Below are positions 1 through 64,000 of a stretch of 64,000 nt of DNA, piece after piece. This stretch comes from Phorcus lineatus. Taxonomy: Eukaryota > Mollusca > Gastropoda > Trochida > Trochidae. The DNA lies in assembly GCA_921293015.1 (NCBI GenBank), contig OV121081.1, positions 70,697,022 through 70,761,021 on the forward strand, read 5' to 3'. Numbering within the stretch: position 1 is the stretch's first letter; each line of letters begins with the position of its first letter. The position numbers were made by a program, and so were the translations under genes. The notes under the pieces were generated by a model. It searched no databases. It was given only the letters and a program-made list of their open reading frames with translations, and was not told the DNA's origin.

Positions 1-341
1 TAGAGAGCTGATCTTGTGTAGGGATAAATTGGGGATCATAACTTGTGTTTGTTTACTGTATAACCTCAGATAGATATGAATGGGGCAACTCACTAACATC
101 ATTCATTCATTTTATTTTATTTATGAATCAGCTGAAATCTTGTGTTCAGATTCCTTTGCTTTTTGGAATCATCTTTTTATAACAAAACCTCAAAGCAATA
201 AATTACTTTTTGTGTTCTTGCCCAACAAATATTATTGCATTCCTTAATTCAATAAACAATCCTCGTCATTAATTTATTTGAACACAACATTATTTATCTA
301 AACTTCAAAACTTTGCAATAAGTATTGTGGTAGATACTTAC

Positions 342-1962
342 ACTTTCATTTTCTTCTATATGTCCACCTAGAGAAATGAATTAAAGACATTAGAAAGATC
401 TTTCATAATGTTAAGTGCAAAAGCACTTAAATGGACAGTCCTATCTGGTATTCTTTGTGAAAACGAAATTCAATTTTATAAATGTATATGATTATAACAT
501 AACCAAGTCAAAACATGTTACTGAGGGTAACATTTTGGTTGATTTAGATTGGACAACTATAGATAAATGAGAGTGCACACTTGGTAATATTAAACAGGAA
601 TGAGAGGTGAAGCTGCTAAAATTGTGAAAAGCCTTGCTACAACATTACAAGACTTTGTTGATTAGTCTTAGCATGGAAAATTTGTAAATGTGTGGATATT
701 CTATCCATATAAAAAGTTTAGTTTTAACTTGTATAAACAATAATAGTACAGTGCCTTTTTTTATATTATTCCCCTCAAATCCTTATGGCGGATTGGATGC
801 CAATACTTCAGGCTTTTTAAGTGTTCACATCTTGAGATTTACAGATTTTGGATGGATTGAGGATGTGGTTAAGGAGGTTCTATATTTCAAAAATTATAAT
901 GGGTATCTATTTATTATGTTTGCTCCATTGAATACTTACCTGGAGGGACCCAGATTCCAGGGAATGCTCTCAGGTGTTTGGCTCTTCGTGTGATGAGTAC
1001 CTTATTGTCTCCAGTCTCCATAATAACTGCAGCACCTGTATCTATCCCCCGACTGACTGTCTCTGGGGGAAGAGTTGTCTCCTCTTTCAGGTGCATGATG
1101 GGACAGAATGGGGGATGCTAGGAGAAGAGATGAGCATTTCAAAATGTTGATGATTTTCAGAAAGTGCCTAGGTATGTACTTGCATTAAAATTTGCAACAT
1201 TTGAGAGTTAATGTACATAAATTTGGACATTGAACATTTGATATCTTAATTCAGCATAATATAATGATAATCATTTAAGGCAGAAAATTACCTTTATCTT
1301 GATGGGTGTTTTTCCTGCTATATAGTCTGTAATAACAAGTCGGTTGTTGACAAGCTCAGCATGGAGGTCTGTTGTCAGTCCTTTAGCATCAAAGTATTCT
1401 AGTATACACTGAAATATTTAAAACAGATAATTAGAACATCATTAAATGTTACCTTAAGTCAAGAAATTTTATAACAAGCTAGGTCATTCTACTTTATGTC
1501 AGTTGATGGATATTATACTTAGCAAGGCATGCATACATTGTCTTAGTTTACCTCAACTCATAGACGAAGTACTTATAAATACACATTGGTCTGACATTAC
1601 AGGGGTTTGTTACAGAGAGTTGTTGACCATAGAAAACAAATTCTCTTGATGAGATTTTATAACAGGGATTTTTATATTCAGCTGCTCAGTTCAAACTTGT
1701 GGAACCCAAAACTCAGGCATAAAGTTTTTGACTAGTTAAGCCCCTGTTAATAGTAATACTCATTGTCATTTTCTTCAATTGATTAGCCTAAGTTACACAG
1801 TGATTGAAAGCTTAGTGAAATAAAGACGTAAGAGAATACTTTCTCAAATCACGTAAAGAAATGGCAAGTGACAACCTGTGAAAAACGTGCGATTGTTTCC
1901 TGTGTGTCTTTAGCTTTGGCTTTCTTCAGATAGACAAGAATTCTTTTCGCATTTGCAGCCAT
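342..1962 (-). CDS. NUDT17-like: NUDT17-like Nudix hydrolase, 5' four exons (partial, runs off left edge)
   Basis: Nudix hydrolases cleave nucleoside diphosphates linked to another moiety. Four coding exons join in phase on the minus strand: 1962-1876 (ATG, 29 codons), 1408-1292 (39 codons), 1117-940 (59 codons plus 1 nt) and 367-342 (26 nt). All have GT donors and AG acceptors. The third exon holds the PPFCP motif and the stretch RRAKHLRAFPGIWVPPG that leads into the Nudix box. The 26-nt fourth exon supplies GGHIEENES, the first half of the box (G-x5-E). The REL-x-EE half is not visible and must lie left of base 1. The start follows GGAA and encodes MAANAKRILVYLKK. PPFCP and PGIWVPPGGH are, from family knowledge, typical of NUDT17; the exact orthology is inferred. 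The only odd feature is the very short exon 4. Confidence 0.85.
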
Positions 1963-2306
1963 TTCCAGTCAAGTGTGTTTACCGTGGTCTCCCGGCGATT
2001 TAAATACTGTTTGCCAACACGATCAACCATCCCAAATATTTAGAGTTGTCCCCCTTTACGCGTTGAGCTTATCAAACATGTGTTTGGCATGCAAGGCTTT
2101 ACCTTTAACTTTATCTAATAATTAAGAAACATCATATCAGTTAATTTCTTTATTGATTGACATTTTTGCAAGGATCGATTTAGATTATAACACGTCTGAA
2201 CATGTAAAGGGGGGTATTTACATTTACAGACAATTTATTTATTGATTTTTGAATAGTCAGTCTAGTTATTGATCCATTTTCTGAAATTTAAAGGATTACA
2301 ATGTAG
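1963..2306. promoter_or_regulatory. Upstream region of the NUDT17-like gene
   Basis: This 344-bp stretch lies between the Nudix start codon and the left end of the pogo element, so it must contain the 5' UTR and probably the core promoter. I see no TATA box at a convincing distance and no other recognisable element. The role is inferred from position only. Confidence 0.3.
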
Positions 2307-2308
2307 TA

Positions 2309-2324
2309 GAGTCAGTGCTCCGAA
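2309..2324 (+). repeat. Left TIR of the pogo element
   Basis: GAGTCAGTGCTCCGAA, a perfect 16-bp inverted match to 6602-6617, preceded by TA. The inverted similarity continues imperfectly inward through GTACGG-rich sequence. Confidence 0.9.
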
Positions 2325-2500
2325 GTACGTACGGTTTTGGTCCAACAACGACTTCACCAATTACTTCCGGTCCTAGAGTAGGAATGTTATATACCGGAAT
2401 GAAGCTAATCCAATGAGGAAGGCGAATTTAGAAACTGGTTTGATAAACGGGAATTGGGTTATCGTCCAGATGAGCTTTTTCAAGCAAACTACCGCACCCC

Positions 2501-2578
2501 TAATGCCGTACGGAGTTCCTGTAATACCGTACACAGAATCCCCAAATATCGTACAGGGTTCCTAATACCGTACACAGA
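2501..2578 (+). repeat. Subterminal TAATACCGTAC motif cluster
   Basis: Close variants of TAATACCGTACACAGA occur at 2501, 2522 and 2563, with a looser copy near 2545. Further copies lie near the other end: TAATACCGTACA at 6194 and the inverted form around 6144. Repeated subterminal motifs in DNA transposons are commonly transposase-binding sites; that function is inferred here. Confidence 0.55.
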
Positions 2579-3129
2579 TTTAAGCATTTATTTTTTACCC
2601 GTTATCTACCTTCATAGAATTTTTATTTCATGATTAAAATCTTAATATTTGTGTTTGTTATGTACGAGATTATAATGTCTGTGTTGATTTAGATTCATCG
2701 ACATTTTTATCATCCTTGTTCATCACTAAGTTCCTTATTTATTTGATTTGAATGAAAATTTATTAGAGTTAATATGGGATGAAAGGAAGAAATCAAAATC
2801 ATGTGAGCAAAATTTCCATAATAGAATTGAATTTGTCTGTAGTTATTATTTAGAAAGGTTTTCAAAATTACAAAAAACATAACAATTACGTGTCAATTAA
2901 AGCACATATTCTTCGTTTTTCTATGAGCATTTCGACGTTCAAAGTGTCTCTTTTTTTCTCAATACTGAATCCTAATTAGAACAATTTGATTTTTTTACCA
3001 TATTTGAATAAAACAGAAAAGTATTAGGTTTAATTCTATAGTTTCGGAACAAGAATACTTCCTCAGTAAATATAATTTCCATAGACTTAATAAACGTAAA
3101 TTGTAACATGACTTCGGTAAATAATCGTT

Positions 3130-3410
3130 TCTGATTGTTTGATTTGAATAGCAATGAACACCTGCAAATTGACTTGGGCGAATCACCGTAAAATGATACA
3201 CAATGTCATCTAGATTCAGTCCGACTCAACAATTGAGTTTACTGTTTATCCCTGTATCCGTTATTCTATATCCTAAATTGTTGTCTTTTTTACCTGCGTT
3301 TTTCCGTAGATACTATTATTCATGTTCTACTTACTCTCGGTTTCAAACTAACTAAATATCGGGTGTTGAATAACAAAAAGCCCGGAATTTTATAAACGCA
3401 ACTATATATC
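3130..3410. repeat. Dispersed repeat inside the pogo element, shared with 57545-58090
   Basis: Collinear matches between the two loci include GCAAATT, GATTCACCGCAAAATGATACA versus GAATCACCGTAAAATGATACA, GCGTTTTTC-GTAGA, and GGGTGTTGAATAACAA followed by CCCGG-AATTTTA-AAACGCAACTAT. The copy here is shorter by roughly 260 bp. Confidence 0.6.
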
Positions 3411-3649
3411 TTCTATTTAAATAGCTTTTGCGAGAATACTTCTTGAATTGTTGGTAACGTCAAGGTATAATAATAATGCAATTTATCTGATTGCATTTAA
3501 CTTAATTTTGAATATGCAACCCAACAGAACAATGGCATTAAAAAAAGAACAACCTTCAATCTTAATACTTTTAATACGGAATTGGTACTTGCTTTATAAC
3601 AACACGGAATTGGTACTTGCTTTATAACAACAACAGCACCGAGCACAGG

Positions 3650-5410
3650 TTATTTATTCTGGTTCTTTAGTTTGAGCTTAAGTTCTCTCTGCTCTTTTCT
3701 AGCCTTCTTTTCGGCTTCCTCTTTCACTTTCTTTTCAACTTTGTCGCGTTTAATTTTGATGATACTGTCGCTTGTGAGAATCCGGTGGGAGGTCAGCTTC
3801 CTTGGGTTTGCTTTGCCCTCTGACGGTTTTGTGGCAGGTAAAGCAAACTCAAGGTTCACTGCCTCCAGTTGAGTTGGAGACATCCCTTCATCACTTGCTA
3901 TCTGGACAATCATGTTACCAGATTCATCAAATGATGACGGGACGTCTCCAGTAAGCACTGAGAAAATAAAATCCTCTGGTGATAACATCGCTGCTCCCTC
4001 TAGGAGGCTTTGTTGGGCGGCAGAGGTAGAAGGTGTCGGTTCTACCGAAACAGGATTTGATACAGTCTCATTGACATCATCTGTGACTGGTACCTCATGT
4101 AGAACTGGTTCTCGGACAACTGGTTCTCGGACAACTTGTTCTCGGACGATTGGTTCTCGGACGATTGGTTCTCGGACAACATGTTCTTCAACAACAAGTC
4201 GATCAGTGCCTGCTGGCAGTGCGGTGTCGAATGGCATCGATGGAGCAAATGCTGTCTGGGGGATCGCTGCGGGGTTGAAGGGATAGATCCCACATTTCCT
4301 AAAGCCGCTTGAAATGTTATTAGCGGTGAACGCCTTGTCGTATGCTACTCGAAAGAGTCTAGGCCACTCCCACTTGCATACAATATTATTGGGGCTGTTG
4401 CACATATACTCTGAGCACCCAAAGTTCCACTCCCTACTAAATGAGCTGAATACACTCTTATCCAGAGGACAGAGCCACTGGGTTGTGTGGGGAGGGAACG
4501 CAAGAACAGTGATGTTGTTCTCGCGTGCCCTTTCCAAAAAACCCAGTGTCTCATGAGATGAGTGGCTGTCTAGGATGATCAACTGGGGTCTCTCAGAGCC
4601 GCAGTGCTGGAGAAAATGGTCCTCAAACCATCTTTCCCCCAGTTGATCCTCCATCCACGCTCGCTCTTGGTAAGTGTAAACGGTCCCGGGAACACCATCT
4701 TTTGTGTTATATGCACTCAAACATCTTTGAGTTTTGCCCCTTACGATTGCCATTGGTGGTATGGTGTTCCCGGCAGCGTTTACACAAGCTAGAACGGTCA
4801 CCCTATCCCTGTCATTCCCTACTCGACCTGGTATATTTTTGATACCGGATTGGGCAAAGACTTTAGCAGGTCGGTGAGTCAGAGGAACTCCCGTCTCATC
4901 TATGTTCCAGATGAGACGGGGTTTATTTAGCACATCTAAAGTGGTAAGTATCTCGTTCAAGGTTTGGAAGTATTTGTCGACTATCACTGGATTCAACATC
5001 CTTGCTCTAACAGTAGACAAGGCAACTGGCGTCCTAAGTTTAACGTCGGGATGACGCTTGAGAAAGCCTGCTATCCATTTTTTGCCCGGAATCCCCCCCT
5101 TGAATGGACTCTTTATCCGGAGTTGCTTACAAATTCGGGAAACCTTTATTACAAGCTGTCTACGAGTAACACCGAATCCCTGCAGAGATGCATTTTTTAA
5201 TTTCTTTGCAATTTCGTCCTCTACATCAATGGCTATGGTAGGCGGGCGTCCCAGGTTGCTATCTCCTTCTGATTTTCCGGTAATCCTATCAGAGATTGTC
5301 ATAGTAGGAACACCATACTTCTTTGACGCCTTTCTATAAGACATTCCTAAATTGACTGCCTCTATTGCCTTTTGTAGAGCCTCCTTTGAGTAGGTTCTCT
5401 TCTTACCCAT
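3650..5410 (-). CDS. Pogo/Tigger-family DDE transposase
   Basis: A 586-aa transposase for cut-and-paste movement of the surrounding element, acting in the nucleus. Residues about 1-46 form a psq-type helix-turn-helix (MGKKRTYSKEALQKAI onward). Residues about 80-150 form a CENP-B/Tc5-type DNA-binding domain, with IPGKKWIAGFLKRHPD typical of the family. The DDE_1 catalytic core follows, with D171 (NIDETG), D281 (ILDSHSSH) and D317 (CPLDKSVF). The spacing between the last two is 35 residues (DD35D). A V-R-E-P/Q-[IV] pentapeptide repeat lies around residues 405-430, and the C-terminus is a lysine- and glutamate-rich, probably coiled or nuclear-targeting tail. The ORF is uninterrupted. The sequence just before the ATG reads TTTTATAG, an acceptor-like site, so the ATG may open an exon. 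Confidence 0.93.
   Translation of the reverse strand: MGKKRTYSKEALQKAIEAVNLGMSYRKASKKYGVPTMTISDRITGKSEGDSNLGRPPTIAIDVEDEIAKKLKNASLQGFGVTRRQLVIKVSRICKQLRIKSPFKGGIPGKKWIAGFLKRHPDVKLRTPVALSTVRARMLNPVIVDKYFQTLNEILTTLDVLNKPRLIWNIDETGVPLTHRPAKVFAQSGIKNIPGRVGNDRDRVTVLACVNAAGNTIPPMAIVRGKTQRCLSAYNTKDGVPGTVYTYQERAWMEDQLGERWFEDHFLQHCGSERPQLIILDSHSSHETLGFLERARENNITVLAFPPHTTQWLCPLDKSVFSSFSREWNFGCSEYMCNSPNNIVCKWEWPRLFRVAYDKAFTANNISSGFRKCGIYPFNPAAIPQTAFAPSMPFDTALPAGTDRLVVEEHVVREPIVREPIVREQVVREPVVREPVLHEVPVTDDVNETVSNPVSVEPTPSTSAAQQSLLEGAAMLSPEDFIFSVLTGDVPSSFDESGNMIVQIASDEGMSPTQLEAVNLEFALPATKPSEGKANPRKLTSHRILTSDSIIKIKRDKVEKKVKEEAEKKARKEQRELKLKLKNQNK
4096..4195 (-). repeat. 15-bp coding minisatellite in the transposase
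   Basis: Tandem 15-bp units (plus strand TCTCGGACAACTGGT with variants) encode repeated V-R-E-P/Q-[IV] pentapeptides near transposase residues 405-430. The period is a multiple of three, so the frame is kept. The segment links the catalytic core to the charged tail. Confidence 0.75.
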
Positions 5411-5478
5411 CTATAAAATAATGGACACTAAAATGACAACAGAAACTTCATGATTCAATACAATATTTAATTAATTAT

Positions 5479-5832
5479 TTAGTAGCAACCACAGTGAGTT
5501 AGAATTTCCACGATAGCTTTAAGATCCTGCTGAAGAACATAATGATCCTCGATGTTTCTGATAATACCACGTGCAAGATGCATCATGGACATCTCATCTG
5601 TCACATCTTTTTGATGTTTTAGAAAATCGCAGATGACGCTTGCCACACATTTCCCATAACATACATTATCTACACTGATTAATAGCAGTTCCTTGATCAC
5701 CTCAGATTCATCCTCAAAATACACATCATCAATTATTTTGTTCCTCAGAACAAGTTTTGCTGTCTCCACAGAAATAAAGTTTTCCCCATATACTTCTTGG
5801 TCTCTTAGTTTCATCGGTATTGCCATCTGCAA
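5479..5832 (-). CDS. Second ORF of the pogo element, unknown function (117 aa)
   Basis: I do not recognise this protein. It lies upstream of the transposase on the same strand inside the TIRs and ends 68 bp before the transposase ATG. The product begins MQMAIPMKLRDQEVYG and is mostly helical in composition, with scattered cysteines (C58, C62, C68) and a terminal HCGCY. A second ATG (MAIPMK) directly follows TTGCAG, an acceptor-like sequence, just as the transposase ATG follows TTTTATAG. This arrangement would allow alternative splicing from a common 5' exon to either ORF. The coding nature is inferred from ORF length, position and acceptor context. Confidence 0.5.
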   Translation of the reverse strand: MQMAIPMKLRDQEVYGENFISVETAKLVLRNKIIDDVYFEDESEVIKELLLISVDNVCYGKCVASVICDFLKHQKDVTDEMSMMHLARGIIRNIEDHYVLQQDLKAIVEILTHCGCY

Positions 5833-6601
5833 TGTAGTATGATGTTTTTGTCGTTAAAAGTTTAATATTATACATTAGGCTTATTGATTCGTTAGTGTAA
5901 ATTTTCAGGTTTTGTAGTTGTTATTCAGATAAAAAATACTTCAATATTTTGATTGATAACAACAGTAATTATTCCATACTCCTCTATTTATTTTACATAA
6001 AATTTTCTTTCTTCAAATGCATTTTTTTTTCTCATCATTTTTGTCATTTAATAACCAAATTATTTATTTGCCGAAAAAATCGGTCCTTTATTACGTTTAC
6101 GTTATTCAACAGGATCAAAAACTGTGGAATTAGTCAGAAATATCATGTACGATATTAGGAGAACATGTTTGTTTATGTTAAAATCGGGTCGCCTAATACC
6201 GTACATTTCTTTTATAATATTTGATGATTTTTTTTGTATTAAACTCGTAAAACATTTATCAAGTTATTAAAAAAGAAATGCTGGTCGCTTTTTTTACATT
6301 TCCAGTTTCCGTGTTCCCTTTGTGTACATACCGTAATCATTCAACAACTGTCAAGGTTATGAAGGCGTGGCTTGCTGTAAATCTCCTCCAAAATCGAAAA
6401 GACCGCGCCTGCGCGGCTGACAGTACATTTAGCCAATGAGAATACGTAAAATGATCATGTGATAGCTGTCATGTTGCGTGCTATTAATAACAACCGGAAA
6501 CCACTTAAAAGTGTCGGCGATCAACCGGACGCATTGACGCAAGAGATTAATCAGCAATTTTATTAATATGTAGTGTACGGAACTTAGGGTACCGTACGGT
6601 T

Positions 6602-6617
6602 TTCGGAGCACTGACTC
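6602..6617 (-). repeat. Right TIR of the pogo element
   Basis: TTCGGAGCACTGACTC, the exact reverse complement of the left TIR, followed by TA. Confidence 0.9.
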
Positions 6618-6723
6618 TAGTGTGTACAAGTTATCCGGTTTCTACCCACAGACAACCAAATATTTGGGGTGAGAGTCTTGACCGTTAATTACAATGTCAA
6701 CAAGAAAACCCGCTGCATGACAG

Positions 6724-7536
6724 TAGGGCTGAAACGGGTAAGAAAAATGTTACTCGAGTACTCAGACCTCATTACTCGACTCGTACTCGAGTACTCGTAC
6801 GCAAGTCACGAAGTGACTTGCCCGAGGTTGCGTAGCAACCGAGTATTTTAGGGGGGTTCGGGGGCATGGCCCCCCGAAAAATTTTCAAATATTAAACGCT
6901 CTAAAACGCTATTTCCTTCATTTTTAGTGGATTTTAAACATATTTTTCTCTCCAAATAAACGACACTTTCATCTCTCTCAAAAATTTATTTGCCATAAAA
7001 TTTGTTTTTAAATTTCACAAACTGTCTTTCTCAGACGTTCAGCTTAATGAAGCATGGTACAAAACTTTTGCAATGAAACAATTTGAAAACAAAACATAAT
7101 CAGTCCGATGCAGTAGTTGCTTTGTGTCTTGAAATTATAAGATAATTATTCTTTATTTTACTAAGTAAGAATTATAACATATATTACTACAATGTCTATT
7201 ATGACGATGTGTAGTTGTATTCACTTGTATACATCATATATATCTTATATGATGAGAAATTCAACATTAGTAATTATTGAACATTAGCGTAAATCTAAAA
7301 CAAACAAGACGAGAATAACTTGGCACTCGTAATGACGTTTACATGTTGTTTTTGTCTTTTCCTTATCTAAGTCAAAGACTTCCCATACTGATGAGCGCGA
7401 ATTGTCAGCCATTTTGCGTGCAAGGTCTTACAAGGGAGATAACTCTATCTCCCGAGTACTCGAGTGCCAAATCGTTACTCGAGTAATGACTGTACCCGAC
7501 TCGTACTCGAGTACCCGGTTAACCGTTTCAGCCCTA
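6724..7536. mobile_element. hAT-like non-autonomous element (MITE, 813 bp)
   Basis: The element starts TAGGGCTGAAACGGGTAA and ends with the inverted counterpart (TTAACCGTTTCAGCCCTA). It is flanked by a perfect 8-bp direct repeat CATGACAG at 6716-6723 and 7537-7544. TAGGG-type ends plus an 8-bp target duplication are the hallmark of hAT elements. It holds no transposase ORF. Both subterminal regions are packed with ACTCGAGTAC-type palindromes, and near 6801-6880 there are further small palindromes (AAGTCACGAAGTGACTT, GGTTGCGTAGCAACC) and a C/G-run foldback. Confidence 0.9.
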
Positions 7537-7814
7537 CATGACAGCCGGTTTAATGTAACAGACAGGCAAGTCAGTTTAGGGCCTAATTCATATCGTGAGA
7601 TCATCTGATTATTCAAAATTCCGAAAAACACTTCCACGAATATCCTTACAGGAAACACAGAAGATAATAATCACAACAATCCGTTCCAACTGAATGTAAG
7701 TAACAGCTTTAAAAGTCTAAAACCTGAACATTAGAAAACACCTTATAAGGATATAGATAGTAGATAGAAGCCAGGCTGTAAGAGAGTAAAGTTGAAATAG
7801 GGAGATATATAGAG

Positions 7815-7976
7815 ATTAATACCCGAGCGTGGATGTCATATTGTATTTACAACACGAGTGACTGAAAAATGATATTTTTTCCGAGCGAGAGCGAGGGTAA
7901 TATCATTTTTCAGGCACGAGTGTTGTAAATACAATATGACATCCACGCGAGTGTGTTAATTTCTTTATTATCCATC
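7815..7976 (-). repeat. Long hairpin element H1 with adjacent signature
   Basis: Arms 7815-7876 and 7899-7960 are inverted repeats of 62 nt with seven mismatches. Four of the seven fall in two CGAG blocks. Both blocks read CGAG in the plus direction on both arms, 31 nt apart, giving G-A/A-G tandem mismatches when the plus strand folds. The loop region is CGAG-rich. On the minus strand the hairpin is preceded by GATGGATAATAAAGAA (7961-7976), the signature shared with the other copies. No ORF. Confidence 0.8.
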
Positions 7977-8435
7977 TTCTCTAAGAAAATTAATTCCAAA
8001 ATGATCAAGATATTCATATTCAGCCGCGATCTAAATATAGCAGTAGGCGTATGAATACAGTGTCGACAAGGTCAAGGTCGCGGTGCACTGACTTTGTTGT
8101 GATAAGACTAAATTTAGCGCCAATTTGAAATCGTCATAACACGACTCTTTCTCGAAAACGTCACATAGTTTTCATTTCATTTATCATTTTAACTTTCAAA
8201 TTGAGTTTTAGAAAAAAATATAAAACCAGTAACATTCAAAAATCTTAAATATTACCTCACATTTGAGAGAATCACTTCGATCACGTACGGTAACTGTTAC
8301 GGCATTCGAAAGGAACTCACTGTCGGAAACTCTGACACTAACAACATGAAAAGTCAAAAATAAAGGTGACAAGATTAACGACTGAACAACAACTTTAGGT
8401 CAAACGAATGTCAGCACTTGATCGGCATGTGCTAT
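7977..8435. other. Gap between hairpin H1 and the orphan exon
   Basis: AT-rich sequence with no convincing ORF, repeat or RNA gene. If the exon at 8436-8811 is terminal, this would be its 3' UTR and downstream flank. Confidence 0.3.
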
Positions 8436-8811
8436 TTAATCGTCATCCGAAGAATCTGAAAAGACAACAGGACAGATTCGTCGACGCTTCGGGTTGGGTT
8501 CACTCGTACTCGGGTGATCAGCTGATTGAACGGCACTGGCAGTCGCACCCGTTGCATATCCAATGCTGATGTTGGAAACACCTCCGTATATTGGCCCAGC
8601 AAAGATTGTACAGATAATTTCAGAGGGAATTGCTTTGTTGTTGTTCTGGACTGAAAAAACTTGTGAATTTTGTTTCGACGGGAGAATGTTTTGATCAAAA
8701 TTGACTGGTAACGCGTCAACGTCGCGAGAATTCGGGAGTGACAACTGCCTTTTTGCTGGAGTTTTGGCCGACAGAAGCGAACCAATATTTCTGTGTTGGG
8801 CATCCGACAAT
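8436..8811 (-). CDS. Orphan terminal exon, unknown protein with basic and acidic C-terminus
   Basis: I do not recognise this family. On the minus strand an acceptor (TTCCAG at 8812-8817) is followed by an open frame of about 124 codons ending TAA at 8438-8436. The frame begins LSDAQHRNIGSLLSAK and lacks an ATG at its first codon, consistent with an internal or terminal exon. Low-complexity S/N/P-rich sequence leads to NPKRRRICPVV, a likely nuclear-localisation signal, and an acidic end SDSSDDD. A second frame over the same bases is arginine-rich and looks like a shadow. No upstream exon could be joined with confidence, so this may be a relic or an exon of a mobile-element gene. Confidence 0.4.
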
Positions 8812-8967
8812 CTGGAATGATTTATTAGAAACGATCAAAGTTTCGGAGGACACGAGATTAACGCAAGTCATAGTATAAATTTTGTACATAGTAAAAAGTT
8901 ATGAATGAAAAAAGTAGTCCCACATTCCGATGTCACGTGGTCAGCCAACTCGACCAATCAAATTGCC

Positions 8968-9046
8968 GCTAGGGTTTATTATACATGTGCAACATATCGG
9001 AGTTTATGACATGACTTATCTCAACACATATGGATAATAAATAGGG
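8968..9046. repeat. Hairpin remnant with exact GGATAATAAATAG signature
   Basis: TTTATTATACATGTG near 8974 pairs imperfectly with CACATATGGATAATAAA near 9025-9041. GGATAATAAATAGGG at 9032-9046 is an exact copy of the signature next to the long hairpins elsewhere in the window. No long stem follows it, so this is at best a decayed member. Confidence 0.4.
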
Positions 9047-10169
9047 CTATTGTTAATATAAACTAAGGTAAACTAAGTGTAAATTAAGTTGTCAATGATG
9101 AAATCTACAAATAGAATTACCAACTAAATAACCATACGATATCTATCTCTAATAAATCTTACTATTAAGTTACTTAAAGTTAATTCTAAAAACAAAACTT
9201 AAATATTGTAAAATACTATAAGCACAACTCCAACTGCTTTTCAATTAGGAGTTTAACGAAAATGAAATATATACCCAATTTCAACAATGCCAAACACACA
9301 CACGTATGTGCCTTTAAGGGATGAAGAGTATTTTATATGAAATTTAAATGATTGTTTTATAGGATTTTTTTTAAAAACCCACGATATCCATCATCTAAGA
9401 GAATTTCCAGATGGAAACCCTGAAAAAGAAATTATGAATTCGACCTATAAGCACTTTCCAAGGTCAGTACATTGTCCGCGTTTTGATTTTTCTTAGAAAA
9501 TCCTGACTTTTTAGGTTGATGTAGCACTGGAGTCTGGACAGATATAAACAGTTACATTAAAAGGTAATGTCGGCAACAGTATATTAGAGCTCCTCGTTCT
9601 AAATGATTGCGTTTGATATGTGGCTCCTAACAAAATGCTTAATGTCACTTTGACATTACACCACAGGGAATATCTAGTTTAATAAAGTATACTAATTAAC
9701 TTAAATAGTATGAGTAAATAGCTTCCTAAATATATTCGAAGCAAATGCTTTAGATCATCTTAATTAGTTCTCGAAGCATGCTTTCTGGCATATTAGGTCT
9801 ATAAAGAAACATTTTTTAGATCCTACGAGAAACCAAGAAAACACAGCACCATTCTGCACCATATATTTTTCCTTGGTTTATACGTAAGTTTAAGAATAAT
9901 GCGTATTTAGCAGCCTATTAATCATGATACGTAAGAACATGACTTATCTATAAAGTTGAAAAAAGCGCACATAAAAGACCAATTGCAACTGTCGTTATAT
10001 GCATACATTTTTTAATACAAACATTGATGAGAATAATTACCGGGTTAAAAAAGTTGACGACATACATGTACATTTGTATCTCAGTTTTTTATTATAAATG
10101 TTAATATACTCTTCAATTTTCACCGATAAAATACCAATGATAATTATTCGAACATCTCCTTTTATTAAG
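9047..10169. other. Non-coding stretch
   Basis: AT-rich sequence without a supported gene, tandem repeat or inverted repeat. Nothing recognised. Confidence 0.3.
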
Positions 10170-10310
10170 CTGTTTGAGTGGCATTCTAGATGTTGTCGGT
10201 ATAAAGAAAAGGAATTTTATTGCTTGAAAACGGTATAAGAATCTATACCGAAACGTCGCTACCAGTACAATAAAGAAGTTGATTATCCATAAATTCCGTG
10301 TTGTCCTTAT
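10170..10310 (+). mobile_element. Penelope-like 3' ends in inverted arrangement with hammerhead-like motif (copy 1)
   Basis: The segment starts CTGTTTGAGTGGCATTCTAG, which recurs at 62657. It contains TTGAAAACGGTATA, a six-base loop, then TATACCGAAACGTC. This gives a perfect 7-bp stem (10231-10237 with 10244-10250) followed by GAAAC, the layout of the stem II/GAAA half of a hammerhead ribozyme. CAGTACAATAAAGAAGTTGA follows. Copy 2 (62657-62790) has the same block on the opposite strand. Hammerhead motifs are known in Penelope-like elements; assignment to that class is inferred, since no reverse transcriptase is present. Confidence 0.5.
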
Positions 10311-12187
10311 CTCTTATTATTGTTTTCAGTATTGTTATATTTTTTTTATAAATAATATGGATGCTATCTGCTAGCAGTATTATACAATGGCAGCGTATTG
10401 AACATTTCAGTAGACCATTTATTAAAAACTACACAAATGATTATAGCTTAGAACAGTTGAATTTCTAGTTTACCGTTAGTATACACTGCCTGTGCTGTTA
10501 CTCAAATCTGCTAATGCCTTCGACATGTACTAAACTGATGACGTTGTCCCTTTCAGTTGGAACGGTTAGAATGTAGATTCTTTAGGGGGAAAACACCCCA
10601 TCCATTGCACACACATGCGTGAATAATGATTGTACTCTAGTCACGATTTACAATGTTATGATCAATGCAAGGTGAAAAATGTGTTGACTAAACAACAGAA
10701 ACAACCTGTCTAATAGATAGTGCTCGAATACCAGATCTACAATACCAACCTCGCAATCGCAAGTCAGCAATCAACTTGCGGTTGTCTGTAAGCTGTAAAT
10801 ATTGTGTAGAATTCAAACAAGTTGATTTACCACTCTATATAAAAAATTTCTCTTCAAAGTTTGCTGTCAAACAAAATGTTTACTGAATGGTGTTAAAGAT
10901 TTAAAGATCCAAGTTGTTCTGCACTGATATGACAAAGGCGACAGAAGGTTTAACTAAGCCACTAAAACAAGACGTTGTACTCTGATGATGTAGAGCATCG
11001 GACTCGTGAAACATTACAGTTTGATTGCGTCCCGCAGTGACTAATTGTCTGGCATGAAGTTTTAGAAGGTTATCAGCGATGCAAAGACAGCATGAAAGCG
11101 CATGTGGTATTTGTGTCTTATTTTTACGATGAAAAGTTATTTTCACATAACGTTATCAACCGAGCAATCTTTGTTGAGAATTATGTCATAATTAAGATAT
11201 GAGCACGGATGTTCCATTAATACAGCTCTAACCAATGTAACCATAGTATCAAGTTCGTGAATTCCAGGGCCTCCTGCAGAGACATTACAAATTTTGTAAT
11301 ATGATATCGAAAAGGGGATTTTCTCAAGAAAACAACTATCAAAAACATCATACGAATCTGAAAAGCATTTGCGTTTGAATGAATCATTGTTCCTTTTCAT
11401 AAAAAAATGTTTCCTCTTCATTTGATGTGGATTCAAGAATGAAATCAACAGTCTAAAGGATAGCAATCAAACACTAAATAACAAGTCTGCCAAAAGTTGT
11501 CAATCGTTTAATTAGACAAAAGTCATGAATGTTTTTCATACATTAAAATATTGTTTCTTAACAATTTCTAATAAAAAAAGAGTCCTATCTGGGTATTTTT
11601 GTAAACACGAAATTGATACATGACAACAACATCATCTACTTGAATTATGCAATTTGGGTTTTATTTTGGTTGGTAGAGACTTCACATTTTGACAAAAAGA
11701 TGGGTTCACGACAAGGCCTTGCTGGCTAGTTTTCTCGTTATCCTTAAAATCTATGTTGATGTTCTATCATATCAAAATTAAAGAAGCCTCTTTTTAAAAC
11801 TAAAATTACACAATTTCCTGCTTGATATAATATGTTAACCGTCGTGTATTTTTTCAATGTGTTGATATGCTAATGAGGATTCCAAACTAAAACGTTTTGT
11901 TTGTTACTGTAAAGGTAAATCTCACACATCTAATTTAAGATTACGGAAAGTGTAACCGTTCAAAGAGGAATCATAATGATAAATTGAGCTTGTCAACTCT
12001 TGCAAGACGTTTCTTTTTAAAATTCAACATAAAGGTTAGGGACGAACATAGTAACGAAGATCATATTCTACATTCGTCTGTATACACTATGGAAGTCCTC
12101 CGATGTCATTACAACACTGACTGTTAACTTCGTGTTAGTCTTTCCTCAAGGTCCATCATGATCAAGGGTCATGTTGAGAAGCAAGAT
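10311..12187. other. Non-coding stretch
   Basis: Open frames near 10901-11466 (about 81 and 107 codons, minus strand) show no family resemblance and no splice context and look like chance. Nothing else recognised. Confidence 0.3.
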
Positions 12188-12675
12188 TCATCATTGTATC
12201 CATTTGTGTCACTTAAGATTCACAAGTCATCTTATGACATTGAGTCACCAAAGACGCACAATTAATCATTGTTCCACAATGTGTCACCTAGAACGGAAAT
12301 TTATCTTAGTACGACAATGTGTCACACAGGACGAAAGTTAATCATTGTACGACAATGTGTCGCCTAGGACGGAAATTTATCATAGTATGGAATTGCGTCA
12401 CACAGGACGTAAAATTTATTATTGTACAACATTGTGTCACGTAGGACGCACGATTTTTCATTGTACAACATTGTGTCACGAAGGACGCACAATTTATCAT
12501 TGTACAACATTGTGTCACGTTGGACGCAAAATGTTTCATTGTACAACATTGTGTCACGAAGGACGCAAAATTACTCATGGTACAACATTGCGTCATGTAG
12601 GACGCACAATTTGTCACTAAGCGACATTGTGTCACGCGCGATTGCTTGTAGTACGATGATGTGTCGCTTAGGACG
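12188..12675. repeat. 39-bp minisatellite, about 12 copies
   Basis: Units of 39 bp are built around ACATTGTGTCACG-AGGACGC and TCATTGTACA. Unit starts at 12421, 12460, 12499, 12538 and 12577 are exactly 39 bp apart. The central units are nearly identical and the outer ones are diverged. Because 39 is divisible by three and the unit lacks stops in several frames, long repetitive ORFs appear on both strands; these are artefacts. Confidence 0.9.
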
Positions 12676-14274
12676 CAAATTTCATTATAAGGAGAAATAA
12701 TGGAAGAATTTGGTATCATTGTTTATAGACGAAAAATTGAGACGCTACAGTTACTATAATCTTAAATTTAGTCTATGAACTATTTTGATAATTTATCGTT
12801 CCTTCATCCATTATATTCTTTTCTTCGGGATCTTAATTTCATATGTAAAACAGTCAAATCTAGATTTTCTAAATGAGGACCTAGACTGTATCAAAGGCTC
12901 GTATTTATACACAGTCATGAATAGGGACTACATTTACTATTGTATAAAGATTCAATTGGCATATAGCATTAACATTATTTCGAAAGAACATCACTTTGCC
13001 ATGGTATTCAAATGTATCAAAATATTATGTATAACAGAAAAAACCTTTTTAATTAATTTGTTGGGTTTTTAACAAAATAATAAGATACGCTCTTGTCAAT
13101 GAGCTGTACACTATATCAAAAATACTCTAAACATCTTAAAACGCTTTGTCAACAAAACGAGGGAACAAATCTCTGGGACAAATACCGAAAAAATAAATGT
13201 TAGTATTTACGCTCTGGAAATCCTATTTCCCTTACTTTTTACATATGCATCGTTATCTGAAGGAAAGAATATCAGCTCATATCTCAAAACAGTTCTTTTA
13301 AGTTATTTCCAGCAACACCAAACGGCATTTATCTCCATGTACTTTTGATTTGTGTTGGCACGTTTCAACACATAATCTGAAGGTACACAACATAAGAAAC
13401 AAAGCACACAACAATAACTATACAATTGAACCGAAGCATGGGAGTCGACTTTGACTGATGTACTGAAAAAAACCGAACGAGAGTAGAAAGAGTGCACGTC
13501 TATAAAATTACCACAAAAACTTCAAGGTAAGGGAATCATGTTTCTGAAATAAAATAAACCAATCAAAATTGTCAGAGACTTCCAAGTGAGCCGCTGATTG
13601 GCTACATTTAGACAGCGATGAAAGTGATCTAAATTCCTGCCTGCAAGCTGACCATGGAGCTGTATGGGATGATCGCCTAAGGATGTGGAGTCGACAGAGA
13701 GAGCAGCTAAGGATACCGTTTCACCTTTAAACCGCTATCATCCCGTCAGAACTCCCAACCGACCCTGCTGCGGAGTATGAGAGAGTGAGCAACCACTAGT
13801 TCATTTCGATGCCACTCTTCTGTCAAAAAGCAGACAATAAATATTCGGTAATTGGACTGTAGCTCTTTTAAGCTGGGCATGATGGATTAATTGGAAGCAT
13901 CGGACTTTGTAACTTTCACTTCACTGAAGAGTCTGCCAGTGTTATATGGAACAATCGATACTATTATAGCAGCGTCCATAGCAACTGGCTGTTAATGTTG
14001 CAGCCACTAAAAGAAGGCGTGAATGTGCTAAAGCATTAAAATATGGACAATTGGGAATAATTTTGACGCCACCATCAGACGGCCATTTATCTTGCGAACA
14101 GGACCGACACTATGAACAGAGGAGAATATTTCAGTGTCCACTTTTATTGGATTTCCGTCACATTGATTGTGAATTACTTGTGAACTTTTCCCGGATACTA
14201 TCGGGTATTTGTCTAGAAAAGGATTCTTCTCGAGTCGGATCAGTTTGGATTTACCTGAAAAGGGGAATTTCACA
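12676..14274. other. Upstream region and probable 5' UTR of the arrestin gene
   Basis: No second gene is visible. The stretch directly before the arrestin ATG (roughly 13.6-14.27 kb) is less AT-rich than its surroundings, as expected for a promoter and 5' UTR. No TATA box or initiator could be fixed, and non-coding first exons may exist. Confidence 0.3.
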
Positions 14275-17200
14275 ATGGGAAAATTAAATGTGTTTGAGAT
14301 TTCTTTGAGCAATAAACAGGATGTTTACTATGCTGGACAAGTACTGCAAGGTCACGTGATTATCGAATTAAATGAGCCTGTCAAATTAAAAGGTGAGTTA
14401 TTTAACATATGATAAGAAAGAAAAAAAGTTTCAGGTTAATATCACAAAGAATGTAGGCATATGCTAAAGTAAGTTTGGATAACAACAATCTGATGGTTAT
14501 GAGTATGGTAACTTTCTGCAAGGTTGCTCATTATCTGTGTAAGCTTAACAAATCGCTTTGCATAACCCTGCATGATTGTGCCTATAAACTGTATCATCAA
14601 TTTTGCGTATGACGGAAAACGAAGTTCGCGCCGCTTTTGTTATGTGTATAATTGGCAATATGTACGTTTAGTGAACTCATATGTCTGTTTTTCCACGTTA
14701 ACGCTTCCATATATCTTTAAAAACATCAGTAATAACTTCAATAAGGTTAAGCTAAACATTCCTCTTTCAAACAGCGTGTCAAAGAATCACAAATGTTTGC
14801 CCGTGATGAGTGGAGACGGCATATTCCATATGCAACACGTGCCACAGCTTGCATGCACATGTATGCACGGGGTAGGGGGGATAAACATAGGGAAGCCGGA
14901 ATAAGAGGATAATTGTGACCAGACAAGGCAGTATGAGTATTGAAAAGCGTACAATCCGTTGCTATCTAGGATCTGAAGAAGGACTCATGGAAGTATTCGT
15001 TCTCTGCGCATGATATCATGCGTTGTACAAACTTATATCTTTATGTATAATCTACTCAGACATCATCAGTTACAAAATAATGAAATAAAGTTGAAACAAC
15101 ACCAGTATTCTCATTTTGCAACTTGTATTACTGTTGTTCCATAGATCTCAAATTAGTGCTTTCACCCCTTGTGTAGTGTCGCAAACAAGAGTCTGTGTAA
15201 ACGATCCATTCTCTCCAAATCATTAGAACATGCCAATAGAAGAATGCAACTTGAAACTCACTTTTCTTGTTCTTGTTTTGTTCCTGAAACGTCACTTAAA
15301 ATCTGTATGATTTACAAACGTATACAATCTTTGAATGACATTTTACTAAAAGTGTAAGGCACACATCAAGCTATATAAACTGTGCCCTTTGCTTTACATT
15401 ATATTCTTAGGGAGTCAATAACCGGGTATTACATTTCTTACAGTAGTTCATTAGCCAATGGTTGAAATATCTTTTTTCCATTCAATTGCCTTTTAAATGC
15501 CAAGGCTTATTTTATCATGAATCTATCAAGGCAAACCATGTGACTTTTTTAACTCTTAATTAACAAATTGTTCCGTCATCCTTTTAATGAATGTCTGAAC
15601 AGCGAGCCAGAATAATGATGTGGAACAGAAACCCGCCCAATCGTCTACAACATTTTAGGATAATTGTATTACCGAAACATCTCGTTTTAATTACACTGAA
15701 GAAAACATTCATCTTGTTGTATTTTCCTTGAATTATACAGTTATTATTGTTTAATCTTTCTGTGGCACGTCGACTTTCCTTATTTCCTGCAAGGCACTTT
15801 AAACTTCCTTGCCGTTTGGAAACACTTATCTTCTACATCCTATATTCAGATGGGGGCTTTTTATCTTAATCAGGATGTTTAGAAAAAGCTCATCTAGTTT
15901 GGCGTCAGTTTGTTTTGTGTTTACACGACTGTGTTATTGTTGCTACAGTGATATAGAGCACACGAGAAGTAACAATAACAACTTATGAATCCGAGTACAG
16001 TCAAAATAAGCAACGCCTGCCACCAACACTGAAATAGTGTCAATGGCACGACACAGTTACCCACCGAGCGTATGGGATCTGTATAACTGCAGAGAGTGTT
16101 AGCATTGTGCGCTGAAAATTAGATAAACTTTTCTGGTAGCTTGTCAATGATGGCGATGATGATTTTGAAGTACATGCATGGGTATTTTGACTTCATAGCT
16201 ACAGGAATCAGTTAACCGTTATCGTTATCCGTCACCACTCGCCGACTGGTCATATTTCGTGGAATTAGGTTTCACATCGATATATGTCGTACGCTACATC
16301 CATTCACTTATAAAGACAATTCTACCAAAGGATAACATATGGCTCACCAAAATCTCCGCCCCTAAAAAATGCCAACTTGTGATTTGCGCTCACGAATTTT
16401 TTTCTTTTGCTATATTTTGCCATTCATAGTTACATAATCTGCGTCTCGGGTTAGCTATCTTTCAACCTTATTGCCACGCTATCTTCAGAGAGAAGCCGAG
16501 AGGAATGAAATGTTAACTTGAGAGACAGCTTTCGAGATATGTTATCTTTAATATGCTTCTTTGAAAAGCGTTTAGAAGTGGAATACATACGAAACAGCTT
16601 TATTGTTAAAAGCAGTCATCTGATGAAGGAGTTATATATCAGACCGACAGTCTGTATCATAAAGAATTTGACATCGATTAACTTTTCGAAATTTTGGTCA
16701 CATGTCAACAACCTTCTTTTTATGTTGGCGTTACTCTTAAAACTCTAAACCTGGGGATGAATAACTTATTTATTTCTATGGGTAAAGTTCACCAACCAAA
16801 CCATTGTCTTTTCTATACATCTACCTTCAAGATACCTTTCAAAAAGTTATTTTTTAAATGTTAAAGGCAAGGCGATAAAGTCCTTGATATTTGCCAAATG
16901 TGGAAGAGAACTGTGATATTTTGACAATGATGAAAGGATAGAGAGAGATGCTGCGACTCAGTGAGGGTCCTCCCATACTAGGTAAAGGCATGTGCTGGAG
17001 ACATTCTGTGCAGAAGACAGTGTAACCCTTAACCTTATGTTCTAGGTCTTGCCTTCATGACGGTGCGTTCATATACAGCGTTATAGGCGGCTGATATACA
17101 AGGCTCATGCCAGCGGGCATTCCTCAAATATCCTATCAATACCAATATATTCACCAACTGCTTTACACTGTTTCACACTGCTGTTTCCATCTCAAGATAT

Positions 17201-20200
17201 GCCAAACCTCCGTTCTCGAAAGGAATTCGACCCATCCATGCTCACCCTCCCCATCTCACGACATGGTTTTGTTTACTGACGACTCCTTTATGTGTTTACA
17301 TGCAGTTTGAGAGTATGTTTACTGGACACGAGATCGTTTATGCACGTGTGTTTAGTCACGGAGGTCGTATTTCACCTGGACTCCAGTATTATGCTTTACT
17401 CGGTTTCCGCGTAATTGGTACCGCTGGTTTGAATTACATCATCCACTTTGCAGACTTTCATTACCTGCACACTTAACATGCAAGTGGTGGTACTTAGAGC
17501 AATTAAGTCTTATCTTTGAAGTCGGTACTTAACCGCTTTTTAGGATTGAACAAGTGCACGTTAAATGGACGTTTTATATTAACATATTAACTTAGATTTT
17601 GCTTAGGAACATGTGTGTTTGGATGTATCATTGTTGGAGAAAATGAAACCATTATGATACTACGAAACTGGGAACTTGAGGCATTAGCTCAAGATAACTG
17701 TTTAAAAGTTTCACAACACCAACAGAAAATGAGGATGAATAATTTCTTACTTCGTCTAAATTGTTAACCATCCTTTCGTAAGAGTGTAAAGATCCAAGAC
17801 TGTTTAATGAACACACACCTCAATTGGCAGAGTACAAATTCAAAATGTCCCACCTTAATGTTATACATATATAGAGGGTGAAGCATGAAATAATTATGAA
17901 GGATTAATGATACATTGATGGTTCAAACATTTCATCAAAGAGGTTTGATGGTACATGAATGATTATATACACTACATCTTTGGTTGAACATTTAATAAAA
18001 TAAGACGGCTATCAACCTTGCTTTCTTCTCCTTAGGGAGTAAAGTAGATTTGAGGAGGTCTAATGTTCTCGGCATGTTATGGTGCTTGATATTGAGTGAT
18101 TTCATAATTTTTCCTCTCAATTTTTCCTCGGGGGCAGGAAGTGTTCCTCATCCTCAGTCTGTTGGAGGTCACATTGATTGATGACACAATGTCCTCTCAA
18201 CAGGAGTCAGAGTATACCCCCCCCCCTTGTGTTCGAGGACATATATAATTGTACAGCAAGTCAAGTTTCTTGATCTAAAATGGATGCGAGCAAAGGGTTT
18301 TCAGAAACTGTCAGTCAAAACTATGTGTAGGGAGAGAAACCAAACGTTCGTAAGTAAAGCATTTACAGCGTAAGTAAAGCATTCACAGACCGCACAAAGG
18401 AACAGTTCAAACTTAGATATCTGGTAATCGGCATCCCTCGAGTTAATTACGATTTGGAATACATGATTAAGCTAGATTAAGTGCTACCTTTGCACATGGC
18501 CCCAACGTCTGATTGGCAATTACTATGATGCTCGTAACACGCTTCTCGACATGCCTGTTTGCCCCGGATGGATGAGCGATGCATGTAATGAGACGATTCA
18601 TACAGGGTTTTTCTATCTCCAAACAATGTCATCGCTTTTCATCTAGGCTACAAGTCAGACTCTTGATAATTCATTCTTTAAAAAAATTAATATTTTATAA
18701 AATATAGTAAAGAAACTTAAGAGAAATGGGATTTTAAACTGTTGTCTCGCCAGAACTTGCTTCTTTAGAGGTAATGGTTTGACTTGTTAACATATTATTA
18801 ACGACAGTCTGGTGGATAAACTACTCTTCATCGGTAGAACAATAATGCAGTTTTGTGAAGAATTACACTACACTTTTTCTACATAATTAATCCATTGACA
18901 TCACTAACCACTAACCATTCTTACAATCTCATTCAAATGAAATCTAAATGCTCCACTATTATCTGCGTAACGTAGTGTAGCAATATTAGATTTTATCTAA
19001 TAAGATTGCCATTCTTAATGACTTCGTTAAATGTAACATTGTTATATTTCGGATCAAAAATAGTTTCGATTTCCTTTTCCATGCTGGATTCGAACCAATA
19101 CTCTCAAAGTCAGTATATTTGATATTTTTCAGATTCGTTAAATGTGTCGTTGTTAAACAAACTTTGTTCAAATTAGGTTTATATTATAAGTGAATAAGAT
19201 AATACGAAGTCATGAACATCTAATGCATGTTGTTTAGATACGAAATATAACAATTATACATTTGATCACTATCTAAAAGCCATGTATCTCTAACACAGTT
19301 GAATATCTTAGATTAGAAATAGTGTGTTTCGACGTTCAAGATTATACAATTCTAGCATCTAAGTACGTTCAACCCAGCCACAGACTACATAGCGTTGGGA
19401 ATCGTCAAAATTAAAATCGTTAAAATTCTATTTTAGAAGCGCCAGGATATGTCAGATGCGAAATATGTTAGGCATTACCGGTCAGAGTCAGAATTACCCC
19501 TAAGCGTGTTCCAATATTCTGGAAACTATCCAGAACGGATCCCATGGGGTTCGAGTAATGTTGCAGACCCGGCTACCAGCTTCATGTTGATAAGTGGCCT
19601 TTCTCCTGCATCGAATACATGATTCATAAATGGAAAAAAACTCAAATTAGACGCGATGACATGTACGGCATGAGATGTTAACTGAAAGTTTTGCATCGAA
19701 ACTAAGCAATTTGAGATCCCTGGATAATGTTAGTTTTACTCGACATCAGCAACGTTTTGTTCATCTATTGCGTGACTCAATAACACCTCGATGATTGACC
19801 TAATGACAACCAAATATATGAACACTCAGAATACTTCTATAATTTAAAGCTTCAAATAAACATGAAAAAACCACCAGTATCAACGAAAATGATATGATTA
19901 TATAAATAGTGTTTCCACGTGATGATTTATTTGCTTCAAATTCGGCATCCAAACAAATTAAATATGTTCTTAGCATTACCGGCCAAATTCCCAAAGCCAG
20001 GGTGACCCCTGGTAGAGCTCCACTACTGCAGATACTACCCAGAAGATCCCCCACGGGATCCATCTAATAAAGCTGGCCAACACTGACAAGGCCACAGGAT
20101 GATGAGTGATCCCCGTCTCTCTCTCTCCTGCACCGAATATGATCCACATATGGTAGTGCTTCCATCCATACCACAGGCAGTGGTCGGCGACATAACCGTA

Positions 20201-23200
20201 GGGTGTTAATAGAAATAATCACAAATACGGTCTGTTTGATAATCGTGTTATTATTCATTTACGAAATGTATATAATCATACCCGATACATTATTTATACA
20301 ATGTGTGCGAAAGTCTCAAAATATAATGTTGAAAATTTTTCATATGTAATGTGACATGCTATGTATATTAACTGACGCAGTTTTAAAAGCTTTATGTCTG
20401 TCTAATTTACAGTGAGTTCGTATTGTATATACAGTGCATTTGCTAAGTATTGCGTTATATGTGTGATACATAATTACAAATTAATTATGTGTATTTCAAC
20501 CTAATGAATTCATGTTAAAGAAGGGTAATAGTTTTAAGAATGACTTATTATTGATTATTTTTTGGCGCATGGTTGACGTGTTATTATCAGGACCATCCCA
20601 ATGCTCCGAGTCTACTAGAGAGATAGTTGATGAAGAAGGATAGCAGAGGCAGCTGATTTCATCGTCATAGGGAAATATTGGTCTGGTATATGTAATGGTG
20701 GAACCAATCGGAAACAATGATGTTCCGGTAGAGCCACTTCCGTAGCTAAGTTGTTACTTGTACATATAGGTATCATGTAGTGTAACAGTAGATTGATAAA
20801 AGTTTCACGAATATGGAAGCCACAGAGAAAATCATTATCTAATCGGTAATTTTAGAAATACGAATGGTTTAATTGACTTGTGTTGATATATCACTGCCTT
20901 CATTATTTACTATATATACCAGTAGACACATTTTCAGTACTGAAATGTTGACATCAGGTTTTCAAAGGAGTCCCTACCGTTCAATACTAATTAGAAGAAC
21001 TACACATTTCAATTTTTTATCAACGAGAAATTAAAGCATACTCTTTAAGTTATTCCTAAATAAATCTTTGACGTTTATGCCCCGACTCATCGTGTTGTAA
21101 CCTATACATCTACACCAACCGGCTTTAGTTTGAACCTTAGCTAAAATCTCCAACATGCAGACAGAATATGTCAGAATAGTGGGAATTGTTTATATCCTGG
21201 CCGCTTGAATTCTACATTAATCATCTTGGTGCCGATCGCTATCTGACAATCTGCCTCAATCTTGTAGTCTGGTAATCGAATTTATGTGATGTGCATTTAA
21301 TTACTTCTACTTGCTGTCTGAAAACTTGCGTGCAATGATGAATGAAATGCAACGATAAATAGGAATCGTCGTAAATTTACAATTACACAAACTTACCCGT
21401 AACATGGTTTATTGAAAGCGTTATAATCTGTAAAATTTATTTCCATATATTTGACAAAGAACACCAATAACAGATGATCTTCAATGACATATTAGCAAGA
21501 TGTTTCAAGAACGCAATTATCTAACTGAAAGGTTATATTTATATTATTGATATATATCATTTATGAAGATATAAAAAGCAGAATCCTTGGTGATATTTGA
21601 ATATTGATATGGACAAATTGTAGGATAATAGTGGACTAGGCACGTGACGAAAGACAAACAAAAATATGTTTGCCGTTCACCTGTAGTATTTATTTTCCTT
21701 TTCCTTTCCTGTGCACAGGAATAAAAAGGAAAAGAAATGCTACCCATTTCAAAACAATCTTGTGTAATCAGGAGGAGAGAGTTTCATATAAACCTTTTTT
21801 ATAATTTTGTTGCATTTTGTTTCATATAAACCTACCAAGTTTACTTAGCAACGCAAATCCAATTCCCTACCTCTAAGGAATAAAATGTGTTCAGGCTAAA
21901 AAAGCCGCCGGAAATTTTCGCTTGGACACGTGACAACTCATTCCACCACTGCATATGATAGGGTTATAACTGAAGTTATGAGGTGGTTAACTCTCTAAAG
22001 AAATATATTTGCATACACAACACACAAAATTTGAACAAATGATAAGGTACTTGTTACAGTACTTTTATTGAGTTCTGTTGAATCGATTGACAATATTAGG
22101 CTACTTAGCCAGTATTAGAGATAAGAGATAAAAAAAATAACATTTATTCTCACATTAATATAATGGTTTTTTTATAATCTGAGGTTGATATATTTTATTT
22201 TTATCCTTTTGTCTTTTGATTTCCGGTTTCATATTTTTTAAAGTAATATTTCATTTTATGTTTGATCATCAAAAATACAATCAATTGCAATGTGTGTACG
22301 ATTAATCAATTGCTATAACTTGAAAATGTGTGATACCCTTAACATCCATAAGACGCAATGTGAAAAACTTGAATGATAAAAGTTATAATACGTTGCAATA
22401 TCTTTGTATAAAGAACTTTGATTACGTACATTGAGGCTTCATGAAATGCTAGTTCCTGTGTCAATGCAACGAGAAGCTATTTATTACTGGCCCGCCTGTG
22501 GTTGTGTTAAACTGTCACTCATAATTACCCTAGTGCTTGAGTAGATCGGGGCACCGGTGCTTTCAAACATTCCTCACATCCCTCCCGTGTGATGTATGGA
22601 GACAGTGGGTGCAGTAAATAACTAGTGTCCATCTAACCTTGTAGCCACACTAACGGTCAAATCATTCCCTCCATCGCTCTCCCTATTTACGTATATAGGA
22701 TTATATATTTCAGAGTAGTTCCATATTCCTCGCAATTAATTGAACCACAGATAGAAGGTTGAGGTCTATAATTTTTCAAGAATGGAGAGTTTCCCTGGAG
22801 AGAGAGTTTGAGCTATTATTTCAAACTGGTTTTTTTTCAACAAAATTAATTTTGTTTAAGGTATGAAATTAAAGGTTTGAAAGGAGTCAGGTTGTCAACA
22901 TGTTATCCACTAGTTGGTGATGGTGGCAATGTCTCAATGTTTCACAAGGTGCCCGTATTAATCAAGTCCATGTTGGTGCACAAGGTCGCAGGATATTGTC
23001 ATTTAATCAAGGAATATTTATCAATTGTCTAAGCTATCTTGCATCTTTGAATGACAGTCGAGCGATTACACCTCATTGAACGTAGAAATGTCTTAGGCTT
23101 TCTTGGTTTAGTTTAAAGGATTGACTGGCTATTCTTCGATTATGATTACATCATATTTACATGCTTTGTGTAGAATATCGGTTTTGATAACTACTCGATT

Positions 23201-26200
23201 AAGAAGAATTATACGTTGAAAATTGAATGAGGAATCTACAGAGACATCTGAAATAACACAGCAAGAATTTAATTTTCATGTAGCGTTTACATTTGAAAAA
23301 TGAGAATGGGAGTTTTTCTAGAATAATGTCAAACTTGTAACACTGTTAAATAAATGCTATAATAATTAACAAATAAACATGTGTTCCTTTAACTTTTCAG
23401 GTATCCGGATCACGTACCGAGGTCGCGCCTTCGTGCACTGGACGGAGCAGTTGATGCGGGGCCCGGGGGAGAGTCGGTTCAGGGAGATCCGTCATCACTC
23501 GGCTACAGAGGAATATTTCGATGTCTCACACTCTCTCATACCTAGAGGTACAATAGCTCATACCCAGAGGTACATTCTCATACCAAGAAGTACATTAGCT
23601 CATACCTAGAGGTACAATAGCTCATACCAAGAGGTACATTCTCATACCAAGAGGTACATTAGCTCATACCCAGAGGTACATTAGCTCATACCAAGAGGTA
23701 CATTAGCTCATACCCAGAGATACATTAGCTCATACCAAGAGGTACATTAGCTCATACCAAGAGGTACATTAACTCATACCCAGAGGTACATTATCTCATA
23801 CCCAGAGGTACATTAACTCATACCCAGAGGTACATTATCTCATACCAAGAAGTACATTAGCTCATACCCAGAGGTATATTAGCTCATACCAAGAGGTACC
23901 TTAACTCATACCCAGAGGTACATTAACTCATACCCAGAGGTACATTAACTCATACCCAGAGATACATTAGCTCATACCCAGAGGTACATTATCTCATACC
24001 CAGAGGTACATTAACTCATACCCAGAGGTACATTATCTCATACCAAGAAGTACATTAGCTCATACCCAGAGGTATATTAGCTCATACCCAGAGGTACATT
24101 AGCTCATACCAAGAGGTACATTAGCTCATACCCAGAGATACATTAGCTCATACCAAGAGGTACATTAGCTCATACCAAGAGGTACCTTAACTCATACCCA
24201 GAGATACATTAGCTCATACCCAGAGGTACATTAACTCATACCAAGAGGTACATTAGCTCATACCCAGAGGTACATTATCTCATACCCAGAGGTACATTAA
24301 CTCATACCCAGAGGTACATTATCTCATACCAAGAAGTACATTAGCTCATACCCAGAGGTATATTAGCTCATACCAAGAGGTACCTTAACTCATACCCAGA
24401 GGTACATTAACTCATACCCAGAGATACATTAGCTCATACCCAGAGATACATTAGCTCATACCAAGAGGTACAATAGCTCATACCCAGAGGTACATTATCT
24501 CATACCCAGAGGTACATTAACTCATACCCAGAGGTACATTATCTCATACCAAGAAGTACATTAGCTCATACCCAGAGGTATATTAGCTCATACCAAGAGG
24601 TACATTAGCTCATACCAAGAGGTACATTAGCTCATACCAAGAAGTATATTAGTCCATACCAAGAAGTACATTAGCTCATACCCAGAGGTACATTAGCTCA
24701 TACCCAGAGGTACATTATCTCATACCAAGAGGTATATTAGCTCATACCAAGAGGTACATTAACTCATACCCAGAGGTACATTAGCTCATACCAAGAGGTA
24801 CATTAACTCATACCAAGAGGTATATTAGCTCATACCAAGAGGTACATTAACTCATACCAAGAGGTACATTAGCTCATACCCAGAGGTACATTAACTCATA
24901 CCAAGAGGTATATTAGCTCATACCAAGAGGTACATTATCTCATACCAAGAAGTATATTAGTCCATACCAAGAGGTACATTATCTCATACCCAGAGGTACA
25001 TTAGCTCATACCAAGAGGTACATTAACTCATACCAAGAGGTACATTAGCTCATACCCAGAGGTACATTAACTCATACCAAGAGGTACATTATCTCATACC
25101 AAGAAGTATATTAGTCCATACCAAGAGGTACATTATCTCATACCCAGAGGTACATTAGCTCATACCAAGAGGTACATTAACTCATACCCAGAGGTACATT
25201 AGCTCATACCAAGAAGTACATTAGCTCATACCCAGAGGTACATTAGCTCATACCCAGAGGTACATTAGCTCATACCAAGAGGTACATTATCTCATACCCA
25301 GAGGTACATTAACTCATACCCAGAGGTACATTAGCTCATACCCAGAGGTACATTAGCTCATACCAAGAGGTACATTATCTCATACCCAGAGGTACATTAA
25401 CTCATACCCAGAGGTACATTATCTCATACCCAGAGGTACATTAACTCATACCCAGAGGTACATTATCTCATACCCAGAGGTACCTTAACTCATACCCAGA
25501 GGTACCTTAACTCATACCCAGAGGTACATTAACTCATACCCAGAGGTACATTATCTCATACCCAGAGGTACATTAACTCATACCCAGATGTACATTATTT
25601 CATACCCAGAGGTACCTTAACTCATACCCAGAGATAAATTAACTCATACCCAGAGGTACCTTAACTCATACCCTGAGATACAATAGCTCATATGTAGAGT
25701 TGAATTAGTTAATATGTAGAGATACATAAGCTCATACCTAGAGGCACAATTAGCATATCCCTTATAACACAACAAGAAAATAGCCCGACGCCGACCGACC
25801 GCCTTCCCTTGGACCGAACATTGCAATTTGACAGACTCCTACACTCCTCGCTCCAAAAACATCCCAAGAAATTCTATTAGTCTTATTTCAAAGTCGATCC
25901 TTTCATAGTACAAACAAATATTACTAAAAGAGTACGGTGAACCATATCCCCCGGTCTTTAGCAGCACTGATTTAATATGCTTTTTTGCAAGGGAGCTCTG
26001 TATAATTTTGTAACTATGACACAACTTTTTTTTGGGAGTAGGTCTTCCTAAATGATGTTTGAAAACGTGCCTTTTTTTAAAACTAGGTTGACATTCAAGT
26101 TTATCGTTATGGAGAATAGTCTGCATGTTTTATGAATCCTATAAACTGAAAGTGAATATTGTAAATGATACATTTGATATTTAGTTGAGCTTTTTAAGTC

Positions 26201-29200
26201 AAAGTCGCACCAGGGTGTCTTGTCGGACACGTGCATCAGCAGCATGGCGCCCATCATCAGAAACATCCCTCTTCCGCTGGAAGAGGAACACCATGCTAAA
26301 GTTGTCAGTTAAAACTGCACGTAAAGAAGCATGAAAACGATTTCCTCTTATATATGACCTTTCAGTAAGTTTACTGTAGCGCAAATGTAGTGCTATCATG
26401 TAATTCTCATGCGAAATTAAAGAGTTCTATTTTACGTTTATGTTCATGTTTTTAAAAAGCTACATATTTTTCTGCGAAAAGTACACTGTAGGAACACAGT
26501 AGTTAGAGAAGTTCTTAAGTGATATCCTTGATAAAATAATAATAAACTGTAAAACATTAATTTCTTATTTTTATTTATATTCTTGCTTCTTTATTTATGT
26601 TAATAACATAAATAAGAGAAATGTTGAAAGTGTTGAATTAAAACACGCTACATTTAGTAGTCCTTATGTGTTTTCCATGGAAGGAATTATAGAGCTAGTC
26701 ATCACCCCGTCAGTGTATCAAAAAGAACGCCTCTAAAGACATCTCACTTAGCTTAACATTCTCATTTCTTCACAAAATATACTTTAATCTGTATCTCTAG
26801 AAATACTCCTTTATTTTTATTCTTTCCTTCATATAAAAGTAGTCGTTTCTATTAAAGGGACGTTCTAAGGCAATGGTCTGCCATTTTTTTTCTTGCCTGA
26901 TGTAAAAAATAAGAAAACGTTGTATTTTTAGGAATGTTTGCAATGTTAAAGAATATGATTATGAAATATACACAAATTTGCGAAAAATGATATACGATAT
27001 GCCTTTTGACGGCGGAAAATGAATGACTTCACTTCTGAAGGTAATGATGCTAATGACATCCCCTGCAGGTTCTGGACATCACGATGACAAGAAGGTGTTA
27101 GCTCCTGGTCAGTACACATACCCCTTCCAGTTCGAACTCCCCGTCAACCTGCCCAGCTCGTTTGAAGGTCAACATGGCTTCCTCAGATACTGGGTCAAGG
27201 TGACCATAGAGAAGCCCTGGAATAACGACTACACGACCAAGAAGGTGTTCACTGTCATCTGTCCTCTGGACCTCAACAGGGAACCCACATCAGGGGTAGG
27301 TCTCACGAAAATAGATGTTGAAGCCCTGTTACATTTTTCATGCCAGATCTTTGGTCTACTGCAGCTGGAGTTTAAAGTATTATCCGTGTGGTTTTCACTG
27401 TTCACACACATTTTGAATTTTGGCGCAATGCAAGTTTCAGTTATGCCATGGGTCATGGGTCATGTTATAATATATACTGGGTAAATCTGAACAAATAAAA
27501 CATACCATAACGTGCTAAAGTGCCTTTAAAACCACGAGACGTCATTGTTCGTAAAATCACTAATAAACTGAAATGTGATTAAAATTGTCATATAACTACC
27601 ATAAAGTCAGGAAACGCGGACAAACATTTAGTAACAAAATGTTATGCAATTGAAGTTAAGGACGTATGTAGATTATCCAACGGCCTTGACTTATCTTTGA
27701 TGGCTTTGTACTTTACGCACTGTTTACTATTCATCTTCACGAACATAACTACGCACAAATACAAAAGCAAAGCAAGGTACAAACGTCCATAAAGGAGGCT
27801 TCTTGTTTGTGCTCTAAAGATTAATGTGAAGCAAGAGAGGAGGTTCATCTCCTGATCCGTTACCCACATGGTCACTGATGAGCAATGCAGCCGCTCCCTA
27901 TATATCTATCAATACCTTCCTTCAAGCTTGCTAAGAACATATTTCAACCGTTATAAATACAAGTATTTATGCAGACATCCGACATTAACTGCCTTTGAAG
28001 CAAAACGCGTCGGCTACATTATGACCTGATGATGCACCATACCATTTCTTTCTATCTCGCTCTGAAATGTGGCAAATATGAAACTGCCATGTAATTTAGG
28101 GAACTAATTTACTTGGATCCATCTCGTTTCAGTTGACAGCCAATATTTGTTTTCTTTGTGCACAAGACAAGGAAGAGTTGGCAAAGGACACTTTGTATGC
28201 TAAGTTATTTTGGTGATGGTTCAGTTTCATGAATGCCACTGAGTAACATTTTATATTTTTATGAGATAGATAGTTTATTTTAACATGGAAATAGTTTTTG
28301 AGTTCCCAAGTTAGATATTCATATATCGCATTTTCATAGAGCATGGGAGTGCTAAATGCGTTTAGGAGGTGTTATGTTTATATATTTTTATGTTTAGAAG
28401 GTTAAAAATGCATTTTCGAAGTATTTCAACACTGAATATGTTTTTAACTTTGAATTCACGATTCCATGGTTTATTACTTCGTTTACTACTCACAAGATGC
28501 AAATGATAAACGCCTCACCGTTTTTGGAGAATTCCCTTTCCATGTTTATATCAACTTTGAAGGTACAACGCAACACAATGTTAATTTGATGTTTAAATGC
28601 GCGAATAAAGCAAAGGAAATAACAAACGCACCAAACGTGTTCATGTTCATGTGTATCATACTGCAATATGTCTACATGTCATGGTCAACGAACCAAGATT
28701 TCAATCCGCTATAAAACGTGAGATAATGATCGCCTTTATTGAGCTGTAGATCAAGCCCAAAGACGAGTATCAAACTTCTATGTGTAGAGGGTTATAATAA
28801 TATCTATGTTGTCTGTCCTGGAGAACAGGTCAGTGTTTGTCTGTGTCAATTATTGACACCAAGGAAACGAAACCTTTTCAATATTACAACAGTGAATTTT
28901 CATTATGCGATAAATTAAATGGATATGAAATCACTAATGGCTTTAAACTGCAAAAGTCAATATTTGGTGCATAGACGAAGCTCATCTGACGTCTTTGTTA
29001 TAGATGGGATCCTGCAGGGCTTAACTGGATCAACAGTCTAAGTACGAAGGAACCCTTTGCAGTATCAATCTGTCACCAGTCCATGTCAAATCACCAATTA
29101 CTGTCTCTGCCTTACAGAGCCCAATCGAGGGGAAGAAGACGAAACGTCTGTGCTGCCTCTGCTGTAGATCGGGTCCTGTCAGTGCTGTCCTTTGTGTCCA

Positions 29201-31124
29201 GCAGAAAGGCTTTGTTCCTGGAGAGGCAATCCAGGTCACGGGAGAGGTCAACAACTTGTCCTCTCGCAAGATGGGGGGATCCTCTGTAGAGCTCAAAATG
29301 GTAAGGACATGTAGCTCTGTCTTGTAAAACCTGTCGTTCGTTTTGTTTGTATATACTTTTCGCGGTTTAAAATGTTCACGACTGCTTTTTACCTCGACAC
29401 TTCCACATTGCTATCTTGTGACCAACTGTCATATTGCTATGTTGTCTGATAATATCTGAGAATAAAATTATATAACGTTGTGTATTCAATAAATTGCACG
29501 TCTATCCATAGACCACAGTCTTCCATGCGACCAATAAAACGAGGGCTGTAACGCAGCAGGTGGGTAAACTGAAGAGGGGACCAATATCGTCAGGAGACTC
29601 GGACCTGTGGGAGGGGGAGAAGCTGGTGATACCACCTCTCCCTCCTTCCTACCTCCTGGGCTGCAGCCTCATAGATATCAGATACATCATCGAGGTGAGA
29701 TAGCTTCTTATTACGTCCTATTTTTCATCCCTAAAGTGCATAAGACAACTGTCAGCTATAGTAAGTTGATTATTGTCAGCGCAGTATTTACAAGTGAGAG
29801 ATACTGGTATAGTTTTTTACTATTATGTATTAATAGTCTTTATTGATGTTATTCAAGGATTTCAAGTTAAATGAGACTTTCAAACGAGGAGAAGGTTTTC
29901 CTGGTGCAGATATCTGGCATGTTGTAACATCTAGCTTTTGTTCATTTCAGTTACGTGTAGACCCTGTCGGCCCCGCATTCGACCTCTCTGTCCCAATAGA
30001 GATATTCATAGGCACCATCCCAGTGCGGTCAGCAGTGCAGAGGTACATAAGGAACAACCAGATCAGTCCCCCAACCATCAGCCGGCTCCAGCTGGCAGCT
30101 CAACAGATGCCCAGCCTCAACCTGAAGAGGAGCAACTCGCCCTTGGGTAGTATGTACACTCCCCAGAGTCCATCGTCCCTCAGTCAGAGTAGCACTCCGG
30201 ACAGCGTCTTCAGCTACAGACAGCAACCATACGGCTATCCCCAAACGTCTGCATATCATCAACCTCCCCATCATGTTCATTTTGAAAGTCAAGGTTATGC
30301 TCCCCATGGTTACGGGTATGGACCACAATCACAGCCCCAAGGGTATGGTCCAGTCCATGGATATGGAGCTTCACGCCACAATTACCAGAACATAAACATG
30401 CCGACACCTTCAACTCATCTGTACCAGAATCTGGGAAGTCCTTCCAAAGCGGGTCACTCGGGTCACCTTTACCCGTACCTACCCGGGGTGGAGGTCAGAC
30501 AACCATACAGGGAACATGCTCCAGAACCTCCTAGACCAACTCATGTGGAGGTCATCAGAGATCCTAACTGGATGCGTAAGTGTTAATTTCAGATGTCTTG
30601 ACTCCCCCTCCCCCTCTCATCATTTGATTAAATCTGATTAACCAGTTAGGTATCTTCTTCCGCTCTCCACTTTCCTAATTAACTATGAACTGTTGCTTTT
30701 GTAACAGTTGCATAGATGTTGCCAAAATCAAACCTACGCTGGACAATGTGTTGGGTTCTAATATCTCGGTTCGTTCAACCTTATGTCTTTTCCTCACGAT
30801 TAGTCCTAGGACACACCATAACTACTTCCCTAAAGCTCACAAATCAATGTACAAAGCACTGTAGAACAGAAACATAACCAACGTGAAAACACAAACACAA
30901 ATCTTAATTGCTAATGTTCTTTTTTTCTTGACAATGTATGAATGGTCTTTGTTTCAGCTTCACCATCGTTTTCGGAGTACTTCTTCGGGCAAAGGTGTAT
31001 TCGTGACGACGACGACGAGGAGAATACGCGAGGAGACGTGTACTATACCCCGCTGTATGTGTACTACGACTTCGAGAAACCAAGAACAGAAAAACAAACA
31101 CGGACAGTTCGGATAACCTCATAG
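14275..31124 (+). CDS. Alpha-arrestin (ARRDC2/3/TXNIP-like), seven coding exons, 549 aa
   Basis: Alpha-arrestins are cytoplasmic and endosomal adaptors that link membrane cargo to ubiquitin ligases and sorting. Exons: 14275-14392, 23401-23547, 27069-27295, 29118-29300, 29512-29694, 29951-30575, 30958-31124 (stop TAG). All have GT-AG introns and phases agree; the total of 1650 nt is exactly 550 codons. Arrestin_N covers about residues 1-160 (MGKLNVFEISLSNKQDVYYA, then GIRITYRGRAFVHWTE, then LPSSFEGQHGFLRYWVKVTI). Arrestin_C begins after LCCLCCRSGPVS (about 175-186) and includes GFVPGEAIQVTGEVNNLSS. Residues about 345-490 form a low-complexity tail rich in Q, G, Y, P and H. Exon 7 adds an acidic run (RDDDDEEN). 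No PPxY motif is visible, although many alpha-arrestins bind NEDD4-type ligases through one. Intron 2 starts with a large minisatellite. Confidence 0.93.
17215..17320 (+). repeat. Dispersed repeat, copy 1 (partner at 33850-33960)
   Basis: Shares CTGACGACTC-TTTATGTG and TTTACATGCA-TTT-AGAG with 33915-33954, with weaker similarity around it. Class unknown. Confidence 0.45.
19461..19610 (+). repeat. SINE-like dispersed repeat, copy 1
   Basis: Shares with copies at 19961-20150 and 31775-31935 the blocks GCATTACCGG, CTATCCAGAACGG-TCCCATGGG, AGACCCGGCTAC and TTTCTCCTGCAT. Interspersed recurrence at this size suggests a SINE or short non-autonomous element. No A/B box was confirmed. Confidence 0.55.
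19961..20150 (+). repeat. SINE-like dispersed repeat, copy 2
   Basis: Begins TAGCATTACCGGCCA, aligned to copy 1, and continues through CCACGGGATCCATCTAATAA to TCTCTCCTGCACCGAATATG. It is more diverged than copies 1 and 3 are from each other, and contains a short TC run. Confidence 0.45.
23535..25755 (+). repeat. 22-bp minisatellite derived from the exon 2 splice-donor junction (about 100 copies)
   Basis: The unit is CTCATACCCAGAGGTACATTAG, 22 bp, written here with its commonest bases. Its first copy is the 3' end of arrestin exon 2 plus the start of intron 2: exonic CTCATACCTAGAG, then intronic GTACAATAG. The array then runs for about 2.2 kb, so each unit repeats a GAG/GTAC donor-like sequence. 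Units vary at few positions (CCC/CCA, TTAG/TTAA/TTAT, GGTAC/AGTAC), and blocks of variant units recur at spacings near 9, 10 and 13 units, showing higher-order amplification. The last few units, after about 25660, are decayed. The unit length is not a multiple of three. Confidence 0.93.
25756..27068 (+). other. Remainder of arrestin intron 2
   Basis: Ordinary AT-rich intronic sequence between the minisatellite and the exon 3 acceptor (CCCTGCAG). Nothing else recognised. Confidence 0.6.
27296..29117 (+). other. Arrestin intron 3
   Basis: Donor GGG/GTAGGT. The acceptor CCTTACAG at 29117 was chosen because it keeps phase 0 and joins to SPIEGKKTKRLCC. The nearer-looking acceptor before 29003 would run into a stop. 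No repeat or gene recognised inside. Confidence 0.7.
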
Positions 31125-31774
31125 CATCTATAGCTCAAAAGCACAAATACACTTTTGCACATTTTCTAAGACTGTTCGTTGTAAACTACTCTAAACCGAT
31201 CGAGAAGCAATAGCACGATTTTTAAATAATTGACCAAATACTGTGACGATAAGCGTTTCAATGACGATAATACACTGGATGCCCATGGGCAACCATGTTT
31301 GTGGAGGTTCTGAAGGAGAAGGAAAGTAGAACGGTTCTAATACTAACAATGTATACATGACGATTGTAAGAAACTAGTGTTCTCCAATGGAAATCTTAGA
31401 ACGACAGTATGTTTGAGAGATATATATTTGATAATACACATTTCACTCTTGCTTGTACATTGTGTATATCAATATTAATATACTAAGAATACATAGGTTT
31501 CACTTTTTTCATAATGTGGTTGTGATTACCTGAATGCGAAAACATGTTGATCAAGACTGTTTTGTACAAATGAATTCTTCTTTTGCTCATCACATTGATT
31601 TCTGAGTCTCACAGAAAACAGAATGTTCGATTCCTCACGCTTAATAACTTGAGTTACGATTTACCCCAAAATTCTGATGCGTGGTCATCAGGTTTAATCG
31701 CGGCCTAGTGTTAACGTACCATTAATACTTTGATATCAATAAGGGTGCTTGGATTGTGACAGCATTGGTATGCT
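31125..31774 (+). other. Probable 3' UTR and downstream flank of the arrestin gene
   Basis: Directly follows the arrestin stop codon. I did not find a clear AATAAA signal at a convincing place, so the transcript end is unknown. Confidence 0.4.
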
Positions 31775-31935
31775 CTGTGCTTCTTTATAGCTGCAGCGCG
31801 CCCAAAGCCATACTGCCCCATTACTCTGGAAATTATCCAGAACGGCCCCATGGGATTCAGCTAATGTACCAGATCTGGTTACAACGCTATACCATGATAA
31901 GGAATCTTCACTTTTCTCCTGCATAAAACATGAAC
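31775..31935 (+). repeat. SINE-like dispersed repeat, copy 3
   Basis: Matches copy 1 through TATCCAGAACGG, CCCATGGGATTC, CAGATCTGGTTAC, TGATAAG and TTTTCTCCTGCAT, in the same orientation. Confidence 0.55.
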
Positions 31936-33849
31936 TTCGTCTGGTAAAAGTTCTATTTTTCAAACTGATCAATGATATGACTGTGACGCTGAATAATTCA
32001 ACTACAAATAGGCATTATAATTACTTGGTTAAAACATTCAGAGGAAATTGATAATATTTTTGTGTTTATAAGTCACCTTCGGAGCTTCGTGATCTACACA
32101 TGGCCTAAAGAAATCTGGCATGTCTTAATCTACATTCTTTAGTTCTTTTAATTGAAATAGTTCGATGATGACCAATCTCATTTAAATCAGTTCCAACTTG
32201 TCCCTCGTTTCTCGCTGCGTTTTATTTTACGTAAAAAGCCAAATCAAACGCAAATATTGTCACGATAGAAACCCTTCTCTCACTATCTTTCTCAAGGTCG
32301 CAGACATGGCTTGATTTCCGACCAATAATGAGCGTATTCTTCATATAGTAAACAAACACACGATCATTTTGCTTTGCGGCTTTTCTCAGAAAATCTCGTA
32401 TTCCGGGATACAAAGGTTAGATGTCATGTTTCAGTTCAGTCAGTTGCCGATGTCAACCGTTATGTTTTTTTGTTATCGGCTGAAACAGTATGGCGGTAAA
32501 GGACTTTTGACACGGCTATAATGGAGCCGTGGTCCGATTTAAGAAACGCATCGAGGTACGAGGGACAAGTTTCGACCTGGTTTAAATGAGATTTGGTGAT
32601 GACTGGTGTTATCAAAGGAAAGGAAGTAGTTCTATACATGAATCTTTTCCGTCTGAATAATAAGGTGTGGATATGTTAACGGCACAATTTCCAGATACTT
32701 AAACTTGTTCAAAGCGGTATACTATCTACATCATTACCCAAAAGTTTTTGTATTTTGTAAGCAGCTACTTAGCGCGACAATGTAGGTTGGAATACCCTGT
32801 TCCAAGAAACCCATTCATACATATTTTTTATGGAAACATTGGTTAATGTATTTTGTAGGTCCATGTATCTGCTACGTTCAAAATGTATTAAATTACAGAA
32901 AGATTTAATTTCGAGAAAAAAATCAAAATTTCAAGGCCTCAAGGACATACAATTATATGTCGACAGTTTTATCGGTCGAGCTCAGTTGGAAAAATTCTTA
33001 ACAATAAGAAAACGTTTGTAACAACTCCTTTTCGCATATTAGGCCTACTATTTTGCCACTGCAGGAAAACACTGTATGATATTGCCAATGCCCCTCGTTA
33101 TGCAATATCTGTAAATTAATATTAGCTATGATTTCTTTTCTTAAGCATGTGTGAAATTGTGATAATTATGATGATTTAAACGAAGTTCAATTGGATCCAA
33201 TGTCAGTCGAAACAAATGCTTACTGGCGTTTGATTTGCCCAATGATATTGGTTTTATATATTATTTACGATCACACAGCCATTGATGACATTTTGCTCAA
33301 GTTCACGTTGTTCGGTCATCCACAAGATACCCATTTACAACTGAACGCCTATTTGTATTTGTTTTTGGCTAGTATATAAACTGTTGTTATTCTGTGTATA
33401 CCTCTATGCAATATTCTTTAAATTTCTAAAATCTGTTTTTCACTCTTAATTCCCAAAATAACAATTAGCTACATGTATGGTATTTGAATATTTGTTGCAA
33501 CATCAACCCCCTTTAATACAAACGTACGTTTTAGAAGACTTCTACCAATTTTTTTTTATTCCGTTTCATTTAGTACAATTTGCATGAAAGGGCAATATAC
33601 AAATCACTGAGCTTTCATTAGCTCTTACAGAACCAGGAATAAAAAAACCCATTAATTAATGTGTGAATGAAAAATATCAAAAATGGAGTAAAAAAACAGA
33701 TGACCTTTGTTGACCTTCTCTTTGCATACTTTTGTTTCCTAACTACATTAACAAGAACCTTAATTCCTTTGTAAAACAACAAAGTTCTTCATATATCCTC
33801 TGAATACCACTTTATCGCGTAATCGCTCCCTCAGATCATCCGCAAGGTG
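31936..33849. other. Non-coding stretch
   Basis: No supported gene or repeat. Open frames of about 60 codons here lack any family signal. Confidence 0.3.
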
Positions 33850-33960
33850 TTCCCTTCATTTAGAATCACCATTCCCAGGCTAATAAACCTCAAATTAATT
33901 ACACAAATATCTTCACTGACGACTCATTTATGTGTTTACATGCACTTTAAGAGATGTGCA
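33850..33960 (+). repeat. Dispersed repeat, copy 2 (partner at 17215-17320)
   Basis: CACTGACGACTCATTTATGT continuing into GTTTACATGCACTTTAAGAG, collinear with 17275-17312. Confidence 0.45.
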
Positions 33961-34095
33961 TTTAACAGGAAAATCGTTATTGCATGTTTGAAAACTCCCT
34001 GTGGCAGTTGTTCACCTATGTTTCATTAATGTCAATGTTTCGCTTTGCCATCTTGGCATTTAAATGCTGTTGTCAGCTTGAATTACGTTACATAA

Positions 34096-34395
34096 ACACA
34101 CTACACGTTCATTTGTCGTTTATGTGAGTCGTAGTGAGTAACGATTTATCCAGTGTGTTTGAGATGTAAACCTTTATGGTACATGTTACACACTACACAT
34201 TCATTTGTCGTTTATAACTAGTCGTTGTGAGTAACGATTTACCCAGTATATTTGAGATGTAAACCTTTATGGTACATGTTACACACTACACGTTCTTTTG
34301 TCGTTTATAACTAGTCGAAGTATAGTGAGTAACGATTTATCCAGTATGTTTGAGATGTAAACGTTTATGGTACATGTTACACATTTCACGTTACT
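34096..34395 (+). repeat. Tandem triplication, about 93-98 bp period
   Basis: Three consecutive copies contain ACACTACACGTTC, TTTGTCGTTTATAACTAGTC, GAGTAACGATTTA and TTTGAGATGTAAACCTTTAT, followed by GGTACATGTTACACA. The GAGTAACGATTTA block lies near 34137, 34230 and 34328. The copies are very similar, so the amplification is recent. Confidence 0.85.
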
Positions 34396-34935
34396 TTGTT
34401 CTTCATATGTTTTCTTGGCAATTGCATGTAAACAGTAGGGTTTGAATATATAACCGGCCACTTGGCGTTTGCATTTGAGTTTAAGGTTTTTCTTAACATA
34501 TTAACGACCACTGCTCAGTGATAAAACATTAATACAGAGAAGAACAACACAAACAGCACTTAAATACTGACCTTTATTGAAATTATCAAATATCAAGCGC
34601 AATCCACTAGTGGCCACTTTTGTTTGAAGAGATTTTAATCATTTGAGGAAGAGACATGGATTCCCATAGCTGAACTGATAATGGTACGTTAGTTTTAGAA
34701 CTGTTTCTTTTGATTAAAACACATTGTCTTGCAATTGGTACCGATGGTTTTCATTTTCCTGAGATTAGATTACTCATTTATAAACGTGTTCCTGCCCCTT
34801 TAAAGTGATCATGCAAATAATATTCAATGTGGTGTAGATCAACCAAGTCAGCCAAGTTGCAAAAGCAGGTGTTGCAGTACTCCAGGTGTATATTAAGAAA
34901 CATAATGTCAGAAAGAACAAACTCAAAATAAGATT
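34396..34935. other. Non-coding stretch left of the LINE target duplication
   Basis: AT-rich, no gene or repeat recognised. Confidence 0.3.
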
Positions 34936-35193
34936 ATTTATTCAAAAATTTATTATTAACCCACAAGCCTTTCTTAATTGTAAGAAAAAGTAACACTGAT
35001 CTATATTTAGGTGTCATTCATTGCAAGATGAAAGTAGGATAGTCTTTTACTAGATCGAAAAACAGGACCTTACAATCATAACTCACTTTCCTATATGTAT
35101 GAGTTAAGAAATGTGCGTGAAGTCATATGTCAACAAACTAAAAATACAGAAAATATATTAAAGACAAAAAACCCTAATGAAAACACTATGATG
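34936..35193. repeat. 258-bp target site duplication, left copy
   Basis: Identical at every base to 40876-41133. The pair exactly brackets the LINE: identity starts at ATTTATTCAAAAA and stops at CACTATGATG, where the left copy meets the (GA)n tail of the element and the right copy continues into unrelated sequence. Confidence 0.93.
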
Positions 35194-35210
35194 AGAGAGA
35201 GAGAGAGAGA
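35194..35210 (-). repeat. (TC)n tail of the LINE
   Basis: A GA dinucleotide run on the plus strand, hence TC on the element's strand, exactly at the 3' junction with the target duplication. It takes the place of a poly(A) tail. Confidence 0.8.
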
Positions 35211-35452
35211 TTCTTTATTTCCTCCAGTTCGAACCGAAGATCAAAAACATATATACAAATACATCAATTTATACAAATACAATGTTACATTTATATATAC
35301 AAACACAATAAATAAGAGGATTGAATATACATGTTAAGACATTAAGTAAATATAGGGATTTATATTAAGTAGATGGACATATCTACAGTACCAGTATTAT
35401 AGAATAGTAGACAGTGTAGTCATTTACTAATGTTTTATGCACAGGCAGTTGA

Positions 35453-38400
35453 TTATTCCGGGTAACATTGTAAAAGATGACGTTTTAAGGCGTAAACATA
35501 TAGTGAAAATTGTAAAATAATGGTTTCCCAGGTGCTGTGTTCAATATATTTATTGAAGTCAGTAATTCCTCCAAATAAAAAGGCTAACATGTTAATTTCA
35601 TCTTGTAGTTCAAAGGCCACATAAGCGTCAACTTCAAGAAGATCTATCATAAAAACAAAGAATGCATTTCGGTCAGGATTTAAGTGTTCACAATGTAGTA
35701 GTATATGAAAATCATAGTCGTTAGTATAATTATTACATAGATTGCATTCTTTAGATATTTTTCCACGTGATGAGACTTTAATGCATAATTGTAAAGCAGA
35801 TTTATAATTAGGGTGCAAGTAAGATAATTGCCAAAGAATGTGACATTTTAGTTTATTGTGCACATGTACATAAAGACTCATGTTTGCATTAAAAGATGTT
35901 TGCATTTGCCATAGATGTTCTTCATAGTTATGTACGGATGTATTTACAATTTTACGCCATTTAAGTTTGGAAGGAAATAGACCATCTGATATATATTTTT
36001 CGATATGTACATTCAAATTATATTTAGAGAGTATTGAAAGTAGATCATCGCAGATTGAGGATTTTGAAGAGGTTGCTATTTTTGCACAAAATATGCTTTT
36101 TGCAAAGTTATTACAAGAAAGTTTGCATAGACGTCCAAGAAATATGAGCTTACATTTATCAATGTAGCCAACAAGTGACCATAGTCCTAAATTTGCAATA
36201 GTGGAATCTGTTGATGATCTTTTATCAAGCCCCTGTACAATACGAGCAAAATATCTTTGCGTAATTTCAAGTGCATCAGCTTGCTGACCCCCAATGTTCG
36301 GTAAAATTTCACAGCCATAGAGACTTGTTGGTAACACCATTCTCAGCCAGATTTTAACACATGTAAGCGGATGGAGTTGAGAAACATTTAATCCTACAGA
36401 TCTAAGGGAATTGACATTTTGTCTTGCTTTCTGACAGTACCTTTCGATTCGCGCTTTTGTTGATAAGTCGGAAGTTAGGAGGACACCACCATATGTTGTT
36501 GATTCAGACTGAGGGATTACTGTATCTCCAAGGCAGTATTGAAATTTGGAATTACTGGATTTTCTTTTACTAAAGATAACTATTGCACTTTTAGAGGGAT
36601 TATAGGTTAGGCGCCATTTACAGGCATATGAGGACACGATGTCAAGTGATGATTGTAAACCTTTAGGTGATGCGCTAACAAGAGTGGTATCGTCAGCAAG
36701 CAAGACTGCAGGAACATGCATGCCATATACACATATACCACAGTTGGCTTCTCTGAGGGAAGTTATTAGGTCATTGATAAATACGAGAAAGAACCAAGAT
36801 GAGATAACTCTTCCTTGACCTACACCTTGCTTGACACAATACTTGTCTGATCTTTCACCCTGGTACAGGACAAAACATTCACTATTAGTGTAGCAATGGT
36901 ATAGCAGGTCCCACGTATTTCCTCTTATACCAAGTTTATATAATTTATAAAATAACCCATCATGCCAAATTCTGTCAAAAGCTTTTTCATTGTCAAGAAA
37001 AGAGGCAAAGACGGTTGAATCTCTATGCATGTAATATTGAATACTTTCCATTAATGTAAAAACGGACATGATTGCTCCATGTTCACGCCGAAATCCGAAT
37101 TGTAACTTATCAGGAAAATCTGGTTGAGTTTTAGATAACTTGTTTTCAATTCTTTTAAGTAGAAGCTTTTCAAAGAGCTTACCAAGACAAGATGTTAAAG
37201 TGATACCTCGGTAGTTTCTTGGGTCGGTTTTATCTTTTTTGCCTTTATATATAGGTATAACCATACCTAATCTATATTCTTTGGGGACATATTTAGAGGT
37301 AATGATAAGATTGAATAATCTACATAGATAAGTAATGATAAATTCGCCAGCAAATATGATATGTTCATTGGATATTCTATCAGGTCCTGGAGATTTATTC
37401 CTACTAAGAATTTTGATAGAATCTTTAATTTCAGTGGATGAAAATTCTTTTTCTAGCTCTTCATCATAGATGTGATTTGAGTTTTTTATATCTTTTACTC
37501 GTTTGGATATGTGATCTTTAAAGTTAGAGTCAAATTTATCTGAGTTATGAGGTAGAGCTAGATTTGAGTAGTATTTACCCCATATTTTGCATATTTCCGG
37601 AGGGGTCGTTGCACTCTCTCCGCCGAAACTAAGAACGTTAGCGTTAGTTACCTTTACTCGTTGTTTACGAACATTTTTGTAAAATGAGTTAACATCCAAT
37701 TCAGCTGAAAGTTCAATTTGCTTAAGCATTTCATTTTTACTTTGCCTTTTTGATTTTCGTAAGAGGCGCCGAAAGGTGCGTTTTTCAGTTTTATAGCTTT
37801 GATATAAAGGGGATCTTTTGTCTCGAGGTTTGTCATTGCCAACCCATTCACGTCGTGCAACGCGCATACGATAGTGAGCATTATCTAAACCGTCCGATTT
37901 CCAGAATGGTTTCAAGTAGGGCTTATACTTACTATGAGGTATGGAGTTCACACCCGAATGTAATAAAGCAGTGGTTATAATATCATTATATGTGTCAACA
38001 AGGTCTCCCTGATGTTCGTTACCATGGTAACAACTATGATATTTTATGTATTGTTCAATTGAATATTGATAGCAGCAAATGTTGGTTTCATCGGCTCTGT
38101 CCCATTTAGGTACACCAAAGCAGTCTCCACTACTATAATGTGTAATAGGGGGTAAGTCTAACGAAATCAAACATGGTAAATGGTCTGAAACATTGTAAGG
38201 ACAGGTATCAATTATTTGGACATCGCTTATATGACAGCTTATGCATGAAGAAACTAGTATATAGTCAATCATGCTTTGAAAACAGTTGTCCTTTGATCTA
38301 TATGAATAATCTGGTAAGTTAAAATATGAGTTGCTTAGAGCATTTATGAGATTTCTTTCTGATAATACACTTTTGAGGGCCTTATCTCTTTGTGATAATA

Positions 38401-38965
38401 GCGATTTACATATATCCGAGTTGAGATCACCAAGAGTAATTGTTGTGCTTATTTCAGACAAGTAATCATACAAGTCAAGAAATTCATTTAAAGCATTGTG
38501 GAAGGTTGCATATAATACATTGGTTGAAGGTAATCGGCAATTAATTACATAAACATCACAATATCCGTCTCTGGTAAGTTTAACTGCTACTGTATATTCA
38601 GAGTTAACTGTGAGGGGCTCTGCTCGCCAAGGGGAGTGGGTGTTTACTAGAATAGCAAGTCCATGCGAGCCACGAGAGCACGTGGAACTAGCACTCATAC
38701 AGTTATAAGTTACAAGATTGAGCTCAGGAAGAGAGTTGAGGTGATAAAGCTTGTCTGGAGAAAGCCAGTGTTCTTGTAAAGCCACTATATCCATATTCTG
38801 GGATACAGTCTGCTTAATGTATTCAGTACCATGCTGAAGACCACGCACATTCCATGTTAACAACGAGAGAGTCATAGTAACAAATATTATATACATGAAG
38901 TGTCCATTTCTACTTTGGGGGAGCATACGATATTTAATAGATATGGTGGTTGTCAACATTGTCAC
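35453..38965 (-). CDS. LINE ORF2: endonuclease and reverse transcriptase
   Basis: A 1170-codon ORF. AP-type endonuclease at about residues 31-270: TWNVRG (37-42), QEHW (64-67), GDLNSD (179-184), SMIDYILVS (231-239), SDHLP (260-264). Reverse transcriptase at about 510-830: NKSPGPDRIS, NYRGITL, FLDNEKAFDRIWHDG (656-670), GVGQGRVIS, and the catalytic LADDTTL (LADD 756-759). A C-terminal zinc knuckle has C1074-x2-C1077-x9-H1087-x4-C1092. The protein nicks the target and primes cDNA synthesis there. The true start is probably the Met at residue 31 (MTLSLLTWNVRG, base 38875), which would remove the overlap with ORF1. No frameshift or stop is present. Confidence 0.95.
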   Translation of the reverse strand: MTMLTTTISIKYRMLPQSRNGHFMYIIFVTMTLSLLTWNVRGLQHGTEYIKQTVSQNMDIVALQEHWLSPDKLYHLNSLPELNLVTYNCMSASSTCSRGSHGLAILVNTHSPWRAEPLTVNSEYTVAVKLTRDGYCDVYVINCRLPSTNVLYATFHNALNEFLDLYDYLSEISTTITLGDLNSDICKSLLSQRDKALKSVLSERNLINALSNSYFNLPDYSYRSKDNCFQSMIDYILVSSCISCHISDVQIIDTCPYNVSDHLPCLISLDLPPITHYSSGDCFGVPKWDRADETNICCYQYSIEQYIKYHSCYHGNEHQGDLVDTYNDIITTALLHSGVNSIPHSKYKPYLKPFWKSDGLDNAHYRMRVARREWVGNDKPRDKRSPLYQSYKTEKRTFRRLLRKSKRQSKNEMLKQIELSAELDVNSFYKNVRKQRVKVTNANVLSFGGESATTPPEICKIWGKYYSNLALPHNSDKFDSNFKDHISKRVKDIKNSNHIYDEELEKEFSSTEIKDSIKILSRNKSPGPDRISNEHIIFAGEFIITYLCRLFNLIITSKYVPKEYRLGMVIPIYKGKKDKTDPRNYRGITLTSCLGKLFEKLLLKRIENKLSKTQPDFPDKLQFGFRREHGAIMSVFTLMESIQYYMHRDSTVFASFLDNEKAFDRIWHDGLFYKLYKLGIRGNTWDLLYHCYTNSECFVLYQGERSDKYCVKQGVGQGRVISSWFFLVFINDLITSLREANCGICVYGMHVPAVLLADDTTLVSASPKGLQSSLDIVSSYACKWRLTYNPSKSAIVIFSKRKSSNSKFQYCLGDTVIPQSESTTYGGVLLTSDLSTKARIERYCQKARQNVNSLRSVGLNVSQLHPLTCVKIWLRMVLPTSLYGCEILPNIGGQQADALEITQRYFARIVQGLDKRSSTDSTIANLGLWSLVGYIDKCKLIFLGRLCKLSCNNFAKSIFCAKIATSSKSSICDDLLSILSKYNLNVHIEKYISDGLFPSKLKWRKIVNTSVHNYEEHLWQMQTSFNANMSLYVHVHNKLKCHILWQLSYLHPNYKSALQLCIKVSSRGKISKECNLCNNYTNDYDFHILLHCEHLNPDRNAFFVFMIDLLEVDAYVAFELQDEINMLAFLFGGITDFNKYIEHSTWETIILQFSLYVYALKRHLLQCYPE

Positions 38966-40619
38966 TGTAAGTCTTATTCCTGGGTATATAGTCTCTCATA
39001 CGTATTCCTGGGGGCCAGAAGTCTCTGACACCGGACACATAATCCTCATAGTCGTCGAAATCGAGATTAACTTGAACTGTATAGGTATCAGGATAGTTAT
39101 TACGAACGTTTTTCTTCATCAGTCTCACAAATGTTACTCGAACACTCTGGTCATGAGCATATTCATAAATTAAGTCTTTAACTGAGTCGAAGGAATCTTC
39201 TGCACTGACGTTGTACAATACAATTCGTTTAGTCTTTACCTTCGGTACGCCTTGTAGTGCGTGATACTGTTTCGATAGGGATCTTATAGGATGAGTTGTA
39301 TCTTTCTTTACCTTTTTCTCTGTGATGCTGTTTGGATGGGGATGGCTTACTTTCTGCTTCACGTTGATGCCTGTTTGTTGAGGTCGGAGGGAAGGGAAGT
39401 CGGTGTCGTAGTCGTTGTAATTGATGTCGATGCTAGTGTAGTTAGCTGCTAGATCTTCTCTGCTGGTTGATGTGATGGCGTTCTCTTGATGGCGTCCTGT
39501 CAGCACCGGAATAGGGTGTGATTCGCTGTTGTCCGTTGCTGACTTCGTTGTCGCTGTCTCAGTCTCAGTATTCGTAGTTTCTGCTGCAGTTGACGTTGGC
39601 GTTGACGTGGAAGCATCATGGGTATCCTTTGGTGGCTGTAAGTTGGCTTTAGGGTTTTCATTAGAATTGTGCATATGTTTGGAAACAGCTGTGAGTTTTG
39701 ATTCAATTGTCTTCAGTTTAGAATCAACAGAATAGTTAGTATTAAGAAGTTCATTTTCTAAGTGTAGTATATGATCCCGAAAAGATTTATTCTCTTGATT
39801 GGATAACTTTAGCTCTGCTCTTAACTCTGAGCGCCTTTCTTCTGAGTGATTTAGTTTCTTATCTTTTTCTTTGATAGTCTCTTGCAAACATCTGATGTCA
39901 TCTTTAAGTTTCTTTTCAAGTTTCTCAAATTTGTTCTCTAACACTTCATAACCATCATTCACAACTTGCTTTAGTTGAACAATATGACTGAGCAATAATG
40001 CAAATGTGTCGCTTTGCTCACCTTGTGTACTTGAAGTAGTGGATCTTGATAGGGTGGATGGTGTCGTTGCAGGCGGTGTTGGAGTGCCGAGCGTTTGTGA
40101 TGTTGATCCATTCTTCTTGTTATTGACAGATGATAATGTCAAAGGTGAAGCCGGCAATTGTAGTGTTGATGTTGAGAGATGACGAACGCTAGCTCTGCTA
40201 AGAACCTTGTTCTGGAGTACAAAGTCAGTAATAGACCCTTCTATAAAGTGGAAGAGATAATAAACATCTTGTGCGTACTTGTAAACCACTGATGGTGTTG
40301 CTGCCTGTGTATTCTTACGCTTGATTAGTAAACCTTTAGGAAAGTTGGTACATGTGTGCTTGCCATAATCATAGAGGCTTTCTCTTACGTCATTTATCTC
40401 TTTGATGTTATAATTGTAGATATCTTGAACACTGTCAATGAAGCTGGTTTTGTCTTTAGATCCAACCTTTCTTTTGATTTCTAAATAGATTGACTCATCT
40501 ATGTAACCACACGGCTGTGTGTTATACACCTCGTCATTGTCCACATCGGTAACTTCAGTACTTGCATAATCACTTATTGTTGTGCTCTCATTGTCTTCAC
40601 TGTCCAGGGCGTCGGCCAT
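38934..40619 (-). CDS. LINE ORF1: coiled-coil nucleic-acid-binding protein
   Basis: A 561-aa ORF1 protein, expected to bind element RNA and form the particle with ORF2. Residues 1-30 are acidic, and about 205-315 form a strong coiled coil (EVLENKFEKLEKKLKDDIRC and following heptads). Residues 320-390 are rich in Thr, Ser and Glu. A compact C-terminal domain spans about 464-546 (TKRIVLYNVSAEDSFDSVKD to DFWPPGIRMRDYIP). No CCHC knuckles are present. The C-terminal domain resembles the RRM-like or C-terminal fold of other invertebrate LINE ORF1 proteins; this is family impression, not a search. The start follows GTTCGAACA and gives MADALDSED. Confidence 0.88.
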   Translation of the reverse strand: MADALDSEDNESTTISDYASTEVTDVDNDEVYNTQPCGYIDESIYLEIKRKVGSKDKTSFIDSVQDIYNYNIKEINDVRESLYDYGKHTCTNFPKGLLIKRKNTQAATPSVVYKYAQDVYYLFHFIEGSITDFVLQNKVLSRASVRHLSTSTLQLPASPLTLSSVNNKKNGSTSQTLGTPTPPATTPSTLSRSTTSSTQGEQSDTFALLLSHIVQLKQVVNDGYEVLENKFEKLEKKLKDDIRCLQETIKEKDKKLNHSEERRSELRAELKLSNQENKSFRDHILHLENELLNTNYSVDSKLKTIESKLTAVSKHMHNSNENPKANLQPPKDTHDASTSTPTSTAAETTNTETETATTKSATDNSESHPIPVLTGRHQENAITSTSREDLAANYTSIDINYNDYDTDFPSLRPQQTGINVKQKVSHPHPNSITEKKVKKDTTHPIRSLSKQYHALQGVPKVKTKRIVLYNVSAEDSFDSVKDLIYEYAHDQSVRVTFVRLMKKNVRNNYPDTYTVQVNLDFDDYEDYVSGVRDFWPPGIRMRDYIPRNKTYSDNVDNHHIY

Positions 40620-40875
40620 TGTTCGACCTTAGTAGACAGCTTGCATTGGTGTTTACAATTTCGTGTTAGTGAATAAATTTTCAATATGAAAATATATACA
40701 AAGTATAGTTTATGGATAGTTCCAACGATTAAAGTTCACATTTGGTCATATGCAAAAATTCAATTCATGATGAAGTCATATCACCTGGGTTCGTAGAATA
40801 GCGTTGTGTGATGAAAGCATTTAAGATCACCGCAGAGCGCAGAAAAAACACGTCCTCACACCTCGACTGCTGTAC
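40620..40875 (-). promoter_or_regulatory. LINE 5' UTR, presumed internal promoter
   Basis: The 256 bp between the target duplication and the ORF1 start. LINEs of this type carry an internal promoter here; no specific motif was identified. Confidence 0.45.
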
Positions 40876-41133
40876 ATTTATTCAAAAATTTATTATTAAC
40901 CCACAAGCCTTTCTTAATTGTAAGAAAAAGTAACACTGATCTATATTTAGGTGTCATTCATTGCAAGATGAAAGTAGGATAGTCTTTTACTAGATCGAAA
41001 AACAGGACCTTACAATCATAACTCACTTTCCTATATGTATGAGTTAAGAAATGTGCGTGAAGTCATATGTCAACAAACTAAAAATACAGAAAATATATTA
41101 AAGACAAAAAACCCTAATGAAAACACTATGATG
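40876..41133. repeat. 258-bp target site duplication, right copy
   Basis: Perfect direct copy of 34936-35193, abutting the 5' end of the LINE at 40875. Confidence 0.93.
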
Positions 41134-42660
41134 TATTGAATGATGACTGCTTTTATCCTCGGCGAACAAGAGATCGATGTTCCTGTACTGTAAAGAGATG
41201 GGCAGGTAGTTCCAGAGTTGCAATATGTCGACTGTCGGACTACAGAGGATTCGCAACTAAGGTTTGGCCATGCCTAGTCCGTTCAAAAAGTAAGAAATGT
41301 CTTCATCCGTCTTCTTCGTCATATGGAAGTGATTTCAATCGAATTGCCCTGAGATCTTGGAAAGAAGAACTTCATTGTAGTATCTTATTAATCGTCAGTC
41401 ATGAAGGTTAATTCCTAACTTGTGTGTTGTGAGAGAGTGAGTTATTGTTTAGCGCCTCTTGCGCCATTAAAGGCGTTCATCCCACTACAAACATATTATA
41501 ATAATGTCATCATGAAGTAGATTTTTTCTGTTTATTTCTGTCCCACCTTATCCTTTGGTAAAATCTGAAGATCCTTGTTAGCTGATTACGATGTACGAAG
41601 AACATTTACATTAGTTTCTTTGATATACACATTGCTTGAACAGTCTGTAAATAAAATCAGAATCAACATCTCGACAATGAGAAGATTGGTTAATGATGAA
41701 GTGTAGTGATTGCAATGGCTCTCATCTTCCAGATAAGTCTCAGACACTCAATATACCTTGTTCTTTAGAGACAGTGAATATTTGATTAACTTTTGAGTCA
41801 AAGCTTGCTATCCACTCCAGTGATTTCCGGGGTCTTTCATGTTAAATGTCATATTCTTTCTAGTTCTTTGATCTTGGAATCTTTGTTCTTCCACAATCAT
41901 TACATTAACCATGACACGTGATAAAGACAGCTATCCTATGGGAATCTTAATCTTAGACTAGTCATAACATTACCGATTTACCATTACTCATTGATCGTCA
42001 TAGTTTCTAGAATAGCCATCACATTTCTTATCTAAATTAATTATTAATGGTTCTTTTAAAGTTAAGAATTACACATCTTTCTTGACAAAGCTGAGCCTTT
42101 TCAATTAAGTCATAACAGGAGAAGCTTTCCAAGATATAAAAATATCACACACGTCTCGTTAAACATTCTTCGAGTCTATCTTTGGCCTCTCGTAGCTCCT
42201 GTGCAGTCTCATCTTGAAATCACTCAGAGACATAAGTTATTGAAGATTCCCTGAGGAAAACGTTCTTTTTATACGTAAATTACTTTCATCAACTATATAC
42301 CGTCTCACAGTTATATATATTATTTCGTGATGATTTTTGGATATTTATATACAATGTTATTCAAAATGGACTCAAAATTGGTATCTTTACATACTATTGC
42401 TACGACATTACAAACTATGATATTAGATAATTATTATATTTGGAATGGTGAAATATGCCATTTATCGGTGAAAATAAAACCCGTATTGTCACTGAGTGAA
42501 ATAAAAATGGCAGTCTACTCTGTAAAATGATGCAACAATCATATGACGTCGTCTGTGACGTCATGAAACAATTGAATGACGTCATGCAACAGCCACGCTA
42601 GCGAAGCGTTTTAGCTTCTCAATTCATTTATTCAGGGTCATTTACGGGGTTTGGGGAAAC
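41134..42660. other. Non-coding stretch
   Basis: No supported gene. A 91-codon ORF at 41136-41411 has no family signal. A small GCGCCTC/GGCG foldback sits near 41451-41475. Confidence 0.3.
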
Positions 42661-42826
42661 ATAATAAATAGAACATTTGACATTTCTCGTCGAATACCAT
42701 GAATATCTCATCTCGTGAAGTAGAAAATCATATATTTACACTCTTGGCTACGCCACTCGTGAAAATATAAATTTCTACTTCACTCGATGAGTTATCCATG
42801 GTATTCGACGAGAAATGTCAAATGTT
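42661..42826 (+). repeat. Long hairpin element H3 with signature
   Basis: Signature ATAATAAATAGAA at 42661-42673, then inverted arms starting AACATTTGACATTTCTCGTC at 42672 and ending at 42826. The outer 28 bp pair perfectly. Further in, the left arm reads CATCTCGTGAAGTAG where its partner reads CATCGAGTGAAGTAG, so CTCG runs in the same direction on both arms. A third block (CTCT against CGAG) lies near the tip. Confidence 0.85.
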
Positions 42827-44884
42827 AGAATTTTTCAAAGAATATGTTTACAGTGAGCTAATATTCTATCAACATTAAAAACACCATTATAAATCGTTAA
42901 TGCCGTGAAATCAGTTTTCGTTTTGTTGATGCCAAGATTCATTTAAACCATGTCCAGTTTTTCCGATTGGGTTGTTTTATGCCAATATATTTTTAATAAA
43001 AGTTGTTTAATTGAGATACAATAACCAGGATGTAATGCCTGTTTTGAGTTTCACAAAGAAAGTATAAATTATGTAACCAGTTTCATATATTTGCTTGCTG
43101 CTGTTAAAAGATTGTACATCTCAAGCTATTGAGCATATGGTTAGTTTCAAGGAGGAAAAATATTCATTGAGGCAGATTGATATGGAAAGCCTTATTTTAA
43201 TGTAAATATTTGCGTTCGGGAATATCAATTACTCATTTTATGACACATATCAACCTTTGCTATATATGTGACTATCTATGCCTACGTAGTCATTTTATTC
43301 CATTGCATGTATGAGATTTTTCGCGCTATGACAGCGTTTATTTAGAGACTGTGATATGAGACATACCGTTTTGAATTGACTACATCATTGTAGATATACG
43401 GTCATATTTCGGTCTGGAAATCATGTTTTGGTTAAATATTGGACCACTGAAGAAAACGAAAACTATTTATCTGTTCTGAAATTATTTTTAGATAATGCCA
43501 AGTTTTCATGATTGATCCATGACAACCTATTAATTCAATGTTGTGAACATTTTTAAGATAACCCAGTTTTTTACATAACCATATGCATGCACGTATATAC
43601 AGTCTTAAGATCATAAAAGTGTAACCTTATTCCCACAGACCCGACTACATGCAATCTGAGATGGATCATAAATGACACAACGTGTATGAACTATGACTCA
43701 GGTGAAAGAACACACAAACACATTATAGGAAGACAGAGAGCGCTATGTAAACACAGGGCTGCGATGAAGGATCTCCCGTGATGTTCTAGCATTTTTATCA
43801 GCAAGAGGACAGCTGAGGAAGCAAGGCATGTTCCTTTTCTTGCATCACGCTACTTCCGTTAACACATTTTCTGGTTGGTTGAAGATTCGTTGTAGCATGA
43901 TGAGCATTTCTTTAGATATTCGTAGCCCTTAAACCATTTACATCCATTAAAGTCTTGAAAACTCTACACTATACATGTAAGCCTTAATCTCGAACACACC
44001 TAGCTACTAATATGAATCGAACATCACTGAAGTAAGGAAAGTGTTCCTTTTCAAACGTTTTACATTATTATCAAGAGCATTATTACACAACTCTTTTCGA
44101 GAATAAAAGGACCTCAGTTATTAGTTTTTCTCTTAATGGTCATGCTAAGTTCTTTTAAGTAACGTAACTTAGATCTTAGGATCTACCATTTTAAAACTGA
44201 ATTTCTTATTTGTATTATAAATGTACATACACGTAATACTTTATAGATAATTATATATTATCGGTCAAGAGAGGTACATATTCATGTTTGTGTTAGTTGT
44301 TGCTATATGTTTTGGACAATATATTTCTCATTTATTTACCATACCATTGGAATTATGTCATGACGACATAATGTTCTATATGCAACACACGTGTAGTAAA
44401 TTCGAACAGGAGGTAAAAAAACAACGAGGCATAGTGATGAGGGATTACTTTGACTTGCATCCAATCCAGACCATTGATCAATTATCTTTCGAGATAATTT
44501 ATGATAATTTAATGACGATTTAAAGTGGAACTCGCCAATTCGCTAACTACAGATGGATTCGAATATTGAGATCACAATTCCTTACTAGATGTAATTAGGC
44601 AACATTTAAGACGTTTTTATACATATATGCATTATTCAATTCTAATTTTCATACATGAGTACGGATATTAGTACCATAAATATTCGAGTTTCATTGATGA
44701 CTTCTTACACAGAATTCGAATTTTGATTATTTAGATTCGTAACTGATAATAATTAGATTTTTAAACACATAAAACAACCAAAAAAGGAATGACTCGAGAA
44801 TAAAGTAGATTTTCAAAGATATTACAAAAAGATTATAACAATGGTTTAATGCGTGGAAAGAGATTGTTTCTTTTGTAACATATG
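42827..44884. other. Non-coding stretch
   Basis: AT-rich sequence without a supported gene. The 79-codon ORF at 44284-44523 has a hydrophobic N-terminus but no family resemblance or splice context; I treat it as chance. Confidence 0.3.
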
Positions 44885-45270
44885 TGTTATGAAACCTATG
44901 TTATACTCTGCTAATCCCATCCCCAAGTAATCCCTAAGTATGTAATAATCATTAAGCTGTTGTCAAGTGACAATGTGTTGACAACTGAGTCTAATGGGTA
45001 TTTAAGTTGGTGGGAAGTTGATTCTCAGCCATTGTCCTGGAGGGTTGAGTCTCAGCCACGGGACTGAGGAGCTGTGTTTCAGCCAGCCCTCAGCCATGGG
45101 CTAGCGACAGTCACATCGAGACATGTAAGAAAGGACGTGTTGGGCGCCGTGAGGGTGCCCAGGGAAAGCAGGCTGGAAGTGTCGACGGCCAGATTGGCAC
45201 AAAGTACTTAGAAGAAGTAAACCCATGAAAATCCACATGCATCTCGTGTGCCTGCTGATTGTGCTACACA
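44885..45270 (+). mobile_element. Putative 5' LTR of an LTR retrotransposon
   Basis: About 386 bp starting TGTTATGAAACC and ending GTGCTACACA, just upstream of a primer-binding site. It is GC-richer than its surroundings and contains a TATA-like TATTTAAG at 44999-45006. The second LTR was not found, so the ends are approximate and the element is truncated or decayed. Confidence 0.5.
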
Positions 45271-45281
45271 GGGGATCCTTT

Positions 45282-45301
45282 TGGTGCCGTGACCCGGATT
45301 C
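45282..45301 (+). other. Probable tRNA primer-binding site
   Basis: TGGTGCCGTGACCCGGATTC begins with TGG and would be complementary to the 3' end of a tRNA ending ...CGGCACCA. This is the standard start of minus-strand synthesis in LTR elements. The tRNA identity is not assigned. Confidence 0.55.
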
Positions 45302-47000
45302 AGCAAGACAGAGGGACTTGGACTTGGTGGTTGGTGAATACTGATTGTTGTCGACCTTCCCCGCTTCTCTGGGCGACCCTAAGTGTTTGCAATTAAACTT
45401 TATTGATAGTTTTAGGTATGTTAGCGTAACAGTAAGGAGTAGAGGTAAAGGACATTAGGAGAACAAACCCATATCAGGGGTTTCACGGGGAACGTTATAA
45501 CAGGAACGCTGATTTGCTGTTTTGGAGGGATCAGCCTGGTAGTAAGAAAATAGTATGGGCTGTTGAAGGGTTACCGTCTCAGGAGTCAAAATGAAAAAAG
45601 TTAAGGAAAGGGGTATTGAAAGAAGACTAGAATTAATTGGCAGGGACGATTTAGGTGAATTACATCAGCAAAGATCATGGGGAGGGCTTGAATTAAGATG
45701 AAGTTTAGAAATCCTAAAGTCTGAGAGAGTGGTGGACGAGTGGACGGGTACATTATATGGTAAGCCCGCGGGACATCAAATGGGATGGAGCTCAGACTGA
45801 GCAGACGGGCATATAATGTTGTAACCCGAGACGAAGCTCCTGCCATAAATTGACTTGAATGGCCTTGATTTACAGACCGGATTAGAGGGATTCTTGTGGA
45901 TTAGCCCTGGGTCTGAAGGCCAAGGATAGACGAACAAAATCTTATCAAGCAGTAGGTTAGGCAACGGTGGGTTTAAGGTTTTCTGAAATGGAACTTATTA
46001 TGTAACTCTTGTAGAGAAAAACACAACGCAAAGGCTAGGGTTAACTGCAGGCTTTAATTCCTTGGATTAAAGAGATTGAAGCTTAAATATAATTATTTGG
46101 GACGGTCAGATAATTAGCTCTCTTGAGTAAATTATTCAAGGCAATATGGTAGTAAGGAGCAATGTTGTTTCAGGAAACTGTAGATATGCAGCTAGAAAGA
46201 TAAGAAAATATTTCTCATTTAAGTTGAGGTTTGGGTACTTGTAAGGTTAAGAGAGGAGAACCCAGAGGAGATAGTTTGGGGAAACGACAGTTGGTGCCTC
46301 CATCCATCAGTGGATGCAATGATGCAGAAAGCCAGCACGACTGCGGGAGATGATCGGTTTGGACCTGAGAGATCGAGAACCCATGGAGAACGTCGGTGTC
46401 GGAACAGCAGTTGGTCAATCCACTAACATGGCGGTGTCTGCTTAGGCAGGGGACGTGGGGAACGTCAGTAGATGGAATACATCTGTGCCTCCATGTAGGA
46501 TGACCAATGTTTCTGGAAAACAGTGGAAATTAAGCTGTACCCGACGGTGGGCTACGTTAACCAGGACTGAACCGAGACTCTTCGAAACCCTATCTCACCA
46601 TGTGGTGACTTTGTTAGCTCATTGTTACATGTTAAATGAGCGCATTGGTATTTTTTGATGTATTGTATTATTGCAAGGATCTGTATTATAGAAGGACTCG
46701 AAGCCGAAGTTAAGCCCCATGCGAGAGGTCGGCCGCGGATCATTTACTCGGTAATCCGATATGTGCGACTCCTGTTCCATGGTGCGAGCATCTCGCGCGT
46801 GTGCACTGGCTCAATCCAAGCACTTCCTTCGTTACCCAAACATCCGGATTAGCGAAGCAGACGACATGCATGCAATAAAACTTAGGCGATACATCTCTGT
46901 ATTATGCAAAATGTGCTCACCTGACAAGCTGATTTCACGTGTACCAGATTAAAATAAACTTATTTCAAATGGAATGTCATTACGGTTATGCAAGGACGTG
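45302..47000 (+). mobile_element. Decayed leader or internal region of the LTR element and unassigned flank
   Basis: The sequence keeps the GC-richer composition to about 46.5 kb but has no ORF over 100 codons and no reverse transcriptase, protease or integrase motif. Where the element ends is not visible; 46.7-47.0 kb may already be flank. Confidence 0.3.
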
Positions 47001-47102
47001 TACAGACGTTTTTTTGGTTATGTAATAAACAGATGTAGAAAGTAATAAGAATGACGACTGTAGTCCTTTCATTTTCATTTCAATTTTTGAATAGCAACAA
47101 GT

Positions 47103-48990
47103 ATGTCTGATTATTTGAACTGGGAGGATTCTGATATAGATCTTACGGAATTGTTGGGGGAATGGACCGAGTACGAAGGGGAAGTTAGTTCTGATTCATG
47201 GTCGGAAGACAACGCTGACACAACCACCAAGAGAAGCAAGATCGAAGATGGAGGTTCCAAGACAGTGTTCAAGTGTCCGTTATGTGACAAGCGTTATAAA
47301 TCTGTGTCAGGGTTCAGAGGTCACATGATCAAGAAACACGACAAAACAGATATTAAAGGTCAGTTTAATATTTATTTCTATATGACGTTTTGACACATGA
47401 ATATAAGATTGTAGTTGAATGTAGTTTATTTGGAGACTTTCTTTGGAAATCAGGCAAAATTCTGACTTAACAAAATAAGTAAAATAAATAAATAAAACAA
47501 ATGTAACGTATTTGTTAATTTATAGTTACAGAATGAATCATAAAGAGACACTAAGTAGAGTTGATTTAATCTTGCAAAGTTTTATCACAGTTCACAAAAC
47601 AAAATCTGAAAATGTATATTGATTATTGCATGGCTAATTAGCTAATTTCCCTAATCTAATACACTGTATAAAAAGATATCTAAAAATCCGAAACATGTTT
47701 TAAATCTATAGTTTGTTGTCCGGGTCATTATGTCAAAATTAAAAAATTTTCTCTTCAAGGGTATTTTGTAAGGAAATTTCTGGCAAGCTGAATTCATGTT
47801 TAGAATATTCGTAAAATGATCTAAAATTCTTATGGAAACATTTACATGTCATATTATCTATTGACAGTAATGTGCACAAAGCTTGAAACTTCAATTTATA
47901 TCTTATGTTTCATTTTAGCCTGCGACAACAAGGTGACTGATGATAGGACCACCGACTGTGCCACAGCTTCCACTTGTAAGTCGCGGTCCTCACAGAGTAA
48001 CGACTTTAAGACTGTCACAGAGGATGCATTCGCACGACTTCTTCATCAAGGTGTGAATAAAGTATCGGAAAACAAACATCATCATACCAAGTTTTCGAAA
48101 TCTGGACCTTCAATCGTAGCTGTAAGTCAGCAAGTTTTAGAGTCTGATGAAGTTTTGACAGAAATAGAGGACTTAATTAAAGAACACTTTCTGGATATCA
48201 TGTCAGTATATGGACGGAACATGTCCTTTGAGATAGACCAGGAAAAGATGTGGGAAAGATGTGGGAAAGATTTCATATCATGAGGACTGATATAGAACTG
48301 TGCAAGAAGTTGCAATTTTTAATTTCTAAAGTTTCACAAGAGAGTTCTGCCCACATTCAAGGATTTATTCAAGGGCTCTTCACTGATCTTATCCAGGTGA
48401 TTTTGTCTGAGTTTACAGACAACATTGAGCACAAGGCTGTTGATGAACATTTTTCGGAACAGGACAACAGTGTTCTTTTTTATATCTCCGGGTTTATCAT
48501 TAAAGCCTTGTCAAAGAAAGCGGCACAACACGACAACACACTTGTAAGCAATGTCTTGGAAGGCTTGTGCTTCAAATCTACGGAAAGTTCTCCTCTGTTC
48601 ATTCAGAAATTCAAGATTTGGACTGAGAAAGTGAGTCGTGGCGGCCTGAGGATTTGCGGGGACAACTTCTTCTTCACAGTTCGGAAGATGGAGTCTATCT
48701 GTAGACAGAAGGTAGACATTAACAATCTGTCTTCAACATCAACAATAACATCTCATCTGAAAGAAGCAATTTTGGAAGACGTAACAGTGCAATATTACTT
48801 CTATAAACTTGTGCCTTGTATTCTAATAGAAAACCTTAAGACAAACATCCTTGAAAACATTGTAAGTTTATTTCTAAAGGTTCGAGGCAATGCTTTGGCC
48901 AAACTTGTCGAAAGGAAAATTCATAAGACTACTAAAAAAGCCAAAAAGAAGAAATCCCTCTCATTGAGGAAGAGCCTTCAAAGACTTTAG
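47103..48990 (+). pseudogene. C2H2 zinc-finger gene broken by an 11-bp tandem duplication
   Basis: Exon 1, 47103-47358, encodes an acidic start (MSDYLNWEDSDIDLTELLGE) and one C2H2 finger with C58, C61, H74 and H79. Donor AAAG/GTCAGT and acceptor CATTTTAG (ending 47918) join in phase to exon 2, 47919-48990. In exon 2 the 11-mer GATGTGGGAAA occurs twice in tandem (48247-48257, 48258-48268). With both copies the frame stops at 48281-48283. Counting a single copy, the frame stays open to the stop at 48988-48990, about 438 codons in all. The later part holds YISGFIIKALSKK and SRGGLRICGDNFFFTVRKME, which resemble the C-terminal region of P-element/THAP9-like proteins (family impression). The C-terminus is lysine-rich. 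The break may be a real mutation, a polymorphism or an assembly error. Confidence 0.65.
48247..48268 (+). repeat. 11-bp tandem duplication causing a frameshift
   Basis: GATGTGGGAAA twice in a row inside an otherwise continuous reading frame. An 11-nt intron is not plausible. Confidence 0.85.
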
Positions 48991-49174
48991 AGTTAGGAGA
49001 AAGATGAAATCAAGCTAATCCATCATCTGTTTGACAGTCACATGTCTGTGCAAATATATATATGTATATATATTGCTATATGTTACATAATTATATGCAT
49101 AAAGATTGTTTATTTTACAAATTTTCATTTTCATTTTTTAAAATATACAAATGATTAATTAGAATTCAATAAAC

Positions 49175-52100
49175 TCACCTTTTTCTTTTGGGAAGAGGTG
49201 TGTTGTCTACAGTCAGTGGTTGTTTTCTTTTATTGGTGATGTTACCACGAATGGGGGAAAGAGCACTTGATCCTATCACCCTCAGCTGAGAAAGAGTATT
49301 CTTGACATCATATACTGTTGGGTTGTCATTCGCACCACCCTTGTGGCGGTAGTGAGAGAAATGTTGTTCAAGGGGATCCTGATTAAAGCGATGTGTGAGA
49401 ATAAATTCTGCTCCCTCCGAAAGTAATAACCTTACACATTCTACAATTGAATTAACAGTCAGACGAAGCCCATCTAAGGTCTGCTTACTAAGAGTCATAC
49501 GTTGACGATCACTTTTCTTGTAATGCCCTTGACGATTTTGAACAGATTGTTGCCAATCCTCAAAATATGCTAGGAATTCATCTGTTAAATATAAGAGGCG
49601 GGGATCATTGACACAGGTAAAAGCCGCCAAATTAGGGTTTCTTTTTTGGTGCGATTCCTTGATACTCCTGCTGTTTAGACAGTCAAAAAATTTATTCATG
49701 TGACGTATAAACTTTACAGTCTCAGAAACATGATCCCCATACAGTTCTTCCAAAGCATCTGCTACAGTTGAGCTAAGCACCTGTGCAGCTAAATTTACTT
49801 TCATCTTTGCAAAAGACGTCAAGTGAATATGGTTGTTGTCTAGTTTTGGACATCTATTAAATAGAGACTTTTCCACATGATCTTCATACAAACGCATGAT
49901 GTGAGTCCATGAAATATTTCTGTTGTCTTTCCATAAATGACGAGCCATGTTATGTGCTCCGGAGTTTGAGAAACAATTTCTGGTTGTTTTCAATAAATGT
50001 GGGACATCAGATATGAAGTAAATTTTTCTTCTATTGTCAGTACCTGAGAATGGATTCCAGGTCCAATGGGCATTGTTCATATCGTCATGGGAATGAAGAC
50101 GGAAAAATTTGCGATTTGGAGAGGCACCATCACAAGTAATGAATAAGGTTTTCAGTCCACAATCTAGTTCCAAAATTCTCACTGTTTCCCATATAGGTGA
50201 AAACAGTTGGGCTGCTGTGATTCCACTTGTTGCTAAACATATGAAGGGATAGCAGAGAGAAGATGTGATTCCTCGCACCATAATCACTAGCATGGACGTT
50301 GCCAACTTCCTTTCATCCTCTTTGAGGGCATTCTCAATATTGGCGATGTCATTACCTATCTTGTCGAGTTCTATAAACCCAACCAGCTCGCCGCTAGTTT
50401 TGTCATAAACAAGTCCCTGGGAGACCTTGACTTCATCTTGAAGTATCCCTACATAAGATTTCCAATCCTCATCAAACATACCACACTTTGTAGCCTCTTG
50501 CAATAAGTGCTCAGTATATTTCTCATGAAAACCAGTACAAGTTGGCAGAACATGAGAATAGTCAAATAGTGTCCGTGAACTTGGGAGTGATATAAAACCA
50601 CAGTTTCTTGCTGCATCATAAGCCTTTTGGCTTTTACTTCGAAGGTAGAGACACCACTTAATGACCATAGGATGCCATTTCATTTTGCTTTTGTGTTCAA
50701 GCTTGGCGTATTTCATTTGTTGCTCCCAAAAAAGTCGCTGGATTGAGTTGGTATCCGGAAAACTTTTTTCTACATCACCAGTGTGTTGTTCCAATAGCTC
50801 CATCAGTTCTTCATTTTCACTCTCACTGAGAAGTTGGCCTTTAGATTTGATGATATTTGAAATTTTTTTTTTCAACCTTTCCAATTCTCCTATGACTGAC
50901 TTCTTCTCCTCTTTGATTATATTCATTTTCTTCACAAGGTTATCCTTTGACATATACTTGTGTGGTGTAGTTTTCAAAGTTAAGCTGTCAGTCTTTTTGT
51001 TCTTTTGGCGATGTTCTTTCTTTCTTAGGGTGTTCCTATACAGCTGACACGGCTTACATCTTGTTATGGATGATGTAAGCATGGAACATCTTGTTGACCT
51101 GATCGTTGATGTGTAATGAAGGTCATCACGATGTGCAGAAATATCTTCCCTATAGGCCACCGGTTTAGGAACTGTTTTTTCAAAAAATGAAATTCCAACT
51201 GGCAACATTGACACATAGTCTGCTTCATGATTTCCAATGCAAATATCCCAAGAAGTGAGCTTTGTGATAATTCTCTCTATGTCCTTTACTGTGAAAATTG
51301 ACTTTGGTAAACCCATCCAGAAATCATGATCTTCTCTTAGCTTCTGCCCATGCACAAATAAAACTGTCTTTAAAGAGGGTTTTATGATGAGTTCCAACTT
51401 GATTGACATGGGCGTTTTGTGCCTATAAAAATCAACAAAATGCAAGCCATGATTATCAGCATTCACGTACTGTAAAATTCCCCAGCCTGAGCGGTTGTCA
51501 TTCACAGAATTCTGTAAAAGGATATACTTGGTGAATATATAGTCACTTTTCAATTTCTTCACAAAAATGTCTAAATCATCCAAGTGAGAATATTCGAAAA
51601 CTTTATGTAAAATTACATAAAATTTATCAGCTGCACAATTGTCTGAATCAACTTGTTCCTCAGATGAAAGATTGGATGTATCCTCATCTGGCTGGTCGTT
51701 CTCTATGAAGAAGCAGCTCCAGGCACTTTTCCATCCAATATCATCACTGGGAGAAGTGCTGCAAAATAAAAGACAACTGTAATTTCCACAAGTTCAACAT
51801 CCCAATCATGTTTAATAAACTCATTAAGTTAGTATAATCCTAAATAGTTTTACAATAAAAACAAATTAATAGGAAATTAAAGTCCTGTCACCTCAAGTGT
51901 AACATGAATTTGACAAATGGAAGTTACAATTTGAAAAGTAAAAATAAAAATTAAGCTTCATTTGTAAAACTGTAATTTTGCCAATAAGTCATATAAAGAC
52001 GATTAATTAAATGCATTTTGCTGAAAAGAATTTAATACATTTTTAGTAGACTGTTAAAAATTTGTCTTACCTCTCAGTCTGGTTAGAAGGTGAATGTTCT

Positions 52101-52213
52101 GCATCGTTCCTTGAATCTAATTCAAAGACCTCTGACTTGGGCTTTGTCTTTCGCCTCTTCTTTTTCGGACCTATTGATCTTCTTTTAGCGACTTTCCATT
52201 TTTTGGGGGGCAT
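49175..52213 (-). CDS. P-element/THAP9-like transposase, two exons, about 908 aa
   Basis: Exon 1, 52213-52071, encodes MPPKKWKVAKRRSIGPKKKR and an acidic stretch. Donor GTAAGA and acceptor TTTTGCAG join it in phase (AG plus C makes Ser) to exon 2, 51758-49175. Exon 2 is one open frame. Family hallmarks, in spliced numbering: LQDEVKVSQG with D489, ELVGFIELDKIGND, the stretch MVRGITSSLCYPF, CDGASPNRKFFRLH with D591, DVPHLLKTTRN, and the C-terminal HRFNQDPLEQHFSHYRHKGG with E845. The three acidic residues fit the RNase-H-like DDE site of P transposases. No THAP zinc finger is seen in the N-terminus, where a nuclear-localisation-like cluster stands instead. Both exons are intact. It converges on the C2H2 gene. 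Further 5' exons are possible. Confidence 0.85.
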
Positions 52214-52863
52214 CTTTAAAAAAACAACACATTATTATATTAGATATTGTCACCAATGTCATTGCTTATTTTATGTATTGCCCTCCAAAATATTCAGATG
52301 AAAAGATAATTGGAAAAATAAATATGAAACTTTTCTATTATACCTAATAAATGGAAAACTCAGTGAATTAATGCCAAATAAGAAGCACTCAGTTACCAAA
52401 AGTATTTATCACATACTTTATTCACTATTTTAAAGTGCAAATTATTGTTCCTAAACGTGATATTCATATAATATTCTGGGTGAATACAAGTCAATATATT
52501 TCCTTCACTGCACAAAAACCTAACAACAAACGCAATTTTTGTTTATGTTAAGTATTAATTAATATGTTTAACTTTACAAATATAAAATTTGATACAACAT
52601 ACGTTGCCATAATTTTGAGTTATATTGTGCACAAAGTCACGTAATTGTCAGACAGTCGGAGAAAATCTTGACAAAATTACCACTTTTCGTCACTTTCTAT
52701 ACACTAATAACTTAACATACAATCATCAGAATCATAAATAGATTACAGTTGTCGATAGAATAACATTTATACTGAAAATGGAGCCTGGTAACTAAGGACT
52801 TTTATAAGTAAAACTCTTGTTATATGTTCCACAAAACACTCGCGAATCACTAAGTGTCTGGGT

Positions 52864-52873
52864 CCGCCATCTT
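52864..52873 (-). promoter_or_regulatory. YY1-like AAGATGGCGG motif upstream of the transposase
   Basis: AAGATGGCGG on the minus strand, about 650 bp upstream of the first coding exon, matches the YY1 consensus often found at metazoan promoters and just inside transcripts. Function is inferred from the match only. Confidence 0.3.
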
Positions 52874-53072
52874 GTTTTGAAATGACCGCCCTTCCATCAG
52901 AGTGGTTGTTAAATTTCTTAAGTCTAACTCACTACATGATATGTAAACAACGTAAAAATATGAATAAACGAATGCATCAATGTCCTAGTTAATGTCAAAC
53001 ATGTAAAATTACCTTCTAATTCCTTGAAAATTACTTCCAATTGAAAAATTTCTTCGACAATAAACGTCTGTA

Positions 53073-55425
53073 TCGTACCATTCATTACCCAGCATGCGTT
53101 ACGCGTTATAGTCTCGCCACAGGGTTTCCCTCCGCGGCGAAGGTCGCGGAGAGTTCAGAGCCGGTGACCAGTCCTTTCTATTACAGGTCCTTGATTATTG
53201 AAATGATGGATTGGGGGCCATCGATGACCAGTATATGTTTTTAATAAGTGTGGAGATCCTTCACAGAAAATAATTGCTGTAAGTTTATCATGTACATATA
53301 TTTGTAGATTTGTAATGTTAATATCCTGGGCCAAAGGGAGCCAAGAAATCTTTATATATATATATATATATGTATGTTTATGAATCACACTTTTGGAGCA
53401 GTATTTCATAACCAAAGTATCATCATTGTGTGGTTTGTATCAATCTCTTTTTCGAAAGCTCATATGATAACTTTGTAGATTTTATTGTATTTGGTATGAA
53501 TTTCACTTACAATAGCGGAAGTGTATCGCTTACAATGACGCCCTCATCGTTGGTTGAAGAGAATTTGTAAAACTTATTTCGAGTTCTACACTGACACGTG
53601 TGATGTGGTTATTTCTTCATAACCTATCACCAGATTTTTTGCATCTATGCAACCAGCAGATTATTTCGGTACATGATTTGAAAATGTTTTTAGATATATC
53701 AGAACATCGAATATATGATTTGGTGGTTGTACATTTTCAGCTTTTTACTGTGACAAAGCAACTGATGTTGTTGATATGTGTGCTTAATTTTTAAAAGTGA
53801 TAAGTTCCCAATAAAAAATGAGATATATCAATGCAGGGATGAAAACAGCTATCTGAGAGTTAAAAGACTTTAGTTAAAGTGACGCAGAGTATGTTATATG
53901 ATTTCAATGTGTCTTAAATGATATCCGACATACAATCTGTCTTCACTAAAATTTAAATCATATCGATAAACGTTCATTTTTATATACTTGTTTGCAATTA
54001 GTATCGAAAAACGGCCATATAAATGTTACAAAGTCAAATTTTCTAGTCCTCTGTACACGAAAACTAGTTATATGATTTACTTAATACTAACAACTCTCTC
54101 TGTGTCTGCATTTAATAATTTAAAAAATTACCTTTGGGCCATCGGCGTATGCCTTTGTACGGTTTTCGATCACAAATCACCAGTTCAGCGCTTTATTGTC
54201 ACTATATGGAACTTATAGACATTCATATGGTAATCTTCAGAAAACACCAGTACTTTCGATGAAATAACACCATTTCAAAACTTCATATTTGACTCCAACA
54301 GCATACTCTGTGTCTCTTTAATACTCGAACATTGCACAAAACGCATAAACAGATGTTTATTGGTATCCCTGTACCATGTTCATTTCATGTAAGAATATGA
54401 CAACGTAACGTGTTATCTTATTGGTCAAAAGAAAAATAATTGTGCTTTAAGTTGGCATTGAACATAGGTTCATAGAACAAAACCAAAAACTTGAAAATCA
54501 TTAAACATTCGACCATCTAAATGGTTTAAAGCAAATCATAACTCAGAAAATGAGAGCATTTGAATGTTTTTCTATTCATCCTCGTAATAATTCTCTATTT
54601 TATATCACTGCTTTTTGCTTTATATGTTTTAAGAAATAATTATGTTGTTAATTTATACAATTTAATCAGATCAATAGATTATACTCGTTAATGAATTTGT
54701 GAACTTGTAGCTGCAGACAACCTCATAGTTTTGTATTTTTTCATTTGTCATGAAATGACTAGACATTTTTACCTTAAACATTTGAATTGCATTTAATCTT
54801 TATATTCTAAATATTTTGGATAGAAAGTGTATGTTGATATGATAAATGGAAATAAGGGAAAGGAAACTATAGAAGGAAATGTTAAAAAGGTGTCCCTGTT
54901 CATTTTGGATAAGATATTAATGATACGATTGGTAGTGATGTGATGTCAACAAATGACATTCTGAAACAAATCTTATTTAGATAATATGACTGATAAGGTG
55001 TAAATCTACAAACACTCTGTGAACTATAACAGTTTGTCATTAATATTTATTGAATTCCTTTTATTTACATTCCAAACAACCGATCTTCTAAAACCAGGCC
55101 TCATCATGAATTATGTAATTGAGAAGTGTCTTCCAGCATACTTCATGCTGACAAACGCATCAACAGCCCTATGTGTTCCGTTAAAGGAAAAGTGTTTCCC
55201 TTAATACTGCGGAATCAACTATATTTAAGTTGATTCTTATAACGAGTATGTAATATTACATGAATGAAATATATAGATACTGGGAGAACAAATACACCTA
55301 TCAAAACGACACGTGTTAGGAGATCGCCTTAACCAGCTTGGAAAAAACAGTTGAGCCATTTAGACTTTAAAATTACATTTTTGTTTCTATGAATTTGGAC
55401 AGCTTTGGTAAGACCCTTTTAAATC
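53073..55425. other. Non-coding stretch
   Basis: AT-rich. It contains a (TA)n run at 53351-53373 and no supported gene. Open frames of 60-80 codons here look random. Confidence 0.3.
53351..53373. repeat. (TA)n microsatellite
   Basis: A run of alternating T and A of about 22 bp. Confidence 0.8.
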
Positions 55426-55459
55426 AAAACATTTACCAGACATTTCTGGTAAATGTTTT
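55426..55459. repeat. Perfect 15-bp inverted repeat
   Basis: AAAACATTTACCAGA, then CATT, then TCTGGTAAATGTTTT. A compact perfect hairpin without mismatches. It could be a microRNA-like or cruciform-forming site, but the stem is shorter than a typical pre-miRNA, and no function is claimed. Confidence 0.7.
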
Positions 55460-56155
55460 TATTGTCATTCTCGCTACTTTGCTACATATGTGATATTCTT
55501 ATATGTCAATATGTTTTGTGTTTGAATATAAAACCCAGCATCCCTGTTAATGATAAATTATACAGCGACATATGCACAGTTCCATGCCAACAGTTCGTTG
55601 ACATAAAACGTTATCGGAGTGCAAATATCATGTATCTTTGGGTTTAGTTTGGACGTTAGTAAAACCACTTCACCAAAACTGACAATGAATCACGTATTGT
55701 ACATGTGTAAAATAGCCATTCTTTAACCTATTTGGGAATCGTCTTGTCTCTAGTGCAATTTTTCGAATTTTGTCATGATGAAAGAGACAGAAGTGTAAAT
55801 ATTTTCGAAATTTCGATTTAATGAAATTCAGATTTAATTTTCCTTTTCCAATCGCAGAGAAAAAATCAACACAATCAAATTGACTTAGTGAACAAACTTG
55901 ACTTGTGTTTAAAGCCTTTGATCACTTCAAATGGATTTTGTAGCGAAAACTGTTCTCGGAAATTTGACCCCTGGTCACTATAATGACCTGCTAAAACTGC
56001 TACGATTAACTGTTTGGTATGATATACAATTACGTTAAATTACAACGGATTTTCACTTCTGTATTGAAAATTCAACATCATTCGTTTCATTTTCGTAATG
56101 CTACGATGCCTCAAAGACATCCAATATTACATGATATTTGTACTAGGATACGCAG

Positions 56156-56240
56156 GTAATAATAATAATAATGAATAGCATTTATATAGCGCTTAAAATC
56201 TCCACTAAATGGACTCAAAGCGCTCAATGTGAACAAACTT
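56156..56240 (+). repeat. Dispersed (TAA)n / ATTTATATAGCGCTT repeat
   Basis: (TAA)n followed by TAGCATTTATATAGCGCTTA and, about 30 bp later, CTCAAAGCGCTCA. I recognise this layout as common in many invertebrate and fish genomes; its element class is not certain. Confidence 0.5.
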
Positions 56241-56293
56241 TCGGTATGCAGCTGTAACTAAAAAAAACTAATATTATAAACTTATCTTAAATA

Positions 56294-56409
56294 GGAGATA
56301 AATGTATGTCGTGCATTTTTCACCCCTAGCTCGGTTTGAAATGTTTATTTAGGGGTGAAAAATGCACGACATACAACCCCAAAATAAAAAACAGAATGGA
56401 TTTATCTCC
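56294..56409. repeat. Hairpin element H6, perfect 24-bp inner stem
   Basis: GTATGTCGTGCATTTTTCAC and four more bases (56304-56327) pair perfectly with 56351-56374 around a 23-nt loop that contains CTCG. An outer stem GGAGATAAAT/ATTTATCTCC (56294-56303, 56400-56409) encloses it. TAAATAGGA directly precedes it, like the signature of the other hairpins, but the stem lacks the mismatched CTCG blocks. Confidence 0.75.
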
Positions 56410-57544
56410 ATTCAAACATGACTAATTAGAATAATAATGAGGAACTTATTTGCCTTGCGCAACAACAATGTGATTAGGTCAAACCAGTACAGACCAGTTC
56501 CACTTGCTTTCGAAACTACGGTACAGTTCCATTTTCAAAGAACACGCTTCAATAAAAAAAAATATTAAAAAATAAACCAATATGTTTATAGAATAGAACC
56601 CTTTAAGTATTTATTTTGTTGACGATAATATCAACAAAAGACAGATTTTTTTTATCCCGTCAGAGATACGTTTTTCACGTAATTAAATTATACAAAAGTC
56701 GCCTATCATCCCTACAATACCGATAAGGACTGACCAAATCAAGGGACGTTACTCTAAAAGTAGTTGTTTACTGCTAGCGCCAACTCCTCACGCAACAAGT
56801 AAACTGATTGAATGAAAGATCAAGAAAGCTGTATAGTTTGTCATGGTTGAATACACTGTCTGGAAATTCACTTATGAATGAGAGGGGGTAAAAGGGAAGC
56901 AGTTTGTAAAGTTGAAGAATAACGTACGTCTCATCTGTTCACTTGACGAATTGCTATTGCCGCGCGTTACGGTACGAAGCGAGCTTGGTTTTAAATTAAA
57001 TCTAGTAATAAAAAAATAAACTAGATCTACTTCAACGAATAATGACCAAAGAATGGATTTATCTTATAAATTACTCAAAAAATACGGTATTTTCAATGTT
57101 TTTATAGAATTGATTTAAAATTAATTTTACAGTTGTCTGTAATTAAGGCGATGAAAACAGTAAGTTCAGCGAATGGAGTTTGTAAACGTGCGTGTATGAA
57201 TGTGAATCGGTCGTAAATATTTAGAGGTGATTTTCAGCGTAATAATCACTCCAAAATTGATTTTGGTAACCAATCAGAAAGCAGTATTTTCATTCTAGTT
57301 TTCGTGTCATGTTAGAATTGCTATTCTCCTATTGTTTGTTTATAAACTTGTTGTCGTATTCAGCGGAACGTAATGCAGCGTAAAGAAAGTGCGTAAAATT
57401 TTAGCGTTTAGTAGGTCAATTCACCAAAGTACATGTACATGGGACCCAGAATTTCATCAAAGACCTTCATTCATAAAATCGATATAGTTTACATGTATTT
57501 GATGTTGAGAACTGTGAATTATAACATAACTTGGTTTCATTCTT
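56410..57544. other. Non-coding stretch
   Basis: No gene recognised. CCAATCAG near 57272 is a CCAAT-type motif, but no transcript is supported. Confidence 0.25.
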
Positions 57545-58090
57545 GATCGTGATTGGCTGATTTTTCTATATTGAATGGCAAGGAAAACCCGCAAATTATC
57601 TCGGACGATTCACCGCAAAATGATACATGTCGACTACAATCGGACCGACTCAAGATTTAAATGTTCTGATTATCTTAATATCTAAGCCTTACTAAAGTTT
57701 GACAGTTATCATAGTTATTTTCTTAAAGGCGTTTTTCTGTAGACATACAAATTATTTTCAATATGATTTATTTTTTATTTTTTATTTTTCCAATTTAACG
57801 CCTTGTTTCAAGCGACCGCTTTCTTTCGAATGACGTTTCCATGGCTTGACGTCACAAAGGCCAACCGTTTTGACATCGCGTCATTTTCTCAATGGACGTT
57901 TTTTAATGATTTTTTTATCTTAGGGTCAACGGTGTTTGCTAAGGAGTATGTTTACACATACATTTTTATATCCGTCTAAAATGAAATAGTGAAGATTCCA
58001 GGTGAACAACGCCGTCGGGTTTTAACTAAATTGGCGGGTGTTGAATAACAATGAATCCCGGGAATTTTACAAACGCAACTATTTACCTTC
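57545..58090. repeat. Dispersed repeat related to the interior of the pogo element
   Basis: Collinear with 3130-3410, including GATTCACCGCAAAATGATAC, GGCGTTTTTCTGTAGA and GGGTGTTGAATAACAATGAA followed by CCCGGGAATTTTACAAACGC. This copy carries about 260 bp more in its middle. No pogo TIR was found around it. Confidence 0.6.
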
Positions 58091-59330
58091 CGAATGAATG
58101 CTTTTTTTGTAAATTTTCAATTTCTTATCTTTGGAAGTGTCCAAATATATTTCAACATGGAACATATTCATAAAACGGATTCTTTTCCCTCACTTCAAGT
58201 TTGCCCCATTCTATGCTTACCATAGGCATTCCATGACAACAAGGAGATCACAAATGATATCAAAATGCTTTTATTACCCACATGGGACTTCGTAAAGGGG
58301 TTTCATGACATATGTGTCATAACACCTTCGAGTGATTTGATTGGCTGATACATGAGTTTTAACGTTACCGGTACTACTTTCATCAGCTATTTCATTCATG
58401 ATTTCCATTCATAAGTTTTCGTTCCTAAGCACAAGAAAAACGAGAATTTTCATATAATCGAATAAAATGTATTTTTAATTGTGGTTACATGCAAGGCTTT
58501 TCTTTCCTTTTATTACTGAAATGTCCGTAAATAAATAGAATAACTATACAATCTAAATAAGTAACAAAATTCGTCTAGGTCTATCGGGACTCATGTAAAC
58601 AAAGATGGCGTCACCCGTAAAAAAACAATGATTTGCTCAAAATCTATGGAAAAGTTATTGGACGAGTTGTGAATGTTATTCGGCCTTTAAACACTTTCAG
58701 CATATATGTTGTCAAGACTTCTCAGGGGGGAAAGCAAGTACCTAGATATAGACTTACTGTTTTTCCTGTTTCGCAAAGCGTCGCCGTATTGTTTACAGTG
58801 ACTTGTCCTTTTATCTGATGAAGAATAGTTGCAATTGAATGAAAAGTTTCTTTACCAGTTGACAGTTTTTGAGACATAAATTTTAAGGTTATTCCCTTAA
58901 GAGGCCAAATGTTACGTGTGCCATTCAAAACGTGTCTTGTTAATCCGTTGTTTCCGAACAGTAAGTTCTCCACGTCACGACACGTCTAGAGTGACGGCCG
59001 ACTGACGTTGAGCCGAGATTTAGGTCACGTTTATCAGTTCAAAATGTTGACAGTTTTCGCGTGTTTATGCTGAATTACATATTTGTAGCTGAAACCTAGT
59101 CTTCAAATGAAATGAATTAAATGATTTTTGTTTTCAGTTGTAGTTTATTTTCATTTGTTTCTTTATCAAATGTAATGAACTACATTACACCAAAGCAGCG
59201 TACGTTTTCCGAAATGAAGGGGCCGACATTCCAAGCACAAGTGTAATGTATTAATCCGCGTTTTGCGTTTCTCTATAGGGAAGCTAGATTTTACTTTAAT
59301 TTGACGATGTTTTCATTGTAATAAACGTGG
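58091..59330. other. Non-coding stretch
   Basis: Contains a near-palindrome ATGACATATGTGTCAT around 58306-58321, and AAAGATGGCGTCACCC near 58600 that opens only an eight-codon frame. No gene could be built from it. Confidence 0.25.
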
Positions 59331-59489
59331 GTAATAAATAGGATACAAAACTCGTTCCCCATTCATATCAAGTTTTTGTCCCTCGTGAAATAATTTTGTT
59401 TTGTCACTCGCCAAGGCTCGTGAAAAAAGCAAAATTATTTCACTTGGGACATAAACTTGATATGAAAGGGGAAGCTCGTTTGATATCCT
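59331..59489 (+). repeat. Long hairpin element H4 with signature
   Basis: GTAATAAATAGGATA (59331-59345) leads into inverted arms spanning 59340-59489. Within the left arm CTCG lies at arm positions 12, 43 and 68. At the first and third the partner arm, read in pairing orientation, has CGAG; at the second it has CAAG. The tetranucleotide therefore runs in the same direction on both arms (CTCG three times on the left, CTCG twice and CTTG once on the right). The rest of the stem pairs well (for example TTCATATCAAGTTT). Confidence 0.85.
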
Positions 59490-60901
59490 ATAAATATTAG
59501 AGGTGTTATATGACTTTTGATACAATACGTCGGATGTTAAACCTGTAAGCTTTTGGAACGATGTGCGATGTTTTATATTCGCTTGTGTTCAATTATTTTC
59601 CTGATTTTTCTGAATTTCTAAAATTTTGCTATCATTGTAATATGAAGGAACAATTGTGTATTAAGAAGCACATGAGGTTAGTCAGAATGGGGCTATTGCA
59701 AATATTGCAGAAAATACGAGACACACCACTGAGCCCATTTCCTCCTAGTGTGTACATCGCCTGCTGTTAGTCTTGGTATACTTGTGAACATAATAACAGT
59801 GAATGCAAGCATCTCGTTTCTAAAAACACAGTATTTCACATCTACTTGCAACTTCCAGTCCTTACCTTGTACAGACATACGAGGATTGTTATTTAAACGA
59901 CAGTCAGGACATTTGGTATATTTCCTTGTAAAAGGACATGTGGAAACTACCAACTGAAAAAAATAGGATTGATTTTATACATCACACTCACTCCTTACTG
60001 GCAAAGACAATTCTGAAAGCAAGCTGAGTGACGGAGCATTATCAGGCAGGAGTAACACATGGCCTCCCGGGACCTGACGTGAGACTGTAAACAGAACATG
60101 TCTATATAAACACATGCAGTGTACACATGGCCCTGTTTGCGTCCTTTCAGACTTCCAAGAATTCCTTTAATAGTTTTGAGACAGTGTCTTTACATGCAAT
60201 TCATACTTGACTCTTTCCCACAAATGTTTAAAACATTTAGTTTAAACTGAACGGGATACCCATTAAACTTGTTTCACCGCGGTGGTCCTTCACGTGAGAA
60301 GAACCTGACCTGCCATGCAATGTTGGTTGGTTGAGTCAGTTCAGTTTAACGTTAAAGTTGTAACCACGCTACATTGAGCAATCGCTGGTCCCTTTTATAC
60401 ATCATGTAAATGAACGACGAAGGGAATCTTACGACAGGGCATCCACATGCCAAACTGACAAACTCAGACAATGACCTGTCGTTGAAAGGACAATTAACAT
60501 CTACCTAATGCATCAGAACGGATCATACCATTTTCCGTCCTGCAAGTAGTAGATCCCGGTCCAACTGCCAAATCATTTTGAAAATACTTTATCCACTCGC
60601 ACTTACCCTTAAAGAAGCAACTATTCTGGGTGAACAACATACAATGAGAGGCATTAACATTTTATTCTCTAAAATAGGTTCCATTGTTTTCAAGTTTTAA
60701 ACAGATATTGAATTGTACAGAATACGAGATCAGTGCAGAGGAAGTTTAAGGGTTAAGGTTTAACATTGTATATACTAGATTTTAATCATTGTTGTATATG
60801 CTTTTCTGATATGACATATTTATATGACATGACAATTTATCATCCAAAACTGTTTTAATTTTTTCAAATGCACATTTCTCTTGGATATGTAATGAAAATG
60901 A
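59490..60901. other. Non-coding stretch
   Basis: No supported gene or repeat. Confidence 0.25.
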
Positions 60902-60907
60902 CTTTGA

Positions 60908-61018
60908 ATGATAAATAGAATCTAACCCTCGTGTCTTTTGATATCAAATATATCAACACTTGTATCAAAGAGTGTTGATATAATTGATATCAGAAGACGC
61001 GAGGGTGAGATTTTCTAT
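60908..61018 (+). repeat. Long hairpin element H5 with signature
   Basis: TGATAAATAGAATC precedes and enters inverted arms spanning 60915-61018. Left CCCTCGTGTCTTTTGATATC pairs with right GATATCAGAAGACGCGAGGG. The first CTCG block is fully paired. The second, 31 nt further, is CTTG against CTCT, apparently decayed. The loop is about 10 nt. Confidence 0.8.
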
Positions 61019-62250
61019 GTCTGAAGGGGTATCATTTTTTCGTACCTCATGTAACCATTAAGTTTATTGTTGGCTCAAAGTTATAGTTCTTGTAAGGATG
61101 AACATCTGATAATATCAAAAACAATCTTTTCATGTTGGAATCGTCGCTAAATCCTGAACTGTATCTACGAGAAATACATTTCCTTTTGGTTAGCATACTA
61201 AACGGTTTCCTGTCAAATAAACAGAACTTTGCTAGAATACAAAAATGCAACACTCATGAAATGTGATCATCTAACAACCTTATGTCAAGCAAAACGATTT
61301 GATTCAGATCAGAAAGCCTAAAGGAAAACTTATACGGACTTTGATCGATGTTATTGTTGAGTTTGGTCTGCTCGTGAGTTGTTTATAGGAAATGATATCA
61401 TGCATACTTTTATTGGTGTAAAGTCGTAAATGAGTTTTCCAGAGCTTTTTCTACTTATCATATATGTCTAACAATCAGGTAGATAAACTTTTCGTACACA
61501 TATTAAATCCCACAAGTCTTATTCGTAGCGATTACATAAAATTTGAATTTGTAGATTTTGTGGGAAGGCATAAATAGTTGGGTTTTTTTGGGTTTTTTTA
61601 TACATAGAAGTTTTATGATGAAGAACATCGCATTTTAGGTAACACAGTGGGTAGCAGTACCTTATGCTATTGTTTAGATAAAGTAAGGAAAAAACCTGTT
61701 TGCTGATTTTATCATAAACGAAGACTCTTGTCTTACTAAAAAAATCAGGACTAACTATTTCACTCACACGAAGTAGTTATATGTGTGCAGGTAATAGAAG
61801 TTGCAATGGAGGATCATATAGTTTCGTATTTCTGTCATTGACATTGTCTCTTTATAAACTTAGTGATATGAATTATTTTTTTCCGGGTCGAGAACATATT
61901 TTCAAATGATATAGACAGTTAAAAGTCAACACAGCTACATACACATTCTCCAGCGATCGAACAAACCCGTGGTGCACGACGTTACTTTCGTCCAGCCCAC
62001 TGCTAAATGTTTACTGACGAGCAAACCCAGTGTTTACAGACAGTTAGAGAGTTTATGAATTTGATAGAGAGACGGTTCATACACGTGTGTTCACTCTCTC
62101 CAGGAGATGCTTATAGCCAGCAATGTTAATATTATCCTTGGCTTTGTTTCACGTAATTGCTGTTGGAGGACAACAATGCGGAAGACTAATAATAGCTTTG
62201 GAACTTGAAAACGTGAAATTGAATAATTGTGTTTGCATATCAGCATTTTA
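61019..62250. other. Non-coding stretch
   Basis: AT-rich; no supported gene or repeat. Confidence 0.25.
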
Positions 62251-62455
62251 GCGAGAGAGAGGGAGAGAAAGAGAGATACACAGAGATACAGAGAGAGAGA
62301 GACAGAGAGAGAGCCACGCACATATACAGATAGGCAGAGACGGATACATATTGTGAGACAGAAAGAGAGCGACAGACAGATAGAAACAGAGATCGAAGAC
62401 AGTGACACAGAGACATAAACAGGGAGATTGAGAGAGACAGAGGGTTAAAGGGAGA
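62251..62455 (+). repeat. GA-rich imperfect microsatellite
   Basis: GAGAGA and GACAGA runs over about 200 bp. They produce low-complexity ORFs on both strands that are not genes. Confidence 0.85.
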
Positions 62456-62656
62456 GTTGTAGGAGCATTATATTATATTTCTATGAGGGAAAAAACCCTC
62501 GACACAAAATCAACATTGGTTGTTTAACAGATACCAATACATGTCACAACCACATAACCACATTAAAGGCCAAAAAAACACATTAACTTGCTGATATTTC
62601 AAATGGATCACAAAAGGTTAAAGTAGTACCAACATGCATTATGTACAACTATTAGA

Positions 62657-62790
62657 CTGTTTGAGTGGCATTCTAGAATTTGTCACTTTGAGGAAGACAA
62701 GGAATATTTTATGAATTATCAACATCTTTATTGTACTGATAGTGACGTTTCGGTATAGCTTAATATGACGTTTTCAAGATATGGTGAGAT
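62657..62790 (-). mobile_element. Penelope-like 3' end with hammerhead-like motif (copy 2)
   Basis: On the minus strand: TTGAAAACGTCATA, AGCTATACCGAAACGTCACT, CAGTACAATAAAGATGTTGA, then ATTCCTTGTC and finally CTAGAATGCCACTCAAACAG. All blocks have counterparts in 10170-10310. The stem is less perfect than in copy 1. Confidence 0.5.
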
Positions 62791-64000
62791 ACAGCATCAT
62801 ATACACAAATTACAGATGGGTGGAACAACGAGGTAAGAATTATAACAGGATAAGGTAACGATAACATAAAAGGATAATAACTTGAAGCTAAGATAACATG
62901 ATAAGATGTGTGGGATTACCTATTAATCAGAGGGGAGATAACTAGCATCTTTGAACTGAACATAGTCCTGCTTCATGACTGTGTATTTAAATAAAAGCCT
63001 TTAATACAGTCTAGGTCCACATTAAGCAAGTCTAGATTGACTGAATACACAATTTGAAATATATATATATAGTATCAAATTAGGAGCCCGAAGAAAAGAA
63101 TATATAGATAAAGGAACAGTCAATTATTTAAATATTTCATAGACTAAATTTTAGTCTAAACTGAACAGTAACATAATAATACTTAAAACCAGCTTTACAG
63201 ACCCACAAAGACCATGTGATTTCATTATTTGACAATTTTTCGTTGTATTTAATGCCTGACCATTCAACTCATTTCTACACATCAATAGATACAAGACTCT
63301 ACGGCTCATCTTGAGACTATTTTAAACAATCAAGTCAGCTTGTTCCTTTTAGGATGTTAAATGTCAGCATGAGACCTGATACTGGAACAAAACCACACAT
63401 CGTTGTATGGCTTGGTGATCCATCGGGAAACGTTTTGAAAAACATTGACATTATCCAGAGACATTTAAAAACTATTGAAACAGCCGCAGCATGAGTTCAA
63501 TGAAAAGTTAACCTCAAGGCTTCACGTGTGATGTTTCACATTTTATTACAACTCCATGGTAAATATGAACATGTTTTGTTTAAAACGTTGAGACTAAACC
63601 TTCCACACATGCCATCTGTTCATCTCATCTTATTAACACATAATATCACTCTCAGCATGTCCATAGACATTTGACTGCTGACAGACAGACATTCATATAC
63701 AGTCGTACGAGTTGCACATAACGCATGCTACTCTAAGATACAGTAGTAAAGATAAATACGTGATAGATATTTGAGTACCCTCAGGCAGTGTCTCATAGAG
63801 AACTGATTTAATTCGATAGCTAATAAAAACCCATTAAAAACAAATTCCGAATAAAACTGATAAAATTGAGAGAAGATAAGGTTTCTCAACGATATCAGAT
63901 AAAAATAACCTATTTACTTTAGATATTGAATATCTGCTTTTGCTCGAATGACGTTCAGTCAAAACAGCTTTTGAGTGACAGGTGTGTGTCGCGCAGCCTG
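62791..64000. other. Non-coding stretch to the right edge
   Basis: AT-rich, with a short (TA)n near 63060-63071. Nothing else recognised. Confidence 0.25.

Follow-up and report, generated by a model that had tools for sequence, protein, structure and literature searches.

A 64,000-nucleotide stretch of DNA (the window) carries four long hairpins built around recurrent CTCG blocks, which raises the question of what kind of sequence keeps a short block and its spacing fixed while both arms of the stem change together. The hairpins lie where the original prediction placed them, at 7815-7960, 42672-42826, 59340-59489, and 60915-61018 (c1, c3, c4, and c5), and their scores (44, 43, 33, and 30) are the top four of the window. 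The next-best window hairpin scored 26, and hairpins in four Markov-1 control sequences of window length scored no higher than 14.

A CTCG ladder in four hairpins

CTCG is the most enriched tetranucleotide of the four hairpins (19 observed versus 1.9 expected). The first step between blocks is 31 nt in c1, c4, and c5 and 26 nt in c3, as claimed, but the second block of c5 is CTTG rather than CTCG. Most positions were said to carry the block in the same direction on both arms, and 8 of the 11 block pairs do so: six are exact CTCG opposite CTCG, one is CTCG/CTTG (c4), and one is CTCT/CTCG (c3). The other three are of the complement type, namely the outer pairs of c3 and c5 and the altered inner pair of c5 (CTTG/AGAG). 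The two arms differ at 38 of 267 aligned pairs, and 16 of these mismatches fall in the 20 block-center columns (P ∼4 × 10^-12). No more than two CTCG.CTCG pairs arose in any of 200,000 simulations, versus the six observed.

The stronger claim, that the blocks resist inversion, holds only as a tendency: blocks are mostly same-direction but are turned in c5, in the outer pair of c3 and the c3-like family, and in copies L226 and L238. The signature reported beside the hairpins accompanies all four (one exact, two with one mismatch, and one with two) but is unspecific alone, with 80 window-wide matches at up to two mismatches versus 63 expected.

Hairpins as the 3′ ends of longer elements

The hairpins are not free-standing: each forms the 3′ terminus of a longer, noncoding element of 0.2 to 1.25 kb, which we read as HINE-type. 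The signature, ATAATAAATAG, is an inverted copy of the element's 5′ terminus, i.e., a subterminal inverted repeat that precedes the hairpin. In the c4 family, the 5′ terminus is TTATTACCCACGT, with its exact 13-bp inverse before the hairpin, and the c3-like family, the c5-like family, and all four window copies likewise have a 5′ terminus repeated in inverted form toward the 3′ end. The element ends just past the hairpin, generally in ...CTAT and in the c4 family in CCTATAA. The 3′ palindrome was seen in all copies examined, at one end of the element only, and copy L172 contains a head-to-tail element joint. Features of the window copies are as follows.

7809..9043, minus strand: c1, whole putative HINE-type element, family FF (from the inverted 5′ signature copy at 9029-9041 and reading of the flank)
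Near 9041-9043 (5′) and near 7809 (3′, CTCTAT), minus strand: c1 ends
7807..7968, minus strand: c1 3′ hairpin (CTCG blocks read CGAG on the plus strand)
7948, 7917, 7892, 7886, 7882, 7855, 7824, minus strand: c1 hairpin blocks (steps 31-25-10-27-31, plus one extra block in the loop)
7964..7976, minus strand: c1 3′ subterminal inverted repeat, GATGGATAATAAA
42431..42832, plus strand: c3, whole element, family F3 (from alignment with 16 genome loci across ∼240 nt upstream of the signature; the diverged 3′ end was positioned by alignment to relatives)
42656..42671, plus strand: c3 3′ subterminal inverted repeat, GAAACATAATAAATAG, inverse of the 5′ end, TTATTATATTTGG
42672..42826, plus strand: c3 3′ hairpin (steps 26-29-15-27-26)
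42686 and 42712 (CTCG), 42741 (CTCT), 42756 and 42783 (CTCG), 42809 (CGAG), plus strand: c3 hairpin blocks
58271..59497, plus strand: c4, whole element, family FD (from the 5′ end TTATTACCCACAT at 58271 and family boundaries; 3′ end placed to within a few bases, 59493-59497)
58271..58283, plus strand: c4 5′ terminal repeat, differing from the family's TTATTACCCACGT at one position
59325..59337, plus strand: c4 3′ subterminal inverted repeat, ACGTGGGTAATAA
59336..59492, plus strand: c4 3′ hairpin (steps 31-25-10-26-32)
59351, 59382, 59407, and 59417 (CTCG), 59443 (CTTG), 59475 (CTCG), plus strand: c4 hairpin blocks
60836..61018, plus strand: c5, short, internally deleted element, family FB, TTTATCATCCAAAAC ... 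TTCTAT (from the 5′ repeat at 60836-60848, the inverted pair, and a resemblance to FB copies that begins ∼42 nt before the signature)
60915..61018, plus strand: c5 3′ hairpin (steps 31-10-31; inner modules lost, right-hand blocks complement-type)
60928 (CTCG), 60959 (CTTG), 60969 (AGAG), 61000 (CGAG), plus strand: c5 hairpin blocks

No target-site duplication was found in the two families scored: 22 copies of the c4 family scored 40, versus 42.7 for shuffled pairs, and 8 copies of F3 scored 20, versus 24.0. An anchor mismatch had removed 8 of 30 c4, 7 of 15 F3, and 3 of 11 FB copies from the copy set, from which the F3 locus L178 was also left out. Nothing clear was found among direct repeats flanking single window copies, and TGAA at both ends of c5 is possibly due to chance. 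Elements of the HINE / Helentron-Helitron2 group insert into TT or T-rich targets; the insertion sites here are AT-rich, followed on the 3′ side by NTAT or NTNT, and the 5′ junction is ambiguous. We conclude that these hairpins form the 3′ ends of HINE-type nonautonomous rolling-circle transposons of the Helentron/Helitron2 group in a mollusc-like genome (probability, about 0.88).

Our first idea was that transposase sites sit in both arms of a foldback element or MITE; we dropped it because the palindrome occupies a single end and the two families scored showed no target-site duplication. Canonical Helitrons (Helraiser) have a hairpin in a terminator role; the hairpin here is much larger, and the 5′ TC and 3′ CTRR of canonical Helitron1 elements are absent, the ends being TTATTA/TTTATCA and CTCTAT or CCTATAA.

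Ladder families across the genome

The c1 hairpin was found at 40 scored places in the 958-Mb genome, at 95 to 100%, and the c4 hairpin was likewise found at 40 scored places, the window's own copy being included in each case. A typical ladder comprises six CTCG blocks, almost always in one direction, spaced ∼31-25-10-25-31 nt; F3 and some other families have different steps (26-29-15). The spacing preference proved strong in the genome search for ladder copies: a four-block pattern matched 786 times, versus 6 for a reversed control (100 of the 786 were listed, of which at least one, C1:27939560, is a simple repeat). Random spacing and random mismatch sites, the alternatives posed to the original prediction, thus fail against this excess and the clustering of mismatches in block centers. 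A wider CACTCGTG-like context around the blocks also recurs. In the c4 family, all 30 of 30 copies have block mismatches, though the majority stem is nearly perfect. Module-deleted F3 copies are overrepresented by a search pattern requiring same-direction blocks 1 and 2.

Covariation between stem families

We compared nine stem families, each represented by one chosen copy. Outer arms are 0.92 alike within a family and 0.52 across families, and inner arms are 0.82 alike within versus 0.53 across, with poor pairing of the inner arms of FG and FH (0.50 and 0.64). In a column test over six of the nine families, 150 of 162 pairs are Watson-Crick, and all 27 of 27 columns show at least two pair types. 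The blocks behave differently from the stem: 26 of 27 block pairs are same-direction and mismatched, a count that includes nine pairs forced by the search patterns, and 17 of the 18 free pairs agree. The patterns required one direction for blocks 1-2 in one case and blocks 1-4 in the other, so pair 3.4 provides no free test. The free pairs, 1.6 and 2.5 (n = 18), comprise 12 exact pairs, 5 differing by a single letter, and 1 complementary pair. Exceptions among individual copies include L238 (of the same family as L239), with CGAG as the outer right block, L240, with CACG, and L241 and L242, in which that block is unrecognizable; L253 is a shortened copy. The expectation that signature, spacing, and same-direction blocks are kept while both arms change together was borne out, for a dispersed group of families. 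Such covariation divides the hairpin into variable parts (stem letters) and conserved ones (block letters, direction, and steps).

Spacers retain a weak residual likeness across families (0.52 versus 0.47 for shuffled; P = 0.04 for segment 1 and 0.0015 for segment 2), so distant common descent is likely. This likeness would also be expected if the hairpins had diverged from a single palindromic cut-and-paste MITE and kept CTCG by chance, an explanation to which we give almost no credence: every family of similar copies keeps the ladder, with its 786 matches against 6, and the palindrome is one-ended, with no target-site duplication found in two families.

How the ladder might work

To our knowledge, recognition of the 3′ end by Helitron-type elements is poorly defined. 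We put at roughly even odds the proposal that the blocks are selected internal loops recognized by the transposase and that ladder hairpins mark 3′ ends as HINE-type termini. During rolling-circle transposition, the long hairpin would form from the displaced 5′-to-3′ (CTCG) strand. Either the transposase or a host factor would then recognize the end via periodic two-base loops (TC facing TC between C-G pairs), independently of stem sequence, placing the cut behind the hairpin. The stem would be free to drift provided that both arms change together, with matching maintained through either hairpin-templated correction or selection on folding, and the blocks would be held in the same direction because only that arrangement forms loops.

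The stable tandem G.A pairs proposed originally arise on the CGAG strand; rolling-circle movement led by the 5′ repeat would instead transfer the CTCG strand, with T.C and C.T mismatches. Predicted DNA folding slightly favors the CGAG strand in c1, c3, and c4 and disfavors it in c5.

Reading the blocks as loops, as opposed to duplex sites, is putative. Several observations weigh against the overall explanation: no ladder hairpin at the eight Rep loci examined (of 53 matches) and no FH copy near a Rep match, the shortness of 3′ palindromes in known HINEs, individual copies with turned or altered blocks, the poorly matching inner arms of FG and FH, and the different steps of F3 and some other families. 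A transposase might instead bind six same-direction CTCG(TG) sites as iteron-like duplex sites set approximately whole or half helical turns apart (31, 25, and 10 nt), with polar assembly beside the 3′ cut, palindromic spacers serving the hairpin, and the mismatch as a by-product. The constancy of block letters, direction, and steps across families and the recurring context around the blocks would suit such sites; same-direction sites on the right arm of a palindromic stem, seen in the free block pairs, are left unexplained by them, and we consider this account unlikely, if the most serious of the alternatives. Less probable still is a purely mutational origin, in which templated correction equalizes the arms and the CTCG.CTCG mismatch (sheared G.A on one strand) evades repair without selection. 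The arms do change together, and conversion or inversion does occur, as seen from the turned blocks of c5, L226, and L238, but the presence of CTCG in every family, rather than other tandem mismatches, and the shared steps are left unexplained. The folds are long and stable enough to ask whether the hairpins act as RNA, as small-RNA precursors or double-stranded RNA under selection on the transcript. This we regard as very improbable: no Rfam match reached the gathering score in the window, microRNA matches, sought below that score at c3, c4, and c5, were rejected as subthreshold, and a fixed place at the 3′ end beside an inverted repeat fits a DNA role.

Returning to the loop reading, we tentatively suggest, at somewhat less than even odds, that the 3′ end of this rolling-circle group is recognized in folded, single-stranded form through a periodic loop code independent of stem sequence. 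Equally tentatively, such a code could be a structural terminator resembling, in principle, integron attC sites. In those sites, the stem differs in sequence from one to another, yet structure and unpaired bases are conserved and choose the strand used. They are bacterial tyrosine-recombinase sites, and the likeness would be an analogy of working. If the code is real, stems can be rewritten without loss of mobility. The natural covariation across stem families provides direct, testable predictions about a termination signal and a pattern with which to seek such elements in other genomes.

Comparison with known elements

Like HINE/DINE-1 elements, including Cg_HINE of the Pacific oyster, the elements described here have a 5′ terminal repeat that recurs inverted toward the 3′ end, a 3′ palindrome, no target-site duplication in the two families scored, and, probably, an AT-rich target, as well as an inverted repeat within or next to the 5′ repeat (CCCACGTGGG in c4 and ATATTTC...GAAATAT in the c3-like family). 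They differ from known HINEs (PMC4067079, PMC7492417), whose 3′ palindromes are short (5 to 10 bp in mite HINEs), in a palindrome of ∼100 to 160 nt, with stems of ∼45 to 75 bp, and in the same-direction CTCG ladder. Helitron2 elements of Fusarium (FoHeli) have asymmetric terminal inverted repeats and terminal hairpins; their ends, ATTTT or CTCCTGT, differ from those here, and the passages of that source on these elements mention no ladder (PMC5148889). Foldback elements (Tetris and Galileo) carry repeated sites within inverted arms, as excerpts of PMC4079207 describe, but have long inverted repeats at both ends and, in Tetris, 8- to 10-bp target-site duplications. Bacterial REP elements combine a fixed tetranucleotide with family-varying stems, with unpaired GA in the stem of one family in the part of PMC3733652 that treats them, but are prokaryotic, with 6- to 13-bp stems and an IS200/IS605-type mover.

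Searches for an autonomous partner and for relatives elsewhere

The genome contains 53 Rep matches, and the one protein examined encodes Rep, PIF1, and endonuclease domains, a Helentron-like arrangement. None of the eight Rep loci examined, with partial flanks, had a ladder hairpin end (in some of these the block search was one-stranded; the hairpin search was strand-free). Position lists compared by eye placed no FH copy within 50 kb of any Rep match.

Matches in other databases appeared chance-like. In IMG/VR, CACTCGTG pairs occurred in at least 120 stretches, with no long hairpin among the matches listed; the ladder gave at least 121 matches in at least 120 stretches, the best inner-arm complementarity among those listed being 0.62; and the signature plus blocks gave 3 stretches, none convincing by eye. 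The latter search in GTDB genomes gave 39 stretches, none with a ladder hairpin. Two window proteins had no relative in IMG/VR. A search with an arrestin exon in the window gave no homologue, and the best relatives of a P-like open reading frame in the window are mollusc proteins, the top one from Haliotis.

CTCG ladders in four hairpins

The four hairpins of the original prediction are located at the positions claimed for them, and their inverted-repeat scores (44, 43, 33, and 30) are the highest in the 64-kb window, followed by a score of 26; the best hairpin in four Markov-1 control sequences of window length scored 14. CTCG/CGAG was the most enriched tetranucleotide in the hairpins, with 19 of the window's 212 sites falling within 571 nt, versus 1.9 expected. 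In the arm alignments, 38 of 267 pairs were mismatched, and the 20 block-center columns accounted for 16 of these mismatches (P of ∼4e-12); six CTCG·CTCG pairs were observed, versus at most 2 in 200,000 simulations. The first block spacing, claimed to be 31 nt in three copies and 26 nt in c3, agrees with the measured steps.

Hairpins in the window, with stem family and block steps in nucleotides (CTCG strand)
c1, 7815-7960, family FF: 31-25-10-27-31, with an extra block in the loop
c3, 42672-42826, family F3: 26-29-15-27-26
c4, 59340-59489, family FD: 31-25-10-26-32
c5, 60915-61018, family FB: 31-10-31

Conservation of the ladder across stem families

We searched the 957.8-Mb assembly (74 contigs) for the signature followed by two blocks and obtained 51 matches, versus none for the reversed-pattern control. 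Thirty of these loci grouped by stem into 16 c3-like, 11 c5-like, and 3 others. Sequence similarity among the c3-like (∼0.4-kb) and c5-like (∼0.45-kb) elements extends upstream past the hairpin and ends just 3′ of it; c4-family elements and the c1 element each span ∼1.2 kb. The c4 hairpin was scored at 40 places of 393 candidates, including the window's own, mostly at 97 to 98% identity, and the c1 hairpin at 40 places of 720 candidates, at 95 to 100%.

Block spacing is also kept genome-wide: the ladder pattern CTCG-26..28-CTCG-20..24-CTCG-6-CTCG matched 786 times, versus 6 for the reversed control. Eight stem families are represented among the 100 listed matches, along with a simple repeat. 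The stem of family FH had 50 pattern matches (control, 0). Right arms were obtained from 17 small regions, and arms were compared in nine families, with a single copy per family. Outer spacers matched their own partners at 0.92 versus 0.52 for other families' partners (0.52 for outer left arms of different families against each other and 0.47 after shuffling), and inner spacers did so at 0.82 versus 0.53, with poor inner matches in FG (0.50) and FH (0.64). In six families whose outer spacers measure 27 nt, Watson-Crick pairing was seen in 150 of 162 pairs, and each of the 27 columns held at least two Watson-Crick types; therefore, both arms changed together between stem families.

The block pairs behaved in the opposite way to the spacers. 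Same-direction pairs made up 26 of 27 (21 exact CTCG·CTCG and 5 with one letter changed; the remaining pair was complementary) and 17 of the 18 that were free of forcing by the search pattern. The majority stem of the c4 family is an almost perfect palindrome, yet its blocks are mismatched in 30/30 copies, so that the form that spread included the mismatch.

Exceptions and rearranged copies

Ladder copies at loci L176, L226, L185/L186, L229, and L172 are chimeric, inverted, palindromic, or head to tail, with breakpoints at CTCG blocks in some.

The claimed resistance of blocks to inversion is not absolute, given the turned or complement-type blocks in c5, the outer F3 pair, L226, and L238. The c5 hairpin has lost its inner modules and carries complement-type right-arm blocks, the outer F3 pair is complementary, and the L226 hairpin is turned. 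Among the 17 regions with right arms, the outer right block is CGAG in L238 and past recognition in L241 and L242, the fifth block of L240 is CACG, and L253 is an incomplete copy, cut short. Several F3 copies lack whole modules, from block to block, and in L176 F3 modules are joined to modules of other origin; the blocks therefore seem to be sites of recombination as well.

Element ends and identity

The c4 family starts with TTATTACCCACGT, the exact inverse of which, ACGTGGGTAATAA, lies directly before the hairpin. The corresponding 5′ starts and counterpart repeats are TTATTATATTTC and GAAACATAATAAATAG in the c3-like family and TTTATCATCCAAAAC and ATTTTGGATAATAAATAG in the c5-like family, and all four window copies have the 5′ repeat. 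Based on this inverted recurrence, the signature ATAATAAATAG is part of a 3′ subterminal inverted repeat. We saw no target-site duplication in 22 c4-family and 8 F3 copies, and the insertion site is AT rich on its 3′ side (NTAT or NTNT). In L172, the end of one element is joined head to tail with the start of the next; inverted joints occur in L185/L186 and in L229.

Published work characterizes HINEs, the nonautonomous Helentrons (PMC4067079, PMC7492417), and likewise Helitron2 (PMC5148889) by such terminal and insertion features. We conclude that the ladder elements are probably nonautonomous rolling-circle transposons, ordinary in kind, whose unusual trait is the terminal hairpin.

The genome contains 53 matches to the Rep domain PF14214, and 18 of these matches lie within open frames of 2,450 to 2,661 amino acids; 14 control genomes had no match. 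One such protein, C1, combines Rep, PIF1 helicase, and Exo_endo_phos domains, which is the Helentron makeup. None of eight Rep loci examined (5 to 10 kb each, mostly downstream) had a ladder hairpin, and all FH copies were more than 50 kb away from any Rep match (nearest, 59 kb, with positions compared by eye).

Helitron Rep matches cluster on a single contig (G000:C25, ∼0.77 to 3.45 Mb and 7.5 to 8.1 Mb). In L382, a Tc1-like transposase frame (1871-2893, + strand) splits the Helitron PIF1 helicase region in two; L379, 99.7% identical, is without this insert.

Possible role of the hairpin

To the observed position, repeats, steps, covariation, and direction of the ladder hairpins we add a proposed mechanism, in which the hairpin would fold on the strand starting with the 5′ repeat and the two-base loops at the blocks may serve as a recognition feature. 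Transfer would be expected to involve the CTCG strand. In folding predictions for DNA, the CGAG strand did slightly better than the CTCG strand in c1, c3, and c4 but worse in c5; the stability of sheared G·A pairs put forward in the original prediction is therefore not a strong argument. Alternatively, the blocks may be binding sites in duplex DNA, a live reading that fits block steps of ∼31, 25, and 10 nt, near 3, 2.5, and 1 helical turns.

Searches of the open-access literature, aimed at topics other than the ladder itself, turned up no account of a CTCG ladder; the families may be catalogued in Repbase or subscription papers.

Surroundings of the hairpins

The window has a GC content of 36%, with CpG mildly depleted.

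Other features of the window
Window: arrestin-domain exon; DDE_1
35456-40628, - strand: LINE; one long open frame encodes endonuclease and reverse transcriptase, and a further open frame lies upstream
49178-51793, - strand: P-element-like (TNP-like, THAP9-type) transposase in a long open frame

The best homologues of the P-like transposase are in Haliotis (nearest protein, 56% identity over 99%). The arrestin-domain exon, the LINE, DDE_1, and the P-like transposase indicate an animal host, and the nearness to Haliotis makes it probably a mollusc, perhaps a gastropod. A hAT-like miniature element at ∼6722-7546 has ends TAGGGCTGAAACGGGT ... ACCGTTTCAGCCCTA that are rich in CTCG/CGAG and unrelated to the ladder, with the 8-bp direct repeat CATGACAG on either side. 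The window's fifth-best hairpin (56303-56375) has a CTCG in its loop and consists of a perfect 26-nt inverted repeat; another inverted pair, ATAGGAGATAAAT and ATTTATCTCCATT, surrounds it. A tandem array at 23535-25754 comprises ∼101 copies of a 22-nt unit.
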